From: Lachnoclostridium sp. Marseille-P6806
Lineage (GTDB): Bacteria > Bacillota > Clostridia > Lachnospirales > Lachnospiraceae
Length of the DNA: 64,000 bases
Reading direction: 5' to 3'
Assembly: GCF_900625025.1 (NCBI RefSeq)
Contig: NZ_LR130576.1
Span: forward strand, 186,001-250,000
Positions 1 to 64,000 of this stretch are shown piece by piece. Under the pieces are notes generated by a model that was not told where the DNA came from, did not search any database, and was given only the letters and a program-made list of their open reading frames with translations. Every line of letters begins with the position of its first letter. The first letter of the stretch is position 1. The position numbers and the translations under genes were made by a program.

Positions 1-2720
1 CCGTCGAAGCGGATGCCGTAATGGTTTCCAAAAGCCGTCTGAGCGGCAGCCGCCGCAATGCCGGAGCAGCCCTCCGCCTGCGCGGAAAGAATCTGTCCCT
101 CCCGCATCAGCTCCGTGATTCTCTGATAGAGAACCAGAACATCGGCATAGACCGGAATATCGTAGTCGTCCCGGTTGATCCGGAACTCAACAAGAACATT
201 CCCCTCGTCCTTGATCTCATTGGTGATCACATCGTCAAGCCGCGCCACGTCCACCGCAAAGGAGACAAGAGTGGGCGGCACATCAATGTCATTAAAGCTC
301 CCGGACATGGAATCCTTGCCGCCGATGCTGGCAAGCCCGTAGCCGATCTGCGCGTCATAGGCCCCCAGAAGAGCCGCAAAGGGCTGCCCCCAGCGCTTCG
401 GATCCTCCGACATGCGGCGGAAATATTCTTGGAATGTGAAATGCACGCGGGAGGTCTCGCCGCCGGACGCCACAATCTTCGCAAGAGACTCCGTCACCGC
501 GTAAATCGCGCCGTGATACGGACTCCACGAGGAGAGGTACGGATCAAAGCCGTAGCTCATCATGGTGACGGTATCCGTCATCCCGCCGAGAACCGGGAGC
601 TTTGCGATCATGGTCTGTGTTTGGGTGAGCTGATACTTCCCGCCGAACGGCATGCTGACCGTGCCAGCTCCGATCGAGGAGTCGAACATCTCCACCAGCC
701 CTTTCTGCGAGCAGGTGTTCAGATCCGCGAGCTGCGCAAGGAACGCGCCCTCAAAATCATCCTCGTCCGCGTCGATCTTCTCTGCCACCGCTGCGCAGGC
801 AATCCGCTCGAGGTAGTTGTGCGTCTCCGACGGAGATTCCACCTCGACCGAGCACTCCTGATGCGCGCCATTGGTATCAAGGAAGCGGCGGGAAATGCTG
901 ACCACCTCGTCTCCGCGCCATAAAAGCGTCAGATACGGCTCTTTTGTGACGACCGCGAGAGCCGTCGCCTCGAGGTTTTCCTCCGCCGCAAGAGCCATAA
1001 AGCGCTCTCTGTCTTCCGGAGCCACGACCACGGCCATCCGCTCCTGCGACTCTGAAATCGCCAGCTCCGTCCCGTCGAGGCCGGCGTATTTCTTCGGCAC
1101 CAGATCCAGATCCACCCGGAGCCCCGCCGCCAGCTCGCCGATCGCCACCGAGACGCCGCCTGCGCCGAAATCATTGCACTTCTTAATAAGATGCGCCGCC
1201 TCCGGCCTGCGGAACAGGCGCTGTAGCTTCCGCTCCGTGGGCGCGTTGCCTTTCTGGACCTCCGCGCCGCAGGTCGAGAGGGATTTGGTCGTATGCGCCT
1301 TGGAGGATCCCGTCGCGCCGCCGATCCCGTCCCGGCCGGTGCGTCCGCCGAGCAGAATGACGATATCGCCGGGCGCCGGGCTCAGTCTCTGCACGCTGCG
1401 CCGCGCCGCAGCGCCCATCACCGCGCCGATCTCCATGCGCTTTGCCATGTAGCCCGGATGATAGATCTCGCGGACATGACCCGTCGCAAGCCCGATCTGA
1501 TTACCGTAGCTGGAATAACCGGCTGCCGCTCCCCGGACCAGCTTCTTCTGCGGCAGCTTGCCCTTTAACGTTTCGGACACGGGAACCGTGGGGTCGGCCG
1601 CGCCGGTGACGCGCATTGCCTGATAGACATAGCCGCGCCCGGAGAGCGGGTCGCGAATCGCGCCGCCGAGGCAGGTCGCCGCGCCGCCGAACGGCTCGAT
1701 CTCCGTCGGATGATTGTGCGTCTCGTTTTTGAAAAAGACCAGCCACTCCTCGCTCCGGGGACCGTCCCCGTAATCGACCTCCACCGGCACGACGACCGTG
1801 CATGCATTATTCTCCTCCGACTCCTCCATATCCGTGAGCTTGCCGTCCGCTTTCAGCTTCTTCATGCCCATCAGCGCGATATCCATCAGGCAGACATATT
1901 TGTCCTTCCGTCCCTGATACAGCTCGTCAAAGGTATCGCGGTAGCTCCGATAGCTCAGCTCCATCGGCGCCGAATAATAGCCGTCGTCGAACTGCACCTC
2001 CCGGCACTCCGTCAAAAACGTCGTGTGGCGGCAGTGATCCGACCAATAGGTATCCAGAACCCGAATCTCCGTGATCGTGGGATCCCGGTGCACTTTCCCG
2101 TCAAAGCTCCCGTCAAAATAGGAGCGGATAAACTGAAAATCCGCATAGGTCATGGCGAGCCCCAGCGAATCGTACAGGGCGCGGAACGCCGTTTCTTCCA
2201 TGGAAATAAAGCCGTCCAGCACCGCCACATTGTCCGGAACCGGGTGCTGAAGCTCCAGAGTATCCGGCTTGTCAAGACCGGTCTCCCGCGAGTCGACAGG
2301 GTTGATGCAGTAGCCCTTGATCCGGTCGAATTCCTCCTCTGAAATCGTCCCCTCAAGGAGATAAGTCTTCGCCGTGAGAACCGTCGGCTCCAGCTCGGGA
2401 TCGATAAAGCGGATGCACTGCTGTGCGGAATCCGCCCGCTGGTCGAACTGCCCCGGCAGAGGCTCCACGCTGAACACCCGCACCCCCTGCGGAATTTCGA
2501 TCGTTTCGTGATAAAGAATATCCACCGGCGGCTCCGAAAACACGGTGCAGCAGGCCGTCCGGAACGCATCCTCCGAAATATTCTCCACATCGTAGCGGAT
2601 CAGTATGCGGACCCGCGCAAGTCCCTTGACGCCGAGAAATCCGCGGATGTCCTCCACGAGCTGCACTGCCTCCACGGCATAGGGCTGCTTCTTCTCGACA
2701 TAGATGCGTCTGACACTCAT
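1..2720 (-). CDS. purL: Phosphoribosylformylglycinamidine synthase, N-terminal 906 codons (3' end outside window)
   Basis: Converts FGAR, glutamine and ATP to FGAM, the fourth step of IMP synthesis in the cytoplasm. The frame is open from an ATG at 2720 to the left edge of the window. The N-terminus reads MSVRRIYVEKK, typical of the long clostridial single-chain PurL (about 1,250 residues). Further in, the glycine-rich GGRTGRDGIGGATG motif (near 1312-1353) and GAGGVSVAIGEL (near 1130-1165) mark the two AIRS/PurM-like ATPase halves. The C-terminal glutaminase domain must lie outside the window. It is transcribed on its own, with a long structured leader (see 2749-2876), away from the purE-purM-purN-purD block 10 kb upstream. 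I did not re-translate every codon, so an internal frameshift cannot be fully excluded. Confidence 0.93.
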   Translation of the reverse strand, partial: MSVRRIYVEKKQPYAVEAVQLVEDIRGFLGVKGLARVRILIRYDVENISEDAFRTACCTVFSEPPVDILYHETIEIPQGVRVFSVEPLPGQFDQRADSAQQCIRFIDPELEPTVLTAKTYLLEGTISEEEFDRIKGYCINPVDSRETGLDKPDTLELQHPVPDNVAVLDGFISMEETAFRALYDSLGLAMTYADFQFIRSYFDGSFDGKVHRDPTITEIRVLDTYWSDHCRHTTFLTECREVQFDDGYYSAPMELSYRSYRDTFDELYQGRKDKYVCLMDIALMGMKKLKADGKLTDMEESEENNACTVVVPVEVDYGDGPRSEEWLVFFKNETHNHPTEIEPFGGAATCLGGAIRDPLSGRGYVYQAMRVTGAADPTVPVSETLKGKLPQKKLVRGAAAGYSSYGNQIGLATGHVREIYHPGYMAKRMEIGAVMGAAARRSVQRLSPAPGDIVILLGGRTGRDGIGGATGSSKAHTTKSLSTCGAEVQKGNAPTERKLQRLFRRPEAAHLIKKCNDFGAGGVSVAIGELAAGLRVDLDLVPKKYAGLDGTELAISESQERMAVVVAPEDRERFMALAAEENLEATALAVVTKEPYLTLLWRGDEVVSISRRFLDTNGAHQECSVEVESPSETHNYLERIACAAVAEKIDADEDDFEGAFLAQLADLNTCSQKGLVEMFDSSIGAGTVSMPFGGKYQLTQTQTMIAKLPVLGGMTDTVTMMSYGFDPYLSSWSPYHGAIYAVTESLAKIVASGGETSRVHFTFQEYFRRMSEDPKRWGQPFAALLGAYDAQIGYGLASIGGKDSMSGSFNDIDVPPTLVSFAVDVARLDDVITNEIKDEGNVLVEFRINRDDYDIPVYADVLVLYQRITELMREGQILSAQAEGCSGIAAAAAQTAFGNHYGIRFD

Positions 2721-2748
2721 AGCGATGGTATCCCTCTCTCTCTGACAC

Positions 2749-2782
2749 AAAAAAATGCTCCGGGAGCCCTCCTGCAGCATTT
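2749..2782 (-). terminator. Intrinsic terminator inside the purL leader (attenuator)
   Basis: Minus-strand stem AATGCT...GGAG / CTCC...AGCATT followed by seven T residues, ending 28 nt before the purL ATG. A terminator placed between promoter and start codon implies regulated read-through. Confidence 0.75.
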
Positions 2783-2860
2783 ACGGACGCCGGTCCGGGA
2801 ATCGCTTCCCTCCCCCGGCTGATGATACGGCTCCGCGGGTCCCGGTTCTCCCTGTCCGTA
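2782..2860 (-). promoter_or_regulatory. Structured purL leader, possible riboswitch aptamer of unknown class
   Basis: On the minus strand the arms TACGGAC (2860-2854) and GTCCGTA (2788-2782) can form a 7-bp closing helix around about 65 nt. Inside it, GCCGG...GGGAA and TTCCC...CCGGC pair around a GCGA tetraloop, interrupted by a GGGA/GGA internal loop. A rho-independent terminator follows directly. This is the layout of a terminator-type riboswitch or protein-controlled attenuator. I checked by eye for purine, ZTP, ykkC/PRPP, TPP, glycine, THF and SAM-I core motifs and recognised none. The ligand is therefore unknown. Confidence 0.5.
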
Positions 2861-2870
2861 CTATTTGAGA

Positions 2871-2876
2871 ATTATA
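2871..2876 (-). promoter_or_regulatory. Predicted -10 element of the purL promoter
   Basis: Perfect TATAAT on the minus strand. No convincing -35 hexamer lies 17 bp upstream. It would start transcription at about 2864, just before the structured leader. The rest of the 306-bp gap between purL and the VanZ-like gene (2877-3026) holds no feature I can recognise. Confidence 0.5.
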
Positions 2877-3026
2877 ACAGCAACATTTCAAAAAGTACAG
2901 TTGCACGAGGCCCGGATTCCGTCCTCTCAAAACGCCCTCCCCGCGGCAGCCGCAAAGGACCGGTTCCCGGCGTCGGAAAATTTCTCCGCCTGCCGTCTGT
3001 TTCCGCTTGCTATCTGCAGGAGAACA

Positions 3027-3596
3027 GTGCTATCATCCAATTCCATGAGATACTTCCTCTTATTTATCAAGAAAACGCTCCGTCTGCTGCTGAAGCCCCT
3101 TTCCTTTGTCCCAGCGCTTCTCGTCGCCGCCATGATCTTCGGCTTTTCCTCCGAGGACGCAGAGGGCAGCTCCGTCCAGAGCGAGCTCCTCACCCGGCGT
3201 ATCATTGTGGAATATAACGAGCGCATGCAGAAAGGCTGGTCCGAATACCAGATCGAGGTCTACACGGACCGGATGGAGATTTACGTCCGAAAGGCCGCGC
3301 ACATGGCCGAGTACTGTCTGCTTGCCATTACGCTCGCCGTGCCCCTCTATGTCTACGGGCTGCGCGGCTTTTACCTGATTCTTTTCACCTCCGCGCTCTG
3401 CGCCGCCTACGCCTGTACCGACGAATATCATCAGCTCTTTTCCACCGGGCGGAGCGCCTCCGCGCGGGATGTTGGCATTGACAGCGCCGGTGCGCTGATC
3501 GGCTCGTACATCGGAAGATTCGTAAGCTGGCTCGGAAGCGCCACGCTCTTCCGTCCGCTGCGGCTGTCGCCGAGAAGAAGGCGCCGGCGCCGCTGA
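3027..3596 (+). CDS. VanZ-like family membrane protein
   Basis: A 189-residue predicted membrane protein of the VanZ-like family; role in the cell unknown, although VanZ itself gives low-level teicoplanin resistance. Family signatures are visible: a first membrane helix ending IFGFSSEDAEGSS, the conserved KAAHMAEY segment, and DEYHQLFSTGRSASARDV followed by IDSAGALIG. A very basic tail (RRRRRR) ends the protein. The start is chosen as GTG 3027 because AGGAG lies 4 nt upstream; ATG 3045 (MRYFLL), which better matches the start of the first helix, is the alternative. It is divergent from purL and followed by tRNA-Trp. Confidence 0.85.
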   Translation: MLSSNSMRYFLLFIKKTLRLLLKPLSFVPALLVAAMIFGFSSEDAEGSSVQSELLTRRIIVEYNERMQKGWSEYQIEVYTDRMEIYVRKAAHMAEYCLLAITLAVPLYVYGLRGFYLILFTSALCAAYACTDEYHQLFSTGRSASARDVGIDSAGALIGSYIGRFVSWLGSATLFRPLRLSPRRRRRRR

Positions 3597-3625
3597 GGCG
3601 GCCTCCCTCTGCGATAAAATATGTC

Positions 3626-3654
3626 TTGAATCGGCCGGGGGGCTATGCTATACT
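3626..3654 (+). promoter_or_regulatory. tRNA-Trp promoter
   Basis: TTGAAT, 17-bp spacer, TATACT with an extended TG motif (TGCTATACT). It lies 38 bp upstream of the mature tRNA 5' end. Confidence 0.75.
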
Positions 3655-3692
3655 CCTATAAGTCAGCAGTCAGACGGCTGCTTCCGCCATAC

Positions 3693-3764
3693 AGGGGAAT
3701 CATATAATGGCTAATATTGCGGTCTCCAAAACCGTTCATGGGGGTTCGAGTCCCTCTTCCCCTG
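3693..3764 (+). tRNA. tRNA-Trp (anticodon CCA)
   Basis: A 72-nt cloverleaf: acceptor AGGGGAA/TTCCCCT, D arm, anticodon stem GCGGT/ACCGT around loop CTCCAAA with CCA at positions 34-36, and the T arm with GGTTCGAGTCC. Discriminator G at 3764; the terminal CCA is not encoded. It has its own promoter and terminator, so it is a monocistronic tRNA gene. Confidence 0.95.
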
Positions 3765-3772
3765 CTCTTTCA

Positions 3773-3809
3773 AAAACCCCGGTCGGCAGCAAATGCCGAT
3801 TGGGGTTTT
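3773..3809 (+). terminator. Rho-independent terminator after tRNA-Trp
   Basis: AAAACCCC...TCGGCA / TGCCGA...GGGGTTTT stem with a short loop. Nearly symmetrical, so it may also stop minus-strand transcripts leaving radA. Nothing recognisable lies between it and radA (3810-3888). Confidence 0.85.
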
Positions 3810-3888
3810 CCTATCTGAAATTCATTTTTATGTCGAAATGCAATTTCCATTCCGGAAATCTATTTTCATTTCAAAAGGAAAAGCCGCC

Positions 3889-5310
3889 TCACAGCACCTT
3901 ATCCAGAGCCTCTTTCAACCCCCGGACGCCGATCAGCTCCATGTTCTCCGGCCTGCGGAGCCCTTTCAGATTGTCCTGCGGCAGAATGCACGAGCGGAAG
4001 CCAAGCTTCGCCGCCTCCGCGACGCGCTGCTCCGCCATCGAAACCGCGCGGACCTCGCCGGACAGACCCACCTCGCCGAACGCGATCAGCCGGTCGTCCA
4101 GAGGAACATTGCGGAAGCTCGAAAGAATTGCAAGGCAGATCCCCAGATCCAGCGCCGGCTCGGACTGCCGTATACCTCCCGCCAGACTGACATAGGCGTC
4201 CTGTGTCCCGAGCCGAACCCCGAGGCGCTTTTCCAGCACCGCCATAAGGAGACTCACCCGGTTGTAATCCGTCCCGGTCGCCTGCCGCTTCGGGAAGCCG
4301 AAGCTGCTCTCACAAAGGAGAGCCTGCACCTCGACCAGCATCGGCCGCGTCCCCTCCATGGAGCAGGTGACGACCGAGCCGCTGGCTCCGAGCGGTCTGC
4401 CGGAGAGCAGGTATTCCGAGGGATTCTCCACCTGCACGAGGCCCTCGTTTTTCATCTCAAACAGGCCGATCTCATTGGTGGAGCCGAAGCGGTTCTTGTG
4501 TCCGCGGAGAATGCGGTATGCGGCGAAGCGGTCGCCCTCGAAGTACAGCACCGTATCCACCATGTGCTCCAGCACGCGGGGCCCCGCGACCGTTCCCTCC
4601 TTGGTCACGTGACCGACGATGAATACGGCGATGCCGTTCTCCTTGGCAAGACGAAGCAGGACGCCCGTGGTCTCGCGGACCTGCGAGACGCTCCCCGGCG
4701 CCGAGCTGACCCCCGCGTTGTACATCGTCTGAATGGAATCGATGACGACAAGCTCGGGCTGCTCTTTCAGAACCACCTCTGTGATCGTATCGAGTTCCGT
4801 CTCACAAAAAAAGCGGAGATTTTCCCCCACGCCGCCGATACGGTTCGCCCGGAGCTTGATCTGGCGCAGTGATTCCTCTCCCGAGACGTAGAGGATCCGG
4901 TGCCCCGCATCGGAAAGGTTCTTTGTCACCTGAAGCAGAAGCGTTGACTTCCCGATGCCCGGATCGCCGCCGATGAGCACCAGCGAGCCGCGGACAATTC
5001 CGCCCCCGAGAACCCGGTCGAGCTCCGTGCAGCCGGTCGTCACTCTGGGCTCCTCCTCCATAGCCACCTCGTTCATCGTCACCGGCTGCTGCAAAACGCC
5101 GCGCACTCCCCTCCCTCCGGCAGAGACTCCTCCGGCGGCCCCCCGCGCACCGCCCTTTCCGGACGTCCGTCCCGCGGCGGGCGCGATGCGCACCGGCTCC
5201 TCAACCATGCTGTTCCATGCGCGGCATCCCGGGCACTGTCCCAGCCATTTCGCGGATTCAAAGCCGCACTCCGAACAGAAAAACACTGTCTTGCCCTTAC
5301 CCGATGCCAT
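3889..5310 (-). CDS. radA: DNA repair protein RadA (Sms)
   Basis: RecA-like branch-migration ATPase that helps process recombination intermediates. 473 residues, family length. The N-terminal C4 zinc finger is visible (CSECGFES...CPGC, residues about 10-30), then Walker A GGDPGIGKST, the RadA-specific KNRFGST motif, and a C-terminal Lon-protease-like domain. ATG 5310 is preferred over the in-frame GTG 5316 because GGTGGAG sits 5 nt upstream of it. It starts 27 nt after the clpC stop and is probably cotranscribed with gntR-clpC, as radA is with clpC in Bacillus. Confidence 0.95.
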   Translation of the reverse strand: MASGKGKTVFFCSECGFESAKWLGQCPGCRAWNSMVEEPVRIAPAAGRTSGKGGARGAAGGVSAGGRGVRGVLQQPVTMNEVAMEEEPRVTTGCTELDRVLGGGIVRGSLVLIGGDPGIGKSTLLLQVTKNLSDAGHRILYVSGEESLRQIKLRANRIGGVGENLRFFCETELDTITEVVLKEQPELVVIDSIQTMYNAGVSSAPGSVSQVRETTGVLLRLAKENGIAVFIVGHVTKEGTVAGPRVLEHMVDTVLYFEGDRFAAYRILRGHKNRFGSTNEIGLFEMKNEGLVQVENPSEYLLSGRPLGASGSVVTCSMEGTRPMLVEVQALLCESSFGFPKRQATGTDYNRVSLLMAVLEKRLGVRLGTQDAYVSLAGGIRQSEPALDLGICLAILSSFRNVPLDDRLIAFGEVGLSGEVRAVSMAEQRVAEAAKLGFRSCILPQDNLKGLRRPENMELIGVRGLKEALDKVL

Positions 5311-5337
5311 ACGCACTCCACCGATCCGTTCTGCGGA

Positions 5338-7791
5338 TCACGAATCTTTCTCCTCCCGCGTCTGGAATGTGACCCTGCCGCGGCTCACCCCGACCGTCAC
5401 ACGGCTTCCCTCCCGGATCTCCCCGGAAAGTATCCTGTCTGTAAGAGGATTCTCAATCACTGTCTGCACCGCCCTCTTCAGCGGTCTGGCTCCCATCTTG
5501 GGATCCGCATACCTCTCCACAAGATAGCGCTTCATCGCCGCCGTGATCCGGAGCGAAAGCCCCATCCGCTCCGCCGCTCTCTTCTCAAGACCCGCACAGA
5601 CAAGTCCGGCGATCTCAATCATCTCCGGCGTCGTCAGCGGATGAAACACCTGAATCTCGTCGATGCGGTTGATGAACTCGGGCCGGAACACCTTGCGGAC
5701 TTCTTCCATGACCCCGCTCTTCATCCTCTCATAGGACTGCTGCTCGGTCGGCTTTGCCGAAAAGCCCAGCGTCTTGGGGTCGATGATACGCATGGCCCCT
5801 ACGTTGGACGTCATGATGATGATGGTGTTCTTGAAGCTGATCGTGTGCCCCTGCGAATCCGTAATGCGTCCGTCATCCAGAATCTGGAGCAGCACATTGA
5901 ACACATCGTGGTGCGCTTTCTCAATTTCATCAAAGAGCACCACGGAATAGGGGTGCCGACGCACCTGCTCGGAGAGCTGTCCGCCGTCGTCGTAGCCCAC
6001 ATACCCCGGCGCGGAGCCGATCATCTTGGACACGGCGTACTGCTCCATGTACTCCGACATATCGACGCGGATCAGGTTCTTTTCCGAACCGAAGACGGCC
6101 TCGGCAAGCGCCTTGGAGAGCTCGGTTTTTCCCACTCCCGTCGGACCCAGAAAGAGAAACGAGCCGATCGGACGGTTCGGATCCTGCAGCCCCACGCGCC
6201 CACGCCGGATCGCCGCTGCAACGGCTTTGACCGCGTCGCTCTGCCCGATGACGCGCTCATGGAGAATCCCCTCCAGCCGCACAAGCCTCTCGCTCTCTTT
6301 CTCCGTGAGCTGCGTGACCGGAACCTTGGCCCAATCCGCGATCACCCGGGCCACCGTCTCCCCGTTCACCTCCGGGAGGCTTTCCCGGACCGCCCGCCGG
6401 TTTCTGCGGGAACGGAGCTTTTTGGCAAGGCGGTCGTTCTCCTCGCGCAGCTCCCGCGCGCGCTCCAGCTCCCCCGCTCCGACGGCGGCCGCCATGGCGC
6501 TGTCGTTCCGGCGGAACTCCGCCTCCAGCCTTTCCAGAACGGCGTCCGTGCTGCGGCTCCCGAGGCGCACCAGCGAGCAGGCCTCGTCGATCACATCAAT
6601 CGCCTTGTCCGGCAGATTTCGTTCATTGATATAGCGGGACGACAGCTCCACCGCCGCAAGGATCGCGTCGTCTGTCACCTCCACCTGATGATGCTGCTCG
6701 TATTTCGGCACGATCCCCCGGAGGATATCCACCGCCTCCTCCGCGGTAGGCTCATCGACCGTAACCGGCTGGAAACGGCGCTCCAGCGCGGCGTCTTTTT
6801 CAATATGCTTGCGGTACTCCGTGATCGTCGTTGCACCGATCATCTGGAGCTCGCCCCGGGCCAGCGACGGCTTGAGGATGTTCGAGGCGTCGATCGCTCC
6901 CTCTGCGCCGCCCGCTCCGATCACGGTGTGCAGCTCATCGAGGAACAGCAGGACATTTCCGTCCGTCATCACCTCGGCGATCAGCTTTTTGATTCTCTCC
7001 TCAAATTCGCCGCGGTACTTGGAGCCTGCGATCATCCCCGCCAAATCCAGCGTGAGAATCCGCTTCCCGCGGACGGTGTCCGGCACGTCTCCGCGGACAA
7101 TGCGCTCCGCCAGTCCCTCGACGATGGCCGTCTTGCCGACGCCGGGCTCGCCGATGAGACAGGGGTTGTTCTTCGTCCTGCGGCTGAGTATCTGGATCAC
7201 ACGGGCAATCTCTCTCTCCCGCCCGACGACGGGATCCAGCCGGTGCTGCGCCGCCATCGCCGTCAGATCCCGGCTGTACTGCGCCAGCATGCTCTCTCCT
7301 CCCTCGCCGCTCCGGCGCGCAAACTGCGCGAGGTCGCCCCGGTGCTGCGCCGGATCCTCTCCGATCGCCGCAATGATTTCAAAATAAATTTTTGCCAGAT
7401 TAACAGACACCGTCTCGAGAAGCTTCATCGCGACGTTCTCCCCCTCAAGGAGAATCGCCAGCAGAAGATGCTCCGTCCCGATGCAGTCCGCATGGTAGCG
7501 CTCCGCCTGCTCTGCCGCAAGGTCAAGCACGCGCACGCAGCGCGGAGAATATCCGTTCCGGTCAAGAACCGCCACCGTTCCTCCCGTCACGTTGAGCTGC
7601 GCCATCAGCTCCATGATCCGTTCGCGTCCGAGGCCGTTCTCCGCGAGAATGCGCGAAGCAACGCCGTCCTCCTCCGTCACGAGCCCGGCCAGCAGATGCT
7701 CTGTCCCGATATAATTCTGTTTCAGCTGCCTGGCCGCGCGGGCTGCGAGCTTAAGCGCCTTTTCCGCGCTGTCTGAATATTTAGGCTTCAT
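5338..7791 (-). CDS. clpC: ATP-dependent Clp protease ATP-binding subunit ClpC
   Basis: Hsp100 unfoldase that feeds damaged or regulatory proteins to ClpP in the cytoplasm. 817 residues: duplicated N-domain (AEKALKLAARAA, IGTEHLL twice), first AAA+ module with Walker A GEPGVGKTA, a short coiled-coil linker of about 50 residues (roughly 415-465), second AAA+ module with GPTGVGKTE, and a LGF tripeptide in TLGFSAK that fits the ClpP-docking loop. The start is ATG 7791: AAGGAG lies 10 nt upstream, whereas ATG 7800 would have almost no spacer. It overlaps the end of gntR by 11 nt, so translation of the two is probably coupled. No McsA/McsB adaptor genes accompany it. Confidence 0.94.
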   Translation of the reverse strand: MKPKYSDSAEKALKLAARAARQLKQNYIGTEHLLAGLVTEEDGVASRILAENGLGRERIMELMAQLNVTGGTVAVLDRNGYSPRCVRVLDLAAEQAERYHADCIGTEHLLLAILLEGENVAMKLLETVSVNLAKIYFEIIAAIGEDPAQHRGDLAQFARRSGEGGESMLAQYSRDLTAMAAQHRLDPVVGREREIARVIQILSRRTKNNPCLIGEPGVGKTAIVEGLAERIVRGDVPDTVRGKRILTLDLAGMIAGSKYRGEFEERIKKLIAEVMTDGNVLLFLDELHTVIGAGGAEGAIDASNILKPSLARGELQMIGATTITEYRKHIEKDAALERRFQPVTVDEPTAEEAVDILRGIVPKYEQHHQVEVTDDAILAAVELSSRYINERNLPDKAIDVIDEACSLVRLGSRSTDAVLERLEAEFRRNDSAMAAAVGAGELERARELREENDRLAKKLRSRRNRRAVRESLPEVNGETVARVIADWAKVPVTQLTEKESERLVRLEGILHERVIGQSDAVKAVAAAIRRGRVGLQDPNRPIGSFLFLGPTGVGKTELSKALAEAVFGSEKNLIRVDMSEYMEQYAVSKMIGSAPGYVGYDDGGQLSEQVRRHPYSVVLFDEIEKAHHDVFNVLLQILDDGRITDSQGHTISFKNTIIIMTSNVGAMRIIDPKTLGFSAKPTEQQSYERMKSGVMEEVRKVFRPEFINRIDEIQVFHPLTTPEMIEIAGLVCAGLEKRAAERMGLSLRITAAMKRYLVERYADPKMGARPLKRAVQTVIENPLTDRILSGEIREGSRVTVGVSRGRVTFQTREEKDS

Positions 7792-8161
7792 TATATACAT
7801 ACTCCTTGTAGATACCGTCTACCATCGCATGAATGTCGTCTGCGGAAACACCGCGGCAGACCGCCCGGGCCAGAACGCCGCGGAGCTCTCTCTCCACCTC
7901 CGCCTTGGCCCGCAGCTCATCGGCATCCACGGCCACCACCGCTCCCCGGCGGCGATCCAGCTTGATATAGCCCTCCTGACGCAGCAGACTGTACGTCTTG
8001 TTTACTGTGTGCATATTGATTCCGATCGTGTCCGCCATCTGGCGCACCGACGGAAGAGCCTCTCCCTCCGTGAGAGTGGACGTTGCGATTCCCAGAATGA
8101 TCTGATTCCGGAGCTGCTGGTAGATCGCCTCATCACTGTTAAAATCAATCTCAATCAGCAT
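7781..8161 (-). CDS. GntR-family transcriptional regulator, YtrA-like, heading the clpC operon
   Basis: 126-residue one-domain repressor of the YtrA subfamily: the winged helix-turn-helix (EAIYQQLRNQI...LPSVRQMADTIG...TVNKTYSLLRQEGYI) is followed by only about 45 residues, too short for a ligand-binding domain of the FadR or HutC type. The start at 8161 is supported by GGGAGG 10 nt upstream; an in-frame extension to 8296 would read through the palindromic operator and is rejected. It occupies the position ctsR holds in the ctsR-mcsA-mcsB-clpC-radA operon of Bacilli. Two perfect palindromes precede it, so autoregulation of the clpC-radA unit is likely. Its signal is unknown. Confidence 0.88.
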   Translation of the reverse strand: MLIEIDFNSDEAIYQQLRNQIILGIATSTLTEGEALPSVRQMADTIGINMHTVNKTYSLLRQEGYIKLDRRRGAVVAVDADELRAKAEVERELRGVLARAVCRGVSADDIHAMVDGIYKEYVYNEA

Positions 8162-8181
8162 CAAAATCAACCTCCCTGCCG

Positions 8182-8208
8182 AAAACATGCTCTGACAGAG
8201 CATGTTTT
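8182..8208 (-). promoter_or_regulatory. Perfect palindrome in the gntR leader, second operator or RNA hairpin
   Basis: 11-bp arms AAAACATGCTC / GAGCATGTTTT around TGACA, inside the transcribed leader and about 10 nt ahead of the gntR Shine-Dalgarno sequence. It could be a GntR binding site or an RNA stem that limits ribosome access. Confidence 0.6.
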
Positions 8209-8238
8209 GTTCTCCTGCAGACAGCCTGACATAATACG

Positions 8239-8279
8239 ACGCGCCGTCTGTTATACGGATTGTATAACAGACGGCGCGT
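8239..8279 (-). promoter_or_regulatory. Long perfect inverted repeat overlapping the gntR-clpC-radA promoter
   Basis: Two 18-bp arms, identical in inverted orientation (ACGCGCC...TTATAC), separated by the 5 bp GGATT. It covers the -10 element and start site of the promoter at 8259-8287. No T-run follows on either strand, so an operator is more likely than a terminator for the SH3 gene. Confidence 0.75.
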
Positions 8280-8287
8280 GCGGTCAA
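8259..8287 (-). promoter_or_regulatory. Promoter of gntR-clpC-radA
   Basis: Minus strand TTGACC (8287-8282), 17-bp spacer, TACAAT (8264-8259). Predicted start near 8252, within the palindrome. Confidence 0.7.
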
Positions 8288-8299
8288 GAAAAGCATACT

Positions 8300-9748
8300 T
8301 TACTGATCATCGTCCGTCAGAAAGGAAAATTCCTCCTCATCCAGCTCTCCGGTATTGATGTTGGCGAAATTCTGCGCCGGAGCACCTGCGGGCGCTGCGG
8401 AACGCGCGCTGCCGCGCGGCGGCTGTGCGTCGCGGGCAGTTCCCGCAGGACGCCGTGCCGTTCTCATATCCGCATCGCTCTCCTGTCTGTCACGGACGAA
8501 TGCCGCGCTGCGCGATGCGCGGGGATCCTGCGTCCGGCCTGCCGCTCCAGGCTCCCGGTTCAGTTCCCGGCGCTCCTCCTGCGCTCTTCCATAGCGCGGA
8601 GCGCGCTCGTCTCCCTCCGCCGGCCGGCGGGCTCCCCCTGCCGGGTAAGCGCTTCTGTCCCTGACGGGACGGGCCGCACGGCTGCCCGCCGCATCGTCCT
8701 CTCTGCTCCGTCTTGACAGATTTCTGCCCTGCTGGCTGCGGCGACGCTCCTGCTTCTTGCGGTCCGCCATGAGATCCACCTCGCCGCGCTCGTTCTGCGA
8801 GCGGCGGAGCCGGAGAATCAGCCATCCGATCACCGCGGCGGCGGCGACAAGGATAATTCCCAGAAGCACAGCCGCATTGCGGTAGGTTTTCGCGCTTTTC
8901 TGCGCCTTTTCCGCCATGCTCTGCGCCTCGGCGATTGCCGTGTCGATATCCGCGATCTTCTTGCGCGTCCCGGCGGCGTTATTGTAGAGATACCATGTAT
9001 CCGTGCCGTTTTCGTCCTGCGTATAGACAGCCTCGTAATCCTTGCTGACGGCCGGATCCGCCTCGCTCTCCGTCTCCTCGGCGGGGGCCTCCGTTACAAC
9101 CGCTTCTCCGAGCGTGATGTAATCATAACGAATGAAGCCGGTCATCTGCTGCTCCGTCCCTGTCGTATAGAACTGATACCAGAGGGCATCGGCATCGTCC
9201 TTTGCCTGCCCGATGACAACCAACGACGTGTCCGCCGCGAGTTCACCCACCTTATTGTAGCCGGTTCCCGCACCGCTCCGGACATTGACATTCTGCGATA
9301 CCGTCGCATTCGTGGGTGTCATGGCAACCGCATAGCCGTCCCCGATCGCCTTTGCAACCTCAACCTCCGTCGTCTCCGTAGCCGTTTCCGTCCCCTCGGC
9401 CGGCGTCTCCGAACTGGCCTCGGCGCCTGCTTCCGACGCGGAACCGGTGCCCTCTGCAACATTCAGAAGATCTGCGCGGACATAGCCCGTGGTTCCTCCG
9501 GAGAGCGTCACGGCATACCATTTCTCCCCGGCCTCGTTGGTCGTCGCCTCACCGACCTCAACCGACTGTCCCCGCGATATCGAGCCCACCTGACTCGAGC
9601 TCGCGGAAGCCGATGAGCGGACGTTGAGGTTGTCTACTGCCGTTCCCGTTGTGCCCCACACAGGAAGCGCCGTAAAGAGCACAGACGCCCCGAGCATTCC
9701 TGCCAGCACTGCACCTGTTCCGTATCTTACCAAGCCTTTTCTCTTCAT
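8300..9748 (-). CDS. Secreted/membrane-anchored SH3-domain protein with disordered basic tail
   Basis: 482 residues. A signal-type segment (KRKGLVRYGTGAVLAGMLGASVLFTALPVWG) leads to two bacterial SH3 (SH3b) repeats marked by VDNLNVRSSAS and [15 protein letters not shown], domains that usually bind peptidoglycan. A Glu/Thr-rich linker separates them. A short helix (about residues 270-290) precedes a second membrane segment (AAVLLGIILVAAAAVIGWLIL). The last 170 residues are low-complexity, Arg-rich and probably cytoplasmic. This suggests a cell-wall-sensing or anchoring protein; no enzyme domain is visible. The start at 9748 is preferred over longer in-frame starts because the signal segment begins there. 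It lies between purD and the gntR promoter and could be cotranscribed with the pur genes. Confidence 0.75.
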   Translation of the reverse strand: MKRKGLVRYGTGAVLAGMLGASVLFTALPVWGTTGTAVDNLNVRSSASASSSQVGSISRGQSVEVGEATTNEAGEKWYAVTLSGGTTGYVRADLLNVAEGTGSASEAGAEASSETPAEGTETATETTEVEVAKAIGDGYAVAMTPTNATVSQNVNVRSGAGTGYNKVGELAADTSLVVIGQAKDDADALWYQFYTTGTEQQMTGFIRYDYITLGEAVVTEAPAEETESEADPAVSKDYEAVYTQDENGTDTWYLYNNAAGTRKKIADIDTAIAEAQSMAEKAQKSAKTYRNAAVLLGIILVAAAAVIGWLILRLRRSQNERGEVDLMADRKKQERRRSQQGRNLSRRSREDDAAGSRAARPVRDRSAYPAGGARRPAEGDERAPRYGRAQEERRELNREPGAAGRTQDPRASRSAAFVRDRQESDADMRTARRPAGTARDAQPPRGSARSAAPAGAPAQNFANINTGELDEEEFSFLTDDDQ

Positions 9749-9820
9749 TGCTGCTCTCATCTCCCATCCCGCGCCGCCGCACACTGCCGGCCTCCGCGAT
9801 TGTGAATCCTGCACTGCCGA

Positions 9821-11098
9821 TCAGATCTCATCCAGCGCTCTGCCGATGTCATGACGCATGTACTTTCCGTCGAAACTCACCTGCTCCGCCGCGCGGTAGC
9901 TGTTCTCTCTCGCCTCCCGGAGCGTCCGCCCGGTCGCCGTGATACCGAGGACCCTGCCCCCGTCCGTCACAACCCTGCCATCTTTGTCAAAGCAGGTGCC
10001 CGCATGGAAGCAGAAGCATCCCTCCTGATTCCGGAAACTCCCCAGTCCCCGTATCTCCCTGCCTTTCTCATAGGCTCCGGGATAGCCGCCGGACGCCAGC
10101 ACCACGCAGACCGCGGCATTGTCTTCAAATTCCAGATCCACGCTGTCCAGCCTGCCGTCGATCACCGCATCCATCACATCGAGGATATCGGTCTTCATCC
10201 GGGGAAGCACGACCTGCGCCTCCGGATCTCCGAAGCGTGTATTATATTCTACCACTTTCGGGCCATCCTGCGTCATCATAAGACCGAAATACAGAACTCC
10301 CCGGAAAGGACGCCCCTCCGCCGCCATCGCATCCACGGTCTTCTGGTAGATTCTCTCCCTGCACTGGCGATCGATCTCCTCCGTGTAAAACGGACTGGGA
10401 GAAAAAGTTCCCATGCCGCCCGTATTGGGTCCGGTATCGCCGTCACCTGCCCGCTTGTGATCCTGCGCCGAGCTCATGAGCTTTATATTTCGGCCGTCCA
10501 CAAAGGCAAGAACCGAGACTTCCCGGCCGGTCATGAACTCCTCGACGACCAGCTCCCGGCCGGCGTCGCCGAACCGCCGGTCCTCCATGATCTCCCGGAC
10601 GCCGGAAAGCGCCTCCTCCAGATCGCCGCAGATCAGCACCCCTTTTCCGAGCGCCAGCCCGTCCGCTTTGAGCACCACAGGGAAAGAGGCTCTCTCCCGC
10701 AGGTACTCCGCCGCTTTTCCCGGGTCGGAAAAGATTTCATAGGCCGCCGTCGGAATCCCGTACTTCTTCATCAGATTCTTGGCGAACGACTTGCTCCCCT
10801 CGATGACCGCCGCCTCCGCCTGTGTTCCGAATACACGGAGTCCCGCCGCTTCATGCGCATTGACGAGTCCCGCGCACAGCGGATCGTCCTGACTGCACAC
10901 CACAAAATCGATCCCCTGCTCCTTTGCAAAGGCGATCTGAGTGTCAAAGTCCATGACGCCGATGGGCACGCACTCTGCAATCTCCGCAATGCCGGCGTTT
11001 CCCGGCGCGCAGTAGAGCTTTTCACAGCGCGGGCTCCTCACTATGGCCGCGGCCATCGCGTGCTCCCTGCCGCCTCCTCCAATCAGTAAAATTTTCAT
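9821..11098 (-). CDS. purD: Phosphoribosylamine-glycine ligase
   Basis: ATP-grasp enzyme joining glycine to phosphoribosylamine (second step of IMP synthesis). 425 residues, the normal length. Visible are the N-terminal GGGGREHA loop, KADGLALGKGV, HKRAGDGDTGPNTGGMG and the metal-binding VEYNTRFGDPE. It overlaps the 3' end of purN by 4 nt (ATGA), giving translational coupling, and closes the purE-purM-purN-purD block. Confidence 0.97.
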   Translation of the reverse strand: MKILLIGGGGREHAMAAAIVRSPRCEKLYCAPGNAGIAEIAECVPIGVMDFDTQIAFAKEQGIDFVVCSQDDPLCAGLVNAHEAAGLRVFGTQAEAAVIEGSKSFAKNLMKKYGIPTAAYEIFSDPGKAAEYLRERASFPVVLKADGLALGKGVLICGDLEEALSGVREIMEDRRFGDAGRELVVEEFMTGREVSVLAFVDGRNIKLMSSAQDHKRAGDGDTGPNTGGMGTFSPSPFYTEEIDRQCRERIYQKTVDAMAAEGRPFRGVLYFGLMMTQDGPKVVEYNTRFGDPEAQVVLPRMKTDILDVMDAVIDGRLDSVDLEFEDNAAVCVVLASGGYPGAYEKGREIRGLGSFRNQEGCFCFHAGTCFDKDGRVVTDGGRVLGITATGRTLREARENSYRAAEQVSFDGKYMRHDIGRALDEI

Positions 11099-11805
11099 TG
11101 CCGCCTCCCTGCCGTCCGGCCGTCTCCCGGCGCGGGCGCCGGCTCTCCGTCTGCCCTGCCGGCCTCTTCATCCGCAATCAGCGCCCTGCCGTTCTCAATC
11201 CGGACCCTGCCCTCTGCGATCAGAGCAATCGCCCGGGAAAGAAGAATCCATTCCGCCTCCTCCATGACGCGCCGCTGCAGGAGCTCCGGCGTGTCATGCT
11301 CCCTGACCTCCACCGCTTTCTGCAGAAGAATCGGCCCGGAATCCATGCCCTCATCCACAAAATGAACCGTTGCTCCGGTTACCCGGACGCCCCGCTCCAG
11401 CGCCTTTTCATGTACACGGAGACCGTAGAAACCTCTCCCGCAGAACGACGGGATGAGCGACGGATGGATATTGATGATGCGGTTCGGAAATGCGCGGATC
11501 ATTTCCGGAGGGATGGCCACCAGAAAGCCTGCCAGTACGATCAGATCCGGCTCCGGCTCCCGCACCGCCGAAAGAAGAGCCTCGTTGAAGCGTTCTCTCG
11601 TCTCATAGGCTTTCGGAGAAACGCAGACCGCCTCGATCTCCGCCTTTTTCGCTCTTTCCAGCGCATACGCTCCGGCATTATTCGAAATCACGCGCACAAC
11701 GCGCACGTTCCGCACGGTTCCGTCCCCGATGCGGTCGATGATATGCTGCAGATTCGTGCCTCCCCCGGACACGCAGATCACCAGTCTGAATATCTTATCG
11801 GTCAT
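11095..11805 (-). CDS. purN: Phosphoribosylglycinamide formyltransferase
   Basis: Formylates GAR using 10-formyl-tetrahydrofolate (third step of IMP synthesis). 236 residues. The phosphate loop VSGGGTNLQ near the N-terminus, the catalytic NIHPSLIPSF, and the DEGMDSGPI segment are visible. The C-terminus carries an extra Gly/Ala/Arg-rich tail of about 25 residues beyond the usual end of the family; its 3' end overlaps purD by 4 nt. It starts 53 nt after the purM stop. Confidence 0.96.
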   Translation of the reverse strand: MTDKIFRLVICVSGGGTNLQHIIDRIGDGTVRNVRVVRVISNNAGAYALERAKKAEIEAVCVSPKAYETRERFNEALLSAVREPEPDLIVLAGFLVAIPPEMIRAFPNRIINIHPSLIPSFCGRGFYGLRVHEKALERGVRVTGATVHFVDEGMDSGPILLQKAVEVREHDTPELLQRRVMEEAEWILLSRAIALIAEGRVRIENGRALIADEEAGRADGEPAPAPGDGRTAGRRQ

Positions 11806-11858
11806 GACAAAGCTCCCTCACAAAGGCACAGGATACCGCCGGATTTTCCCCGTTCCGC

Positions 11859-12884
11859 TCAGAGCAGTGCAACAGTCCGGTTTCCCTCTGTCACGCAGCC
11901 GATGCGGTAGCCCTTTTCGCCGGACGCTTCCATCGCCGCCAGTGTCCGGTCCGCGTCGGCCGGGTCCACTGCCATGCACATGCCGATGCCCATGTTGAAC
12001 GTATTGTACATCATCTGCTCTTCAATCTTCCCGGTCCTTGCCAGCAGCTCAAAAATGGGCGGAACCGGGTAGCTGCTCCTGTCGATCTCGGCCGCCGTGC
12101 CCTCCGGAAGCATGCGGGGAATGTTCTCATAGAAGCCTCCGCCGGTGATATGCGAGCAGCCGTGGAGACGGACACCCCGCTCGCGGATGGCGCGGAGCAT
12201 GGAGACGTAGATGCGGGTGGGTGTGAGCAGAACCTCTCCCAGCGTGCCGTCGAGCTCGTCATAATAGCGGCCGACGGTTTCCTCATTGATATCAAATACC
12301 TTGCGCACAAGCGAAAAGCCGTTGGAATGAACGCCGCTCGAGGCCGCGCCGATAAGAATATCCCCCGGACGGACCTCCTCGCCGGTGATCATATTCTTTC
12401 TGTCCACGACGCCGACCGAGAAGCCGGCCAGATCATATTCGCCCTCCGGCATCAGACCAGGGTGCTCTGCCGTTTCGCCGCCGAGCAGCGCGCTGTCCGC
12501 CATCCGGCAGCCCTCCGCCACCCCTTTCACAATCGCCGCGATCTTCTCGGGATAATTTTTCCCGCAGGCGATGTAATCAAGGAAAAAGAGGGGCTCTCCG
12601 CCGGCGCAGGCCACATCGTTGACGCACATGGCCACACAGTCAATGCCCACCGTATCGTGGCGGTCCATGAGGAATGCCAGCTTGATCTTGGTTCCCACGC
12701 CGTCCGTTCCGGACAGCAGCACCGGCTCCTCCATTTCCTTAATCCTATCGAGGGAAAACGCGCCGGAAAACCCCCCGATTCCGCCCAGCACCTCAGGCCG
12801 CATCGTGGCCTTTACATAGTCCTTCATAAGCTCGACGGAACGGTACCCCGCCTCGATATCCACTCCCGCTGTCCTGTAATCCAT
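11859..12884 (-). CDS. purM: Phosphoribosylformylglycinamidine cyclo-ligase
   Basis: AIR synthetase, closing the imidazole ring of FGAM with ATP. 341 residues, family length. Begins MDYRTAGVDIEAGYRSVE; LSGTDGVGTKIKLA, DCVAMCVNDVACAGGEPLFFLDYIA and HITGGGFYENIPRML are family signatures. Separated from purE by a 115-bp gap with a strong hairpin, otherwise in the same direction and probably the same operon. Confidence 0.97.
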   Translation of the reverse strand: MDYRTAGVDIEAGYRSVELMKDYVKATMRPEVLGGIGGFSGAFSLDRIKEMEEPVLLSGTDGVGTKIKLAFLMDRHDTVGIDCVAMCVNDVACAGGEPLFFLDYIACGKNYPEKIAAIVKGVAEGCRMADSALLGGETAEHPGLMPEGEYDLAGFSVGVVDRKNMITGEEVRPGDILIGAASSGVHSNGFSLVRKVFDINEETVGRYYDELDGTLGEVLLTPTRIYVSMLRAIRERGVRLHGCSHITGGGFYENIPRMLPEGTAAEIDRSSYPVPPIFELLARTGKIEEQMMYNTFNMGIGMCMAVDPADADRTLAAMEASGEKGYRIGCVTEGNRTVALL

Positions 12885-12949
12885 GCATCCCTCCTGCTTT
12901 CACCGCGTTCTGCCGCTCCCGCCGCACACTGCGGGCACAGCATGGTTTA

Positions 12950-12988
12950 AGCCGCCGGCAAATCCGATCTCCGACCCTGCCGGCGGCT
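12950..12988 (-). terminator. Strong hairpin between purE and purM, possible partial terminator or processing site
   Basis: Perfect 11-bp arms AGCCGCCGGCA / TGCCGGCGGCT. On the minus strand only TTAAAC follows, a weak U-tract, so it may attenuate or protect the upstream mRNA rather than stop transcription. On the plus strand a T-rich run follows, but no plus-strand gene is present. Confidence 0.45.
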
Positions 12989-12999
12989 CTTTCTCTTTT

Positions 13000-13503
13000 T
13001 TAATGATAATCCTGATATCCGTTTTCCTGAAGCCGGGCATCCTTTTTTTCGACCTCGGCCTGCATTTCCCCGGAGAAATGCCGGAGCTTTTCAAGAAGTT
13101 CCGGATTCGAGACGGCAAGAATCTTCGCGGCAAGGATTCCCGCATTCTTTCCTCCGCCGATCGCCACCGTCGCCACCGGAATGCCGCTCGGCATCTGTAC
13201 GATGGAATACAGCGAGTCCCGGCCTCCGAGAGAGCTCGTGTGCATCGGAACGCCGATCACCGGAAGCGGAAACAGCGCCGCGCACATGCCCGGCAGATGC
13301 GCCGCCATGCCGGCCCCCGCAATGATGACCCTGACGCCTCTTTTCTCCGCACCCCGCGCCCATTCAAAAAAGAGCTCCGGCTCCCGATGCGCGGAGATGA
13401 TGCGCATCTCGTACGAAATTCCGAACTGATCCAGTACCTCCGCCGCCTTGCTCATGACTCCCATATCGGAGTCGGAGCCCATCACGATTGCCACCTGTCC
13501 CAT
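13000..13503 (-). CDS. purE: N5-carboxyaminoimidazole ribonucleotide mutase
   Basis: Moves the carboxyl of N5-CAIR to CAIR in IMP synthesis. 167 residues, class I bacterial PurE: VAIVMGSDSDMGVM at the N-terminus, SAHREPELFFEWA with the catalytic His, and AGAGMAAHLPGM. No purK is visible downstream in this window. First gene of the block purE-purM-purN-purD. Its ribosome-binding region (TTCGGTATGGAGGATTG) is a copy of the dispersed start-site repeat described elsewhere. Confidence 0.97.
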   Translation of the reverse strand: MGQVAIVMGSDSDMGVMSKAAEVLDQFGISYEMRIISAHREPELFFEWARGAEKRGVRVIIAGAGMAAHLPGMCAALFPLPVIGVPMHTSSLGGRDSLYSIVQMPSGIPVATVAIGGGKNAGILAAKILAVSNPELLEKLRHFSGEMQAEVEKKDARLQENGYQDYH

Positions 13504-13569
13504 ATCAATCCTCCATACCGAACCGCTCTGCTGTTCATGCCGCCTGACGGCATTTTTCGTTTGCCTCTT

Positions 13570-13598
13570 AGTTTACCCAAAACAGACCTCTGCCGCAA
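13570..13598 (-). promoter_or_regulatory. Promoter of the purE-purM-purN-purD operon
   Basis: Minus strand TTGCGG (13598-13593), 17-bp spacer, TAAACT (13575-13570). A small hairpin, ATGCCG-TCAGG-CGGCAT, follows in the leader at about 13537-13553. I see no purine riboswitch core in the roughly 60-nt leader. Confidence 0.6.
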
Positions 13599-13613
13599 TG
13601 CCGATGTGACCGC

Positions 13614-13949
13614 TCACACGGCGCCCAGATACACCACCAGCACGCCGGCCGCGAGCACCAGCCCGTTCATCAGCATTCCGAGATAGGAAAAGAAGTAATA
13701 GCAGTCCGGTTCCCTGCGGGAAAGAACCGCGAGAATCATCCCGGCAAGCGCGAAGACGACGCACAGCAGAAACACCGCTCCTCCCTGTACCGTCGCCGTC
13801 CCTCCCTGCCGGAACGTCAGATACAGAACCAGCAGACTGCACACGAGAGCAATTCCCCCGAGGCAATCGGAAAGAAGCGCCCGGAACGATTTTTTTTTGC
13901 TGGTGAACAGATGCTTTCTGCGTCTGACCGGTAATACTGCCATTTTCAT
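13614..13949 (-). CDS. DUF6142-like small membrane protein
   Basis: 111 residues, unknown function. Arg/Lys-rich N-terminus (VRRRKHLFTSKKKS) then three hydrophobic segments (about residues 28-45, 55-73 and 85-110), giving a small integral membrane protein. The family guess (DUF6142) rests on recalled resemblance to clostridial proteins and is uncertain. ATG 13949 overlaps the pyrE stop (ATGA), so the two are probably translationally coupled; ATG 13943 is the alternative. The overlap region lies within a copy of the dispersed start-site repeat. Confidence 0.7.
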   Translation of the reverse strand: MKMAVLPVRRRKHLFTSKKKSFRALLSDCLGGIALVCSLLVLYLTFRQGGTATVQGGAVFLLCVVFALAGMILAVLSRREPDCYYFFSYLGMLMNGLVLAAGVLVVYLGAV

Positions 13950-14668
13950 CCCCATGCCGAAGCGCTTCCTGCAAGGCACGCGCCGCAATCACCCTGCGCC
14001 CCGTATTCCGCGTAATATTCCGAAAGAGCCGCGCGGATCGTATCGTCCAGAAGCACCGCGCCGTCGATCTCCCTGCCATAGAGATAATCAACGACCTCCG
14101 ACATCGTGACGATGGCGTGCGACGCAAAGCCGTAGCGTTCCCGGATCTCCTCCAGCGCTCCCCTGTCCGTATGAAGTCCTTTCTCCTGCCGGTCGAGCGA
14201 GACCATAAGGCCGATGATGTCCACATCCGCCTGTGCCCAAATGATCGGAAGCGTCTCCTCCATCGACGCGCCCGAGGTGGTCACATCCTCGATGATCACC
14301 ACGCGGTCGCCGTCGTGGAGCTTGCTGCCAAGGAGTATCCCTTTGTCGCCGTGATCCTTGATCTCCTTGCGGTTCGCACAGTATTTGACGCTGCGGCCAT
14401 ACAGACGGTTGATGGCGATGGCCGTCGCCACCGCGAGCGGAATGCCCTTATAGGCCGGTCCGAACAGAACGTCGAAATCAAGACCGTAGGCATCATGGAT
14501 TGCTCTCGCATAAAACTCGCCGAGCCTTGCGAGCTGCCCGCCGTTCTGATACAGTCCCGCGTTCATGAAAAACGGAGATTTTCTTCCGCTCTTGAGCGTG
14601 AACTCGCCGAAGCGGAGAACATGACTGTCCACCATGAAATCAATAAACGACTTCTTATATTCTTCCAT
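13946..14668 (-). CDS. pyrE: Orotate phosphoribosyltransferase
   Basis: Transfers PRPP ribose-phosphate to orotate, giving OMP. 240 residues. The PRPP-binding signature VVIIEDVTTSGAS and FTLKSGRKSPFFMN are visible. The last 14 or so residues (DCGACLAGSASAWG) are encoded by a copy of the dispersed repeat that also precedes pyrE itself, so this tail was probably acquired by repeat insertion. Start at 14668 with GGAGG 5 nt upstream, again supplied by a repeat copy. Cotranscribed with pyrF, the next enzyme of the UMP pathway. Confidence 0.96.
   Translation of the reverse strand: MEEYKKSFIDFMVDSHVLRFGEFTLKSGRKSPFFMNAGLYQNGGQLARLGEFYARAIHDAYGLDFDVLFGPAYKGIPLAVATAIAINRLYGRSVKYCANRKEIKDHGDKGILLGSKLHDGDRVVIIEDVTTSGASMEETLPIIWAQADVDIIGLMVSLDRQEKGLHTDRGALEEIRERYGFASHAIVTMSEVVDYLYGREIDGAVLLDDTIRAALSEYYAEYGAQGDCGACLAGSASAWG
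13951..13997 (-). repeat. Dispersed start-site repeat copy overlapping the 3' end of pyrE
   Basis: Minus strand TTGCGGCGCGTGCCTTGC followed by GCGCTTCGGCATGGGGA; differs from the 14684-14824 copy at only a few positions in the shared cores. It encodes the PyrE C-terminal tail and supplies the GGGGA ahead of the DUF6142-like start. Confidence 0.7.
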
Positions 14669-14683
14669 TAATCCTCCATGCCG

Positions 14684-14824
14684 AAGCGTTACTCAGCGAG
14701 GCACGCGCCGCAAAATCCGCGCAGGCGGTTTTGCGGCTGCGATCAGGGCAATTTGGGCTTCGGCACAAATTGCCGTGTGCAAAGATCAGCGCATCAGCGT
14801 GATTTTTCACACTATCTCCCTGTC
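14684..14824 (-). repeat. Dispersed start-site repeat, longest copy, between pyrF and pyrE
   Basis: Fills the whole pyrF-pyrE gap. On the minus strand it begins GATAGTGTGAAAAATCACGC, contains TTGCGGCGCGTGCCTCGC, and ends GCTTCGGCATGGAGGA, which is the Shine-Dalgarno region of pyrE. Several internal inverted repeats (GCAATTTG/CAAATTGC, TTTTGCGG/CCGCAAAA) could fold in RNA. Related shorter copies lie upstream of at least five other genes in the window. Confidence 0.7.
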
Positions 14825-15793
14825 TCAGGACAGTCCCCCGCCGATCCCCACGCCGTGAAGATCGTCAATCATATCCTTTGTCGCCTGCCGGGCCGCCTCT
14901 GCAAAGCGCTCCGGGCCGTACTTACTATACCGCTCATTGGTATAGGCCGCAATAATGCCCCGGGACGAATTGATGATGGCACCCATGCCGTCCTCGTTGA
15001 AGAACGGCAGAAGATCCGCCGCCTTTCCGCCCTGCGCCCCGTAGCCGGGAACCAGAATGAACGTGTTCGGCATGAGCCGGCGGAGGATTTTCCCCTGCTC
15101 GGGGTAGGTCGCGCCGACCACCGCGCCGACATTGCTGTATCCGTCCTCCATGACCTCCGCGCCCCATTCCCTGACCTTTTCAGCCACCAGCTCATAGACC
15201 GTCCGGCCGTCCGCCGTCTTCACATCCTGAAACTCGCCGCTGCTGGGATTCGAGGTCTTGACCAGAACAAAGATGCCCTTGTCATACTCCCGGCAGACAT
15301 CGACAAAGGGCTTCACGCCGTCCGAGCCGAGATACGGATTCACCGTCGCAAAATCCTCGTCGAAGACGCGGACGCCGCGCCCGTTTATGACCGTGCGTCC
15401 CAGATGAGCCCTTGCGTAGGCCGCCGACGTGGAGCCGATGTCGCCCCGCTTCACATCGCCAATTACGATAAGGCCTTTTTCCTGACAGTAGCGGACCGTC
15501 CGCCAGAACGTCTCCATCCCGGGAAGTCCGAACTGCTCATACATCGCGATCTGCGGTTTGACCGCCGGGACGAGATCGGCAATGCCGTCAATGATCTCCC
15601 GGTTGAAGCGCCACACCGCCTCCGCCGCCACTCTGAGCTCGTCCTCCGCCGCGTAGGGATCGCAGGCGTCTCCCGCCAGAGCGTGGGCGGCGTCCTGCAT
15701 AAGCTGCCGCGGAATGAATTTCATATCCGGATCAAGACCGACGACCACCGGCACTCCCGTCTCCCGAATGCGGCGAATCAGTTTCTGAATCAT
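14825..15793 (-). CDS. pyrF: Orotidine 5'-phosphate decarboxylase, type 2
   Basis: Decarboxylates OMP to UMP. 322 residues, matching the longer type-2 OMPDC rather than the 230-residue type 1. VVVGLDPDMKFIP at the N-terminus, the catalytic GDVKRGDIGSTSAAYA, and VGATYPEQG are visible. The start at 15793 has GGGAGGAAGCT directly upstream; in-frame extension to 16114 would overlap the TPR gene and is rejected. Followed by the long repeat and pyrE. Confidence 0.96.
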   Translation of the reverse strand: MIQKLIRRIRETGVPVVVGLDPDMKFIPRQLMQDAAHALAGDACDPYAAEDELRVAAEAVWRFNREIIDGIADLVPAVKPQIAMYEQFGLPGMETFWRTVRYCQEKGLIVIGDVKRGDIGSTSAAYARAHLGRTVINGRGVRVFDEDFATVNPYLGSDGVKPFVDVCREYDKGIFVLVKTSNPSSGEFQDVKTADGRTVYELVAEKVREWGAEVMEDGYSNVGAVVGATYPEQGKILRRLMPNTFILVPGYGAQGGKAADLLPFFNEDGMGAIINSSRGIIAAYTNERYSKYGPERFAEAARQATKDMIDDLHGVGIGGGLS

Positions 15794-15801
15794 AGCTTCC
15801 T

Positions 15802-15902
15802 CCCTGTATCGTTCTGTCCGCAGAAGCATCTGCCGTTCTCTGCGCAGAAGCGTCTGTCGGCCCGTAAAGCGTCTGTCATCTCGTCCGCAGAAACATCTGC
15901 TC
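15802..15902 (-). repeat. Degenerate short repeats at the TPR gene end and pyrF leader
   Basis: Four imperfect copies of a unit like CAGAYGCTTCTGCGGAC in about 100 bp; the first is the coding end of the TPR lipoprotein gene (QMFLRTR), the rest lie between its stop and the pyrF Shine-Dalgarno sequence. GCAGA-TGCT-TCTGC in the last copy could form a small hairpin. Confidence 0.55.
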
Positions 15903-16967
15903 CCTCTGCGCCTCCGCATCCTCCGGATAGGCCGCAAGATAACTCTGCATGAGTTCCGCCGCCCGGGTGAACTGCCCGAGCTTCTCGTAGGCCACGATCT
16001 CATTGAACAGAAGATCCTGCCGGACCGCGCTGTTCTCGATTTTCTGCCCCGTCTGGAACGCATCCAGCGCTTTCTCATTCGAGCCGAGCTGCAGATAGCA
16101 AAGCCCCAGCTCATTGTAAATCTCCGCGTGGGTCTGATCCGCCGCGAGATAGGCGGTATAGACGTCCGAGGCGTAATTCAGATCTCCCTGCGCGATGTAG
16201 GTCTTGCCCAGCATCAGCGTCACACGGTAATCCTTTCCGGCCTGCGCCTGTTCAAAGCAGGCCTTGGCCGTCTCGTAATCCTCCAGATAATAGGAGAGAC
16301 GCCCTTTGTCGTAGCCTCCCATATTGAGATTGGCCGAAATCGATTCCGACAGATAGCTCTTCCCCGCATCCTCGAAGCCGTACTGCTTCATGGTGGAATA
16401 CATGGAAATGATCCGATCATAATCCGTCGGAGCCCGCCGGATCGCCTCCCGGAAATCCGCGTCCGCCGCATCGAAATTTCCCTCGGTGATTTCCGTCGCG
16501 CCGCGCATCTCATAGGCATCCACGCTGTTCCTGTCCATGGCGAGAATGGCGTCATAGATCTCCATGGCCCGGTCGTACTCCCCCAGCTTGTAGTAGCAGG
16601 AAGCGAGATAGAAATTCATGTCGTAATCCATACTGTCCGGCAGTATTCCGCTCTTGTTCAGCGCTTTTTCAAGAGACTGCGCCGCCGCGGCATAATCGCC
16701 GGTTCCCATCTGCGCGATCCCCAGCGCCCGGTAGACAGCGCGTCCGTCCTCCCCTCCGGCCGCCGCCTCCTCGAGAAGCTCGCGTGCCTCCTCGAAATTG
16801 CGGCTGCCGATGAGCTCCATTCCGCTGCGCACCGCGCCGCTCTCACGAAAGCGGAGCCCGCAGCCGCCAATGAGCGGGACAGACAGCGCGGCAAGCAGAA
16901 CGCAGACGCCTCTGCGCCGGCGCGCTCCTCTCTTATTCCCCGCTGCATCATTCCGCCGATTCAACAT
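15876..16967 (-). CDS. TPR-repeat lipoprotein
   Basis: 363 residues. After a basic stretch (KRGARRRR) a hydrophobic segment ends in LIGGC, a plausible lipobox with Cys as the lipidated residue, so the protein should be anchored on the outer face of the membrane. The rest is at least six tetratricopeptide repeats (for example FYLASCYYKLGEYDRAMEIYDAIL, written here in part, and YNELGLCYLQLGSNEKAL). Such proteins scaffold protein assemblies; the partner is unknown. Start 16967 is preferred over 16979 because in other repeat copies the ATG within GCATGGGG is not used. Two tandem copies of the TTCGGCATGG repeat core precede it. Confidence 0.8.
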   Translation of the reverse strand: MLNRRNDAAGNKRGARRRRGVCVLLAALSVPLIGGCGLRFRESGAVRSGMELIGSRNFEEARELLEEAAAGGEDGRAVYRALGIAQMGTGDYAAAAQSLEKALNKSGILPDSMDYDMNFYLASCYYKLGEYDRAMEIYDAILAMDRNSVDAYEMRGATEITEGNFDAADADFREAIRRAPTDYDRIISMYSTMKQYGFEDAGKSYLSESISANLNMGGYDKGRLSYYLEDYETAKACFEQAQAGKDYRVTLMLGKTYIAQGDLNYASDVYTAYLAADQTHAEIYNELGLCYLQLGSNEKALDAFQTGQKIENSAVRQDLLFNEIVAYEKLGQFTRAAELMQSYLAAYPEDAEAQREQMFLRTR

Positions 16968-17049
16968 ACCGATTCCCATGCCGAAGTCCCCATGCCGAAG
17001 CGCTTTTTGCCTGTTGAAAGCCTCAGCGCATCCGCGTGATTTTTCACAC
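16968..17049 (-). repeat. Dispersed start-site repeat upstream of the TPR lipoprotein
   Basis: Minus strand begins GATAGTGTGAAAAATCACGC, as in the pyrF-pyrE copy, continues GATGCGCTGA, and ends with GCTTCGGCATGGGGA and a second TTCGGCATGGGA. The doubled core gives two ribosome-binding-like sequences ahead of the start. Confidence 0.65.
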
Positions 17050-17630
17050 TATCAGCCTCCGTTTTTCTGAACGCCCGCTCTCTGCTCCCTGTCCGGAAGC
17101 TGCCGCAAGAACAATCGCGGCAAACATCAAAAAGCAGCCGCCGATCTCGCGCGGGCTCAGCCGCTGCCCAAACAGAACCCAGCCTGCCAGAACGGAGATC
17201 ACCGGGAAAAGGCCTGTCAGCAGATCTTTCGCCGACGGCTTCTCAAGCAGCAGGCAGAGCACCGGCACAAGAACAATATACAATGCCGTAATGAAGCCGC
17301 TCTTTCCCACATCCGTATGGATCAGCGCAATCTGCTGGAGGATGGAGGCCGCACTCAGAAGCGAGCCGCAGACCGCGCCGCCAAGCAGCGTTTCCCGGCG
17401 GTCGTATGAAAAGACCCTACATCTCCCTGTGCCTTTCGCTGCACGCGGAAATGCCGCCGGACAAGCACAAGCGGCGCCAGCACGGCGACCGCAAAAACGC
17501 TCCTTGCCGTCTGAAAGGTGATCGGCCCCATATAGCGGTTCCCGACGCTCTGCGCGACAAAGGCCGTCCCCCAGATAAACGCGCAGAGAAAGAGAAGAAA
17601 CGCCTTGCCCGGCTCGATTCTCCGCCTCAA
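17044..17630 (-). pseudogene. EamA/DMT-family transporter, decayed (frameshift plus internal deletion)
   Basis: Two frames carry pieces of one drug/metabolite transporter of about 300 residues. The 5' piece (17355-17630, start TTG) has the family N-terminus (FLCAFIWGTAFVAQSVGNRYMGP) through the second membrane helix. The 3' piece (17044 to about 17400) runs VGKSGFITALYIVLVPVL and then jumps from LLLEKPSAKD straight to ISVLAGWVLFGQRLSPREI, the last helices. So there is at least one frameshift near 17420 and an internal deletion of roughly 130 codons near 17225. The TTG overlaps the ridA stop, showing the intact ancestor was cotranscribed with ridA. Not expected to be functional. Confidence 0.82.
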
Positions 17631-18031
17631 AGGAGACAGCAGATCACTTCGACCTCACAGAGGACGTCCTTCGGGATCTGCTTCACCGCAACACAGCTTC
17701 TCGCCGGTTTCCCTGTGAAATATTTCCCATATACCTCATTGAACGCGGCAAAATCATTCATGTCCGAAAGGAAGCAGGTCGTCTTGACCACCTGTCCGTA
17801 ATCGGCGCCCGCTTTTTTGAGGATTTTCCCGATGTTCTCCATGACCTGCTCCGCCTGCTCGGTGATGCCTCCTTCTACGACCTCCCCCGTCGCCGGATCG
17901 ATCGGAATCTGACCGGAGCAGAACAGATAGCCGCCGGCGGCGACCGCCTGCGAATACGGACCGATGGCAGCCGGCGCTTTCTTTGTGGAAATTACTTTCA
18001 CCTTTTTCGCTTCTTTGTGCTCTTTGCTCAT
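17627..18031 (-). CDS. ridA: RidA-family reactive enamine/imine deaminase
   Basis: Hydrolyses 2-aminoacrylate and related reactive enamines released by PLP enzymes, in the cytoplasm. 134 residues, family length. GPYSQAV, FCSGQIPIDPATG and the active-site Arg in PARSCVAV are visible. The start at 18031 (MSKEHK) fits the family; GGAAAGG lies upstream. The stop overlaps the start of the EamA pseudogene by 4 nt. Confidence 0.93.
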   Translation of the reverse strand: MSKEHKEAKKVKVISTKKAPAAIGPYSQAVAAGGYLFCSGQIPIDPATGEVVEGGITEQAEQVMENIGKILKKAGADYGQVVKTTCFLSDMNDFAAFNEVYGKYFTGKPARSCVAVKQIPKDVLCEVEVICCLL

Positions 18032-18171
18032 CGTGACACCTTTCCGGAAGCCTCTGCTCCCTGTTCCCACCGCATCCCCCTCGGTATTCCCTATCGGACA
18101 GAATAACAGAAAATCAGCGGAATGCGAACACCTGCCGGCACATATTCTGAAAAACCCGATGCGCGGCGACG

Positions 18172-18402
18172 CTACTCCTCGAAACGGGCCGTCACGTAAA
18201 AGCCCTGTTCGTTCTCCTCAATCCGCACGACGACGCCCTCGCGCGACTCCAACCGCTGATTGAACGGATAATTTCCGCTCATCGCGCGGGAGGGGTCGAT
18301 CGTATAGTAGTAATTGCTGGGGAGAAGCCCCTCCGACACGGTAACGGTCTCTCCCTCATGGAGAAGTCCCTCCCTCTCCATTTTAAATTCCATCTCTCGC
18401 AT
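18172..18402 (-). CDS. Small conserved-looking protein overlapping the SGNH hydrolase gene
   Basis: About 76 residues, not recognised. The frame overlaps the 3' end of the SGNH hydrolase gene by roughly 20 nt, typical of real coupled genes. It is acidic with a well-formed sequence (LLPSNYYYTIDPSRAMSGNY, then alternating hydrophobic/charged residues ending VTARFEE), suggesting a small beta-rich domain. The start is uncertain: 18402, 18393 and 18381 are all possible. It may act with the SGNH/MBOAT pair, but nothing in it shows how. Confidence 0.55.
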   Translation of the reverse strand: MREMEFKMEREGLLHEGETVTVSEGLLPSNYYYTIDPSRAMSGNYPFNQRLESREGVVVRIEENEQGFYVTARFEE

Positions 18403-19852
18403 CGCTCTGCTTCCATCCCGCCGGCTCACAGGCCGCCGGCGCTTCCTCCCAAAGGCCGGGAGCCTCTCCCGTATCATCAAGCTCCTCCGCCCGGATTACC
18501 GCATTGTCCATGAGAAACTGGCGCCAGAGAAGATAGCGGGACGCCTTGAGGTGAACCCCGTCCGCGGAATATTCCGCCGGGAGATCGCCATTCTCATCGC
18601 AGAATACGGAGTTCATATCAATATAGAAAATATCCCGGCCGTTGGCAAGCGACGCGATCGCCGCGTTGCGCTCGGTGATGGCGGTATTGTTGTACACCGG
18701 ATCGGACGCGCTCCTCGCACGGGTGACATGCATGATACCCTGTATATACAGAATCGCGTCGGGCTGCAGGGCCCGGATCAGCTCCAGCGCCTCCCGGTAC
18801 TTCTGATAGAAGCCCGCCGTCGCCGGAACGCCGAGCTCATTGATGCCCACCGAGAGATATATCTTGTGGAAATGACGGGCCGTCAGCAGCTCCAGCAGCG
18901 TCTCCTCGCTCCTTGTCCCGTCAGCGCTCCTGACCGCGGCCCGCTGCGACCAGAGGCGGTAGACCGAGAGCGCGTCTTTCGCAAAAAAGGTGGTCAGCTT
19001 CTCCATATCGCCGTATTCCGCAAGGCCGTCCGTCCGGGAATCCCCGATGAACAGCGCATCCGAAAAGTAGCTCTCCGGCACGCTCTGCAGGCGGTAATAA
19101 TTCCCGTCCGGCGCAAAGATTCCCTCCGTCTCGCCCGGGTACTCCGTCCCCGGGGGGTCAAGATAACGGGCTGAGGCCGCTCCGTAATCCGCCGCGTCCA
19201 TCACGGCGCTGTTCACCCCCTCCGGCTCCGCCGCGGCAGACACATACGAGGCATTTTCCGTTCTCGCCGCCGCGATCATCGTCCCAGCCTCCTCCTCCGC
19301 CCGTTGCATGGCCGGCGTGATGACGACCGAAATGCCGCCTATCTTTGCCGTGACGGCCTGCGGCTCTTCCGCCTGCGCGGTCCCCTCTCCCTCCGGGGAG
19401 TCCGCGTTCATGTTGTCCGCCTCGGCTTCCGAAGCTCCCGCGGCCTCCTCCGAAGAGGCTCCGCTCTCCGGGCCGCTGCCGTCCGAGCTGCTGTTGTCCC
19501 ATGCGCCGTCTGCCGGAGAAGCCGCTTCGCCAGCGTTCCCGGCGGGCGACTCGACCGCCGTTTCCTCCGCGCCTTTGCCTGCCGCCTCCGATGCAGAGGC
19601 CTGCGCATCCTCCCCTCCGGCTTTCGCGGCCTCTCCGCGCCGCTCTGCCAGCTCCCACGGGAAGACACCCTCGCGCAGCCCCTGAAATACAAGAGAAAGA
19701 TACGGCTGTCTCAGAGGATCGAACATGCTGTCGTCATAGAGCCGCCCTCTGCCGGCGGCTCCGAGCGCCGAGGCGGAGAGCGTCGTGATCATCAGTGTTG
19801 TGAAAAGGGGCATTGCGCGAAGCCCGCGGAATACATCGGATATACGTCTCAA
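18383..19852 (-). CDS. SGNH/GDSL-family hydrolase or O-acetyl transferase partner, membrane-anchored
   Basis: 489 residues. An N-terminal membrane segment (about residues 14-33) places the rest outside. Residues 70-180 are Ala/Glu/Ser/Gly-rich low-complexity linker. The C-terminal half is an SGNH domain: block I LFIGDSRTDGL with nucleophile Ser272, block III-like SVGINELG, and SADGVHLKA with Asp431 and His434 completing the triad. The MBOAT gene 18 nt upstream strongly suggests a cell-surface O-acylation system like AlgI/AlgJ/AlgX or PatA/PatB, in which the SGNH protein transfers the acyl group to an external glycan. The substrate is unknown. Confidence 0.82.
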   Translation of the reverse strand: MRRISDVFRGLRAMPLFTTLMITTLSASALGAAGRGRLYDDSMFDPLRQPYLSLVFQGLREGVFPWELAERRGEAAKAGGEDAQASASEAAGKGAEETAVESPAGNAGEAASPADGAWDNSSSDGSGPESGASSEEAAGASEAEADNMNADSPEGEGTAQAEEPQAVTAKIGGISVVITPAMQRAEEEAGTMIAAARTENASYVSAAAEPEGVNSAVMDAADYGAASARYLDPPGTEYPGETEGIFAPDGNYYRLQSVPESYFSDALFIGDSRTDGLAEYGDMEKLTTFFAKDALSVYRLWSQRAAVRSADGTRSEETLLELLTARHFHKIYLSVGINELGVPATAGFYQKYREALELIRALQPDAILYIQGIMHVTRARSASDPVYNNTAITERNAAIASLANGRDIFYIDMNSVFCDENGDLPAEYSADGVHLKASRYLLWRQFLMDNAVIRAEELDDTGEAPGLWEEAPAACEPAGWKQSDARDGI

Positions 19853-19870
19853 TGCGTCTTTGTCTCCCTG

Positions 19871-21259
19871 TCAGAAGCTGAAATACAGAAACGGATTCGA
19901 GGAGGAATTAATCATATAGTAGACCGCCCACCAGAAGAGCGCGGCAAGCGGAATAAACACCGCCGGACTCCTGCGCCTGCGGACGGCAAGCTCCGAAACC
20001 GCGGGGAAAAGGAGCACGATCGAGGCGGCAAAGAGAGGCCAGAACGAGCGCAGATATTTTACTGCGTCGCCCGGATTCACATTCCCCTCCACGCCGAAGA
20101 AAGGGAAAAGCCTCATGAAATAGACCTCCATCGCGTGAAGATCCGTTACCGCAAAGATCACCCATGTCAGAGGAATGAGGAGCAGCACATGGATTCTGCC
20201 GATCAGCGGGATTTTTTTCATCAGAGAGTGAAGCACCAGCTTCTCCCACACAATGATCACGCCGAGTATCCCGCCCCACAGCAGGAAATTCAGCGTTCCT
20301 CCGTGCCAGAGGCCGGTCAGAAGCCACACCGTCATCAGGCTGAACACCGTCTCCGCGCGACTCCCCCTACTGCCTCCCAGCGGAAAATAGACATAATCCC
20401 GGAACCATGCGCCGAGCGTCATATGCCAGCAGCGATAAAACTGCGAAACGCTTCCGCAGGCATAGGGGTGATGAAAATTGCGGATATAGGGAAAGCCCAG
20501 CATCATGCCGATGCCGGCCGCCATCAGCGAATAGCCCCAGAAATCGTAATAGAGCTGAAAGCTGTAACCGTACGCTCCCATCCACGCAAGCGGCGTCGAA
20601 ATACTGTCATAGCCGATTTTCGCGATCTCATTCCAGAGTATTCCCAGACGATCGGCCAGCAGCAGCTTCATGCAGGCGCCCATCGCAAAGGAAATGACGC
20701 CGTCCTCAAAGCGGGCGGCCGAGTACTGCCGCAGCGGGCGGCCCTCAGAATCGGCGGCTCCTCCGAAGCCGCCCTCGCCGTAACGCATGATCGGCCCCTG
20801 CGTGATCTGGGGAAACATCGAAAAATAGCACGCCGTCTCAAGAAATCCGGGCCGGCCTGCGATCTTCCCCCTGTACAGATCCGCCGCGTAGGAGATCATG
20901 CGGAAAATATAAAAGCTCATTCCCAGCGGCAAAAAAGCGCTGCTTACGGTAAGAGCCAGCGCCTTGCAGAGAATCAGCACGAAGACATTGACTGAAACGG
21001 CAGACACCAGAGCGCGCCGGGCCCTCCGTCGGTCCGGGGAGCCTGCAGCAGCCCTCGCATAAATCCGCTGTCCGGCGATCCAGTTAAAGAGAATCAGCCC
21101 GAGAAGTACGGCGACGAAGCGCGGTTCCCCCGCCGCGTAAAAAAAGATGCTGCCGAGAAAGAGAATCACATCCCGATATGCACGGGGCGTAAGATAATAT
21201 ACAACAAGAAACACCGGAAAAAATCGAAAAGCAAACTCCGCTCCGGAAAAAATTACCAT
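19871..21259 (-). CDS. MBOAT-family membrane O-acyltransferase (AlgI-like)
   Basis: 462 residues with about ten hydrophobic segments. The family core is clear: PQITQGPIMRY, FQLYYDFWGYSLMAAGIG, FHHPYACGSVSQFYRCWHMTLG, YFPLGGSRGS, and the catalytic His in LLTGLWHGGTLNF. Proteins of this type carry acyl groups across the membrane for O-acetylation of exopolysaccharide or wall polymers. Expressed with the downstream SGNH hydrolase (18-nt gap) and the upstream TPR/zinc-ribbon gene (20-nt gap). Confidence 0.92.
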   Translation of the reverse strand: MVIFSGAEFAFRFFPVFLVVYYLTPRAYRDVILFLGSIFFYAAGEPRFVAVLLGLILFNWIAGQRIYARAAAGSPDRRRARRALVSAVSVNVFVLILCKALALTVSSAFLPLGMSFYIFRMISYAADLYRGKIAGRPGFLETACYFSMFPQITQGPIMRYGEGGFGGAADSEGRPLRQYSAARFEDGVISFAMGACMKLLLADRLGILWNEIAKIGYDSISTPLAWMGAYGYSFQLYYDFWGYSLMAAGIGMMLGFPYIRNFHHPYACGSVSQFYRCWHMTLGAWFRDYVYFPLGGSRGSRAETVFSLMTVWLLTGLWHGGTLNFLLWGGILGVIIVWEKLVLHSLMKKIPLIGRIHVLLLIPLTWVIFAVTDLHAMEVYFMRLFPFFGVEGNVNPGDAVKYLRSFWPLFAASIVLLFPAVSELAVRRRRSPAVFIPLAALFWWAVYYMINSSSNPFLYFSF

Positions 21260-21279
21260 GCCATAACCTCAATGCCTCA

Positions 21280-23148
21280 TCAGTTCAGCGCGCTTCTCTG
21301 GGCAGCTGCCGCATCATAGGCAGCCTGCGCCGCCGCAATGACCGCGGCGTCCCCGCCCTGCTGCGCCGCGGCAAGATTTGCCTCTGCCTGTGCGAGTGCC
21401 GCATCCGCCGCCGCAAGGGCCGCGGCCTTCTGCTCGGCCTCCTCCGCAGCCGCCTGCTCCGCGGCCGTATCGGCGGCCTGCGCTCCGTCCTCCTCTTCCG
21501 TGGAAGAAGCGCTCTGCTCTCCGGCTCTGTCTGCGCTGTCGGGGTTCTGCTCCGTCCCGGAGGCAGACTCCTCTTCTCCGGCGGGTTCCTCCCCGGAGGC
21601 GCTCCGGGCCGCAGAGCTTCCCGACGCTGTGCCGGGGGCCGTCTCTCCGCTCCGGGAGGCCGACGCCGCAAGCTGGGACTTCAGGAGACTGATCTCCTGA
21701 ATGCGGGTCTCCGCATCCGCTGCGTATTCGCTGTCCTCCAGCTCCTTGACCATATTGAAATACTTCTGCGCCTCGGACAGAACATCCGCGTTAGCGCTCT
21801 GCTCCTCGGACTCCATTCCGCGGAAACGGAGATAAATGGCATCCGCATAATAGTAGAGAATATCGTCGTAGGTTTCGTCCTGCTCCGCCGTGTAGCGGAC
21901 GGCAAAGCCGAGCTGCTTGACCGCCATCTCATAGTCGTCGTCCGTGTAGGCGTCGTACCCCTCTGTGTAATATTTCTCCACAAGAGGCGTCCGGACGCCG
22001 GAGAGCACCCGGTCATAGAGCGCGCGGTATTCCTCGGATGCCTCCCCGAGCGCTTCGCTGTCCACGCTCTCCAAAGCGGCGCCGATGCCGTCCACATCCT
22101 CCGGGTTCGCAAGGCAGAGCGACGCCGCCCGAAACAGCGCGTCGTTTGAGCTGAGCGTCCCCGAGGAGCTCTCATAGGCGGCAAGCCGCTCCTCCAGCGA
22201 GGTTTTTTCCGCCGTCAGATCCTCGAGCCTTCTCTGCTGCTCCGATGCGGAGGCCGTCTGCGTGTCCAGCTCCTCGGACACGGCGCGGTACTGCTCCGCC
22301 GCCTCGCTCCGCACTCTGGAAACGCGCGCAGGTAACACAAACAATCCCACGACAGCCGCGCCGACAAGCAGGCCGATCCCAATATTGATCAGCGTGACTG
22401 TGAGAGGATTTCCGCCGAATTCCACCGGCGTTCCGGCGGAACCCGCCGGCATGATCACCGTCTCGTTCCCATCCTGAAAGCGGATCACACCCTCCGCAAG
22501 CTCGCTCGCACGCTGCGCTCCCTGATCCTCCGGCAGCGTCTGCTCGGAAAGCTCTTTCATATAGCGCAGCGTCGTCGTATTGTTCGGATCCTGCGCTTTG
22601 CATTTTTTCAGCTGCTTTCCCGCGCGTCCCAGCTCGTTTCCGGACAGGTAGAGGAGAGCGAGAAGCTGACGGGCGCGCAGATATTTCGGATTGAGCTGAA
22701 GCACCTTTTTGAGCTGAATGACAGCCAGATCATAGGAACCCTGCCGGCAGTAGTCCAGCGCCCTGTTGTATTTGCGGATCGCTTGACGGAGATTCTCCAT
22801 CCGGTTCCGGTTCGTATTGAGATCGCCGATGTACTTTGACGCCGGATTGTGCTCTTTCTCTATGCTCTCGCTGATCACCCATTCGCTCAGCGCCGCGCTG
22901 GTTTCACCCAGCTCAAGATACACCAGCCCCAGCACGTTTCTGGCATCCACATTATATTTATAGAGGCGCACGCTCTGCCGCAGACTGGTCACCGCCCCGG
23001 AGAGATCGTGAAGCTTCGCTCTGTCAAGCCCTTCGTTGAAAAAACGGTTTGACGCGGACAGAACTCTTTTATAGACCTTGACATCCGCTCCGCAGGAGGG
23101 ACAGAAGTCTCTCTCGTTCAGCCCGGCTCCGCAGTGATAACAGAACAT
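21280..23148 (-). CDS. Zinc-ribbon / TPR membrane protein with coiled coil and low-complexity tail
   Basis: 622 residues. N-terminal zinc ribbon (CYHCGAG...CPSCGAD), TPR repeats to about residue 210, one membrane helix (VTLINIGIGLLVGAAVVGLFVLP, about 247-270), then a Glu/Gln-rich coiled coil (EEQRR-type heptads to about 330), a second TPR-like alpha-helical region, and a final 110 residues of Ala/Glu/Ser-rich repeats. The architecture suggests a cytoplasmic sensing or scaffolding part linked to an external helical domain. Function unknown. It sits between folC and the MBOAT gene in one run of minus-strand genes. Confidence 0.72.
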   Translation of the reverse strand: MFCYHCGAGLNERDFCPSCGADVKVYKRVLSASNRFFNEGLDRAKLHDLSGAVTSLRQSVRLYKYNVDARNVLGLVYLELGETSAALSEWVISESIEKEHNPASKYIGDLNTNRNRMENLRQAIRKYNRALDYCRQGSYDLAVIQLKKVLQLNPKYLRARQLLALLYLSGNELGRAGKQLKKCKAQDPNNTTTLRYMKELSEQTLPEDQGAQRASELAEGVIRFQDGNETVIMPAGSAGTPVEFGGNPLTVTLINIGIGLLVGAAVVGLFVLPARVSRVRSEAAEQYRAVSEELDTQTASASEQQRRLEDLTAEKTSLEERLAAYESSSGTLSSNDALFRAASLCLANPEDVDGIGAALESVDSEALGEASEEYRALYDRVLSGVRTPLVEKYYTEGYDAYTDDDYEMAVKQLGFAVRYTAEQDETYDDILYYYADAIYLRFRGMESEEQSANADVLSEAQKYFNMVKELEDSEYAADAETRIQEISLLKSQLAASASRSGETAPGTASGSSAARSASGEEPAGEEESASGTEQNPDSADRAGEQSASSTEEEDGAQAADTAAEQAAAEEAEQKAAALAAADAALAQAEANLAAAQQGGDAAVIAAAQAAYDAAAAQRSALN

Positions 23149-23152
23149 GGCC

Positions 23153-23332
23153 TCAGCTCCTCCCGGACGCCGAGCCGATCCGATTCTTCCGTCCGGTGCC
23201 CGCAGGGTCGGCGATCATTTCAACCACAATATCCGCAATATCTGTAAAATCCTGATTGTACAGACGATCCCCGGATTCCTCGATTTCCAGACTCGGATGA
23301 TATTTTTTCAGCTCTTCATCAAAATTGATCAT
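23153..23332 (-). CDS. 59-residue acidic protein overlapping folC
   Basis: A short gene starting ATG 23332, which overlaps the 3' end of folC by 14 nt, and stopping 5 nt before the next start. It begins MINFDEELKKYHPSLEIEE and continues with a DFTDIADIVVEMI helix. GGGAGA lies about 8 nt upstream of the start. Tight packing on both sides and balanced composition argue that it is real. It resembles short proteins I recall next to folC in related clostridia, but I cannot name a family or a function. Confidence 0.68.
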   Translation of the reverse strand: MINFDEELKKYHPSLEIEESGDRLYNQDFTDIADIVVEMIADPAGTGRKNRIGSASGRS

Positions 23333-24779
23333 TCTGTTTTTCTCCCGTCAGGAGGCCCGCGCGGGAAAGCCCCTCCAGCAGCTCGCCCGCAAGATAGAGC
23401 GAGCCTGCCGCGTAGACCTGATCCGCTGCGCTCCGGCTCCGGATCAGTCCAAAAAAGGCCTGATTCGCCGCGCTTTCCACCGAGAGCTCCGGCGCCTCTC
23501 CGTTTCCGGGCGCCGCACGCATGGTTGCCGCCGCCGCACGGAGCTCCTCACCGCTGATCCCTCTCTCACTCTCCAGAGGAACCAGCACGATTTTCCGAAA
23601 GAGTCCGGACACCGCAATGCGGCGCGCCATACTCTCATATTGTTTATCCCGAACCGCCGAGAACAAGAGCCGTCTTTCCCCTCCTGACGACAGCGGAATC
23701 GCCGCCGCGCTCTCAAGAAACGCGCGGATGCCGTCCTCATTATGCCCGCCGTCAATAAAGACGCCCGGCAGAACCTCATCCATTCTGGCCGGCCAGTGCG
23801 CGCACATAAGCCCTGCCCGAATCGCCTCCCGGCTGACCGCCGGAAGCAGGCCCGCAGCCGAACCCGCCGCGGAGTCCTCTCTCTTCATAAGAAGAAGCGC
23901 CGCACACACTGCCAGCGCGGCATTCTCCGCCTGATAGAGCGCCGCCGTGGGAAGCACGGCCGAAAGCGCGGGAGCACGGAGCGCCTGCCCCGGGCTGGCC
24001 GGAGACTCTTCCGGACAAGGCAGCTTCCCTCCGGAACATCTTAAATCATAGCGGTAACAGAATGAAAAATCAATGCGCCTGTCGGGCAGACTTCTCCCCT
24101 GCCAGTCCTCTTTCCGGAGGGAAAAGAGCGGCGCGGAGAGCTCCTCTGCCCGTCCGGCAATCGCCGCCCGGGCCTCCTCCGGCTCTGCGAGGCAGACGGC
24201 GGGCACCGCCGGACGCAGGATCCCTGCTTTCTCCCCCGCGATCGCAGCGACCGTGTTTCCGAGATACTGCATGTGATCCAGGCCGATCCTCGTGATGACC
24301 GCGAGCTCTTTCTTCCGCACGGCATTCGTCGCGTCGAGCCGTCCCCCGAGTCCCGTCTCCAGAACAGCGATCTCCGCTCCCTGCTCCGCAAACCACAGCA
24401 TCGCCATCAGGAACAGAAATTCAAAATATGTCGGCAGCTCCTCGCCGATCCCCTGAACCGCCGCACGAACCTGTTCGAGCTTTCTTACGAACTCGTCCTC
24501 CGGAATCCACTCTCCGTCGACGGCCATCCGCTCTCTTGTGCTGACAAGATGCGGCGAGGTAAACAGCGCCGTGCGGTAACCCGCACAGCGCAGAATCGAA
24601 CTCAGGTAGCAGCAGACGCTCCCTTTTCCGTTCGTCCCCGCCACATGCAGAATGCGCATGCGGCGGTCCGGCGCTCCGAGCGCATCAAGGCAGCGCTGCG
24701 TATCCGCGAGCGAGTGCTTTGCCGTAAAGCGCGGCAGTCCGTTCAGATATTGTTCCGCTTCCCGATAGGTCATGCCCAT
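23319..24779 (-). CDS. folC: Bifunctional folylpolyglutamate synthase / dihydrofolate synthase
   Basis: Adds glutamate to dihydropteroate and folates, retaining one-carbon carriers needed by PurN in the pur operon. 486 residues. The ATP loop AGTNGKGSVCCYLSSIL, SPHLVSTRERM, and ETGLGGRLDATNAV are visible; the C-terminal Mur-ligase-like domain carries DGGHNEDG. The internal segment near residues 235-270 is longer than in most FolC. ATG 24773 (MTYREAEQYL) is an equally likely start. It lies 17 nt after the valS stop and is probably expressed with it. Confidence 0.93.
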   Translation of the reverse strand: MGMTYREAEQYLNGLPRFTAKHSLADTQRCLDALGAPDRRMRILHVAGTNGKGSVCCYLSSILRCAGYRTALFTSPHLVSTRERMAVDGEWIPEDEFVRKLEQVRAAVQGIGEELPTYFEFLFLMAMLWFAEQGAEIAVLETGLGGRLDATNAVRKKELAVITRIGLDHMQYLGNTVAAIAGEKAGILRPAVPAVCLAEPEEARAAIAGRAEELSAPLFSLRKEDWQGRSLPDRRIDFSFCYRYDLRCSGGKLPCPEESPASPGQALRAPALSAVLPTAALYQAENAALAVCAALLLMKREDSAAGSAAGLLPAVSREAIRAGLMCAHWPARMDEVLPGVFIDGGHNEDGIRAFLESAAAIPLSSGGERRLLFSAVRDKQYESMARRIAVSGLFRKIVLVPLESERGISGEELRAAAATMRAAPGNGEAPELSVESAANQAFFGLIRSRSAADQVYAAGSLYLAGELLEGLSRAGLLTGEKQNDQF

Positions 24780-24796
24780 GCCCGTTCACACCCGCC

Positions 24797-27472
24797 TTAC
24801 GAGCGGCACAGTGCAGCCAGCCGCTCTACGATGCCCGCCATCAGCGTCTCGTATTTTGCCTGCTTTTCTTTCTCCTCGGCGATCTTCGACTCCGGCGCCC
24901 GGGAGAGGAAGCGCTCATTGGTCAGCATCGCCGCACTCCTTTTCAGTTCTCCCTCAAGGCGCTTCTGCTCCTTTTCAAGGCGCTCGACCTCGGCCCCGAT
25001 ATCGACAAGCTCGGCGAGAGGAATATAAATCGCCGCATCGGGGATCACCACCGAGACCGCGTCCTCGCCGATCCCGGCCTTGTCTTTCTGCACGGAGAGC
25101 CCGGACGCGCCCGCCAGAGAGCAGAAGAACAGCCGGCCCTCCCGAAAGATGCGGGAAAGCTCCTCCGACCCGGTGACGACAACCATATCCACGCGTTTTG
25201 ACGGCGCGACATTCATCTGCGTGCGCACATTCCGGATGCCGCGGACCGCCTCTTTCATGACCGCGATCTCTTTCTCCTCCTGCGGGAAATCAAGCTCCGC
25301 CCGGAAAACCGGCCAGTCGGAGACCATAATGGACGCCTCGCGGATCTGGAGCGTCGTGAAAATCTCCTCCGTGATAAACGGCATGTAGGGGTGCAGGAGC
25401 TTCAGCGATCCGAGCAGCACGGTCTGCAGGGTCCAGAGCGCCGCCTCCCGGCTCTTCGCATCCGCTTTTTCCTTTTCATAGAGACGCGGCTTGACCATTT
25501 CGATGTACCAGTCGCAGAACTCGTCCCAGACAAAGTCGTAGACTTTCTGCACGGCGACGCCCAGCTCGAACTTCTCGAGGTTGTCCGTCGTCTCCTGTAC
25601 GGTGCGGTTAAAGCGGGACAGAATCCACTTGTCCGCCGGCTCAAGCCCCTCCGGAAGCGCCGCGCCGGCCTCGCTCCCCTCCTCCATATTCATCAGAATG
25701 AAGCGGGAGGCGTTCCAGAGCTTGTTCACAAAATTCCGGGATGCCTGCAGCTTTTCCTCGGAGTAGCGCATATCGTTCCCGGGCGCGTTTCCCGTGACCA
25801 GCGTCAGGCGCAGCGCATCCGCGCCGTACTGGCGGATGATCTCCAGCGGGTCGATGCCGTTGCCCAGCGATTTGCTCATCTTCCGCCCCTGCGCATCCCG
25901 GACAAGGCCGTGGAACAGCACCGTCTTGAACGGCCGCTCTCCCATCTGCTCATAGCCCGAGAAGATCATGCGGATGACCCAGAAGAAGATAATGTCGTAG
26001 CCGGTGACGAGGACGTCCGTCGGATAAAAGTACCTCAGATCCTCCGTATTTTCCGGCCAGCCAAGCGTCTCAAAGGGCCAGAGCGCCGAGCTGAACCATG
26101 TGTCGAGCGTATCGGGATCCTGCGTAAGATGCGTCCCGCCGCACTTCGGGCACACGACGGGCGCCTCCCGCGCGACAATCGTCTCGCCGCAGTCGCCGCA
26201 GTACCACGCGGGGATGCGGTGTCCCCACCAGAGCTGACGGGAAATGCACCAGTCCCTGATATGCCCGGTCCAGTTGTAATAGGTTTTCTCCATGGATTCG
26301 GGAATCAGACGGACCGCGCCGCTTCGCACCGCCTCCTCCGCGGGCTTTATGAGCTCGTCCATTTTCACGAACCACTGCTCCCTGGCCATCGGCTCGACGG
26401 TTGTTCCGCAGCGGTCATGCGTGCCGACATTGTGATCGAGATTCTCGATGCGGACGAGCAGTCCCAGCTCATCCAGCTCCTTTACGATGCGCTCTCTCGC
26501 CTCATAGCGGTCCAGTCCCGCAAACTTCCCGCCGTTCTCATTGATGGTCGCGTCGTCGTTCAAAATATTCACGAGCGGCAGATCATGCCGCTTTCCGACC
26601 TCAAAGTCGTTGGGATCGTGCGCGGGCGTGATTTTCACGACGCCGGTCCCCACCTCCGGATCGGCGTGCTCGTCCGCCACAATCGGAATGGGACGGTTCA
26701 TGAGCGGCAGCATGACATAGCGGCCGATCAGGTCCCGGTACCGCGGGTCGTCGGCGTTCACCGCAACCGCCGTATCGCCCAGCATCGTCTCCGGGCGGCT
26801 CGTCGCGAACTCAAGGAAGCGGGCAGTCGAAACGCTCCCGTCCTCCTCGATCAGCGGGTATTTGATATGCCAGAAATGACTGTGCTGCAGCTCGTACTCC
26901 ACCTCGGCGTCGGAAATGGAGGTTTTGCAGACCGGACACCAGTTGACCATGCGCCGGCCCTTGTAGATCCAGCCCTTTTCATACATGCGCACGAACACTT
27001 CCGTGACCGCCCGGCTGCAGCCCTCGTCCATCGTAAAGCGCTCTCTGTCCCAGTCGCAGGAGGAGCCCAGCTTCTTGAGCTGGTTCACGATCCGGCGTCC
27101 GTACTCATCGCGCCACTCCCAGCATTTTTCGAGAAAGCCCTCGCGCCCGAGATCAGCCTTGGTAATTCCCTGTTCCTTCAGCGCTTCGATCACCTTGACC
27201 TCCGTGGCGATGGAGGCGTGATCCGTCCCCGGCTGCCACAGCGCGTTGTAGCCCTGCATCCGCCGGAAACGGATCAGAATGTCCTGCAGGGTCTGATCCA
27301 GCGCATGTCCCATATGGAGCTGGCCGGTGATATTCGGCGGCGGAATCACGATGGTGAACGGCCGCTTCGTGTGATCGGCCTCGGCATGAAAATATTTTTT
27401 CTCCTCCCAGTTCCGGTAGATCCTGTCCTCAAGACCCTGCGGATCATAGGTTTTTGCCAGCTCTCTGCGCAT
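24797..27472 (-). CDS. valS: Valyl-tRNA synthetase
   Basis: Charges tRNA-Val in the cytoplasm. 891 residues, the usual length for a bacterial enzyme. Class I signatures: PPNITGQLHMGHAL (HIGH) near residue 45 and GRKMSKSLGN (KMSKS) near 525; a zinc-binding CGDCGE...CPKCGG stretch lies between. The C-terminal coiled coil (LVDIGAEVERLEKEQKRLE) that contacts tRNA is present. The start at 27472 has CAGGAGGAGAGCAC directly upstream; the longer in-frame start at 27577 lies inside the T-box and is rejected. Regulated by the T-box leader. Confidence 0.97.
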   Translation of the reverse strand: MRRELAKTYDPQGLEDRIYRNWEEKKYFHAEADHTKRPFTIVIPPPNITGQLHMGHALDQTLQDILIRFRRMQGYNALWQPGTDHASIATEVKVIEALKEQGITKADLGREGFLEKCWEWRDEYGRRIVNQLKKLGSSCDWDRERFTMDEGCSRAVTEVFVRMYEKGWIYKGRRMVNWCPVCKTSISDAEVEYELQHSHFWHIKYPLIEEDGSVSTARFLEFATSRPETMLGDTAVAVNADDPRYRDLIGRYVMLPLMNRPIPIVADEHADPEVGTGVVKITPAHDPNDFEVGKRHDLPLVNILNDDATINENGGKFAGLDRYEARERIVKELDELGLLVRIENLDHNVGTHDRCGTTVEPMAREQWFVKMDELIKPAEEAVRSGAVRLIPESMEKTYYNWTGHIRDWCISRQLWWGHRIPAWYCGDCGETIVAREAPVVCPKCGGTHLTQDPDTLDTWFSSALWPFETLGWPENTEDLRYFYPTDVLVTGYDIIFFWVIRMIFSGYEQMGERPFKTVLFHGLVRDAQGRKMSKSLGNGIDPLEIIRQYGADALRLTLVTGNAPGNDMRYSEEKLQASRNFVNKLWNASRFILMNMEEGSEAGAALPEGLEPADKWILSRFNRTVQETTDNLEKFELGVAVQKVYDFVWDEFCDWYIEMVKPRLYEKEKADAKSREAALWTLQTVLLGSLKLLHPYMPFITEEIFTTLQIREASIMVSDWPVFRAELDFPQEEKEIAVMKEAVRGIRNVRTQMNVAPSKRVDMVVVTGSEELSRIFREGRLFFCSLAGASGLSVQKDKAGIGEDAVSVVIPDAAIYIPLAELVDIGAEVERLEKEQKRLEGELKRSAAMLTNERFLSRAPESKIAEEKEKQAKYETLMAGIVERLAALCRS

Positions 27473-27509
27473 GTGCTCTCCTCCTGAATCGTTCTTTCCT
27501 CTCCCCGGC

Positions 27510-27853
27510 AGATAAAAACGCCCTTTGACCCGCAGGTATGCCTGCCGGTCAAAGGGCGTGATCAAACGCGGTACCACCTTTGTTCGCGGAACAGCTCGCG
27601 CCGCCGCCTCATTTCTCTTTTACGCAGAGCGGACGGGAACGCCTGTCCGCGCAGAGATCCTGACGCGTATTCAGCGCTCCGGCTCGGAAGCGACCTTCTC
27701 CGGGGCGTTCTGCGAGGTCTTACAGCCAGCGGACCTCTTCTCTTTCAGAACGGGAGCCGGATACTCCTCTCCGTCACAGCCTTTCCTCCGCGGCGGCAGC
27801 GCCCCTCATCCGGAGCGATGAAAGAGGTCTGTGCCAGCCGCAGCTTGGTCTGC
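27510..27853 (-). promoter_or_regulatory. T-box leader of valS
   Basis: The hallmark T-box sequence AGGTGGTACCGCG is present on the minus strand (near 27567-27579), followed by a strong terminator (CGCCCTTTGACC... / ...GGTCAAAGGGCG, then TTTTT, at 27505-27560). The upstream 250 nt can form the Stem I region. Uncharged tRNA-Val should bind the Stem I specifier and the TGGTACC bulge and stabilise the antiterminator, raising valS expression when valine is short. I could not place the specifier codon with confidence. This explains the 411-bp gap between valS and the ABC transporter gene. Confidence 0.92.
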
Positions 27854-27858
27854 ACTCA

Positions 27859-27887
27859 AGTGTACCCATAAACACAGGCGGCGTCAA
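27859..27887 (-). promoter_or_regulatory. Promoter of the valS T-box transcript
   Basis: Minus strand TTGACG (27887-27882), 17-bp spacer, TACACT (27864-27859). It overlaps the last codons of the upstream ABC transporter gene. Confidence 0.72.
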
Positions 27888-29605
27888 TAGCGGAAATCCT
27901 CCGTCATCCGGGACTTTTCGATGAGCCTCCGGTAGAGCGCCGAGCTCTCGAGGAGCTCGCGGTGCGTCCCGACCGCGTCGACCCGGCCGTTTTCCATCAC
28001 GACGATGCGGTCCGCATTCTCGACGGACTTCATGCGGTGCGAGACGATGACGACCGTCTTCCCCTCGATGAGCTGATTCAGCGCGCTCTGTATCCGCATC
28101 TCATTCTCCACGTCAAGGCTCGCCGCAATTTCGTCGAGGAGAAGAATCGGCGCGTTTTTAAGAAACGCGCGGGCAATGGATATTCTCTGCCGCTCGCCGC
28201 CGGAGAGCCGGCTTCCGTTCTCTCCGATGAGCGTATCGTAGCCCTGCGGCAGCTTTTCGATGAACTCCGCGCAGCCCGCCTGCTCCGCCGCCCGCTTCAC
28301 CTCTTCGTCCGAGGCGTCCGCGCGGCCCATGCGGATGTTGTCGAGAACCGAGGCGTTGAACAGGATCACATCCTGAAACACGAAAGAGACCTTTTGAAAC
28401 AGGGAATCCGTGGAAATCTCCCGGATGTCCTTTCCGTCGATCCGAATCTCTCCCCCGCCGTAATCATACAGCCGCGAGATCAGGCGCAGAAGCGTCGACT
28501 TGCCGCAGCCCGAGGGACCGACGATCGCCGTGACCTCATTCTGCCCCGCCGTAAAGCTCACGCCGTCCACGACCCTCGTTCCGTCCTCATAGCCGAAGCG
28601 CACATCCTTAAGCACAATGTCAAAGCGGCCGAGCTCCGTGTCGCGGCCGGTCTGCGTCGGCGTCTCCCTGAGCTCGTTCAGGCGCTTCACTCTGGCGTCG
28701 AGATACAGGAGCTCCGCAAAGCTCTCCTCCATCGCCCCCATGGCATCGACGAGCCGCACCGAGGCAAGGAGAAAGCCGATCACCATAATCAGCTGAATCC
28801 GGTTTGCCCCGAGAAGCCACGCCGATACAAGAGAAATCACCCCCAGCGTCAGCTTCATAAACAGAATCGAAAGCAGCATCGGCATCCCCTGCGTGATTTC
28901 CGCGCGGAGCCGCAGCTTTTCCGCTCCGTCCATCATATCCGAAATCCTGCGGTAATTCTCCTCCTCAATGCCGCAGCTCCGGATCTCCCGCTGCAGCTCG
29001 ATGGTCTCCTGAAAGGCCTCCGTCATCTCCCGACTCTTCCAGAAATATTTTCCCGTCCACCGCTTCTGCATGTCCTTTGAGAAGAGCATAAAAAGGAAGC
29101 CTGCCAGAAGCGGCAGAACCGTCGCCAGACCGAGCAGCGGGTTGGAGACAAGGAGCAGGAGCCCGACCGCCGCGAGGAAGAACACATAGCCGATGCAGCG
29201 GGGCATCGCGTGGCTCATGGCATGCTCGATGTCCGATACATCCTGCATGATGGTCTGCGCGAGATCACTCAGGTCATGACGCGAGAAGTACGACAGCGGG
29301 AGCTCCCGCAGCCGGTCCGCGATCTCCAGCCGCAGGTCGCTTGCCTCCCGGTAGGTCGCGTTATACGTGCGCACGTATTCAAGATCCACCACGCAGTAGA
29401 CGAAAAGCAGCGTCACCGCAAGAAGCAGCAGATATACCCACGCCGGCTTTTCCTCTCCGCGGAGCACATTGTCCCCGAAATACATGGCGATCATCATAAA
29501 CAGCATGTAGCCGAAATTAACCAGAAACGAGATCACGCTGGCCAGCTCCACCGCCCGGACACCGCGATCCGTCAGTCCGAATTTTTCTTTCAGAAATCGT
29601 CTCAT
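27884..29605 (-). CDS. ABC transporter, fused permease/ATPase half (YbtP/YbtQ-like), first of pair
   Basis: 573 residues: about six membrane segments in the first 300, then an ATPase domain with Walker A GPSGCGKST, signature LSGGERQR and Walker B ILLLDEIAA. Domain order is that of exporter-fold half-transporters, but the ECF genes in the same operon and the YbtP/YbtQ-like pairing suggest siderophore import. It probably forms a heterodimer with the next gene product. The Walker B region reads DEIAAS, keeping the catalytic Glu. The start at 29605 follows GGAGG supplied by a dispersed-repeat copy; ATG 29608 is possible. Confidence 0.87.
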   Translation of the reverse strand: MRRFLKEKFGLTDRGVRAVELASVISFLVNFGYMLFMMIAMYFGDNVLRGEEKPAWVYLLLLAVTLLFVYCVVDLEYVRTYNATYREASDLRLEIADRLRELPLSYFSRHDLSDLAQTIMQDVSDIEHAMSHAMPRCIGYVFFLAAVGLLLLVSNPLLGLATVLPLLAGFLFMLFSKDMQKRWTGKYFWKSREMTEAFQETIELQREIRSCGIEEENYRRISDMMDGAEKLRLRAEITQGMPMLLSILFMKLTLGVISLVSAWLLGANRIQLIMVIGFLLASVRLVDAMGAMEESFAELLYLDARVKRLNELRETPTQTGRDTELGRFDIVLKDVRFGYEDGTRVVDGVSFTAGQNEVTAIVGPSGCGKSTLLRLISRLYDYGGGEIRIDGKDIREISTDSLFQKVSFVFQDVILFNASVLDNIRMGRADASDEEVKRAAEQAGCAEFIEKLPQGYDTLIGENGSRLSGGERQRISIARAFLKNAPILLLDEIAASLDVENEMRIQSALNQLIEGKTVVIVSHRMKSVENADRIVVMENGRVDAVGTHRELLESSALYRRLIEKSRMTEDFRY

Positions 29606-29611
29606 CATTCC

Positions 29612-29660
29612 TCCATGCCGAAGCAATTTGCGCGAGGCGCGCACCGCAAAAGCGCGCTAA
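29612..29660 (-). repeat. Dispersed start-site repeat upstream of an ABC transporter gene
   Basis: Minus strand TTTTGCGGTGCGCGCCTCGC then GCTTCGGCATGGAGGA, ending at the start codon. Aligns with the copies before pyrE, mtnA and the DUF6142-like gene. Confidence 0.7.
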
Positions 29661-29688
29661 GATGCGGGGCGCCCTGCGTCTCATGCCG

Positions 29689-31446
29689 TCACAGCGCCTG
29701 TGCCGCCGGCGCAGCCTCTCCGCGCACCCTCCACTCGTTGGCCCGCATAAACTCTTCCTGAAGCCGGCGATAGCGGGTGTCGCCCCGCATCAGCTCGCCG
29801 TGGCTTCCGCGCTCCGCCACTCTTCCGTTTTCGATCACCAGAATCTCGTCGACATTCCGGATCGAGCTGAGCCGGTGCGCGATCATAATGACGGTCCTGC
29901 CCTTCATGAGATTGGCGAGCGCCCTTTGCAGCTCATACTCGTTCTCCGGATCCGCCGCCGCCGAGGCCTCGTCCAGAATGACGATTCCCGCGTTTTTCAG
30001 AATCGCGCGGGCAATCGTGATGCGCTGCATTTCCCCGCCGGAGAGATGCACGCCCTCGGAGCCGATCACCGTCTCCTCTCTCCCGGCAAATTTGCCGAGA
30101 ATTTCATCGCACTGCGCAAGATGCAGCGCCTCCATGACCTCCTCCCGGGAGGCGCTCCTCCGCCCGGCTCTCACATTTTCATAGATCGTGTCCTGAAACA
30201 GCCTCGCATCCTGAAACACGTTCGCGATGTTCCGGGCAAACGCGCCGTCCGAATACTCGCTCAGGGCGCGGCCGCCGATCCGTATCTCGCCCCCGTCCGT
30301 CTGATAAAAGCCCGAAATCAGCTTTGCCAGCGTGGTTTTTCCCGAGCCGGACGAGCCGACCAGCGCGTAGCTTCGTCCCGCGGGGAGCGTGAGGGACAGG
30401 TTCTCGATCACGCGTTCCTCTCCGTAGCTGAACGTCACATCCCGAAATTCGATGTCGAAGCTGTCCATCTTCTCCGCTGTGCCGCGGGGCAACTTTTTCT
30501 CCTCCATCTCACGAAACAGCGTCTCGATCTTTCCGATCGCGGAATTTGCCTGAAAGAGATACATCCCCACATACATGACTTTCATGAATGAAATGAAAAG
30601 TATCCCGTGGAACATGACATAAAACATAAACTTCGCGAGAAACTCCCGAGGCTCCCCGTTCCGCACGGAATAGAAAAACATGGCGGTAAGATACACCGCG
30701 TTAAAAAACACCTGAAACACCACATACCACCGGCGGCAGCTCATGCTGTAACGCAGCGCCAGATCGGAGTAGGCGAGCACGGCTCTGTGAAATTCCCGAA
30801 GAGACTCCGCGTTCATCCGGAAGATCTTGAGCACATGGATGCCGCGCACATACTCGACCGCTCCGGCATTCATGGTTTCCTGCGCCTCCATATACCGCTT
30901 CATAAACTGACGGTCGCCCATCATCCGCTGAATGAAATACAGCCCCAGCAGCAGGGTGACAAGGAACAGGACGCCGAGCTTTACGTCGACCGCAAAGGCG
31001 AGCGCCGCGCCGAGGACAGGCACAAACACCGCCGTGGAGAGATCCGGAATCAGGTGCGCCACACTCATATGGGTCAGCACGGTGTTGTCGTCGATGATCT
31101 TCCGGATTCTTCCCGAATCATTCCGGTCGTAGAAGCTGAACGAGGCCTGCATCAGCCTCCGTATCCCCAGCTTCTTGAGATTGGTTTCCAGACGGAACCC
31201 CAGAGCGTGCGTCGCCCAAAGCGATAAAAAATAGACCGCCGTATTCGCCACGAGCAGCGCGGCGATACGGAATGCCGCGGGCACGGCTCCCCGGATATCA
31301 CCGTCCGCAATGATCTTCACCAGAAAACGATAGAGCATGTAATAGCTTGCGATCGAAAGAAGAGCCGCCAGAAACGCCAGCACAATCCCGATCGCGGCAA
31401 AAGCAAGTCTCTCCGGCGCGTATTCCTTTAATTTCCGATAGATCAC
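29689..31446 (-). CDS. ABC transporter, fused permease/ATPase half (YbtP/YbtQ-like), second of pair
   Basis: 585 residues with six predicted membrane segments and an ATPase domain: Walker A GSSGSGKTT, signature LSGGEMQR, Walker B IVILDEASAAADPENE. Partner of the preceding half-transporter. It follows the MptD-type S component by 26 nt. Alternative roles (lipid or peptide export) cannot be excluded from the fold alone; the ECF context and the iron-box-like operator favour metal-chelate import. Confidence 0.87.
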   Translation of the reverse strand: MIYRKLKEYAPERLAFAAIGIVLAFLAALLSIASYYMLYRFLVKIIADGDIRGAVPAAFRIAALLVANTAVYFLSLWATHALGFRLETNLKKLGIRRLMQASFSFYDRNDSGRIRKIIDDNTVLTHMSVAHLIPDLSTAVFVPVLGAALAFAVDVKLGVLFLVTLLLGLYFIQRMMGDRQFMKRYMEAQETMNAGAVEYVRGIHVLKIFRMNAESLREFHRAVLAYSDLALRYSMSCRRWYVVFQVFFNAVYLTAMFFYSVRNGEPREFLAKFMFYVMFHGILFISFMKVMYVGMYLFQANSAIGKIETLFREMEEKKLPRGTAEKMDSFDIEFRDVTFSYGEERVIENLSLTLPAGRSYALVGSSGSGKTTLAKLISGFYQTDGGEIRIGGRALSEYSDGAFARNIANVFQDARLFQDTIYENVRAGRRSASREEVMEALHLAQCDEILGKFAGREETVIGSEGVHLSGGEMQRITIARAILKNAGIVILDEASAAADPENEYELQRALANLMKGRTVIMIAHRLSSIRNVDEILVIENGRVAERGSHGELMRGDTRYRRLQEEFMRANEWRVRGEAAPAAQAL

Positions 31447-31472
31447 AGTTCACCTCCTAAGTCTGCCGATCC

Positions 31473-32066
31473 TTACGCTTTTCTCTTTTCCAGATGCTTA
31501 TGAAGAATCAGATACCCCAGATACATTCCCAAGGCGGCAAGAACAAACACCACTGCCGTCGAGAGCAGCCCCATGGCGCCCCGGGTAAAACGGATATACC
31601 CGTCCATCTCCTCCGCCGACACGCCCCGCTCAATCCAATGCGACCGGTAGGACTCGACAAAAAAGACAGACGGGATAATCGCTCCCCACGCCTGCCCCAC
31701 ATGCAGAAGACCGGACGCGGCCGCAAGCCTCCAGACGGGCGTTTCCCGCGAGCCCGAGGCAAGCAGATCGGCAGTCACCGCCATCGCGACAGAGCTGACA
31801 AGCCACGGGAGATAACCGCCGCCCATCAGAGCAAAGGCTCCCATGACCAGCAGTGTAAAAACCGTGTACTCCCACATCTTTCCCAGCCGCCGGTTCATAA
31901 AAAGGAGCACCGCCCCCGAGAGCAGTCCGCAGATGCCCGGGCTTATGGCGTGGCCGAACGGGCCCAGCACGGAAACAACCACCATGCTCACCATGTAAAG
32001 CAGCATGTAGACCGCCGTCAGCAGCGCAATCAGAACAAGATCCTTCATTTTCAGCTTACGATTCAT
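31473..32066 (-). CDS. MptD-family putative ECF transporter S component
   Basis: 197-residue membrane protein with about six hydrophobic segments, matching the Trep_Strep/MptD family of putative ECF substrate-binding subunits (KMKDLVLIALLTAVYMLLYM at the N-terminus, FGHAISPGICGLLSGAV). It would confer substrate specificity on the A and T components encoded directly upstream. The start at 32066 lies inside the ecfA 3' end; its GGAGG comes from the second unit of a 15-bp tandem duplication. Confidence 0.82.
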   Translation of the reverse strand: MNRKLKMKDLVLIALLTAVYMLLYMVSMVVVSVLGPFGHAISPGICGLLSGAVLLFMNRRLGKMWEYTVFTLLVMGAFALMGGGYLPWLVSSVAMAVTADLLASGSRETPVWRLAAASGLLHVGQAWGAIIPSVFFVESYRSHWIERGVSAEEMDGYIRFTRGAMGLLSTAVVFVLAALGMYLGYLILHKHLEKRKA

Positions 32067-33486
32067 CTGTTTCCTCCATATCCGTTTCCTCCATATCGGT
32101 AAAAATATGATTCAGGCGTTCTACGGTTTCCTCCGTGAGGCAAAAGTCCTGCTCCGTCCTCCCGTTTTTCAGATAAATGATCCGGTCCGCCGTCCGGCGG
32201 ATAAACTCATAATCGTGCGAGATCACGAGCACCGCCCGGCTCTCTGACAGGCGGACGATCTCACCCGATACGCGTTCCATCGAGCTCACGTCAAGGCCGC
32301 TTGTGGGCTCGTCAAAAATAATGAGCTCCGCCCCCGAGAGCGCCGCCGCGGCGATCTGGAGCCGCTGCTTCTCTCCTCCGCTCAGGCTGAACGGATGCGT
32401 GTCCCGGTACTGCCAGAGATTCATTTCCCGGAGCACACGCTCTTTCTCCCCGCCGGGGAGCTTTCCCCGCCCGATCTCCAGCTCGCTTTCCACGCTGGTT
32501 CCGAAGAGCTGATAATCGGCGTCCTGCATGACATAAAACGGAAGCCGCGGAACCTCCACCGTCCCTCTGTCCGGACGGAGCGCCCCTGTGAGGAGTCTTG
32601 CGAGCGTCGTCTTGCCCGCGCCGTTTGCTCCGACAAGCACTGCGGCTTCTCCCCGGCGAAGCTCCATGGAGACCGATTTCAGCACCTGCCATTTGGAGAC
32701 GTTTTTCATCGACGCCGCGCATTCCCCCGTCTCTGCCCGCGGCCTCACGGGGAAGTCCGCCCCGAAGAGATCGAAGCTCCGCGTGTTATAAGAGGATTCC
32801 CGGAACGCCGCCTCGCTCGCGAAGCAGCGAAGTGTTCGCTGTCCGATGAGAAAGACCCGGTCCGCCATCCGATCCAGATAGAAAAACCTGTGATCCGCGA
32901 CAAGCACTGTCTTCCCCAGCGACCGGAGCTTTGCAAGCAGCCGGCGCAGCCGCATGGCATTCCGATAGTCGAGGTTCGCCGAGGGCTCGTCAAAGAGCAG
33001 GATATCCGGCCCCAGCGACATGGCGGAGGCCAGCGCAAGAAGCTGGCGTTCTCCGCTCGAAAGCGAAAAAATTTCCCGCCCCATGAGAGGCGCGATCGGG
33101 ATATCCCTTTCGATCTCCCGGAGCCGCCGCTCCATCTCCTCTCTGGCAAAGCCGTAGTTCTCCATGGAGAAGACCATTTCACTGGTGCTGTTCAGCGTAA
33201 AAAACTGACTTCGCGGATTCTGAAATACGGAGCCGACTTTCCGGCTGATCTCACAGATCGAAAGGCCGTCCATATCCTTTCCGTCAAGAAAGCGTCCCCC
33301 CTCTGTGCGCCCCTCGGCAATCTCCGGAATGAGGCCGTTCAGCGACCGCAGAAGCGTCGATTTTCCGCTTCCGCTGTCCCCGGCAATCAGAATGATCTCT
33401 CCCCCGCCGATGCGGAACGTGACATCCCGGATTGCCGCCTGCTCCTCTCCCGGGTAAGTGAACGCGTAAGACCTCGCCTCGATCAC
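32056..33486 (-). CDS. Energy-coupling factor ATPase, two fused ATP-binding domains
   Basis: 476 residues containing two ABC ATPases: first Walker A GDSGSGKST with signature LSSGERQLL, second GANGAGKTT with LSGGEKQR. Such fused EcfA1-EcfA2 proteins energise ECF importers. The first signature is SSGE rather than SGGE, a mild variation. The start is taken as GTG 33486, which overlaps the ecfT stop (GTGA); GTG 33492 and ATG 33531 are alternatives. The C-terminus overlaps the S-component start by 11 nt. Confidence 0.86.
   Translation of the reverse strand: MIEARSYAFTYPGEEQAAIRDVTFRIGGGEIILIAGDSGSGKSTLLRSLNGLIPEIAEGRTEGGRFLDGKDMDGLSICEISRKVGSVFQNPRSQFFTLNSTSEMVFSMENYGFAREEMERRLREIERDIPIAPLMGREIFSLSSGERQLLALASAMSLGPDILLFDEPSANLDYRNAMRLRRLLAKLRSLGKTVLVADHRFFYLDRMADRVFLIGQRTLRCFASEAAFRESSYNTRSFDLFGADFPVRPRAETGECAASMKNVSKWQVLKSVSMELRRGEAAVLVGANGAGKTTLARLLTGALRPDRGTVEVPRLPFYVMQDADYQLFGTSVESELEIGRGKLPGGEKERVLREMNLWQYRDTHPFSLSGGEKQRLQIAAAALSGAELIIFDEPTSGLDVSSMERVSGEIVRLSESRAVLVISHDYEFIRRTADRIIYLKNGRTEQDFCLTEETVERLNHIFTDMEETDMEETDES
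32069..32098 (-). repeat. 15-bp tandem duplication carrying a ribosome-binding site
   Basis: Two 15-bp units (ATATGGAGGAAAC core on the minus strand) differing at one base. They add a repeated METDMEET-type segment to the ATPase C-terminus and place two GGAGG sites ahead of the mptD-type start. Confidence 0.85.
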
Positions 33487-34154
33487 CGCCACAGAATCAG
33501 CACCCCCGTTCCCAGAAAGAGCGCTGCGCACAGCGCATAATCAGACCACTGCATCCGCACATCATAGTAGGAGGAGCGGCGCCCGGGATGCGTGATCCCT
33601 TTCGTCAGTCCGGCCGCCGTGATCTCATCCGCGAGGAGAGCGCAGCGGAACAGCTGCGGCACCAGAAAAAACTCAAAGCTCTGCACCGGCCGGCGGACGC
33701 TGTACGGCACGCCCCGCAGCCGCATGGACTCCCGGATATAGCCGAACTCTCTGCGAAAGGTGGGAATATAACGGAGCACGATCACGAGCGAAACCACAAA
33801 GCTCCTCGGCAGATGAAGCGGCTGAAGCGCCGAAATCAGCTCACCCGGACTGTAATCCCCGATCAGCACGCTCGCCATCATAAGGCAGGGGATAAACTGC
33901 ATCGATATATAGAAAAAGACAGAGAAAAAGCCGCCGGCAAAGCCCGGATGCCAGAGCGACACACGACTTGCCGCAAGAAAAACCGCGTAGACGCAGAGGA
34001 AAAGAGCAAGACGCCGCCCCCTGCGCAGCAGAAGAAGAATGAACGACGCAAAGCTCAGGAAAAACAGGTGCTGGAAGCGATTCCCCGGAAACATAACGGC
34101 AACCGGAAGCAGCAGATTAAACAAAAGAACAACCAGCGGATTGACGCGCATCAC
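33483..34154 (-). CDS. Energy-coupling factor transmembrane protein EcfT
   Basis: 223 residues, about five to six membrane helices plus the cytoplasmic coupling helices with the family motif ESMRLRGVPYS (Ala-Arg-Gly type ARG-box variant). Links the ATPases to the S component. First gene of the five-gene import operon; GGGAGGGCGGTG precedes the start. A GTTAGC-N4-GCTAAC palindrome lies about 25 bp upstream. Confidence 0.88.
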   Translation of the reverse strand: MMRVNPLVVLLFNLLLPVAVMFPGNRFQHLFFLSFASFILLLLRRGRRLALFLCVYAVFLAASRVSLWHPGFAGGFFSVFFYISMQFIPCLMMASVLIGDYSPGELISALQPLHLPRSFVVSLVIVLRYIPTFRREFGYIRESMRLRGVPYSVRRPVQSFEFFLVPQLFRCALLADEITAAGLTKGITHPGRRSSYYDVRMQWSDYALCAALFLGTGVLILWR

Positions 34155-34178
34155 CGCCCTCCCTCGTTTCTTTTTATG

Positions 34179-34194
34179 GTTAGCATTAGCTAAC
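34179..34194 (-). promoter_or_regulatory. Operator palindrome, DtxR/IdeR-like iron box candidate
   Basis: Perfect 6-bp arms GTTAGC / GCTAAC around ATTA, placed at about +4 to +20 of the predicted transcript. The half-sites resemble those of DtxR-family iron-dependent repressors. A regulator bound here would block the import operon when metal is plentiful. No regulator gene of this type lies in the window. Confidence 0.6.
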
Positions 34195-34204
34195 TCACGG
34201 GCTT

Positions 34205-34233
34205 ATTCTACCATCACTCCTCTCCTCGCGCAA
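34205..34233 (-). promoter_or_regulatory. Promoter of the MptD/ECF/ABC import operon
   Basis: Minus strand TTGCGC (34233-34228), 17-bp spacer, TAGAAT (34210-34205). The predicted start falls at the edge of the palindrome at 34179-34194. Confidence 0.65.
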
Positions 34234-34274
34234 GCGGGGAGCGCCGGATTTTTCCGTCTGCGCTCCCCGCCTGA
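34233..34274 (-). terminator. Hairpin downstream of the GH27 gene
   Basis: Arms GCGGGGAGCGC / GCGCTCCCCGC with a loop of about 15 nt. No U-run follows, so termination efficiency is unclear; it separates the glycosidase gene from the import operon promoter. Confidence 0.5.
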
Positions 34275-34354
34275 GGTTTTATACCCGCTGTATTATGTCA
34301 GCTGTTTTATGCCTGCTGTTTTATGCCGCCCGCCGCGGCCCGTTGACCGGCGCC

Positions 34355-35668
34355 TTACACGCTCACAAGCCGGAACAGCTTTGCCGAGTGCGGCGCCATC
34401 CGGATCGGGATGCGGTCGTCCGTCTCGCCGAGTTCTGCCCCATCCCAGAGCTCCGTCACGGCATACCGGCCCTCGAGCTCGAGCTCCGCAAGGCTCAGAA
34501 CATAGCTCTCCTCCCAGCCCGCCGTGCTGAACAGCGCCGCATACGTGCACTCTCCGTCCGCGTCCTCCGCTTTCCATACGATATGACTGCGGTTTCTCAC
34601 CATCTGCCGCGCGTTCCGGCTCCGCCTCGTCAGCGCGAGCACCTCGTCGTTCGTGATAAGAGAGCGCGTCCACTCATCCATGTCATTCAGCTCGCAGCCA
34701 AGCATCAGCGGCGACCGGAAGATGCACCAGAGGGTCATCATCGTCCTCTGCTCCTCCCGCGTGAAGCGCGTCATCCGCCCGCCAAGGCCGTTCTCGCAGC
34801 CGATCAGGGACAGATGTCCCAGAGGCAGCATATCGCAGTCCGGAAAGCAGCCCGCCGAGACATGCGGCGCCCACTCGCGGCAGCGCTCGAACATGCCGCA
34901 GAGCGCGCCCCAGTCGTCCCAGAAATCATTGGTTATCCGCCACATATTCGCATTTTTCTTAAGATGCTCCGCCTCGGAGAGGAGCGCCGGTCCGGGCGAC
35001 AGCGACAGGACAATCGGTCTCCCGCAGCGGTCGACGGCACGCCGGATCAGCTCGATCTCATCCCCGCCGTAGCTGAGCGTACTCTCGTCGCCCGCCACGG
35101 CATACTTGACACAGATGTCGTCCACCTTGATGAAATCCACGCCCCACGACGCGTAAAGCTCAAGCAGAGAATTGTAATAATCCTGCGCTCCCGGTTTCGT
35201 CGCATCGACGCCGTACATATCCGTATTCCAGCTGCAGATTGACGCCGGATGCGCGACCTGACGCGCCGTATACTCCGTCCCCTTTACCGGACAGTTCTGA
35301 CTGACCGCCTGCCGCGGGATTCCTCTCATAATGTGAATGCCGAATTTCAAGCCTTTCGCATGGACGTACTCCGCGACCGGCGCGAAACCCTTTCCGTCCG
35401 CCGCGGACGGGAAGCGGTTCGGCGCGGGCACTGCCCGGCCGTACCCGTCGATACAGATATCGCAGAAATCCTGATAATGCGACGAATCCGCGCTCGGGCA
35501 GTACCACTGGATGTCGCAGACAATATATTCCCAGCCGTGCTGCGAAAGATGCTCCGCCATGTAATCAGCATTCTTCTTCAGAATTTCCTCCGTGACGGCC
35601 GCCCCGTAGCAGTCCCAGCTGTTCCACCCCATGGGCGGATTGACGGCAAATGAATTTTTGTCTCTCAT
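34355..35668 (-). CDS. Glycoside hydrolase family 27 enzyme (alpha-galactosidase-like)
   Basis: 437 residues, probably cytoplasmic (no signal peptide). MGWNSWDCYGAAVTE at the N-terminus is the family signature. The likely nucleophile is Asp183 in FIKVDD and the acid/base Asp248 in WRITNDFWDDW; a C-terminal beta-sandwich (ELWDGAELG...LFRLVSV) follows. The family splits alpha-galactosides or beta-L-arabinopyranosides. The active site differs from typical plant and fungal enzymes (VDD rather than YDN), so the exact substrate is open. Upstream lies a copy of the second repeat family, which supplies AGAGG. Confidence 0.85.
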   Translation of the reverse strand: MRDKNSFAVNPPMGWNSWDCYGAAVTEEILKKNADYMAEHLSQHGWEYIVCDIQWYCPSADSSHYQDFCDICIDGYGRAVPAPNRFPSAADGKGFAPVAEYVHAKGLKFGIHIMRGIPRQAVSQNCPVKGTEYTARQVAHPASICSWNTDMYGVDATKPGAQDYYNSLLELYASWGVDFIKVDDICVKYAVAGDESTLSYGGDEIELIRRAVDRCGRPIVLSLSPGPALLSEAEHLKKNANMWRITNDFWDDWGALCGMFERCREWAPHVSAGCFPDCDMLPLGHLSLIGCENGLGGRMTRFTREEQRTMMTLWCIFRSPLMLGCELNDMDEWTRSLITNDEVLALTRRSRNARQMVRNRSHIVWKAEDADGECTYAALFSTAGWEESYVLSLAELELEGRYAVTELWDGAELGETDDRIPIRMAPHSAKLFRLVSV

Positions 35669-35672
35669 GCTT

Positions 35673-35729
35673 CCCTCTTTTCCGCGAGGCGAATTTCAGC
35701 TTCGCCGATGCGATCTGCGGCTCGGTGCC
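35673..35729 (-). repeat. Second-family dispersed repeat upstream of the GH27 gene
   Basis: About 55 bp nearly identical to 40126-40181 (upstream of sbcD): minus strand GCAGATCGCATCGGCGAA, then CTGAAATTCGCCTCGCGG and AAGAGG. The GGCGAA/TTCGCC arms can form a hairpin. It ends at the Shine-Dalgarno sequence of the downstream gene. Confidence 0.75.
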
Positions 35730-35747
35730 GCGTTCTTTGCGGCGGCC

Positions 35748-38700
35748 TCAGCTGAGCTGCCACCGCGCGTGACTTCCTCTCTCGTCCTTTGTGATGATGA
35801 GCTGATCCTCGATCTGCTGCTTCAGCTCGCTGACATGTGAAATGATACCGATGAGCTTTGAGCCCTCCGCCATCTCCTGCAGAACCCGCACCGCCTGATT
35901 CCGCGCGTTATCGCTGAGCGAGCCGAAGCCCTCGTCGATGAACATGATCTCCAGATGGAGACCTGCGGCCCCGGTCTCGATCTGATCCGCCATGCCGAGC
36001 GCCAGAGACAGCGCCGCCATAAAGGATTCCCCTCCGGAGAGCGAGCGCACCTCATTGAGCCTGCCCGTCACCGTCGAATAGACCATGAGATCCAGCCCGC
36101 GGTTTTTCCCCTCTCCGGCCTTTTCGATATCATACAGGCGGAGCTCAAACTGTCCCGCGGACATCTCCCGGAAGCGCCGGTTCGCCGCATGCAGGATCTT
36201 CTCCAGCCGGCAGCGCTGGGCAAAGGTCTCGAGATCCATGCGGTTTCCGCTCTCCGTCCCGGAGATCAGCCGGTACAGCGTCCGGAGTCTCCTGTATTCG
36301 GAAAGCGCCGTGCTGTGCCGCGCGAGCTTCGGGGCAATTTCCTCCAGCACCTGCTCATTCCTGCGATATTCCCGATCCAGCAGACGGAAACGCTCCTCCG
36401 CCTCTCCCAGAGCGCGGTCGTTCTCCTCGCTCTGCCTCCGGAGCTCCTCCGTCACCGGACGCTCCCTGCCTCCGATGCGCTGCGCCGCCTCCTCTTTTGC
36501 CCGCTCCGCCACCGCTTTCCGGCTCAGATATTCCGTGAGCGTTTTTTGCAGGCGGTCGGCGTCCTCCGGCGCATGCGCCGCAAAAACAGACTGCCACTCC
36601 TCCTCGTCAAGGCGCTTCTCTCTCATTTTCTCTTCATAGCGCAGACGACAGGCCCCGCTTGTCCGCCGCTGCTCCGGAAGCTCCTCCAGAAGCCGGCTGA
36701 TCCGCGCGCCGCACTCGTTCTGCGCTTTCCGCGCCGCCGCAAGCTCCGCCTGCCGGGCCTCATATCCCGTCTTCGCCTCCACGAGACGGCGCGACGCCTC
36801 CTCAAAATACCTCCGCACCTCCTCAGCGGACGAAAATTCGAGCCCCTCTCTCAGCTGAACCGATCTCGCTCTTGCGGCCTGCAGGGCAAGAGCGGCCTCC
36901 TGCAGCGCCTCACGGAGCTTCTGCACGGTTCCGTCAAGCTCCTCCATCTCCCGTTCTCCGGCGGTCAGACGCTCCCGCGCCGCAAGCAGCGCTTCATTCT
37001 GCTCACGGAGCCGCTTCCCCTCCCGCATGAGCAGCTCCCGGTATCGCGCGGCGAGCCGCTGCGCCGCGCGGACATCCGGAACATCCGGGATATGTTCCGG
37101 CGCATCGTCCCCGAAGCCGCCGAGCGCTCTCTGAAACGCCTCCCGCAGGGCAAGAAGTCCGGAGGCAAGGCTTTTTTCTTTCTCACTCTTCACGCTCTGC
37201 GCCGCCCGGAGCTCCCCGGCGCGTTTCTCCTGCACGGCGCGCAGGCGCTCCGCCTCTTCCCGGGCCGCGTCGACAGTCTCTCTCCGGATCCCGGAAGACC
37301 CGCCTCTGTCCGGGCGGAACGGATGCGGATGCTCTGTCGATCCGCAGACCGGGCAGGGCTTTCCGGGGCGGAGCTGCTCCGCGAGAAAGCCCGCCTGCGC
37401 GTCGAGAAAGCTCTGGAGCATCGCTTCGTATTCCCGCGCTTTCCTCCCGCTCTCTTCCCGGATCTCCGCATAGGCCGCCGTCCCCGCACAGACAGCCTCC
37501 GCGGCCTCCCGGCACTCGCCCTCCCGCTTCGCAAGCGCCGTGATGTCTCGCTCCAGCGCCGCCTCCGTCCGGCATTTTTCCTCCCACTGTGAAAGAAGCA
37601 CGGGAACCTGCTCCCCCGCAGCGATCCCGTCCCGCAGGAGACGGGCTTCCTCCTCCAGCTCCGCCTGCCGCTTCCGCGCGCCCTCCTCCCGGAGCCGGAG
37701 TCCGTTCAGCGTTTTTTCTCTCTCCGCCTCTTCCGTTTCACAGCTCTGAATCGCCGCAAACTGCCTCTCGGCGCGCTCTACCCGCTCCCTGCGCCGGCTA
37801 TATTCCGCGAGCTCCCCGTCATAGCGCTCCTTGCTCCCTGCCGCCGCGCGCTCCGCGGTCTCTGCCGTGGCGCTTTTTTCCGGAAGAAGCGCCTGCTCCT
37901 TTGCGAGAGCCGTCTCCGTCGCGGCAAGCGCCGCCTCGGCCCCCGCGAGAACTCTTCTCTCCGCCGCAAGCTCCTGCGCCGCCCGTATGCGCGCAATCAG
38001 CGCCTCCGCGTTCTTCATTTCCTCTGCGGCTTCCCGGCACGCCGCAAGCTCCCGCTCCGACCGCTCGAGCTGCCCGTAAGCCTCCTCCGTCTGCTGCGCG
38101 CGGATCAGCGCCTCCCGCCCCGCATCGCGCTGTTCTCCCATCGTCCGGACCCGCTCCTGCGCCGCCCCGCACTGCGCGCGGAGCGCGCCGCAAAGTGCGC
38201 GCAGCTCCCGGACAAAATCCGGAAGAGCGGACAGCTCTCCCTCCTCCAAGCGCCGCTTCGCTTCCGAAAGCTCCGCTTTTTCTCCTCCCTCCTCCGGCAC
38301 CACGGCCGAGGCTGCAAGCTGCCGGCACTGCGTCTGCAGCTCCTCCGCCTCTTTTTCTTTCGCCGAAAGGCGCGCCCGCAGCTCCTCCGCCGCCGCCTGA
38401 TAGATTCCGGTGCCGAAGAGCCTGCGGAAAATCACCTTTTTTTCATCGGATTTTGCCCGCAGGAGCGCCATGAACTCGCCCTGCGCGATCATGGCGATCT
38501 GTGTGAACTGCTCCTTGGTGAGCCCGACGAGCTCCTCCAGCTTCCGGTCCGTCTCCCGCGACGGATAGACCGTTCCGTCCGGCATGGTCAGCTCTGCGGA
38601 GGAGGAAACGAGAATTTCCGACGCCCCGCTCTTTGTCCGGCGTCCCGCGGGGCGCAGATGTCTGGGAACCCGGCGGATCTCGTACACCGCGCCGTCCTCA

Positions 38701-38960
38701 CCGTCGGAAAAGCGAAGCGAGACAAAGGGCTCGATCGCCGTGCTGACAAACTGGCTCTGGAGAATCACGCCCGTCTTCGCATACGCCGTGGAGCTCGCCT
38801 CGCCGTACAGAGCAAAGCATATCGCGTCAAAGATCGTCGATTTTCCCGCGCCGGTATCTCCCGTAATGAGAAACAGCCTCTGCGACGGCTGTCTGAAATC
38901 AATCGTGGTCTTTTCTCCGTATGAGCCAAAGGCCTGCATGGTAAGCTGCAGTGGACGCAT
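35748..38960 (-). CDS. sbcC: Exonuclease SbcCD, subunit SbcC
   Basis: Rad50-like SMC ATPase that, with SbcD, cuts DNA hairpins and protein-blocked ends. 1,070 residues: N-terminal Walker A GDTGAGKST with Q-loop region, long coiled coils, a central zinc hook CPVCGSTEHPH near residue 545-555 for dimerisation, and C-terminal signature SLSGGESFMAALSLALG with Walker B IMFIDEGFGSL. The start at 38960 lies just after the sbcD stop (2-nt gap), with GGAGAGGAG upstream; in-frame extension to 39053 would overlap sbcD and is rejected. Confidence 0.95.
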   Translation of the reverse strand: MRPLQLTMQAFGSYGEKTTIDFRQPSQRLFLITGDTGAGKSTIFDAICFALYGEASSTAYAKTGVILQSQFVSTAIEPFVSLRFSDGEDGAVYEIRRVPRHLRPAGRRTKSGASEILVSSSAELTMPDGTVYPSRETDRKLEELVGLTKEQFTQIAMIAQGEFMALLRAKSDEKKVIFRRLFGTGIYQAAAEELRARLSAKEKEAEELQTQCRQLAASAVVPEEGGEKAELSEAKRRLEEGELSALPDFVRELRALCGALRAQCGAAQERVRTMGEQRDAGREALIRAQQTEEAYGQLERSERELAACREAAEEMKNAEALIARIRAAQELAAERRVLAGAEAALAATETALAKEQALLPEKSATAETAERAAAGSKERYDGELAEYSRRRERVERAERQFAAIQSCETEEAEREKTLNGLRLREEGARKRQAELEEEARLLRDGIAAGEQVPVLLSQWEEKCRTEAALERDITALAKREGECREAAEAVCAGTAAYAEIREESGRKAREYEAMLQSFLDAQAGFLAEQLRPGKPCPVCGSTEHPHPFRPDRGGSSGIRRETVDAAREEAERLRAVQEKRAGELRAAQSVKSEKEKSLASGLLALREAFQRALGGFGDDAPEHIPDVPDVRAAQRLAARYRELLMREGKRLREQNEALLAARERLTAGEREMEELDGTVQKLREALQEAALALQAARARSVQLREGLEFSSAEEVRRYFEEASRRLVEAKTGYEARQAELAAARKAQNECGARISRLLEELPEQRRTSGACRLRYEEKMREKRLDEEEWQSVFAAHAPEDADRLQKTLTEYLSRKAVAERAKEEAAQRIGGRERPVTEELRRQSEENDRALGEAEERFRLLDREYRRNEQVLEEIAPKLARHSTALSEYRRLRTLYRLISGTESGNRMDLETFAQRCRLEKILHAANRRFREMSAGQFELRLYDIEKAGEGKNRGLDLMVYSTVTGRLNEVRSLSGGESFMAALSLALGMADQIETGAAGLHLEIMFIDEGFGSLSDNARNQAVRVLQEMAEGSKLIGIISHVSELKQQIEDQLIITKDERGSHARWQLS

Positions 38961-38962
38961 CG

Positions 38963-40120
38963 TCAGCTCCTCTCCGCTTTCTCCGCCGAAGCAAACACCT
39001 CCCGCAGAAGCTCCCGTTCCTCCTCTGAAGTCTCTCCCAGAAACGCAAGGCACAGCGCATAGGGGTCCGTCTCCTGCTCCTCCGACAGCTCCGCCGTATA
39101 CTCCGCCGAGCGCAGATTCTCCCTCCGGATCTCCAAGAGATACGGAAACGCAAGGCGAAGCCGCTCTTTCATATCAAAGATATCGTGATCCACCCGGTCT
39201 GTCAGGCGAACCGAAACGTAATCGTCACAGGACTGTCTCAGAACCTCCTCCAGCCCTCCGCGGAGCACCCGGACGGCGCGGAGCGGCGTAAGAGGAATGA
39301 AAGAGATCCGGGGGACAGCGCCTTTCTCTCCAAGCTCCACCGCGACGATCGCCTTGCTCTGCCCCGCCTCATCCACCGAGCAGGCCAGCGGCGTCCCGCA
39401 GTAGCGGAAGCGTTCGTCCCCCACGGTCATCGGCTTATGGATATGTCCCAGCGCCGCGTAGTCAAACGGGGACAGCACGTCCGCACCGATCTGGTCGATA
39501 TTTCCAATCGTCCGGATCTCGGAGCTCATCCTCTCGACCTGTCCCGCATCCGTTCCGGCGGGCAGATAGAACTGATGGCTCACCAGAACATTGCGCTCGC
39601 CCACGTCCACCCGCTCCCGGCCAAGCAGCCTGCGGACAGACCTGTCATAGGAGAGATTGTTCCCGTTCTCATCGGTCCCCGTGATCGCCTTTACCATCGA
39701 GGGCTTCACAAAGGGCAGCAGATAAAAATGAACCGGGCCCCAGTCGTCCCGCAGCGTCACCCTCTCAATATACTCATCCTCCCGCTGCGGCGGCCTGCCG
39801 ATCATATAGAGATGCTGGCGCGCAAGGATCCCGCGGTAGCAGTCGAGGCGGGGCGCGCTGTCATGGTTGCCGGAGATCGCCATAATGGCCGTCTCCGGAG
39901 ACGCCTCCGCGAGCTCGCCGATAAAGCGGTCAAACAGCTCCACGGCCTCGGCGGAGGGAACCGCTTTATCATAGATATCCCCCGCGATCACCACCGCATC
40001 CGGTCTCTCCTCCCGCACCCGCTGAACAATCTGCCGCAGAATATACGCCTGATCCTCATACAGATCCCGGTTCAGGAGTTTTAAGCCAATATGCAGATCC
40101 GACAAATGGAAAAAACGCAT
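38963..40120 (-). CDS. sbcD: Exonuclease SbcCD, subunit SbcD
   Basis: Mre11-like metallo-phosphoesterase nuclease. 385 residues. Metal-binding motifs are in order: FFHLSDLHIG, IAGDIYDKAVPSAEAV, SGNHDSAPRL, VSHQF and ALGHIHKP. Works with SbcC, whose gene follows at 2 nt. Its start follows a copy of the second-family repeat. Confidence 0.96.
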   Translation of the reverse strand: MRFFHLSDLHIGLKLLNRDLYEDQAYILRQIVQRVREERPDAVVIAGDIYDKAVPSAEAVELFDRFIGELAEASPETAIMAISGNHDSAPRLDCYRGILARQHLYMIGRPPQREDEYIERVTLRDDWGPVHFYLLPFVKPSMVKAITGTDENGNNLSYDRSVRRLLGRERVDVGERNVLVSHQFYLPAGTDAGQVERMSSEIRTIGNIDQIGADVLSPFDYAALGHIHKPMTVGDERFRYCGTPLACSVDEAGQSKAIVAVELGEKGAVPRISFIPLTPLRAVRVLRGGLEEVLRQSCDDYVSVRLTDRVDHDIFDMKERLRLAFPYLLEIRRENLRSAEYTAELSEEQETDPYALCLAFLGETSEEERELLREVFASAEKAERS

Positions 40121-40125
40121 ACTTT

Positions 40126-40181
40126 CCTCTTTCCCGCGAGGCGAATTTCAGATTCGCCGATGCGATCTGCGACTCGGCGCC
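40126..40181 (-). repeat. Second-family dispersed repeat upstream of sbcD
   Basis: Counterpart of 35673-35729, same orientation relative to the downstream gene. GGCGAAT-TTCAG-ATTCGCC forms a perfect 7-bp hairpin on the plus strand. Ends in AGAGG ahead of the sbcD start. Confidence 0.75.
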
Positions 40182-40241
40182 CCGCACCGATGTCGGGGTT
40201 TGAAAGGACTGCATCGGCAGGGAAGAGCAGACGCGGCATGC

Positions 40242-40850
40242 TCAGACGCCCGAGAGCGCGCCGCGGATGGCCGCCAGAAGCTCCTCATAGGTTTCAAAGG
40301 CCGGCAGCTCGGGATGCTCTTTCCGTATCTGCTCCGTGCTGCGGAAGAGGAAGCCCGCCCGGCTCGCCCGGATCATCGCCAGATCGTTGTAGCTGTCGCC
40401 GCTCGCAATCGTATCGTAGCCTATGGACTGCAAAGCCCGCACCGTGGCGAGCTTGGAGTCCGCGATCCGCATGCGGAAGCCCGTAATTTCGCCGTCCTCC
40501 GCCACTTCCAGCGAGTTGCAGAAGATCGTCGGCCAGCCCAGCTTTTCCATCAGAGGACCCGCAAACTGCGTGAACGTATCGCTGATGATGATAAGCTGCG
40601 TCATGCGCCGCAGCTCGTCCAGAAATTCCCGTGCGCCGGGCAGCGGATCGATCCCTGCGATGGTCTGCTGAATCTCTTTCAGCCCCAGACCATGCTCCCG
40701 CAGTATCGCAAGCCGCCAGCGCATCAGCCTGTCGTAATCGGGCTCATCCCGCGTGGTGCGGCGAAGCTCCGGGATCCCGCTTGCCTCCGCAAAGGCGATC
40801 CATATCTCCGGAACCAGCACTCCCTCCAGATCAAGACAGACAATATCCAT
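40242..40850 (-). CDS. thrH: ThrH-like phosphoserine phosphatase / homoserine phosphotransferase
   Basis: 202-residue HAD-superfamily enzyme. The HAD motif I is DLEGVLVPEIW (DxEGV instead of the SerB DxDGT, a ThrH trait), motif II IISDTF, motif III Lys in SKLATVRAL, and motif IV SGDSYNDLAM. ThrH removes phosphate from phosphoserine and can pass it to homoserine. The start at 40850 fits the family N-terminus MDIVCLDLEGV; longer starts are rejected. Confidence 0.88.
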   Translation of the reverse strand: MDIVCLDLEGVLVPEIWIAFAEASGIPELRRTTRDEPDYDRLMRWRLAILREHGLGLKEIQQTIAGIDPLPGAREFLDELRRMTQLIIISDTFTQFAGPLMEKLGWPTIFCNSLEVAEDGEITGFRMRIADSKLATVRALQSIGYDTIASGDSYNDLAMIRASRAGFLFRSTEQIRKEHPELPAFETYEELLAAIRGALSGV

Positions 40851-40938
40851 TTTCTTCCTTTTCCTTTCCGCCTGCCGCTCTGCCGCAGCGCTCCTCATTG
40901 TGCGCTTGACTTCGCGCCTTATTTCGTTATTTCACTGC

Positions 40939-42306
40939 TCATTCCGCTTCCGGGCTGCGCTTTTCCTGCGGTTTCTCCAAAACATAGGCGGTGCAGCGCC
41001 GGTACAGCTCTCTGCTGCAGCGCACATGCACAAGCATCCCGTCCTCGCCGTAATCCAGCACCGTGAAGAGACCGCCGCTTTGAAGCTCCGCCAGAATGCA
41101 CCCCTCCGAATAGGGGATCCGCATATCGCATTCGATGCTTCCCTCGTCCAGCTTCTGCTCCGTGAGGGCAACCAGACGCCGGATGTCCTCCGGCTTTTTC
41201 GCGCAGATCGTGATGCGCCCGTCCTCCGGTCCGATGCCGTCAAAACGCGGAGGAACCTCCCGCTTTGCGGCGTCCGCCGCATCCGCCTTGTTGAAAACAA
41301 AAATACGGGGAACCTCCCCGGCCCCGATATCCCGCAGCGTCTCGAGCGTCGTCCTGAGCTGCGCGGCGCAGTCCGGGGCCGAGAGATCCGTAACGATCAG
41401 GAGAAGACCGGCAAGCGCGGCGTCCTCCAGCGTCGAGCGGAACGCCCGGACCAGCGCCGTCGGGAGCTTCCTGACAAAGCCCACGGTGTCGGTAAGGAGA
41501 AAGGGCCTGCCCTCCTCCCCGGGTTCAATGCGCCGCACCGCCGTATCCAGCGTCGCGAACAGCATGTTCTTTTCCAGAACCTTTTTGTCCTCCGCGCCGC
41601 CGTACAGATCGAGCATGGCGTTCATGATGGAGGACTTGCCCGCATTGGTATAGCCCACCAGCGAAACCCGCGGGATCCCCGCGGAGAGACGGCGGCTTCG
41701 CTGTGTCGTCCGCTCCCTCTCCACCACGGCAAGCTCCCGGCGAAGCTCCGCCAGCCGGTGCTCGATGCGCCGCCGGTCCAGCTCGATCTTCGTCTCGCCG
41801 GCTCCCCGGTTGCTGAGCGCACCGCTCCCGCCGCCCTGCCGTCCCAGCTCCCGGTGCATTCCCTGCAGCCGGGGGAGCATGTACTGGAGCCGCGCGGATT
41901 CCACCTGCAGCTTTGCCTCCCTTGTGCGGGCGCGATCTGCAAAAATGCGCAGGATCAATCCCGTGCGATCGATCACCGGCCGGTCGAAAATGTCCGACAG
42001 ATTCGCAAGCTGCACCGGCGAAATGGCGTCGTTCACGATCACGGCGTCGATCGGCTCCTCCGTGTCCGCCAGCTCCAGATACGCCTTGATCTCCTGCGCC
42101 TTGCCCGTGCCGATGTACGTTCCCGCACTGATTTTCGGCACATTCTGCCGGAACAGCTCCCGCACCCGGAACGACGCGGCCTCCGCAAGGCCCTCGAGCT
42201 CTCTGAGCGAGCGCTCCTCTTCCTCTGCGGCACCCGGCGCCGCATCCGCCTGCAAATCGTTCCGATGGAGAGAAATCAGAATACAGGAGGCCGACATTTC
42301 CGTCAT
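40939..42306 (-). CDS. hflX: GTPase HflX
   Basis: Ribosome-binding GTPase that splits stalled 70S ribosomes. 455 residues: N-terminal nucleotide-binding HflX domain (ISAGTYIGTGKAQEIKAYLE), the coiled helices with GGGSGALSNRGAGETKIELDRR, then the G domain with G1 GYTNAGKSS, G3 DTVGF and G4 NKAD. C-terminal extension to residue 455. It overlaps the upstream small gene by 4 nt (ATGA). Confidence 0.95.
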   Translation of the reverse strand: MTEMSASCILISLHRNDLQADAAPGAAEEEERSLRELEGLAEAASFRVRELFRQNVPKISAGTYIGTGKAQEIKAYLELADTEEPIDAVIVNDAISPVQLANLSDIFDRPVIDRTGLILRIFADRARTREAKLQVESARLQYMLPRLQGMHRELGRQGGGSGALSNRGAGETKIELDRRRIEHRLAELRRELAVVERERTTQRSRRLSAGIPRVSLVGYTNAGKSSIMNAMLDLYGGAEDKKVLEKNMLFATLDTAVRRIEPGEEGRPFLLTDTVGFVRKLPTALVRAFRSTLEDAALAGLLLIVTDLSAPDCAAQLRTTLETLRDIGAGEVPRIFVFNKADAADAAKREVPPRFDGIGPEDGRITICAKKPEDIRRLVALTEQKLDEGSIECDMRIPYSEGCILAELQSGGLFTVLDYGEDGMLVHVRCSRELYRRCTAYVLEKPQEKRSPEAE

Positions 42307-42563
42307 CCCTTAAGTCCTCTCGTCTGGCGGTCCATATCCTCTACGACAATGTCGTAGATCTCGCCCTGCGTGCGGCAGTATTCAAGAACCTGCCACGGCT
42401 CGTTGGTGTGAAAGTGAATCTTGATCAGCTCCTCATCCCCCGCAACCAACAGGCAGTCCCCTTTCAGATGCTCCGAGATATAATCGCGGATCACATCCTC
42501 GTCGAGCTCTCCGCCCTCCGCCGCATCGATCAGAAGCTGCGTATCATAACGAAATTCCAGCAT
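42303..42563 (-). CDS. Small protein resembling the C-terminal part of FakA/YloV (DAK2-type)
   Basis: 86 residues. YDTQLLIDAAEGGELDEDVIRDYI followed by GDCLLVAGDEELIKIHFHTNEPWQVLEY resembles the end of the fatty-acid-kinase subunit FakA, where GDSLVVVGDD-type and HVHT-type segments occur. Here that region stands alone, without the kinase domain. The sequence is intact and translationally coupled to hflX (ATGA overlap), so it is probably a working small protein rather than a remnant. Function unknown. Start 42563 fits AAAGGA upstream. Confidence 0.65.
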   Translation of the reverse strand: MLEFRYDTQLLIDAAEGGELDEDVIRDYISEHLKGDCLLVAGDEELIKIHFHTNEPWQVLEYCRTQGEIYDIVVEDMDRQTRGLKG

Positions 42564-42643
42564 GTCCGTTTTTTCCTTTCTTCCGCATAAAAGCTTTCGT
42601 GTAAAAGTCACGCCGCGATGCACTTAACCGCAGAGAGCCTGCG

Positions 42644-42952
42644 CTAAAGAAGCACCAGCTCCGTCAGAAAAACCGCTGCGCAGGCGCTGACGGCTACCGT
42701 AAAGAGATCGCCGCTGATCAGCGCTGCCGCCGCCGCGGCCCCGAGCGCCGCCGCTCCCGACCACACGCTTCCGGTCGCGGAAAGGATCGCGGGGAAAGTC
42801 ATCACCGCCAGCGTAACATAAGGAACATAATAAAGAAACGACCGGATCCTGATATCTGTGATCTCTTTTCGCAGAAAGAGAAAGGGAAGCACCCGGATCA
42901 GATAGATCGTCACGGCCATGACGAGAAGAGATAAACTGACGCTGCGGCTCAT
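42644..42952 (-). CDS. azlD: AzlD-family branched-chain amino acid exporter subunit
   Basis: 102-residue membrane protein with three to four hydrophobic segments (VMAVTIYLIRVLPFLFL first). Small partner of AzlC; the pair exports branched-chain amino acids such as valine and isoleucine in Bacillus and Corynebacterium (BrnFE). The ATG at 42952 overlaps the azlC stop (ATGA). Confidence 0.9.
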   Translation of the reverse strand: MSRSVSLSLLVMAVTIYLIRVLPFLFLRKEITDIRIRSFLYYVPYVTLAVMTFPAILSATGSVWSGAAALGAAAAAALISGDLFTVAVSACAAVFLTELVLL

Positions 42953-43773
42953 ACGCGTTCCTCCTGACTGTCTGTTCTCTCTCCGCGCACCGGCCTGCCC
43001 TGTCCGTCGACCGGCCGGAGCCACGCCGCGGCGGACGAGAGCGCCACCGTAAGCAGAATCACACGGAAGCCCGCGGAAATCTGCCTCAAGCCCGGCAGCG
43101 CCGAAAAGAGCCAGCTCGACAGCATGGCCGCGGCGATCAGACCGCCCATGAAGCGGCTCCTCTTCGCCGGCGGCAGAATGATGGCGAGAAACATGCCGTA
43201 GAGCGCAACATTCATCGCGCTGGCGGCTCTCGCCGGCAGAATATTGCCCGCCTCGACGCCGAGAACGGTTCCAAGGCACCACCCCGTGACAGAAACAAGC
43301 ATCGCACCCCATGTATAGACCGGATTGAGAGCTCCCGGCACCGCGGAGGAGATGCCGAACAGCTCGTCCGTCACACAAAGGGCCAGCAGAAAGCGCTTCC
43401 AGAAAGGCTCCTCCGGGCGGAGCTTCTGCGTGAGCGAGCAGCTCATCAGGAGATAGCGCAGATTGATCACCAGCGTCGTCGCGACCATTTCGATCAGCCC
43501 CGCTCCCGCTCCGATCAGCATCAGCGCGGCATACTCTCCCGCCGAGGCCACCATGCCGAGCGACATGAAGAAGCTCTGTACCGCATCAAGCCCCGTATTC
43601 TTCGCCGCGATTCCGATAGTGAAGCCGACCGCAAGATAACCCATGCCGATCGGTATGCCGTCCCGCAGCCCCCGGAGCGTCCACGCACCGGCATCGCCGT
43701 ATTCCGGCCAGCGGCAGCCGGCCGCCGGTGTACCTGCGGTCCTTTTTTCATTGTCATTCATATTTTTATACAT
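42949..43773 (-). CDS. azlC: AzlC-family branched-chain amino acid exporter
   Basis: 274 residues, about seven membrane segments; GLRDGIPIGMGYLAVGFTIGI and INLRYLLMSCSL are family signatures. Forms the transporter with AzlD. The N-terminal 25 residues and last 20 are hydrophilic. Start 43773 overlaps the ylmH stop by 8 nt; ATG 43761 is the alternative. Confidence 0.92.
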   Translation of the reverse strand: MYKNMNDNEKRTAGTPAAGCRWPEYGDAGAWTLRGLRDGIPIGMGYLAVGFTIGIAAKNTGLDAVQSFFMSLGMVASAGEYAALMLIGAGAGLIEMVATTLVINLRYLLMSCSLTQKLRPEEPFWKRFLLALCVTDELFGISSAVPGALNPVYTWGAMLVSVTGWCLGTVLGVEAGNILPARAASAMNVALYGMFLAIILPPAKRSRFMGGLIAAAMLSSWLFSALPGLRQISAGFRVILLTVALSSAAAWLRPVDGQGRPVRGERTDSQEERV

Positions 43774-44569
43774 ATTTTTCCATCGTCACGTAGAGCTTCC
43801 CTTTGCGGCTGGTTCCCGAAACGCCCCGGTAAATCATCCTGCCGAAGCCCCGGACCGAGATCACGTCCCCCTCCCCCGGCGAGGCGCTTCCGTTTTCCGT
43901 CACGGCCCCGTTCACAAATACCCTCCCCGCACGGAAAAGCTCCAGACTCTGCGAACGGGACAGTTTGAGGAGCTGTGCAAGAATCGCATCCAGCCGCTCC
44001 GACGCCACCGGAAACGTCTCCTCCGCAAGCTTTGGCCGGAGCGCCTCCGGAACCGCCGGCGCGGGCTCGCAGGAGACGCGCGTGTGACGGATCTGCGTCA
44101 GGTTCTCCGCAAGGAACGGCGCAACCGATCGCTCGGCAAAGAGATAGGCCGTCTTTTTGTCGATCAGAATATCGCCCAGCACCCGCCGTTCAATTCCCAG
44201 ATGCAGGAGCGCCCCGAGATAGTCCCTGTGGCTCAGCTCCTCGCCGAATTTCTCATGAAGCGACGCAATACGGAGCACTGCGATCGGAAACGGCTCCTCA
44301 TAGCCGAACGTCTCCGGGTTTCCGAAGCGGAGCATGACCCGCTCCGCCCCCTCCCGTCCGCCGGATACCGAAACGACGCCGGGAAGCTTCTGACAGACCG
44401 CCCACTCGTTTCCGGCGCCGTCCCGCCCGGTGCGCAGGCGCCTGCCTGCCGCCGCAAAGGCCTCCGCCTGCTCCGCCTCATTCAGAAAATCTGTGAAGAG
44501 GTACTGCTGCCTGCGTTCGGACTGCTCCGCCAGCTCAAGAATCCGTTTGCGAATCCATTCCTCTGCCAT
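43766..44569 (-). CDS. ylmH: YlmH-family S4-domain RNA-binding protein
   Basis: 267 residues. Central domain with RDYLGALLHLGIERRVLGDI, then a C-terminal S4 domain (RLDAILAQLLKLSRSQSLELFRAGRVFVNG) that binds structured RNA. YlmH proteins act on ribosomes and in the cell-division gene neighbourhood of Gram-positives; here it instead precedes azlCD. Its Shine-Dalgarno sequence AGAGG is the last of three tandem copies (44571-44613). Confidence 0.93.
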   Translation of the reverse strand: MAEEWIRKRILELAEQSERRQQYLFTDFLNEAEQAEAFAAAGRRLRTGRDGAGNEWAVCQKLPGVVSVSGGREGAERVMLRFGNPETFGYEEPFPIAVLRIASLHEKFGEELSHRDYLGALLHLGIERRVLGDILIDKKTAYLFAERSVAPFLAENLTQIRHTRVSCEPAPAVPEALRPKLAEETFPVASERLDAILAQLLKLSRSQSLELFRAGRVFVNGAVTENGSASPGEGDVISVRGFGRMIYRGVSGTSRKGKLYVTMEKYV

Positions 44570-44570
44570 A

Positions 44571-44613
44571 ATGCCTCTTTGCTATGATGCCTCTTTGATA
44601 TAATGCCTCTTTG
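44571..44613 (-). repeat. Three tandem copies of an 11-bp ribosome-binding-site repeat before ylmH
   Basis: Minus strand CAAAGAGGCAT occurs three times with a 16-bp period (start points 44571, 44587 and 44603 on the plus strand). The copy nearest the gene gives AGAGG four bases from the ATG. Confidence 0.85.
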
Positions 44614-44676
44614 CTGCGCTGTCCCTTTGCCGCTGCGCTTTGGGATGCCCGCGGAATATTCTGATTATTTTTACCT

Positions 44677-44743
44677 TATCATCCGCTTGTTGCGTCATTT
44701 CTTTCCCGAAACTATAATAAAATTTATAGATATCATCCGCTTG
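44677..44743. repeat. 13-bp direct repeat around the promoter of a small membrane gene
   Basis: TATCATCCGCTTG at 44677-44689 and 44731-44743. The first copy abuts the -35 element and the second lies just after the predicted start, so both might be regulator sites. Confidence 0.6.
44690..44718 (+). promoter_or_regulatory. Promoter of the small membrane protein gene
   Basis: TTGCGT, 17-bp spacer, perfect TATAAT. The transcript would have a leader of about 88 nt with no SD sequence evident at its end. Confidence 0.6.
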
Positions 44744-44812
44744 GCAGAATGCCGTTTCCTTATCATAGCCATAAAATTGACAGACATAAAACATTTTTAT
44801 CCGGTGCCGCTT

Positions 44813-45061
44813 ATGAGTGAACAGAGTCTTTCTCTTCTCGGTATTGCCGCAGTTTTTCTCCTCCTCGTGCTGATCCCGCTTCTCGGCTATCTGATCCGGA
44901 AGCTCAGCTTCCGTCTTCAGGTAAACGGAACGCTCCGCACGAAGCGCCTCGACGAGCAGTCCGCTGCCGCCGCGGAGGAGGACCGGACCGGCCGCAATCA
45001 CGATGTCACGCCCTATATCGACGCGGAGACGCAGTCCAACATCCATCACCATTTCCCGTAA
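44813..45061 (+). CDS. Small single-pass membrane protein, unknown function
   Basis: 82 residues: MSEQSLSL, one hydrophobic helix (IAAVFLLLVLIPLLGYLI), then a charged tail ending in TQSNIHHHFP. One of the few plus-strand genes here. A good promoter precedes it, but the start codon has no clear Shine-Dalgarno sequence (CCGGTGCCGCTT). Codon composition is like the neighbours. I do not recognise a family; a membrane peptide with a cytoplasmic metal-capable tail (three His) is all that can be said. Confidence 0.5.
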   Translation: MSEQSLSLLGIAAVFLLLVLIPLLGYLIRKLSFRLQVNGTLRTKRLDEQSAAAAEEDRTGRNHDVTPYIDAETQSNIHHHFP

Positions 45062-45085
45062 ACCGTCGGTCTAAAGCCGCTCCGC

Positions 45086-45913
45086 TCAGACGAACGGATT
45101 GTAGAACCGGCTGCCGTCCCGGAACGTGAACCACAGCGCGAATACGGCAAAAACCGCCGTAAACGCCAGCACAAGCCGGTCATTCCGCCGAAGCGGCCTT
45201 GCGCAGTACCAGCTGCGCTTTTTCTTTTTGCCGAAGCCGCGCAGCTCCATGGCGTTCGACACCATATCGATGCGCTCCATCGTCGTAAAGAGAAGAGGAA
45301 AGATGATCGCCGAGGTCCGCCGGATCCGGTCCGTCAGCCTCGCCTTGCCGCTCATGTCGATGCCCCTCGCCTCCTGCGCGTTCCGTATTCTGTGAAATTC
45401 GTCCTGAATATCCGGAATATAGCGCAGCGCGATCGCAATCGAATAGGCGACGCTGTAACTGATTCCGATGCCGTTTAACGAGGCCGCGAACTCTGACGGG
45501 TCCGTCGTAACCATAAAGGTGAACACCGCCGGAATGATGGTGAAATACTTGATCAGCACGTTCAGGAGATAAAACAGCTCCTCCGCCGTAAGATCATAGC
45601 CCGCAAGCAGATGGCAGAGCACGGTCTTCGTCCCGTAAACGGCCGTCCCCTGATACGGCGACATGATAAAGATCGCCGCGAGATTCAGCGCCATAAACAC
45701 CATGATGAGCCGGAACACCGCCCCGACCTGCCGCCATTTCGTCTTTGCCGCCGCGTTGACGGCAAGGCTGACGGCGATCATGAGGAGCAGAATCCGCGTG
45801 TCATAGGTCAGCGCACTCACCACGCACCAGACAAGAAAAAACAGGAGCTTCGTGACGCCGCTCAGCTCGTGGATCCACGTATCCTTTTTCTCATAAGAAA
45901 GTATTCTCGCCAT
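45086..45913 (-). CDS. Energy-coupling factor transmembrane protein EcfT
   Basis: 275 residues, five to six membrane segments and the coupling motifs RIRNAQEARGID and SNAMELRGFGKKKK (two ARG-box-like elements). Partner of the fused ATPase directly upstream, whose stop it overlaps by one base. No S component is adjacent. Compared with the EcfT at 33483 it keeps the canonical ARG motif, so the two ECF systems are different in origin. Confidence 0.9.
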   Translation of the reverse strand: MARILSYEKKDTWIHELSGVTKLLFFLVWCVVSALTYDTRILLLMIAVSLAVNAAAKTKWRQVGAVFRLIMVFMALNLAAIFIMSPYQGTAVYGTKTVLCHLLAGYDLTAEELFYLLNVLIKYFTIIPAVFTFMVTTDPSEFAASLNGIGISYSVAYSIAIALRYIPDIQDEFHRIRNAQEARGIDMSGKARLTDRIRRTSAIIFPLLFTTMERIDMVSNAMELRGFGKKKKRSWYCARPLRRNDRLVLAFTAVFAVFALWFTFRDGSRFYNPFV

Positions 45914-47616
45914 CAGCCCTTTTTCTCCCGCTCATACGCAATAAAGCGCTCTACAAATTCTGACGGCTCCGGAATCCCGCAGCGCAGCGCCAGCTCATAG
46001 AGAGAGGTCTCCTTGAGATCCGCCTGCGCCGTGATCGCCGCGTCCGTGAGGACATGGGCGGGCGTGTCGTCCGTGACAAGACGCCCCTCCGAAATCACGA
46101 TCGCGCGGTCGGTATATTCCAGCATGAGGTGCATGTCATGGGTGATCATCAGAATCGTGATCCCCAGCTCGCGGTTGATCCGGCGCAGAAACTCCATGAT
46201 TTCCGTGTAGTGCGCGTAATCCTGCCCCGCCGTCGGCTCATCGAGGATGAGAATTTCCGGATTCATGACAAGGATCGCCGCGATGGATACCCGCTTTTTC
46301 TGACCGAAGCTGAGCGCCGAGACCGGCCAGCTGCGCATCTCGTAGAGGCCGCAGATCCGCAGCGTTTCAAGGACTCTGCGCTTTACCTCCTCCTCCGGAA
46401 CGCCGCGCACGGCAAGCCCCAGCCCTGCCTCCTCCATGATCATCGGCTTGCTGATCATCTGGTTCGGACTCTGCATGACAAGTCCGATCCTCTCCCCCCG
46501 CTCCTTGATGGAGAGCGGCGCGATATCCTCCCCGTTCAGGAGAATCTGTCCCTCCGACGGCGCGTGAAATCCGCAGATCAGCGAGGAGAGCGTGGACTTC
46601 CCCGCCCCGTTCCGTCCGACGAGCGCCGCCATCTCGCTCTTTCTGAGAACAAAGCTCACATCGCGCAGCACCGGCTCCCCGGAGGGATAAGAAAAGCTCA
46701 CATGCCGGATCTCCAGCGCCGGCGGATTCTCATTCTTCCGCTGCCTGCGGGGCGCTTTTCGGAACCATTCCCTCACGGACGCCGCGTACGGCGCAAGATT
46801 CATGGTCTCCACATGCGCCGGATGATCCTCCGGCACAATGGCTCCGCCCGCATAGCGGATCGCCGTGACATAGAGCGGCTCGCGCACGCCCTGCTGCTCC
46901 AGAATATCCGTGCACAGCAGCTCGTCCGGCCGCATGTCCGCGACAATCCTGCCCTCGCTCATGACGACGATGCGGTCCACATCCCGGTACAGCACATCCT
47001 CAAGGCGATGCTCGACGATGATTGCCGTCACATCCCTCTGCCGCATGACTGTATCGATCAGCGCAATGGTTTTCTTCCCCGTAGCGGGGTCCAGATTGGC
47101 GAGCGGCTCATCAAAGAGCAGCACCCTCACATCATCCACCATGACGCCGCCGAGCGACACTCTCTGCTTCTGCCCGCCGGAAAGCTCGCCCGGCGCATGG
47201 GAAAGGAGCTTCGATACACTGACCACATCCGCGATCTCCGCGACGCGCCGACGGAGCTCTGCCTGCGGCACCGCGTCATTCTCCGGGGCAAAGGCGAGGT
47301 CCTCCGCCACCGTAAGGCCGATGAACTGTCCGTCCGTATCCTGCAGCACCGTGCCGACCTGTCTCGACATACCGAACACGCCGGCTCTCGCCGGGTCCTC
47401 CCCGCAGACGGTCAGCGTCCCTGACGTTTCTCCGTGAAAGGAGCAGGGAATCAGGGCATTGATGCAGTGCACCAGCGTGGACTTGCCGCAGCCCGAGGGC
47501 CCGGCAATGAGAATCTTTTCCCCCGGATAAATCGCAAGGTCAATATCCCGGAGCGTCGGCTCGGTCTGGGAACGATAACGAAAGGAATATTTTTTGAACT
47601 CGATAATGGGCTTCAT
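45913..47616 (-). CDS. Energy-coupling factor ATPase, two fused domains (YkoD-like)
   Basis: 567 residues with two ABC domains: Walker A GPSGCGKST and signature LSGGQKQR in the first, GRNGAGKST and LSFGQKKR in the second; Walker B VRVLLFDEPLAN and ILILDEPTAG. Proteins of this size pair with UPF0397-type or YkoE-type S components in many Firmicutes. Here the matching S component is most likely at 53703-54251 and/or ThiW at 51086-51595. A leader of about 100 nt with a TCCGGGGC...GCCCCGGA hairpin (near 47656-47692) and a TATATT -10 element (near 47716) precede it. Confidence 0.9.
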   Translation of the reverse strand: MKPIIEFKKYSFRYRSQTEPTLRDIDLAIYPGEKILIAGPSGCGKSTLVHCINALIPCSFHGETSGTLTVCGEDPARAGVFGMSRQVGTVLQDTDGQFIGLTVAEDLAFAPENDAVPQAELRRRVAEIADVVSVSKLLSHAPGELSGGQKQRVSLGGVMVDDVRVLLFDEPLANLDPATGKKTIALIDTVMRQRDVTAIIVEHRLEDVLYRDVDRIVVMSEGRIVADMRPDELLCTDILEQQGVREPLYVTAIRYAGGAIVPEDHPAHVETMNLAPYAASVREWFRKAPRRQRKNENPPALEIRHVSFSYPSGEPVLRDVSFVLRKSEMAALVGRNGAGKSTLSSLICGFHAPSEGQILLNGEDIAPLSIKERGERIGLVMQSPNQMISKPMIMEEAGLGLAVRGVPEEEVKRRVLETLRICGLYEMRSWPVSALSFGQKKRVSIAAILVMNPEILILDEPTAGQDYAHYTEIMEFLRRINRELGITILMITHDMHLMLEYTDRAIVISEGRLVTDDTPAHVLTDAAITAQADLKETSLYELALRCGIPEPSEFVERFIAYEREKKG

Positions 47617-47793
47617 GAAACCATCCTGATCGGAAATCTCCGTCCTTTATCCGTCCGGGGCATTCGGCCCGAACGCGCTCTGCGCCCCGGATCTTTGCGG
47701 CGTCAGCATGTCTAATATACCGCAAAACACGAATGAACGCCATAATCAAAGAAAGCGCCGCCCCATAAAGAACGTGCATGCAGAAGCGCATCA

Positions 47794-47834
47794 AGAAAGC
47801 TCCCCTGCCTCGGAGATGAGGGGCAGAGGAGCTC
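47794..47834 (-). terminator. Terminator-like hairpin after the FMN-dependent dehydrogenase gene
   Basis: Minus strand AGCTCC-TCTGCC / GGCAGG-GGAGCT followed by TTTCTTGA. Moderate U-tract; likely ends the 47873-48754 transcript ahead of the ECF promoter. Confidence 0.6.
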
Positions 47835-47842
47835 TGCATATG

Positions 47843-47884
47843 AATCGGCTTCTGTGAATCAGCTTTTGTGAATCAGCTTTTATG
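47843..47884 (-). repeat. Three tandem 14-bp units across the stop codon of the FMN-dependent gene
   Basis: AATCRGCTTYTRTG three times on the plus strand. The unit nearest the gene contains the stop codon; the others extend into the 3' region. Confidence 0.75.
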
Positions 47885-48754
47885 AATTACCGAGGCGTCC
47901 ATTGCGGACAGCGACGTACAGCCGGTGCAGGCCATGACATAGGCAAGCTGCTTCGTCACGTTCCGGAGATATTCCGCCATCCCCTCCGCGCCGCCGTCTC
48001 TGATGGCCGTCATCAGCGGCCTCCCGATCCCGACCGCCGTCGCGCCGAGCGCCAGCGCCTTGAACGCATCCATACCGGTTGCAATCTCGTCGTCCACAAA
48101 AATCGGGATGCGCCCTCCGACCGCTTTCCGAATCTCTCCGAGCGCCATGAGCGGCGGCACGGCATACCCGATCCGGTTGTTATGATGGGAAAGAAGAACG
48201 CCGCCAGCGCCCGCCGACAGGCTCCGGTCCGCATCCCGCACGCTGAGAACCCCCTTGACGATCAGAGGGAGCTTCGTGCTCCGGCAGAGCTCTCCGAGCT
48301 CCGCCGTCGTCATGGCTTTCATCTCGAAGCCGTCCACAAAATCCGGCGCACCGCCCTCCGCAAACGGGTGGTCGATATCAATGCCCACCGCGAGAAGCCG
48401 CTGCTTTTCGGCATGCTCGATCTTGCGGAAGATCAGATCCCTGTCCCGGTAGGGCTTGATGATCTCGACGACGGCCGGACTCTTGCCGGCGACAAGCTCG
48501 ATCTCCTCCTTCGAGGACATTCCGATCCACGTCACCACGCCGGCTCCGGCTGCCCCCTCCGCGTATTTCTCTGTGCTGCCCGGCTCCATGAAATGATCCA
48601 GATGGGACAGCGCCGCCGTCATGACCGGCGTCGGAAATGTCCTGCCGTAGAGCTGCAGCGTCGTATCCGGCGCCGCGGCATCGAGATACCGCGTCTCCAC
48701 CAGCAGCGAATCAAGATATTCTCTTGTAATCCGGTTTGAATTGCCTGCATTCAT
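47873..48754 (-). CDS. FMN-dependent alpha-hydroxy-acid dehydrogenase-like protein, atypical
   Basis: 293 residues, TIM-barrel FMN protein of the lactate/glycolate oxidase superfamily. N-terminal DTTLQLYGRTFPTPVMTAAL and PLIVKGVLSVRDAD, plus IFVDDEIATGMDAFKALALGATAVGIGRPL (FMN phosphate site, shown in part), are as expected. The active-site segment that usually reads SNHGGRQLD is instead SHHNNRIG: the His is kept, flanking residues differ. Substrate unknown. Start 48754 (AAAGGAG upstream; TATACT at 48803-48808). It lies between cytX and the ECF pair and may belong to the vitamin island. Confidence 0.78.
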   Translation of the reverse strand: MNAGNSNRITREYLDSLLVETRYLDAAAPDTTLQLYGRTFPTPVMTAALSHLDHFMEPGSTEKYAEGAAGAGVVTWIGMSSKEEIELVAGKSPAVVEIIKPYRDRDLIFRKIEHAEKQRLLAVGIDIDHPFAEGGAPDFVDGFEMKAMTTAELGELCRSTKLPLIVKGVLSVRDADRSLSAGAGGVLLSHHNNRIGYAVPPLMALGEIRKAVGGRIPIFVDDEIATGMDAFKALALGATAVGIGRPLMTAIRDGGAEGMAEYLRNVTKQLAYVMACTGCTSLSAMDASVIHKS

Positions 48755-48886
48755 CGCTTCTCCTTTCTGCCTGCGCAAAGGCACAAAGACTTCTGTGCTA
48801 TGAGTATACCGCAGCTCTCCCCGAAACGGCACGCACACAAATTGCTTTTGCTCCGGATCTTTTGCCCCGAAGCCCATGCCCCGCGC

Positions 48887-50089
48887 TCAGCTCCCGGAAC
48901 GGTCCCCGGTCCTTTTGAAGAGCTTGTCCGTCAGAACGCAGAGCACCACGGTGACCGCGATGTCCGGCGCGCTGCTGCCAAGGGGCGTGTCCACACGCAT
49001 CAGAATGCGGTACAGTGCAAAGCCGATCATCCAGATCACAATATTGCGGACGGCAAATTTTTCCTCTCCGCGGTCCCTGTGCAGGATAAAGAAATCCGCG
49101 ATCTGAATGGCGATCATCGGGGCAAACACAGAGCCGATGAGATACAGGAAATTCGTGATATTATCCATGTTGAAGAGCATGGCAAGCACGGTGCCGGCGG
49201 CAGCCACCACCGCGGCGGCCGTTTTTCCCTTTATCCCCGCCCGGAGTGATTCGGCGGAGATTCCCGCCGACCACGCATCGAGAAAGGTCGTCGTGACGGT
49301 CGACAGGATGAGAATCGCCAGCGCCGCGATGCCGAGCCCCGCCTTTGCCATGACCGAGGCGATGTCGTATTCGCCGGTAAAAATTGCCGCGCCCATGCCG
49401 ATGACATACATCCAGCAGGAAACCGCACCGTAGACGAGAACGCTCGTCAGTGTTGCTTTCACGGGCTCCTTTGCTTCCCTCGTGTAGTCACTGATGAGCG
49501 GCAGCCATGAAAGGGGCATCGCCGCCGCAAGCTCGACCGCAGCGCCGAAGCGCAGCGCCTCTCCGGCTTCTGCCGCCGCGGCGTTCCCCGCGTCCTTAAA
49601 GATCACGGCGCTCAGCACAAGCGTCAGGAGAAAGAGCGCTCCCATCGAAATATAATTCAATGCCCCCAGTTCCGTGAGACCCACGAGTATCCATATGAGG
49701 ATCAGCACACCGATGACCAGCGCCCAGATCCATGCGCCGATTCCGAAAATCTCATTGGTCGCCGCCGCGCCGTCATAGATCATGATGGCCGTCCAGCCGA
49801 CGAGCTGCAGCACATTCATGAGGGCAAAAAACTGTCCGCCCTTTCCGCCGAAGCTCATCTTGACCGTCTCCATCGCGCTCCGTCCCGTCCGGGCGCCGAT
49901 CATGCCCGCAAGGAACATGAGCGCACCGCCGATGAGGTGCCCGAGAAGTATGGCAAGCAGCCCTTTTGTCATTCCGAGGGGCGCAAAATATGTTCCGGTC
50001 AGAATCTCCGCGATGGAAACGCCCGCACCGAACCACACCAGCCCCGACTGCACCGCCGTCATCTTTTTACCGTTTACCGTTTCTTTCAT
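48887..50089 (-). CDS. cytX: Putative hydroxymethylpyrimidine transporter CytX
   Basis: 400 residues, about 12 membrane segments of the NCS1 (CodB/FurD) family. SGLVWFGAGVSIAEILTGTYF at the start and SWLPLISDYTRE are family signatures. CytX genes lie in TPP-riboswitch operons and are predicted to import HMP, the substrate of ThiD, whose gene is 81 nt upstream. Last gene of the thi salvage operon. Confidence 0.9.
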   Translation of the reverse strand: MKETVNGKKMTAVQSGLVWFGAGVSIAEILTGTYFAPLGMTKGLLAILLGHLIGGALMFLAGMIGARTGRSAMETVKMSFGGKGGQFFALMNVLQLVGWTAIMIYDGAAATNEIFGIGAWIWALVIGVLILIWILVGLTELGALNYISMGALFLLTLVLSAVIFKDAGNAAAAEAGEALRFGAAVELAAAMPLSWLPLISDYTREAKEPVKATLTSVLVYGAVSCWMYVIGMGAAIFTGEYDIASVMAKAGLGIAALAILILSTVTTTFLDAWSAGISAESLRAGIKGKTAAAVVAAAGTVLAMLFNMDNITNFLYLIGSVFAPMIAIQIADFFILHRDRGEEKFAVRNIVIWMIGFALYRILMRVDTPLGSSAPDIAVTVVLCVLTDKLFKRTGDRSGS

Positions 50090-50170
50090 CTCTTATCCGC
50101 CATTTCCGCGATATCCGCTCTGTGTGCCGGCCCCCGCTGTTCCGGAGCCGCCTGTTGTCCGTCCGTTCCC

Positions 50171-50977
50171 TCACTCCGCCTCTTCCATGAATCTTCCTCC
50201 CTGATCAAAGGCATGATTCATCGGTCCGCAGCCATGTCCGAGGTCGAGCATGGCGTCGAGCGCGCCGGAGATATAGTCCTTGGCCCGCTCCACCGACGCA
50301 TCCAGAGAGAAGCCCTTGGCCAGATTGGCTGCAATGGCGGATGAGAGCGTGCAGCCGGTTCCGTGGGTGTTCGGATTATCGATCCGCTTCCCCTCGAACC
50401 ATCTGCCCTGCCCGTCCCGATAGAGAAAATCACTGGCGTCGCTGACGCGGTGTCCGCCCTTGCAGAGCACGGCGCAATGATAGCGCTCCGAAATCAGCTT
50501 CGCCGCGTGCATCATATCCTCCCTGCTCTGCACCGCCGTCTCCGCCAGTATCTCCGTCTCCGGAATATTGGGCGTCAGAACCGTCGCGAGCGGAAGAAGC
50601 TCCGCTTTCAGCGTCTCCACCGCATCGTCGCTGATGAGCTTCGCCCCGCTGGTCGCAACCATCACCGGATCGACCACGAGAAAACGGGGACGATAAAATT
50701 TTAATTTTAATGAAATGGCATGAATAAGCCGACTCTCCGATACCATTCCGATCTTGACTGCATCCGGGAAGATATCGGTGAAAATCTCGTCGAGCTGAGC
50801 CTCCAGAAATTCCGGGGTGGAATTCATGATTGCCGTTACGCCGGTCGTATTCTGCGCCGTCAGGGCCGTGATCGCGCTCATGGCATAAACGCCGTTCGCC
50901 ATCATGGTCTTGATATCTGCCTGAATGCCGGCGCCTCCGCTGGAATCACTTCCCGCGATAGATAATGCTGTTCTCAT
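50171..50977 (-). CDS. thiD: Hydroxymethylpyrimidine / phosphomethylpyrimidine kinase
   Basis: Phosphorylates HMP twice to HMP-PP for ThiE. 268 residues, ribokinase fold: AGSDSSGGAGIQADIKT at the start, VDPVMVATSGAKL, LTPNIPETE, and the anion hole/catalytic THGTGCTLSSAIA. AGGAGG lies 5 nt before ATG 50977. Confidence 0.97.
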   Translation of the reverse strand: MRTALSIAGSDSSGGAGIQADIKTMMANGVYAMSAITALTAQNTTGVTAIMNSTPEFLEAQLDEIFTDIFPDAVKIGMVSESRLIHAISLKLKFYRPRFLVVDPVMVATSGAKLISDDAVETLKAELLPLATVLTPNIPETEILAETAVQSREDMMHAAKLISERYHCAVLCKGGHRVSDASDFLYRDGQGRWFEGKRIDNPNTHGTGCTLSSAIAANLAKGFSLDASVERAKDYISGALDAMLDLGHGCGPMNHAFDQGGRFMEEAE

Positions 50978-51016
50978 ACTGCCTCCTTTATGTTAAGAAC
51001 CCATTACTTTTATAGA

Positions 51017-51052
51017 GCGGCAGAAGGTGGTGCCCCCGGTCTGCCGCTGTGC
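51017..51052 (-). terminator. Hairpin between thiW and thiD
   Basis: Minus strand AGCGGCAGA / TCTGCCGCT with a 15-nt loop, followed by CTATAAAAG. Too weak a U-tract for a strong terminator; may reduce thiD-cytX expression relative to thiM-thiE-thiW. Confidence 0.4.
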
Positions 51053-51085
51053 TGCCCTGCTTTTCCCTCCGTCCGGGAAAGGTCT

Positions 51086-51595
51086 TTACCCGTCCACAAG
51101 CTGGCGCAGGGCGTCCAGTGCCTTGGTTTTTGCAAGAACGGCGACCAGCACCGCTGCAAGGATCGTTCCTCCCGCCGTGCTCACGAGAAACGGAAGCACA
51201 TAGGCGAAGAGCGCCGCCTCCTTTCCCATGAAAAGCGTCGCCACGGGAAACGCCAGCAGACCGCCGATCACGCCGGTCCCGAAAATCTCCGCCAGATACG
51301 TGGGCAGGAGCTTCCCTGAAAAGCGCCAGCACAGGCCGCAGCAGAGCGCTCCGACCATGCTGCCCGGAAAAGCCAGCAGGGTTCCGGTTCCCATCAGGTT
51401 CCGGAAGAGAGACGCCGCAAACGCGATGCCGACGCCCCACCACGGCCCCAGAAGAACCGCCGCCAGCACGTTGACCATATGCTGCACCGGAAAGCACTTG
51501 GACGCTCCCACCGGGATATAGAAGCCCGACAGGACGAGAATCAAAGCGACGAACATGCCGGATGCCGCCAGCTTCTTAACATTTTTTGTCTTCAA
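51086..51595 (-). CDS. thiW: ECF transporter S component ThiW (thiazole)
   Basis: 169 residues, five to six membrane helices; FYIPVGASKCFPVQHMVNVLAAV, PWWGVGIAFAASLFRN and GTGTLLAFPGSMVGAL are ThiW signatures. Predicted to import the thiazole moiety used by ThiM. It needs ECF A and T subunits; the free pair at 45086-47616 is the nearest candidate. The start is TTG 51595 with AGGAGG 10 nt upstream; no in-frame ATG fits. Confidence 0.9.
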   Translation of the reverse strand: MKTKNVKKLAASGMFVALILVLSGFYIPVGASKCFPVQHMVNVLAAVLLGPWWGVGIAFAASLFRNLMGTGTLLAFPGSMVGALCCGLCWRFSGKLLPTYLAEIFGTGVIGGLLAFPVATLFMGKEAALFAYVLPFLVSTAGGTILAAVLVAVLAKTKALDALRQLVDG

Positions 51596-51733
51596 ATATT
51601 TTTCCCCTCCTATATTTATTGCTGCTGTTTTTGAAACATATGTTTTTAAAAACGCTCCGAAGAGCCGGCTTAACAGATAAAAAAGTCCCGGCGGCGCGAA
51701 CGCTCCTCCCTCTCTCTGATCAGGGCGCTGCAT

Positions 51734-52366
51734 TCAGAGCTTCTCCGCCTCTGCCCGCAGGCGCTTCGCCGCGCCGCGGATGTCCTTTGTCGCAAAGATT
51801 CCCGATATAACCGCGGCCCCGGCGAGGCCGGATCCCCGGAGCCGGCTGATATTCTCCGCATCAATCCCTCCGATGGCGACGACCGGAATCTTCACCGCCG
51901 CTGTGATTTCCGCATATTCCGAAAGAGTGATCGGCCGGGCATCCGTCTTGACCCGCGAGCCGAACGCCGCGCCGCACCCCAGATAGTCGGCGCCCTGCGC
52001 CTCCGCCCGAAGCGCCTCTTCCACATTGTGCGCCGTCGCGCCCACAATCCGCTCCGGACCGAGCAGCGCCCGGGCGCTGCCAACGCTCATATCCTCCTGC
52101 CCGACATGCACGCCGTCGGCGCCCAGTGTCGCGCAGAGCTCTGCATCATCATTGATGAGAAACGGAACGCCATAGCGTCTGCATACAGTCTGCAGCGCCT
52201 CCGCCTCCTGCCGCAGCGCCTCCCCGGCAAGGAGCTTCTCCCTGAGCTGCACCATGGTAACGCCGCCAAGCAGAGCCTCCTCCACCGCCCCGACGAGCGT
52301 CCTGCCCCCGAGCCATCTCCGATCCGTGACCGCGTACAGTCTCAGCGCTTCCCGCTGTAATGCCAT
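51734..52366 (-). CDS. thiE: Thiamine phosphate synthase
   Basis: Joins HMP-PP and HET-P to thiamine phosphate. 210 residues, TIM barrel: LYAVTDRRW, MVQLREK, PFLINDDAELC, ADGVHVGQEDM and VVAIGGID. Start 52366 fits the family (AAAGGG upstream); the in-frame start at 52462 would overlap thiM and is rejected. Confidence 0.97.
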   Translation of the reverse strand: MALQREALRLYAVTDRRWLGGRTLVGAVEEALLGGVTMVQLREKLLAGEALRQEAEALQTVCRRYGVPFLINDDAELCATLGADGVHVGQEDMSVGSARALLGPERIVGATAHNVEEALRAEAQGADYLGCGAAFGSRVKTDARPITLSEYAEITAAVKIPVVAIGGIDAENISRLRGSGLAGAAVISGIFATKDIRGAAKRLRAEAEKL

Positions 52367-52395
52367 GTTTTTCCCTTTCTGCTCCGTCCCGCCGC

Positions 52396-53268
52396 TCACC
52401 GGCTCAGCGCATCGATCAGATACATCCGGAATGTTCCCGTGCCGATATGACCGAACAGGCACATCTCCCGTTCCGCCGTCTCCGCCGCGAGGTCATACGT
52501 CAGGACGGCATCACAGACGGACCGGTGCCGTTCCTCCGAAGATACATCATTCCCTCCCGCCGCCAGCGCCGCCGCAATAAACGCCGACAGCATGCAGCCG
52601 CTCCCTGTGACCCGCGTCAGAAGCGGCGTCCCGCGGGAGCAAAGAGCAATCTCTCCCCCCGTGACAATGCGGTCCGTCCCGCCGGTCACCGCCAGTGTGC
52701 AGGAAAGCCGCCGTGAGAGCGCACGCAGCTCCTCGTCCGCCAGCGCCGGAGACGAGGCCTCCACGCCTCGCGACGGCACCGCGCTCTCTTCCCTGCCGGC
52801 GTCTCCTCCCGCCGCGCCGCCAACTCCCATAAGGCCGCCGATTGCCGCGAGCTCGGAGCGATTCCCCCGGATGCAGGCAAAGCGGATGTCCGCGAGAAGC
52901 CGCCGCAGTATCTGCGCCCGGTATTCCGAAGCCCCCGCGCCGACGGGATCAAGCACAACGGGAATCCCTTTCCGGTTTGCGGCGTCCGCCGCCCGCAGCA
53001 TTCCCTCCACGCGACGGTCGTTCGGCGTTCCGATATTGAGAAGCAGGCCGTCTGCCAGCGCCGCAAGCTCAGCGCTCTCTTTCGGATCCTCGGCACAGAC
53101 CGCCGACGCTCCGCAGGCCAATACTGCGTTGACCACATCCGTCACCGTAACGCTGTTTGTCAGAATATGAATGAGCGGCCGAGCCTCACGGATCCGCCGC
53201 ACGGTGTGCGCCGCGATCTCTCCGGCCTCCGGAGCCTCCGCCCCGCAGTTTGTACGTCTCTCTTTCAT
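52396..53268 (-). CDS. thiM: Hydroxyethylthiazole kinase
   Basis: Phosphorylates imported hydroxyethylthiazole. 290 residues, somewhat longer than usual (about 265) because of a Gly/Ala-rich insertion near residues 145-175. PLIHILTNSVTVTDVVNAVLA, VVLDPVGAGAS, RGNRSELAAIGG and VTGSGCMLSAFIAA are family motifs. First gene behind the TPP riboswitch. Confidence 0.96.
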   Translation of the reverse strand: MKERRTNCGAEAPEAGEIAAHTVRRIREARPLIHILTNSVTVTDVVNAVLACGASAVCAEDPKESAELAALADGLLLNIGTPNDRRVEGMLRAADAANRKGIPVVLDPVGAGASEYRAQILRRLLADIRFACIRGNRSELAAIGGLMGVGGAAGGDAGREESAVPSRGVEASSPALADEELRALSRRLSCTLAVTGGTDRIVTGGEIALCSRGTPLLTRVTGSGCMLSAFIAAALAAGGNDVSSEERHRSVCDAVLTYDLAAETAEREMCLFGHIGTGTFRMYLIDALSR

Positions 53269-53328
53269 TCCGCCGTCTCCCGTTCCTTTTCCGATATCAG
53301 ATTTTCAAACATCAGCTTCTCAGACATC

Positions 53329-53363
53329 AAAAAATCCCCTGTGCATTTCTGCAAGGGGATTCC
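53329..53363 (-). terminator. Expression-platform terminator of the TPP riboswitch
   Basis: Minus strand ATCCCCT...GCA-GAAA-TGC...AGGGGAT followed by TTTTTT. Lies between the aptamer and the thiM start. Confidence 0.82.
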
Positions 53364-53469
53364 CTTCTCCGACACACAGAGCGCATCTTAACGAGCGGCT
53401 TTTCACCGCGCCGCGCATCCGCACATGCACAGCGCACCGCCCGGCAGACAGCCTCTGCGCGTCAGATAA

Positions 53470-53576
53470 ACAGCTTCCTTACGCCGGTATTATCCGGTTC
53501 AAGTAATGAGGGTCGCGGCCGCCGGCACATCCCGGATGCCCTTAAAAGCCGCGTCTCAGCATTTGCTCCCCTAGCA
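53470..53576 (-). promoter_or_regulatory. TPP riboswitch controlling thiM-thiE-thiW-thiD-cytX
   Basis: Minus strand shows the thi-box core in order: CTAGGGGAGC, GCTGAGA, then ACCCTCATTACTTGAACC, GGATAATACCGGCGTAAGG. With the downstream terminator this gives transcription-off control by thiamine pyrophosphate. It accounts for most of the 434-bp gap 53269-53702. Confidence 0.95.
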
Positions 53577-53593
53577 CGATATTCTTTTTGAAT

Positions 53594-53622
53594 AACTTAG
53601 AGCACGGGAACCGGAAAGTCAA
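53594..53622 (-). promoter_or_regulatory. Promoter of the thi salvage operon
   Basis: Minus strand TTGACT (53622-53617), 17-bp spacer, TAAGTT (53599-53594), about 20 bp ahead of the aptamer. Confidence 0.65.
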
Positions 53623-53702
53623 TATCCCGAAGCTCTTGTTCCTGATTTTGTACGCGGTGCCGCGGCACCGCTCCGTCCCATTCCGGCTTCGTCCATCCCG
53701 CG

Positions 53703-54251
53703 TCAGTTCTCTTTCTTAAGGCTCCCCGACTTTCCGGCCACATTGGAATACGCGGCCATCAGGAGAGTCCCCAGAATGCCGATGATGATGACGTTGCCGA
53801 GGAACGCGAAGATCCCCTGCACGAAGACCTTGGAAACCGGCTCCGCATAGACCAGAATATCGAGCACCGGAGCTGCCGCAATCCACGCCGCCGCGTTGGC
53901 AATGACCTGCACGACATTAAAGAGAACGATATTTCCCTTTGAAAAGCCGCCCTCGCGGACCGCGAACTTCTTTGCAAACAATCCCACCGGAATCGCCACG
54001 ACCGCCTCCGGGAACACCCAGCTCCACCACACGGAGCCATAGAAGATCGCGTCTCCGAGCGTATGTCCCAGAAGACCGATCACCGCTCCCACCCACGGGC
54101 CGAACACGGCGGAGAGAAACGCCAGAACCGCCATGCGGGGCTGCAGATAGGTATTGGGAATCCCGATGGGAATCTGAACCTCCGTCAGAACAACAAACAG
54201 CGCCGTACCGATACCGGCCGCCACAACCTCCCTGATGCCGAATTTCTTCAT
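53703..54251 (-). CDS. UPF0397-type ECF transporter S component
   Basis: 182 residues, five to six helices. VVAAGIGTALFVVL, FGPWVGAVIGLLGHTLGDAIFYGSVWWSWVFPE and VLFNVVQVIANAAAW match the UPF0397 family, often annotated as an ECF riboflavin transporter substrate-binding protein; the substrate is not settled. In streptococci and lactobacilli this family lies next to an ATPase of about 560 residues and an EcfT of about 275, exactly the sizes of the pair at 45086-47616, 6 kb away here. AGGAGG precedes the start; an extended -10 TGCTATACT lies about 45 bp upstream. Confidence 0.85.
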   Translation of the reverse strand: MKKFGIREVVAAGIGTALFVVLTEVQIPIGIPNTYLQPRMAVLAFLSAVFGPWVGAVIGLLGHTLGDAIFYGSVWWSWVFPEAVVAIPVGLFAKKFAVREGGFSKGNIVLFNVVQVIANAAAWIAAAPVLDILVYAEPVSKVFVQGIFAFLGNVIIIGILGTLLMAAYSNVAGKSGSLKKEN

Positions 54252-54476
54252 GCCTGTATCCTCCTCATAAGATGCAGAAATCACAACACTGCAAGTATAG
54301 CACAGAGCGCTCCGCCGCACGACGGACAAAACGCCGGATGTTTATATTTTTTTAATATTCTTTTCCTCTCAGATGCCTTGCTTTCGGCCGCCGCATCGTT
54401 AGAATTACACATATTGAATACGAATCGGAAGCGCCGCGCAAGGGCCGGATTATATGAAAGTGGGTGAAATGTCTCT

Positions 54477-54965
54477 ATGAACAAGGATCAGTGGAAATAC
54501 AGGATATCCCGTTTTTTTGCGGGGAGATACGGCTATGATCTGCTGGGGAAGTTTCTGCTTCACTGCGCGCTGATCCTGATTCTCCTCTCCTCCTTTGTCC
54601 GTTTTCTGCGCTGGATGAATCTTCCCGCGCTGATCCTCATCGTCTGGGCGTACTTCCGGATCCTCTCCCGCAGCACCGCCGCCCGTTCCCGGGAAAATCA
54701 GCGCTATCTTGCATGCCGCGCCCGGTTTTCCTCTCTGACGGGTCGGTATTTTCCCTTTCTGCGGGGCTCTGCGGCGCGTTTTACCGCAGCTCTCCGCCGC
54801 TTCGCCTCGAAGCTCGCCGGGCTCTTTTCCCGCCTCTTCGCGGCGCGGCGCTATCATATTTACCGCTGTCCGGGCTGCGGTCAGAAGCTCCGCATTCCCC
54901 GGGGAAAAGGCAGGATTATGATTCGCTGTCCGCGCTGCGGCACAGAATTTCAGAAGCGCTCCTGA
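54477..54965 (+). CDS. Membrane protein with C-terminal zinc ribbon
   Basis: 162 residues. Two hydrophobic segments ([18 protein letters not shown] and [15 protein letters not shown]), a long Arg-rich amphipathic stretch, then a zinc ribbon ([15 protein letters not shown]...CPRCGTEF). Unknown function. It heads a plus-strand trio with the DUF5685 and DnaJ-domain genes; I recall this combination in related clostridia, so the three may act together. No clear Shine-Dalgarno sequence at the start. Confidence 0.75.
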
Positions 54966-55023
54966 CCGGTTCTTTCACGGCAGTACTTTCACCGCAAGAT
55001 TTCTTTTGAATATCAATCCGGGG

Positions 55024-55029
55024 TATAAT
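55024..55029 (+). promoter_or_regulatory. -10 element 7 bp before the DUF5685 start codon (possible leaderless transcript)
   Basis: Perfect TATAAT, with only TCAGAA and the ATG after it and no Shine-Dalgarno sequence. Transcription from here would begin at or near the A of the ATG. No strong -35 is seen. Confidence 0.45.
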
Positions 55030-55035
55030 TCAGAA

Positions 55036-55917
55036 ATGTTCGGATATATTGTCGTCAACCAGCCGGAGCTCCGTCTCCGCGAACTTGAGCTTTACCGCTC
55101 CTACTACTGCGGCCTGTGCCGCGTCCTGAAGCAGAAATACGGCGCGGCAGGGCAGCTCACGCTCAGCTATGATACGACGTTCCTGACGCTCCTCCTGTCC
55201 GGCCTGTATGAGCCGGAGGATACGGAGGGCGATACGCGCTGCGCGGCTCACCCCTTTGAGAGGCATGCGACGCGGATCAATGAATTCACGGAATACGCCG
55301 CGGATATGAACGTCATCCTCTCCTATTGGTCCTGCATCGACGACTGGAAAGATGAACGCCGTCTCCGGAAGCTCTTCTTCGCAAAGCTCCTCTCGCGCCG
55401 CAGCAGGGCGGCCGCCTCCCGCCTCCGGGAAAAATCGGACGCCATTGCCCTGCAGCTTCGCCGCCTTGGCGAGGAGGAAAAACGGCCGGATGCCGACCTT
55501 GACACACTGAGCGGATGCTTCGGAGAGATCATGGCGGAGGCGCTTGCCTGCCGGCACGACGACTGGGAACCCACGCTCCGCCGCATGGGTTTTTTCCTCG
55601 GAAAGTTCATCTATATCATGGATGCGTGGGATGATCTGGAAAAGGATCGGAAAAGCGGCGCCTTTAATCCGCTGCTCCGCCTCGCCGCGCAGATGAACGA
55701 CGATCCGGACGACTATGAGGACGACTTCGACCGCCATATAAAACATCTGCTCACGATGATGATGGCGGAATGCGCCAAATGCTTTGAGACGCTTCCCATC
55801 GTGAAAAACGCGGAGCTGCTGCGCAATATCCTCTATTCCGGCGTGTGGACGCAGTGGAACCGGAAAACCGCGGCATCCGCCGCAGCCAAGACCGGAACGC
55901 CCCGTCCCGGCGCCTGA
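55036..55917 (+). CDS. DUF5685 family protein
   Basis: 293 residues, function unknown, soluble and rich in helices. Begins [29 protein letters not shown] with a CGLC pair, has [19 protein letters not shown], and an Asp-rich [20 protein letters not shown] stretch resembling the metal-binding Asp motif (DDxxD) of isoprenoid synthase folds. This resemblance is my reading, not an established assignment. Followed 35 nt later by the DnaJ-domain gene, suggesting coexpression. Start 55036 fits the sequence; 55006 would put the promoter inside the gene. Confidence 0.8.
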
Positions 55918-55952
55918 TCTTACAACAACATTCTCACGGAGATTCCTGCTTT

Positions 55953-56738
55953 ATGTCAGATCCATATGTCACGCTCGGGATATCCCGGAGCGCCTCGGAT
56001 GAAGAGATCAAAAAAGCCTACCGCAGCCTCAGCCGCAAGTATCATCCGGATGCCAATGTCAGCAATCCGAACAAAGCGCAGGCCGAGGAAAAATTCAAGG
56101 AGGTGCAGGCTGCCTATCAGCAGATCATGTACGAAAAGCAGCATCCCTACGCCTCCTCCGACGCCTCGTCTGCCGGCGCTTCCTCCTACGGGCCGCGTTC
56201 CTCCGGAAATTCCTCCTACGGCTACGGGCGGTACAGCGGCTACGGCGACTGGAGCGACTTCTGGAATCAGTTCGGCGATTTCTGGAACGGCTCCTACGGC
56301 TACCGGGAATACAGCGGCGGGCCGGGCCGCGCCGGCAGCACCGAGGATGAAGAACGGCTGCACTATCAGGCGGCCGCCAATTTCATCAATGCCCGCCACT
56401 ACCGCGAAGCGGTCAACGTCCTGAACAGCATCCCGAACCGCACCGCGCAGTGGTACTATTACAGCGCCGTGGCAAGCGCAGGACTCGGAAATAATGTGTC
56501 CGCCCTGCAGTTTGCGCGCACGGCGGCCCGCATGGAACCGGGCCGCGCCGTCTACCGGGACCTTGCAGAACGCCTGCAGGCGGGGAGCGGCTGGTATGAA
56601 GCGCGGCAGGCCTCCTATTCCATGCCGGCCGCCGGTTCGGCCCGCTGGTGCCTGCGCCTCTGCATCCTCAACGCCGTGCTGAATTTCTTCCTCAACCTGT
56701 TCTGCGGCGGTTCCATCTGCTGCGGAGGACTGCCCTGA
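55953..56738 (+). CDS. DnaJ-domain protein with TPR-like region and C-terminal hydrophobic Cys/Gly tail
   Basis: 261 residues. N-terminal J domain ([27 protein letters not shown] motif in KYHPDAN) of about 65 residues recruits an Hsp70 (DnaK). A Ser/Tyr/Gly-rich stretch (about 70-130) resembles the G/F linker but with Tyr. Helical repeats follow, then a hydrophobic end ([23 protein letters not shown]) that could insert in or pack against a membrane. No zinc centre of true DnaJ. Probably a specialised co-chaperone working with the DUF5685 protein. Confidence 0.85.
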
Positions 56739-56783
56739 TCGGGAACTTCCCCTCTCTGCTCCCCGCCTGCATCAATACAATTC

Positions 56784-57794
56784 TTATATCTCGCCTACGG
56801 TTTTTCCCTCGTAGACCGAGCCTTTCACAATAATCTGGCGGGTCAGCGTCGTCCGCGGGCGCTCGATCTGCAAAATCAGCTCCCGCGCGGCCTCCATTCC
56901 CATTCTTTCGGCATCCTGCCGAATCGTCGTGAGCTGCGGCTCTATATGACGCGCGATACGGATGCCGTCATATCCCGCGACGGAAATATCCTCCGGGATC
57001 GACAGCCCGCGCTCCTTGATCGCATTGATTCCTCCAAAGGCCGAAAAATCATCCGGATACAGAATACAGGTCGGCGGCTGCGGAAGATCCAGAAGCTCCT
57101 CCGTCTGCCGCGCCGTCTCATCCGTATTGCGGTACGGCGCCTCGCGGATATATTCATCCGGGATCTCAAGTCCCAGCTCGTCCGCCGTTTTGAAAAAGCT
57201 GGAGACACGCCCCTGCGTAACCGAGGAATCCAGCCCATGGATGAACGAGATCCTGCGGTGCCCCTTCCCGTAGACATAGCTGAGCAGGTCGCGCATACCG
57301 CCGACATTATCGGACAGAATCGCCGTGCGGTTGTTGAACATGTGGTCGATCGTCACGACCGGAATATCGCTGCGCACCAGCTCCAGAACCTCCGGATCGT
57401 AAAAATTTACGCAGGCGATGCAGACCCCGTCAAAGCCCCGGTATCTCGCGTGCGCCAGATACGACATGCGGTTGGAGCGGGTCTTGTTTCCGTTGATAAA
57501 GGTAATGTCATAGCCCATAGACTCTGCTTTTCGCTTGAAACTGTCGAGAATATAGGCAAAGAAATCATGCGTCAGACCATTCTGCGCCTCATCGACGAAG
57601 AGCATGCCGATGTTGTAGGTCCGGTTTGTCTTGAGCGCCTTGGCTGCGGAATTGGGATAATAACCGAGCTCCGCCGCCACCTCTTTGATATGTGCTTTCG
57701 TCTCCGCACTGATGTCGTTGTGATTATTAAGTGCCTTGCTGACCGTTGCGATGGAAACACCGCAGGCAGCAGAAATATCTTTCAGTGATACCAT
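56784..57794 (-). CDS. LacI-family transcriptional regulator
   Basis: 336 residues: N-terminal LacI HTH ([22 protein letters not shown] with hinge helix SAAKAL) and a periplasmic-binding-like sugar domain ([10 protein letters not shown]... to ...[10 protein letters not shown]). Divergent from the cellobiose phosphorylase gene across a 471-bp region with LacI-type sites, so it is probably the local regulator for that gene and itself; the effector may be cellobiose or a breakdown product. Confidence 0.93.
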
Positions 57795-57861
57795 ACTTCC
57801 CCCGTTCTATTTCTCCTGCATGCCGCGCCGGCTTCTTTTCCGTCCGGCTTCTTAACATTAA

Positions 57862-57932
57862 ATTATAGCCTCCCTGCGCCTTTCGCACCATGGGTTACGG
57901 CAATTCCGGCTTTTCTTAATCGTTTTCGTTAA
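57862..57932 (-). promoter_or_regulatory. lacI-type promoter region with upstream operator
   Basis: TATAAT (57867-57862) and, upstream, an imperfect palindrome TTAACGAAAACGATTAA (57932-57916) of the LacI-operator kind with CG at the centre of each half. Likely autoregulation. Confidence 0.5.
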
Positions 57933-58113
57933 AAGAATACCTCCTGACAACAGAAAAAGCAAGCCGCCTCTCTCCGCACCCCGCCGCTCCGGCGTCTCCT
58001 TTCATAAAAAGCGCCCGACCCGCCTCTCCTGCAAGTGCCGCATATTAGGGCGTTTTCCTCTCTTTCTCCGTCCCCGTGCAAAGAGCTGTACAAAAGAAGA
58101 CAAAAGTTTCGTG

Positions 58114-58143
58114 TTGCTTTTTGGAATATGCCGAGTATATAAT
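58114..58143 (+). promoter_or_regulatory. Promoter of the cellobiose phosphorylase gene
   Basis: TTGCTT, 18-bp spacer, TATAAT. Confidence 0.65.
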
Positions 58144-58171
58144 GAACTTCGTACAGGACCGCGCCGGAGCT

Positions 58172-58181
58172 TAAACGTTTA
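58172..58181 (+). promoter_or_regulatory. LacI-type operator downstream of the cellobiose phosphorylase start site
   Basis: Perfect palindrome TAAACGTTTA with the central CG of LacI-family sites, about 20 bp after the predicted transcription start. Binding here would block elongation or initiation. The rest of the 471-bp gap shows nothing else definite. Confidence 0.6.
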
Positions 58182-58265
58182 CAATACGTTCGTCCGCGCT
58201 TCCCGCCCACAAAAAGACCCCCTCCGCCATGATCGGACGGATGCAAAAAGGAGAGCAGGCACACT

Positions 58266-60716
58266 ATGAAATTCGGCTATTTTGACGACAAAAACCGGGA
58301 GTACGTGATCACCACCCCGCAGACGCCCCTGCCGTGGATCAATTACCTTGGCAATCAGGACTTTTTCAGCCTGATCTCCAACACGATGGGCGGCTATTCT
58401 TTCTACAAGGACGCAAAGCTCCTGCGTCTTACGCGCTACCGCTACAACAGCGTGCCCTATGATAATAATGGAAAATATTTCTTCATTCAGGACGGCGATA
58501 CGCTCTGGAATCCGGGCTGGCAGCCGACCCGGACCGAGCTGGACCGCTACGAGTGCCGCCACGGTCTCGGGTACAGCCGCTTTCTCGGCGTCAAAAACGA
58601 TATCGAGGCCTCGGTTCTCAGCTTTGTTCCGCTCGGCGACAACTGTCAGATCGACCATGTGAAGCTCACCAATCTCTCGGGCGCACCGAAGTCCATCCGA
58701 CTTTATTCCTATGTGGAATGGTGCCTCTGGAACGCCTCCGACGACTGCGAGAATTTCCAGCGCAACCTCTCCACCGGTGAGGTCGAGGTCGAGGGCTCCG
58801 CGATTTTTCATAAAACGGAATACCGCGAGCGGAGAAACCACTATGCCGTCCGCTCCGTCAACGCCGCGATCGACGGCTTTGATACCATACGTTCCGCATT
58901 CATCGGAACCTACAACGGTCCCGATGCGCCCGAGGCGATTCTCCGCGGCGGCTGCACCAATTCCATGGCGAGCGGCTGGTCCCCGATCGCCGCACAGCAG
59001 CTCGACATCCGTCTTTCCCCCGGCGAAACAAGATCCCTTGTCTTTGTTCTGGGATATATCGAAAACCCGGAAAGCGAGAAATGGGCGGATGGCACACAGC
59101 CCCGCGACGGCATCATCAACAAGACCCGCGCATACGCCATGCTGGACCGCTACCGAACGGACGGGCAGGCCGAGGCCGCCTTTGCGGAGCTCCGCGCATA
59201 CTGGAGCGGGCTCCTCGCCCGCTACACGCTCCGCTGCGGGGACGACAAGGTCAGCCGCATGGTCAACATCTGGAATCCGTATCAGTGCATGATCACATTC
59301 AACATGAGCCGCTCCGCCTCCTACTATGAATCCGGCATCGGGCGCGGCATGGGCTTCCGCGATTCCTGTCAGGATCTGCTCGGCTTTGTCCACCTCATCC
59401 CGGGACGCGCAAGGGAACGAATCATCGACATCGCCTCGACACAGTTCCCGGACGGCTCGGCCTATCATCAGTATCAGCCGCTCACAAAGAAAGGCAATGC
59501 CGGCATCGGCTCCGGCTTCAACGACGATCCGCTCTGGCTCATTGCGGCGGTCTCCGCATACACGCGCGAAACAGGCGATTACTCCATCCTCGACGAGACG
59601 GTGCCCTACGACGGCGATATGTCCATCGCCACCTCTCTGATGGAGCATCTGCGCCGCTCCCTTGATTTCACCATCAGCCACAAGGGGCCGCACGGTCTCC
59701 CGCTCATCGGGCGCGCCGACTGGAACGACTGCCTGAATCTCAACTGCTTCTCCGAGCATCCCGGGGAATCGTTTCAGACGTTCGGCCCGTCGGAGGGTCC
59801 GGTGGCGGAATCTGTCTTTATCGGCGGCATGTTCGTCAAGTACACGGAGGAATACGCAGAGCTCTGCGAGCTGCGCGGCGCTGCCGCAGAGGCCTCGAGA
59901 GCGCGGAGCGAGCGCGAAGCCATGTACCGCGCCGTCTGTTCCGCGGGCTGGGACGGCGAATGGTTTCTGCGGGCCTACGACGCGTACGGAAACAAGGTCG
60001 GCTCCCATGAGTGCGAGGACGGTCAGATCTTCATCGAGCCGCAGGGCTTCTGCGTTCTTGCCGGCTGCGGTGTGAAAGAGGGTTTTGCGGACAGAGCGCT
60101 CCGCTCCGTCGAAAAACAGCTCGATACGAAGTACGGCATCTGCATCCTCGCGCCGGCCTATAAGCGATATCACCTCGAGCTCGGCGAAATCAGCTCCTAT
60201 CCCCCGGGATATAAGGAAAACGGCGGCATTTTCTGCCACAACAACCCGTGGGTCTCGATCGCGGAGACGGTCTGCGGACACGGCGACCGTGCGTTCGAAA
60301 TTTACCGGAAGACCTGTCCCGCCTACACGGAGGATATTTCAGAGATTCACCGCACGGAGCCCTATGTCTACTGTCAGATGGTCGCCGGCCGCGAAGCGAA
60401 ATATTTCGGAGAGGGCAAGAACAGCTGGCTGACAGGAACCGCCGCATGGACGTTCACGGATATCTCCCAGTATATTCTGGGGATTCAGCCCACGCATACG
60501 GGCCTCCGGATCGATCCCTGCGTGCCCCACGGCTTCGGCAGCTTCCAGATCGACCGCCGCTTCCGGGATGCTGTATATCACATCGAGGTCACGAACCCGG
60601 ACGATGTCGAAAAGGGCGTGCGGTCAATGACGGTCGACGGGCAGGCCGTCGCGGGCTGTACGGTTCCCCTTGTCCCGGGAAAGAAAGAATATCAGGTCCG
60701 TGTCGTGATGGGCTGA
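58266..60716 (+). CDS. Cellobiose phosphorylase (GH94)
   Basis: Splits cellobiose with phosphate to glucose 1-phosphate and glucose in the cytoplasm, saving one ATP. 816 residues, family length. Starts [36 protein letters not shown] carries the general acid Asp488; [23 protein letters not shown] and TGTAAWTF form the phosphate and sugar sites. The ADWNDCLN segment matches cellobiose rather than chitobiose or cellodextrin enzymes best, as far as memory allows. AAAGGAG lies 13 nt upstream. Followed by a bidirectional terminator. Confidence 0.93.
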
Positions 60717-60783
60717 GTCCGCGCTTTCTCATCCGTCCGGCGGCCTTTCACCAGCCTGCAAAAAGAAAAAGAATGAAAAGAAG

Positions 60784-60842
60784 AAGGATGACATCCCGTA
60801 TACTGCCCATATAAGGCAATATGCAGGATGTCATCCTTTTTT
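60784..60842. terminator. Bidirectional terminator between cellobiose phosphorylase and nth
   Basis: Arms AAGGATGACATCC / GGATGTCATCCTT with a loop of about 29 nt and T-runs on both sides. Confidence 0.85.
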
Positions 60843-61599
60843 ATTCGAGCGCCGCGGCCTGCTTTCCATAGCGGCAGATCTCTTTCAGACAGCATTCTCC
60901 GCAGCGGGGATGCCGTGCGACACAGACCGCCCGCCCGTGATTCACGAAGCGATGGCAGAGATCCGAGCCCTCCTCCGGCGGTATGATCTTCCAGAGCTCT
61001 CTCTCAACCTTTGCCGGCTCTTTCAGATCGTCGACAAGACCGATGAGATTGCACAGGCGGATACAGTGCGTATCCGTCACGATCGCCGGCTTGCCGAACA
61101 CATCGCCCATGACAAGATTAGCGCTCTTGCGCCCCACGCCGGGGAGGGCAAGGAGCGCGTCAAAATCATCCGGAACCCGGTCTGCATACTTCTCATGCAG
61201 CACCTTCATGCAGGCCGAGATATCTCTCGCCTTGCTGTGTCCGAGCCCGCATACCTTTACGATCTCCTCGATTTCCTCCACCGGCGCCTCCGCGAGGGCC
61301 TCCACGGTCGGAAATTTTTCATACAGGATCGGAACGGTCTTGTCCACGCGGGCATCGGTGCACTGCGCGGCGAGCCGCACGCTCACGAGGAGCTTCCACG
61401 GCTCATCGTACCAGAGCGTGCACTGCGCATCCGGATACTCCTCGCGCAGGCGCCTGATCACCTCAATCGCCAGCGCGCGTTTCTTTTCCAGATCCTTTTC
61501 CGCTGTCCCGACCGGCTTCTTCTTTAATTTCGTTTCGGATGTCTTTCCGGATCGCTTCCCAAGCTGTCTTTCCGGCTGTTTTTCAGATTGCTTTTTCAT
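60841..61599 (-). CDS. nth: Endonuclease III
   Basis: Base-excision-repair glycosylase/AP lyase for oxidised pyrimidines. 252 residues, with a basic N-terminal extension of about 40 residues (KKQSEKQPERQLGKRS...). HhH motif LPGVGRKSANLVMG with catalytic Lys, catalytic Asp in VTDTHCIRL, and the iron-sulfur loop C-x6-C-x2-C-x5-C at the end (CVARHPRCGECCLKEIC) are present. Confidence 0.96.
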   Translation of the reverse strand: MKKQSEKQPERQLGKRSGKTSETKLKKKPVGTAEKDLEKKRALAIEVIRRLREEYPDAQCTLWYDEPWKLLVSVRLAAQCTDARVDKTVPILYEKFPTVEALAEAPVEEIEEIVKVCGLGHSKARDISACMKVLHEKYADRVPDDFDALLALPGVGRKSANLVMGDVFGKPAIVTDTHCIRLCNLIGLVDDLKEPAKVERELWKIIPPEEGSDLCHRFVNHGRAVCVARHPRCGECCLKEICRYGKQAAALE

Positions 61600-61712
61600 C
61601 AGGGCCGTTCCTCTCCGCTCTGTCTCTTTCGCAACTACAACAAAATGAGCGCGTCACCGCCGAATACCGCATTTCTGCGAATCCCGACAGTGCCCACGCT
61701 CATCCGTTCACC

Positions 61713-61786
61713 TGTGCGTGACATGATTCGAACACGCGACCTTCTGGTCCGTAGCCAGACGCTCTATCCAGCTGAGCTACACGCAC
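61713..61786 (-). tRNA. tRNA-Arg (anticodon ACG)
   Basis: 74-nt cloverleaf on the minus strand: acceptor GTGCGTG/CACGCAC, D arm TAGCTCAGCTGGATAGA, anticodon stem TCTGG/CCAGA with loop CTACGGA (ACG), T arm GGTTCGAATC-like (GTGTTCGAATCATG), discriminator A. CCA is not encoded. ATGAGCG.../...CGCTCAT followed by TTTTG at about 61643-61703 could end its transcript before nth. Confidence 0.93.
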
Positions 61787-61821
61787 ATTTCGTATGCCTT
61801 TCAATATCGGCAACAAAATGT

Positions 61822-61850
61822 ATATTACACGCTCCCAGCCGGTTTGTCAA
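61822..61850 (-). promoter_or_regulatory. tRNA-Arg promoter
   Basis: Minus strand TTGACA (61850-61845), 17-bp spacer, TAATAT (61827-61822). Confidence 0.75.
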
Positions 61851-61877
61851 TCCCGTTTTTTCCGTTTTCCGGACGGC

Positions 61878-62533
61878 TTATTCACGTTCCACCAGCGCCG
61901 CGCAGCCCACCGGATGTCCCAGCGCGATGGCGCCGCCGTTGACATTGAGAATATCCCTGTTGAAGCCGAGCTCCCGGGCCACCGCCACGGACTGCGCCGC
62001 AAAGGCTTCATTGGCCTCGATGAGATCGAGCTCCCCGACGCTCCACCCGGTCTTCGCGCAGACCTTTTTCGTCGCGGCAACCGGACCGATTCCCATGATG
62101 CTGGGCTCCACGCCCGCAAGCTCCCCGCCGATCCACGTCGCCATCGGCACGACGCCGGGCTTTTTCGCCTTTTCCTCACTCATGACGACCATGGCAGCCG
62201 CCGCGTCATTGATTCCGGAGCTGTTCCCCGCCGTGACCACGCCGGTTCCGTCTTTCTTAAAGGCCGGCTTCAGCTTCGCCAACGCCTCCGTCGTCGTGCC
62301 GAAGCGCGCGCCCTCATCTGTATCAAACACGACCTCCTGCTTTTTCTGCTTCAGGCTCACTAAGGGGACATGGACATGTTTTCCATTCCGCCCGCCACAA
62401 TAATATCCGCATCGCCCATGGCGATCAGCTTCGCCGCAAGGTTGACACAGTGCAGACCGGAGCCGCACAGTACATTGATGGTCGTCGCCGGAACCCCGAC
62501 CGGAATTCCCGCGTTCACCACCAACTGCCGCGC
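61878..62533 (-). pseudogene. Acetyl-CoA acetyltransferase (thiolase), decayed by multiple deletions
   Basis: Pieces of a thiolase of about 390 residues lie in two frames. The first (62533-62360) covers [13 protein letters not shown] to [15 protein letters not shown] (active-site Cys) and [10 protein letters not shown], then stops. The second frame resumes at [21 protein letters not shown] and runs to [14 protein letters not shown], then ends abruptly in CAALVERE, the C-terminal residues. So roughly 65 residues at the N-terminus, 105 in the middle (with frame change) and 35 near the C-terminus are missing, including the second catalytic Cys. It abuts mtnA with a 4-bp gap. Non-functional. Confidence 0.88.
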
Positions 62534-62537
62534 CCGC

Positions 62538-63671
62538 TTATTCCTTTTCCGACGCTTTTTTCTCAAAAATATCGCGGAGGGACTCCGTATAGGGCGCCCG
62601 AGCCACGCCGTATTCTGTGACGATTCCGCTGATGAGATCGCTCTCCGTGACATCAAACGCCGGATTATACACCTGTATTCCCTCCGGCGCCATGCGCTCC
62701 GCATACCACATCTCCGTCACCTCCTCCGGCTTTCGCTGCTCAATCGGAATCTGATCGCCGGAGGAAAGAGACATATCAATGGTCGAGGTTGGCGCACAGA
62801 CATAGAAAGGCACACCATAGCGCTTCGCCGCCAGCGCAAGAAGACTGGTTCCGATCTTGTTCGCCGCATCGCCGTTTGCCGCCACGCGGTCGCAGCCCAC
62901 AAAGACTGCCTGCACCTTGCCGCTCTTCATGAGCGAGGCCGACATATTATCGCATTCCAGAGTGACATCCATGCCGGCCGCCGCCAGCTCGTATGCGGTC
63001 AGACGCGCTCCCTGCAAAAGAGGACGTGTTTCATCACAGTAAATATGAAAGCCGTATCCTCTCTCATGCCCCAGATACATCGGCGCCGTCGCCGTGCCGT
63101 AGCGGATCGTGGCAAGCCGCCCCGCATTGCAGTGCGTCAGGAGTCCGTCCCCCGGACCTACAAGCGACAGACCGTATTCACCGATGCTGCGGCAGACGCG
63201 GATATCCTCTTCCCGGATCTCCTCCGCCTCGCACCCCAGCACCGAAAGAGCCTTTTCGACCGTCATGCCCTGCTCCTCCTTAAGAGACATCAGCACGCAC
63301 TCCATCCGGCAGAGCGCCCACGAGAGGTTGACCGCCGTGGGCCGCGAGCTCTCCAGATATACTTTCTGCTTCCGAAATTCCCGGGAGAGCGCCTCAAAAT
63401 TGACTGCATAGTTCTCTACCGTGTCTTTCTCCGGGAGCTGCGCTTTTTTCGCCAACAGATAAATTCCCAACGCCGCTGTGACGCCGATTGCCGGAGCCCC
63501 CCGCACCTGCAGCAAATAGATTGCCTCCCAGATTTCCTCCGCCGTACGAAGACGGATAAGGCGCAGCTCACCGGGAAGCTTTGTCTGGTCTATGATCAAC
63601 AGCGCATCTTCCTCCTTAAGGAGAGACACCGTATCGCAGTCCAGTATCGTCTTTGATTTGTCCATATTCAT
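62538..63671 (-). CDS. mtnA: S-methyl-5-thioribose-1-phosphate isomerase
   Basis: Isomerises methylthioribose 1-phosphate to methylthioribulose 1-phosphate in the methionine salvage pathway; eIF2B-alpha-like fold. 377 residues. [30 protein letters not shown] (catalytic Cys) and [19 protein letters not shown] (catalytic Asp) are visible. Start 63671 has TGGAG 6 nt upstream within a repeat copy; the longer start at 63713 lies in the repeat. Other salvage genes are not in the window. Confidence 0.93.
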
Positions 63672-63675
63672 AAAA

Positions 63676-63716
63676 ATCTCCATTTCGAAGCACGTTGTGC
63701 GAGGCGCGCGCAAAGA
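63676..63716 (-). repeat. Dispersed start-site repeat upstream of mtnA
   Basis: Minus strand CTTTGCGCGCGCCTCGC then GTGCTTCGAAATGGAGA; more diverged than other copies (CGAA for CGGC) but same layout and distance to the start codon. Confidence 0.6.
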
Positions 63717-64000
63717 TCAATCTGCGCCCTCCTCTGCGGACCCGCGGATCAAATCCGCATATTCCCCCCGGTTCGCCCGAAGCAGATCCTCCGGCGAAAG
63801 GAGAAGCTGCGCTCCGATCCGTCCCGCGCTGACGTAAATTTTAGCCTGCTGCCGCGCGCTCTCGTGCAGACGGGTCACAAAGGCTTTCTTCATGCCAATC
63901 GAGGTACAGCCGCCGCGCACATAGCCGGTAAGTGCAAAAAGCTCTTTCACCGGTACCAGCTCCAGCGATTTCACCCCGACCGACTTCGCGCATTTCCTGA
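63717..64000 (-). CDS. ybaK: YbaK/EbsC-family Cys-tRNA(Pro) deacylase, C-terminal part (5' end outside window)
   Basis: About 94 codons from the right edge to the stop at 63717. KSVGVKSLELVPVKELFALTGYVRGGCTSIGMKK (partly shown), with the GCTSIG motif and a C-terminal RIGAQLLLSPEDL, are YbaK signatures. These enzymes hydrolyse mischarged Cys-tRNA(Pro). The frame runs on through the window edge, so the true start is outside; the in-frame GTG at 63974 is internal. Lies 4 nt upstream of the mtnA leader repeat. Confidence 0.9.
   Translation of the reverse strand, partial: RKCAKSVGVKSLELVPVKELFALTGYVRGGCTSIGMKKAFVTRLHESARQQAKIYVSAGRIGAQLLLSPEDLLRANRGEYADLIRGSAEEGAD

What the first reader, a model, noticed from the sequence alone, without database searches (positions are those of the whole stretch)
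13951..63716. Dispersed repeat family placed directly before start codons and carrying the ribosome-binding site
At least six copies (purE about 13503-13530, DUF6142-like 13951-13997, pyrE 14684-14824, TPR lipoprotein 16968-17049, ABC half-transporter 29612-29660, mtnA 63676-63716) share TTGCGGYGCGYGCCTCGC followed by GCTTCGGCATGGAGGA, always on the coding strand of, and ending at, the next gene's start. The GGAGG core is the Shine-Dalgarno site. This looks like a mobile or copied 5'-leader cassette rather than a neutral intergenic repeat: it moves translation signals with it. I know no described element with this property.
Basis: partly seen in the sequence, partly recalled or inferred. Interest (0 to 1): 0.72.

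Follow-up and report, generated by a model that had tools for sequence, protein, structure and literature searches.

The report
Mobile repeat replacing ribosome-binding sites
A small folded repeat has spread to more than a hundred places in this bacterium's genome and to many related species, lying in the few bases between a gene's ribosome-binding site and its start codon and bringing its own ribosome-binding site, so that the gene it lands in can probably still be translated.

Summary
The repeat is real and far larger than the six copies reported. The core GCTTCGGCATGG occurs 96 times in the 3.13-Mb genome (reversed control 0); three searches pooled give about 150 unvetted sites. The full element is ~140 nt: three hairpins, then a tail just before a Shine-Dalgarno (SD) site. 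The tail can pair with the loop of hairpin 2 or form a fourth hairpin; covariation over 82 copies is strong.

Copies lie between two SDs: an older one to the left (64 of 72 5'-anchored copies; 84 of 214 control windows) and their own to the right, 6-10 nt before an ATG (40 of 72; random 113 of 4000). Sister genomes show uninterrupted SD-spacer-ATG at three loci; 17 congener pyrE loci lack it. Model matches occur in 43 of 62 genomes of the genus, patchily, and 7 of 146 sampled across the order, own included. A sister subfamily has the fold without SD or start.

Best reading: a non-autonomous mobile element inserting into the SD-start spacer with a replacement SD. Mover unknown. Not found in Rfam or nine literature searches. 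Effects on translation are inferred.

The parts
14672..14813 (-). full-length element before pyrE
   Evidence: R1 covariance model 140 bits, E 3.1e-35, positions 1-140 of 140 (the copy is one of the 25 the model was built from)
14814..14823 (-). older (native) SD-like sequence ACAGGGAGAT left of the element; resembles ACAGGGAG before the pyrE ATG in congener locus L183
14757..14764 (-). loop of hairpin 2, GCCGAAGC, partner of the tail (pseudoknot)
   Evidence: sequence; covariation
14680..14687 (-). tail GCTTCGGC, pairs with the hairpin-2 loop or with the hairpin-4 5' strand
14673..14677 (-). element-borne SD GGAGG
13946..14668 (-). pyrE-like gene (phosphoribosyltransferase), downstream gene
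   Evidence: PF00156
13948..13997 (-). shortened copy (3' half) before the DUF6142 gene; it overlaps the end of the pyrE frame
   Evidence: (E 0.034)
13510..13560 (-). decayed copy before purE: GGTTCGGTATGGAGG tail preceded by what looks like remnants of the insert carried by the long subfamilies
   Evidence: resemblance to rows judged by eye; no model match
16990..17049 (-). internally deleted copy before the TPR-protein gene: hairpin 1 joined to the tail; the tail is followed by a second CTTCGGCATGG
29609..29735 (-). degenerate copy before the ABC-transporter gene (start 29608)
   Evidence: (E 2.6e-5)
63676..63716 (-). degenerate 3' half before the mtnA-like gene (start 63671)
   Evidence: E 0.0065; PF01008

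Best explanation
A family of ~140-nt non-autonomous mobile elements. Each folds, as single-stranded DNA or as RNA, into three hairpins, and its 3' tail pairs either with the loop of hairpin 2 or in a fourth hairpin. It integrates on the coding strand a few bases 3' of an SD sequence, that is in the SD-to-start-codon spacer, without a detectable target duplication, and its 3' end carries an SD (TGGAGGAT, TGGTGAT and the like) at working distance from the start codon. The old SD is left stranded upstream and the element's SD takes over, so insertion into an essential gene's initiation region can be survived. Shown: the repeat, its covarying structure, its place between two SDs, orientation, patchy spread, and uninterrupted sister sites. 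Inferred: that the element's SD is the one used, that target choice follows an SD-like purine motif, and that movement needs a factor in trans not yet identified.
For: Copy number: 96 exact 12-mers, control 0; 72 hairpin-1 sites with up to 3 mismatches, control 0; 106 model hits at E <= 0.01 with 150 of 2519 candidates scored; pooled 153-161 sites, unvetted. Position, in the set anchored on hairpin 1 and so not chosen by its 3' end: left 15 nt hybridise to the anti-SD at <= -4.5 kcal/mol in 64 of 72 (84 of 214 windows further upstream; 61% of shuffled flanks); 61 of 72 have a tail (up to 3 mismatches within about 400 nt, so a few may be chance); 52 of 72 a start of an ORF >= 60 codons within 20 nt of it; 40 of 72 an ATG 6-10 nt after it (113 of 4000 random positions). 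Left flanks vary (4.4 bits over 12 nt), right ends, aligned by the model, are more uniform (9.3 bits; 45 copies), so the right SD belongs to the element. Uninterrupted sites: G021 TCACGGAGGTAAA-[element]-GGAAACCATG vs G035 TCACGGAGGTAAAACTAATACCATG; G114 vs G043 at two genes; no model match in those three sister loci. 17 pyrE and 12 lepA loci of congeners have no model match, while G000 has copies before both genes. Structure: H1-H3 96.4% of 2852 cells paired, 34 of 37 pairs with double changes, covariation 0.536 vs 0.155 shuffled and <= 0.080 slid; pseudoknot 0.231 vs 0.148 shuffled and <= 0.123 slid; H4 0.346 vs 0.158 shuffled and <= 0.138 slid. Spread: 43 of 62 genomes of the genus, own included, 0 to >= 50 copies; 7 of 146 of the order, own included, in two families. 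Unrelated downstream genes. Tandem copies (L003, L018, L035, L212).
Against: No transposase, recombinase or autonomous copy identified; Y1 transposase absent from the own genome. No TSD: left/right common substring 3.98 vs 3.89 with shuffled partners. Sister genomes are diverged, so exact boundaries are uncertain; of eight sister pairs compared, three were read as uninterrupted, one (G003/G013) has a shortened copy, one (L211) shares the copy, one (L212) was the same locus, and two were not resolved. For the pseudoknot and hairpin 4 the number of pairs with double changes does not exceed shuffles (3 vs 2.5; 6 vs 5.2), only cells and score do. A sister subfamily (17 of the 68 non-G000 rows, sorted after seeing them) lacks the SD and start context. 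The competing tail pairings beside the SD could mean regulation. No expression data.
Confidence: 0.72

Rival explanations
1. A cis-regulatory RNA (riboswitch- or protein-binding-like) that switches the downstream SD by alternating between the pseudoknot and hairpin 4, duplicated to many genes as a regulon.
For: Two covarying, mutually exclusive pairings of the tail immediately upstream of the SD; 49 of 82 copies can form both well; sense orientation before starts.
Against: Downstream genes share no evident pathway; copy number runs from 0 to >= 50 within the genus; 65 of 96 12-mer copies lack hairpin 1 yet keep the tail; a subfamily with the fold is not at starts; no Rfam family reaches its cut-off over the element. 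G-T cells are not favoured over other non-Watson-Crick cells (48 of 154 in H1-H3), which argues mildly against pairing that acts as RNA.
Confidence: 0.13
2. A retroelement: an RNA copied back into DNA in trans by the genome's reverse transcriptase, with the target chosen near SDs.
For: One RVT_1 match in the own genome, 480-codon frame; many 5'-shortened copies with a constant 3' end (65 of 96 lack hairpin 1; the set is anchored on the 3' end); one-way orientation; no TSD.
Against: 5' loss with 3' retention is also what selection for the SD predicts; the reverse transcriptase gene was not fetched or linked to the element; no intron or ribozyme match in Rfam; G-T cells not enriched.
Confidence: 0.15
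3. An ordinary extragenic palindromic repeat with no target preference; only copies that happened to leave an SD before a start survived.
For: Extragenic repeats are common in bacteria (recalled); the SD-less sister subfamily lies away from starts.
Against: Insertions upstream of SDs or between convergent genes should survive too, yet in the 5'-anchored set 64 of 72 have an SD on the left and sister sites place the element inside the spacer.
Confidence: 0.1
4. The element is mainly a small translated leader ORF (GTG AAA AAT ...) coupled to the downstream gene.
For: A GTG lies at start-codon distance from the left SD; that frame is open in 19 of 25 aligned copies while the other two forward frames are open in 0 and 1.
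Against: Closed after six codons in all 7 G114 rows, early in G021 and G066, and in many G000 copies with single-base indels; frame relative to the gene is not fixed.
Confidence: 0.03

Closest known systems
MITEs and small mobile intergenic repeats (ERIC, CIR; passages in PMC2229807 and PMC10969869; RUP, BOX recalled)
   Same: Short, hairpin-forming, dispersed, without own transposase; ERIC acts through RNA conformation in mRNA (PMC2229807, passage)
   Different: No terminal inverted repeats or TSD seen here; lies in the SD-start spacer; carries a replacement SD. The passages returned for 'ribosom', 'start codon' and 'Shine' in those two reviews mention no such element
Rickettsia palindromic elements (passage in PMC10969869; otherwise recalled)
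   Same: Palindromic repeat with a way of being tolerated inside an expressed gene
   Different: RPEs are read through in frame inside proteins; this one lies before the start codon and replaces the SD
TAACTGA repeats of Beggiatoaceae (PMC4679880; abstract and section 13 read)
   Same: Genome-wide repeats placed within a few nt upstream of start codons of unrelated genes
   Different: 7-nt direct repeats with little SD character; canonical SDs are rare beside them
REP/BIME with RAYT (Y1) transposases and IS200/IS605 elements (recalled)
   Same: Hairpins plus base pairing between an internal segment and the element end, oriented insertion 3' of a short motif, no TSD
   Different: No Y1 transposase in the own genome; different target
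Bacterial group I/II introns and IStrons near initiation regions (recalled)
   Same: Structured elements that limit damage to the host gene
   Different: ~140 nt, no intron family match in Rfam; no splicing needed because an SD is supplied

Membership tests
MITE | terminal inverted repeats | tested here: not met
   Ends read AGTGTGAAAA... and ...GGCATGGAGGA, not inverted copies of each other (by eye)
MITE | target-site duplication | tested here: not met
   Left/right similarity equals shuffled partners, 41 copies (159 of 500 shuffles at least as high); no clear duplication at the uninterrupted sites
MITE | ends shared with an autonomous IS in the genome | tested here: inconclusive
   Among the 102 held model hits and 72 hairpin-1 sites none was seen to flank a long ORF (by eye); about 0.41 of 3.13 Mb was read
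REP/BIME-RAYT or IS200/IS605 derivative | Y1 transposase (PF01797) in the genome | tested here: not met
   0 matches in own genome (96.7% complete), 5 of 14 control genomes ring; relatives not searched
Group II intron derivative | recognisable intron RNA domains | tested here: not met
   No Rfam intron match in the window at gathering or in 20 loci at E <= 1
Group II intron derivative | reverse transcriptase available | tested here: inconclusive
   One RVT_1 match in own genome, not fetched or typed
Riboswitch or other cis-regulatory RNA | covarying structure next to the expression signal | tested here: met
Riboswitch or other cis-regulatory RNA | association with a coherent set of genes | tested here: not met
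   29 downstream frames printed from the first 34 hits (read by eye), 10 proteins scanned: no common pathway
Known Rfam family | match at or above the curated score | tested here: not met
   None over the element at gathering in the window; in 20 loci only sub-threshold overlaps: AS-pc01 twice in L034 (31.5 and 29.1 of 79 bits) and istR on the other strand in L217 (26.9 of 45)

The most novel reading that the evidence does not exclude
A new class of mobile element whose integration site is the translation initiation region itself: it recognises SD sequences, inserts between SD and start codon, and has evolved a replacement SD so that it can colonise essential genes genome-wide, mobilised by an unknown machinery that reads its folded single strand through loop-to-end pairing.
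Probability: 0.5. Interest if true: 0.92.

Novelty: new variant of a known kind. Interest (0 to 1): 0.82.

Why it matters
Most mobile DNA must avoid genes or destroy them. An element that targets the SD-start spacer and brings its own SD could occupy genes such as those for aspartate carbamoyltransferase, LepA, a Clp ATPase or YlxR at little cost, and would rewrite the initiation region of dozens of genes at once, differently in each sister species. It offers natural before/after pairs for studying how SD, spacing and leader structure set translation, and poses a clear question about what machinery targets SD sequences.

Tried and rejected
Small leader ORF as the purpose: the GTG frame is open in 19 of 25 first-aligned copies but closed in all 7 G114 rows and others, so it is not a shared feature. 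Group II intron end (AGTGTG resembles the recalled GUGYG start): other clades start AGAGTG, AGATTG or AGTTCG, so dropped. Independent second element nested inside the first: the ~90-nt inserts sit at two fixed positions (in hairpin 1 and in hairpin 3) in the rows I read among 38 pattern matches, a few of which are chance, so they look like subfamilies. Operon interiors as a preferred place: 31 of 52 copies have a same-strand open stretch of >= 100 codons ending within 150 nt upstream, but the opposite-strand control gives 23 of 52, so I make no claim. Y1 transposase as mover: absent. Phage or plasmid carriage: no match for the window copy in phages or plasmids, for the L111 copy in phages, or for the L234 copy in plasmids, and no exact match of five patterns in viral contigs. 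The 14 genome contigs matches are single hits in Pseudomonas and others, taken as chance and not inspected; records near the window's genome may be left out of that collection. Literature: nine searches listed no paper that I recognised as describing SD-spacer insertion; searches returned no paper; the paper on 224 candidate RNAs (recalled, looked up by DOI) is not held.

Dropped rows and caveats: 4 of 106 model hits were not held for and, though fetched, were not put through that table; genus counts and order counts are capped at 52 and 22 scored candidates per genome; the split into SD-bearing and SD-less subfamilies was made after seeing the contexts; the start-codon scripts stop at the first start codon of an open frame, so ATG counts are slightly low; the left/right information figures were first made with a GG filter on the right end (4.5 and 9.9 bits) and are given without it (4.4 and 9.3).
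Full report
What was claimed and what is there. The six reported sites exist, all before minus-strand genes. The literal string is in only part of them, and only the pyrE copy (14672-14813) is full length. In the whole genome (G000, 38 contigs) the core GCTTCGGCATGG occurs 96 times and its reversed control 0 times. I fetched all 96 flanks (loci, window). Of the 96, 84 have a start codon of an open frame of at least 60 codons within 20 nt, and 63 have an ATG at 6-10 nt.

Anatomy. Aligning complete copies shows a ~140-nt unit: hairpin 1 (AGTGTGAAAAATCA...TGATTTTTCACAC), hairpin 2 (GGCTATTTG...CAAATAGCC) whose loop reads GCCGAAGC, hairpin 3 (GCCGCAAAA...TTTTGCGGC), then GTGCCTCGC-ACAAA-GTGCTTCGGCAT followed by GGAGGA or GGTGAT. 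The tail GCTTCGGC is the reverse complement of the hairpin-2 loop, and can instead close a fourth hairpin with GTGCCTCGC.

Structure is supported by covariation. On 25 copies, 95.8% of 1047 cells pair and 24 of 44 pairs show double changes; covariation 0.369 against 0.136 shuffled and at most 0.074 slid; the number of further pair types does not exceed shuffles (169 of 500 as high). On 82 copies from 28 genomes (14 rows from G000): hairpins 1-3 score 0.536 (shuffled 0.155, slid at most 0.080). The pseudoknot, which was not in the model used to make that alignment, scores 0.231 (shuffled 0.148, slid at most 0.123), with 37 double-change cells against 14.1 shuffled but only 3 pairs against 2.5. 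Hairpin 4, which was in the model and so leans in its favour, scores 0.346 (shuffled 0.158, slid at most 0.138), 79 cells against 27.9, 6 pairs against 5.2. 49 of 82 copies can form both tail pairings well. Non-Watson-Crick cells are G-T in 48 of 154 (hairpins 1-3), 28 of 89 (pseudoknot) and 30 of 126 (hairpin 4). By my reckoning about a third is what unselected mutation would give, so wobble is not favoured. This mildly points to folding as DNA rather than RNA; related copies are not independent, so it is a hint only.

Place. To avoid choosing copies by their 3' end I searched hairpin 1 with up to 3 mismatches: 72 sites, control 0. 61 of 72 have the 3' tail (up to 3 mismatches within about 400 nt); 52 of 72 lead into a start of an ORF of at least 60 codons within 20 nt; 40 of 72 have an ATG at 6-10 nt, against 113 of 4000 random positions. 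To the left, 64 of 72 flanks hybridise to the anti-SD at -4.5 kcal/mol or better, against 84 of 214 windows further upstream and 61% of shuffled flanks. Left flanks vary (4.4 bits over 12 nt), right ends are more uniform (9.3 bits; 45 copies), so the left SD is the gene's own and the right SD belongs to the element. Of the 11 sites without a recognisable tail, some still sit just before a start and others are degenerate. Internal deletions that join hairpin 1 to the tail keep the SD, and 65 of 96 12-mer copies lack a recognisable hairpin 1.

Interrupted and uninterrupted sites. Eight locus pairs were compared by blastn and four aligned. G021 has TCACGGAGGTAAA-[element]-GGAAACCATGCTTGAC where G035 has TCACGGAGGTAAAACTAATACCATGCTTGAC. 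G114 has the element inside the SD-start spacer of two genes where G043 has ACAGGAGGAGATTATG and AAAGGAGGACAACAATTATG. The model finds nothing in these three sister loci. In the fourth aligned pair G013 has a shortened copy with its SD (E 4e-5). Of the other four pairs, one shares the copy (L211/L251), one was the same locus (L212/L247) and two were not resolved. For pyrE and lepA, 17 and 12 congener loci show no model match, so at these two genes the element was most simply gained in the G000 line; in L183 the pyrE leader reads AACAGGGAGGACTGGGAG-ATG against ACAGGGAGATA-[element]-ATG in the window (other congeners are less alike there). No target duplication is apparent; boundaries are uncertain by a few bases.

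Spread. The exact 12-mer is abundant only in G000 among 61 genomes (others 0-6), but a 149-nt consensus finds relatives in 31 of 62 genomes of the genus and the covariance model in 43 of 62, with 0 to at least 50 copies (52 candidates scored per genome); both counts include the own genome. Across the order 7 of 146 genomes match, own included; the other six lie in two genera of the same family and two genera of another. Of 68 rows from other genomes in the 82-row alignment, 54 have a left SD and 42 an ATG 2-9 nt after the element; all 7 rows of G114 and all 9 of G203 have both. The 17 rows from G008, G010, G018, G027, G066 and G071 plus L217, L223 and L221 form an SD-poor group with the same fold, none with an ATG at 2-9 nt; this grouping was made after looking.

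Genes. Downstream genes are unrelated: carbamoyltransferase, phosphoribosyltransferase, AIR carboxylase, LepA-like GTPase, Clp ATPase, YlxR, ABC transporter, TPR protein, IF-2B family, DUF6142, and others by eye (29 frames). This argues against a metabolite-specific switch.

Mechanism. Best supported: a non-autonomous mobile element landing on the coding strand just 3' of SD-like sequences and supplying a new SD. The covarying loop-to-end pairing resembles how single-strand transposons read their ends (recalled for IS200/IS605), but no Y1 transposase was found in the own genome. One reverse transcriptase match is present and keeps an RNA route possible. Which machinery moves it is open.

Known? 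No Rfam family reaches its cut-off over it. Nine full-text searches listed no paper that I recognised as describing such an element; read in part: PMC4679880 (abstract and section 13), PMC2229807 and PMC10969869 (passages). Small mobile repeats are a known kind; SD-spacer insertion with a replacement SD appears to be new within what was searched.

Noticed in passing
G000 sites listed, e.g. C1:14837, C7:111681, C9:17044: Long subfamilies carry a ~90-nt extra hairpin segment (GGGACGGCATGAGMCGC...) at two fixed positions, within hairpin 1 or within hairpin 3; some copies (e.g. at C9:17044/17199 and C11:90952/91106) carry both.
   Followed up: partly
L214, L215, L217, L219, L222, L223, L225 (other species): Sister subfamily with the same fold but no SD at its end and not at starts, partly in tandem, often with GGAAGAGTG at the junctions.
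   Followed up: partly
window 13946-13997: The copy before the DUF6142 gene overlaps the end of pyrE, so the last ~15 residues of the PyrE reading frame (GDCGACLAGSASAWG) are written by the repeat.
   Followed up: no
window 53459-53582 minus strand: TPP riboswitch at 55.9 bits (gathering 54.3).
   Followed up: no
G114 contigs C1, C5, C6, C28, C29, C98, C134: Model hits begin at base 1-5 of seven contigs, as if near-identical copies broke the assembly; suggests recent activity in that species.
   Followed up: no
G000:C4:295370-295996 minus: Single RVT_1 reverse transcriptase match (480-codon frame) within about 2.6 kb of a contig end; candidate to test as mover.
   Followed up: no
G021/G035, region downstream of the L211 copy: The segment just downstream of the L211 copy matches some 35 further places in G021 and G035, a separate repeat family.
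   Followed up: no
L211 1419-1586 minus: Clostridiales-1 RNA (RF01699) at 113 bits beside a copy of the element.
   Followed up: no
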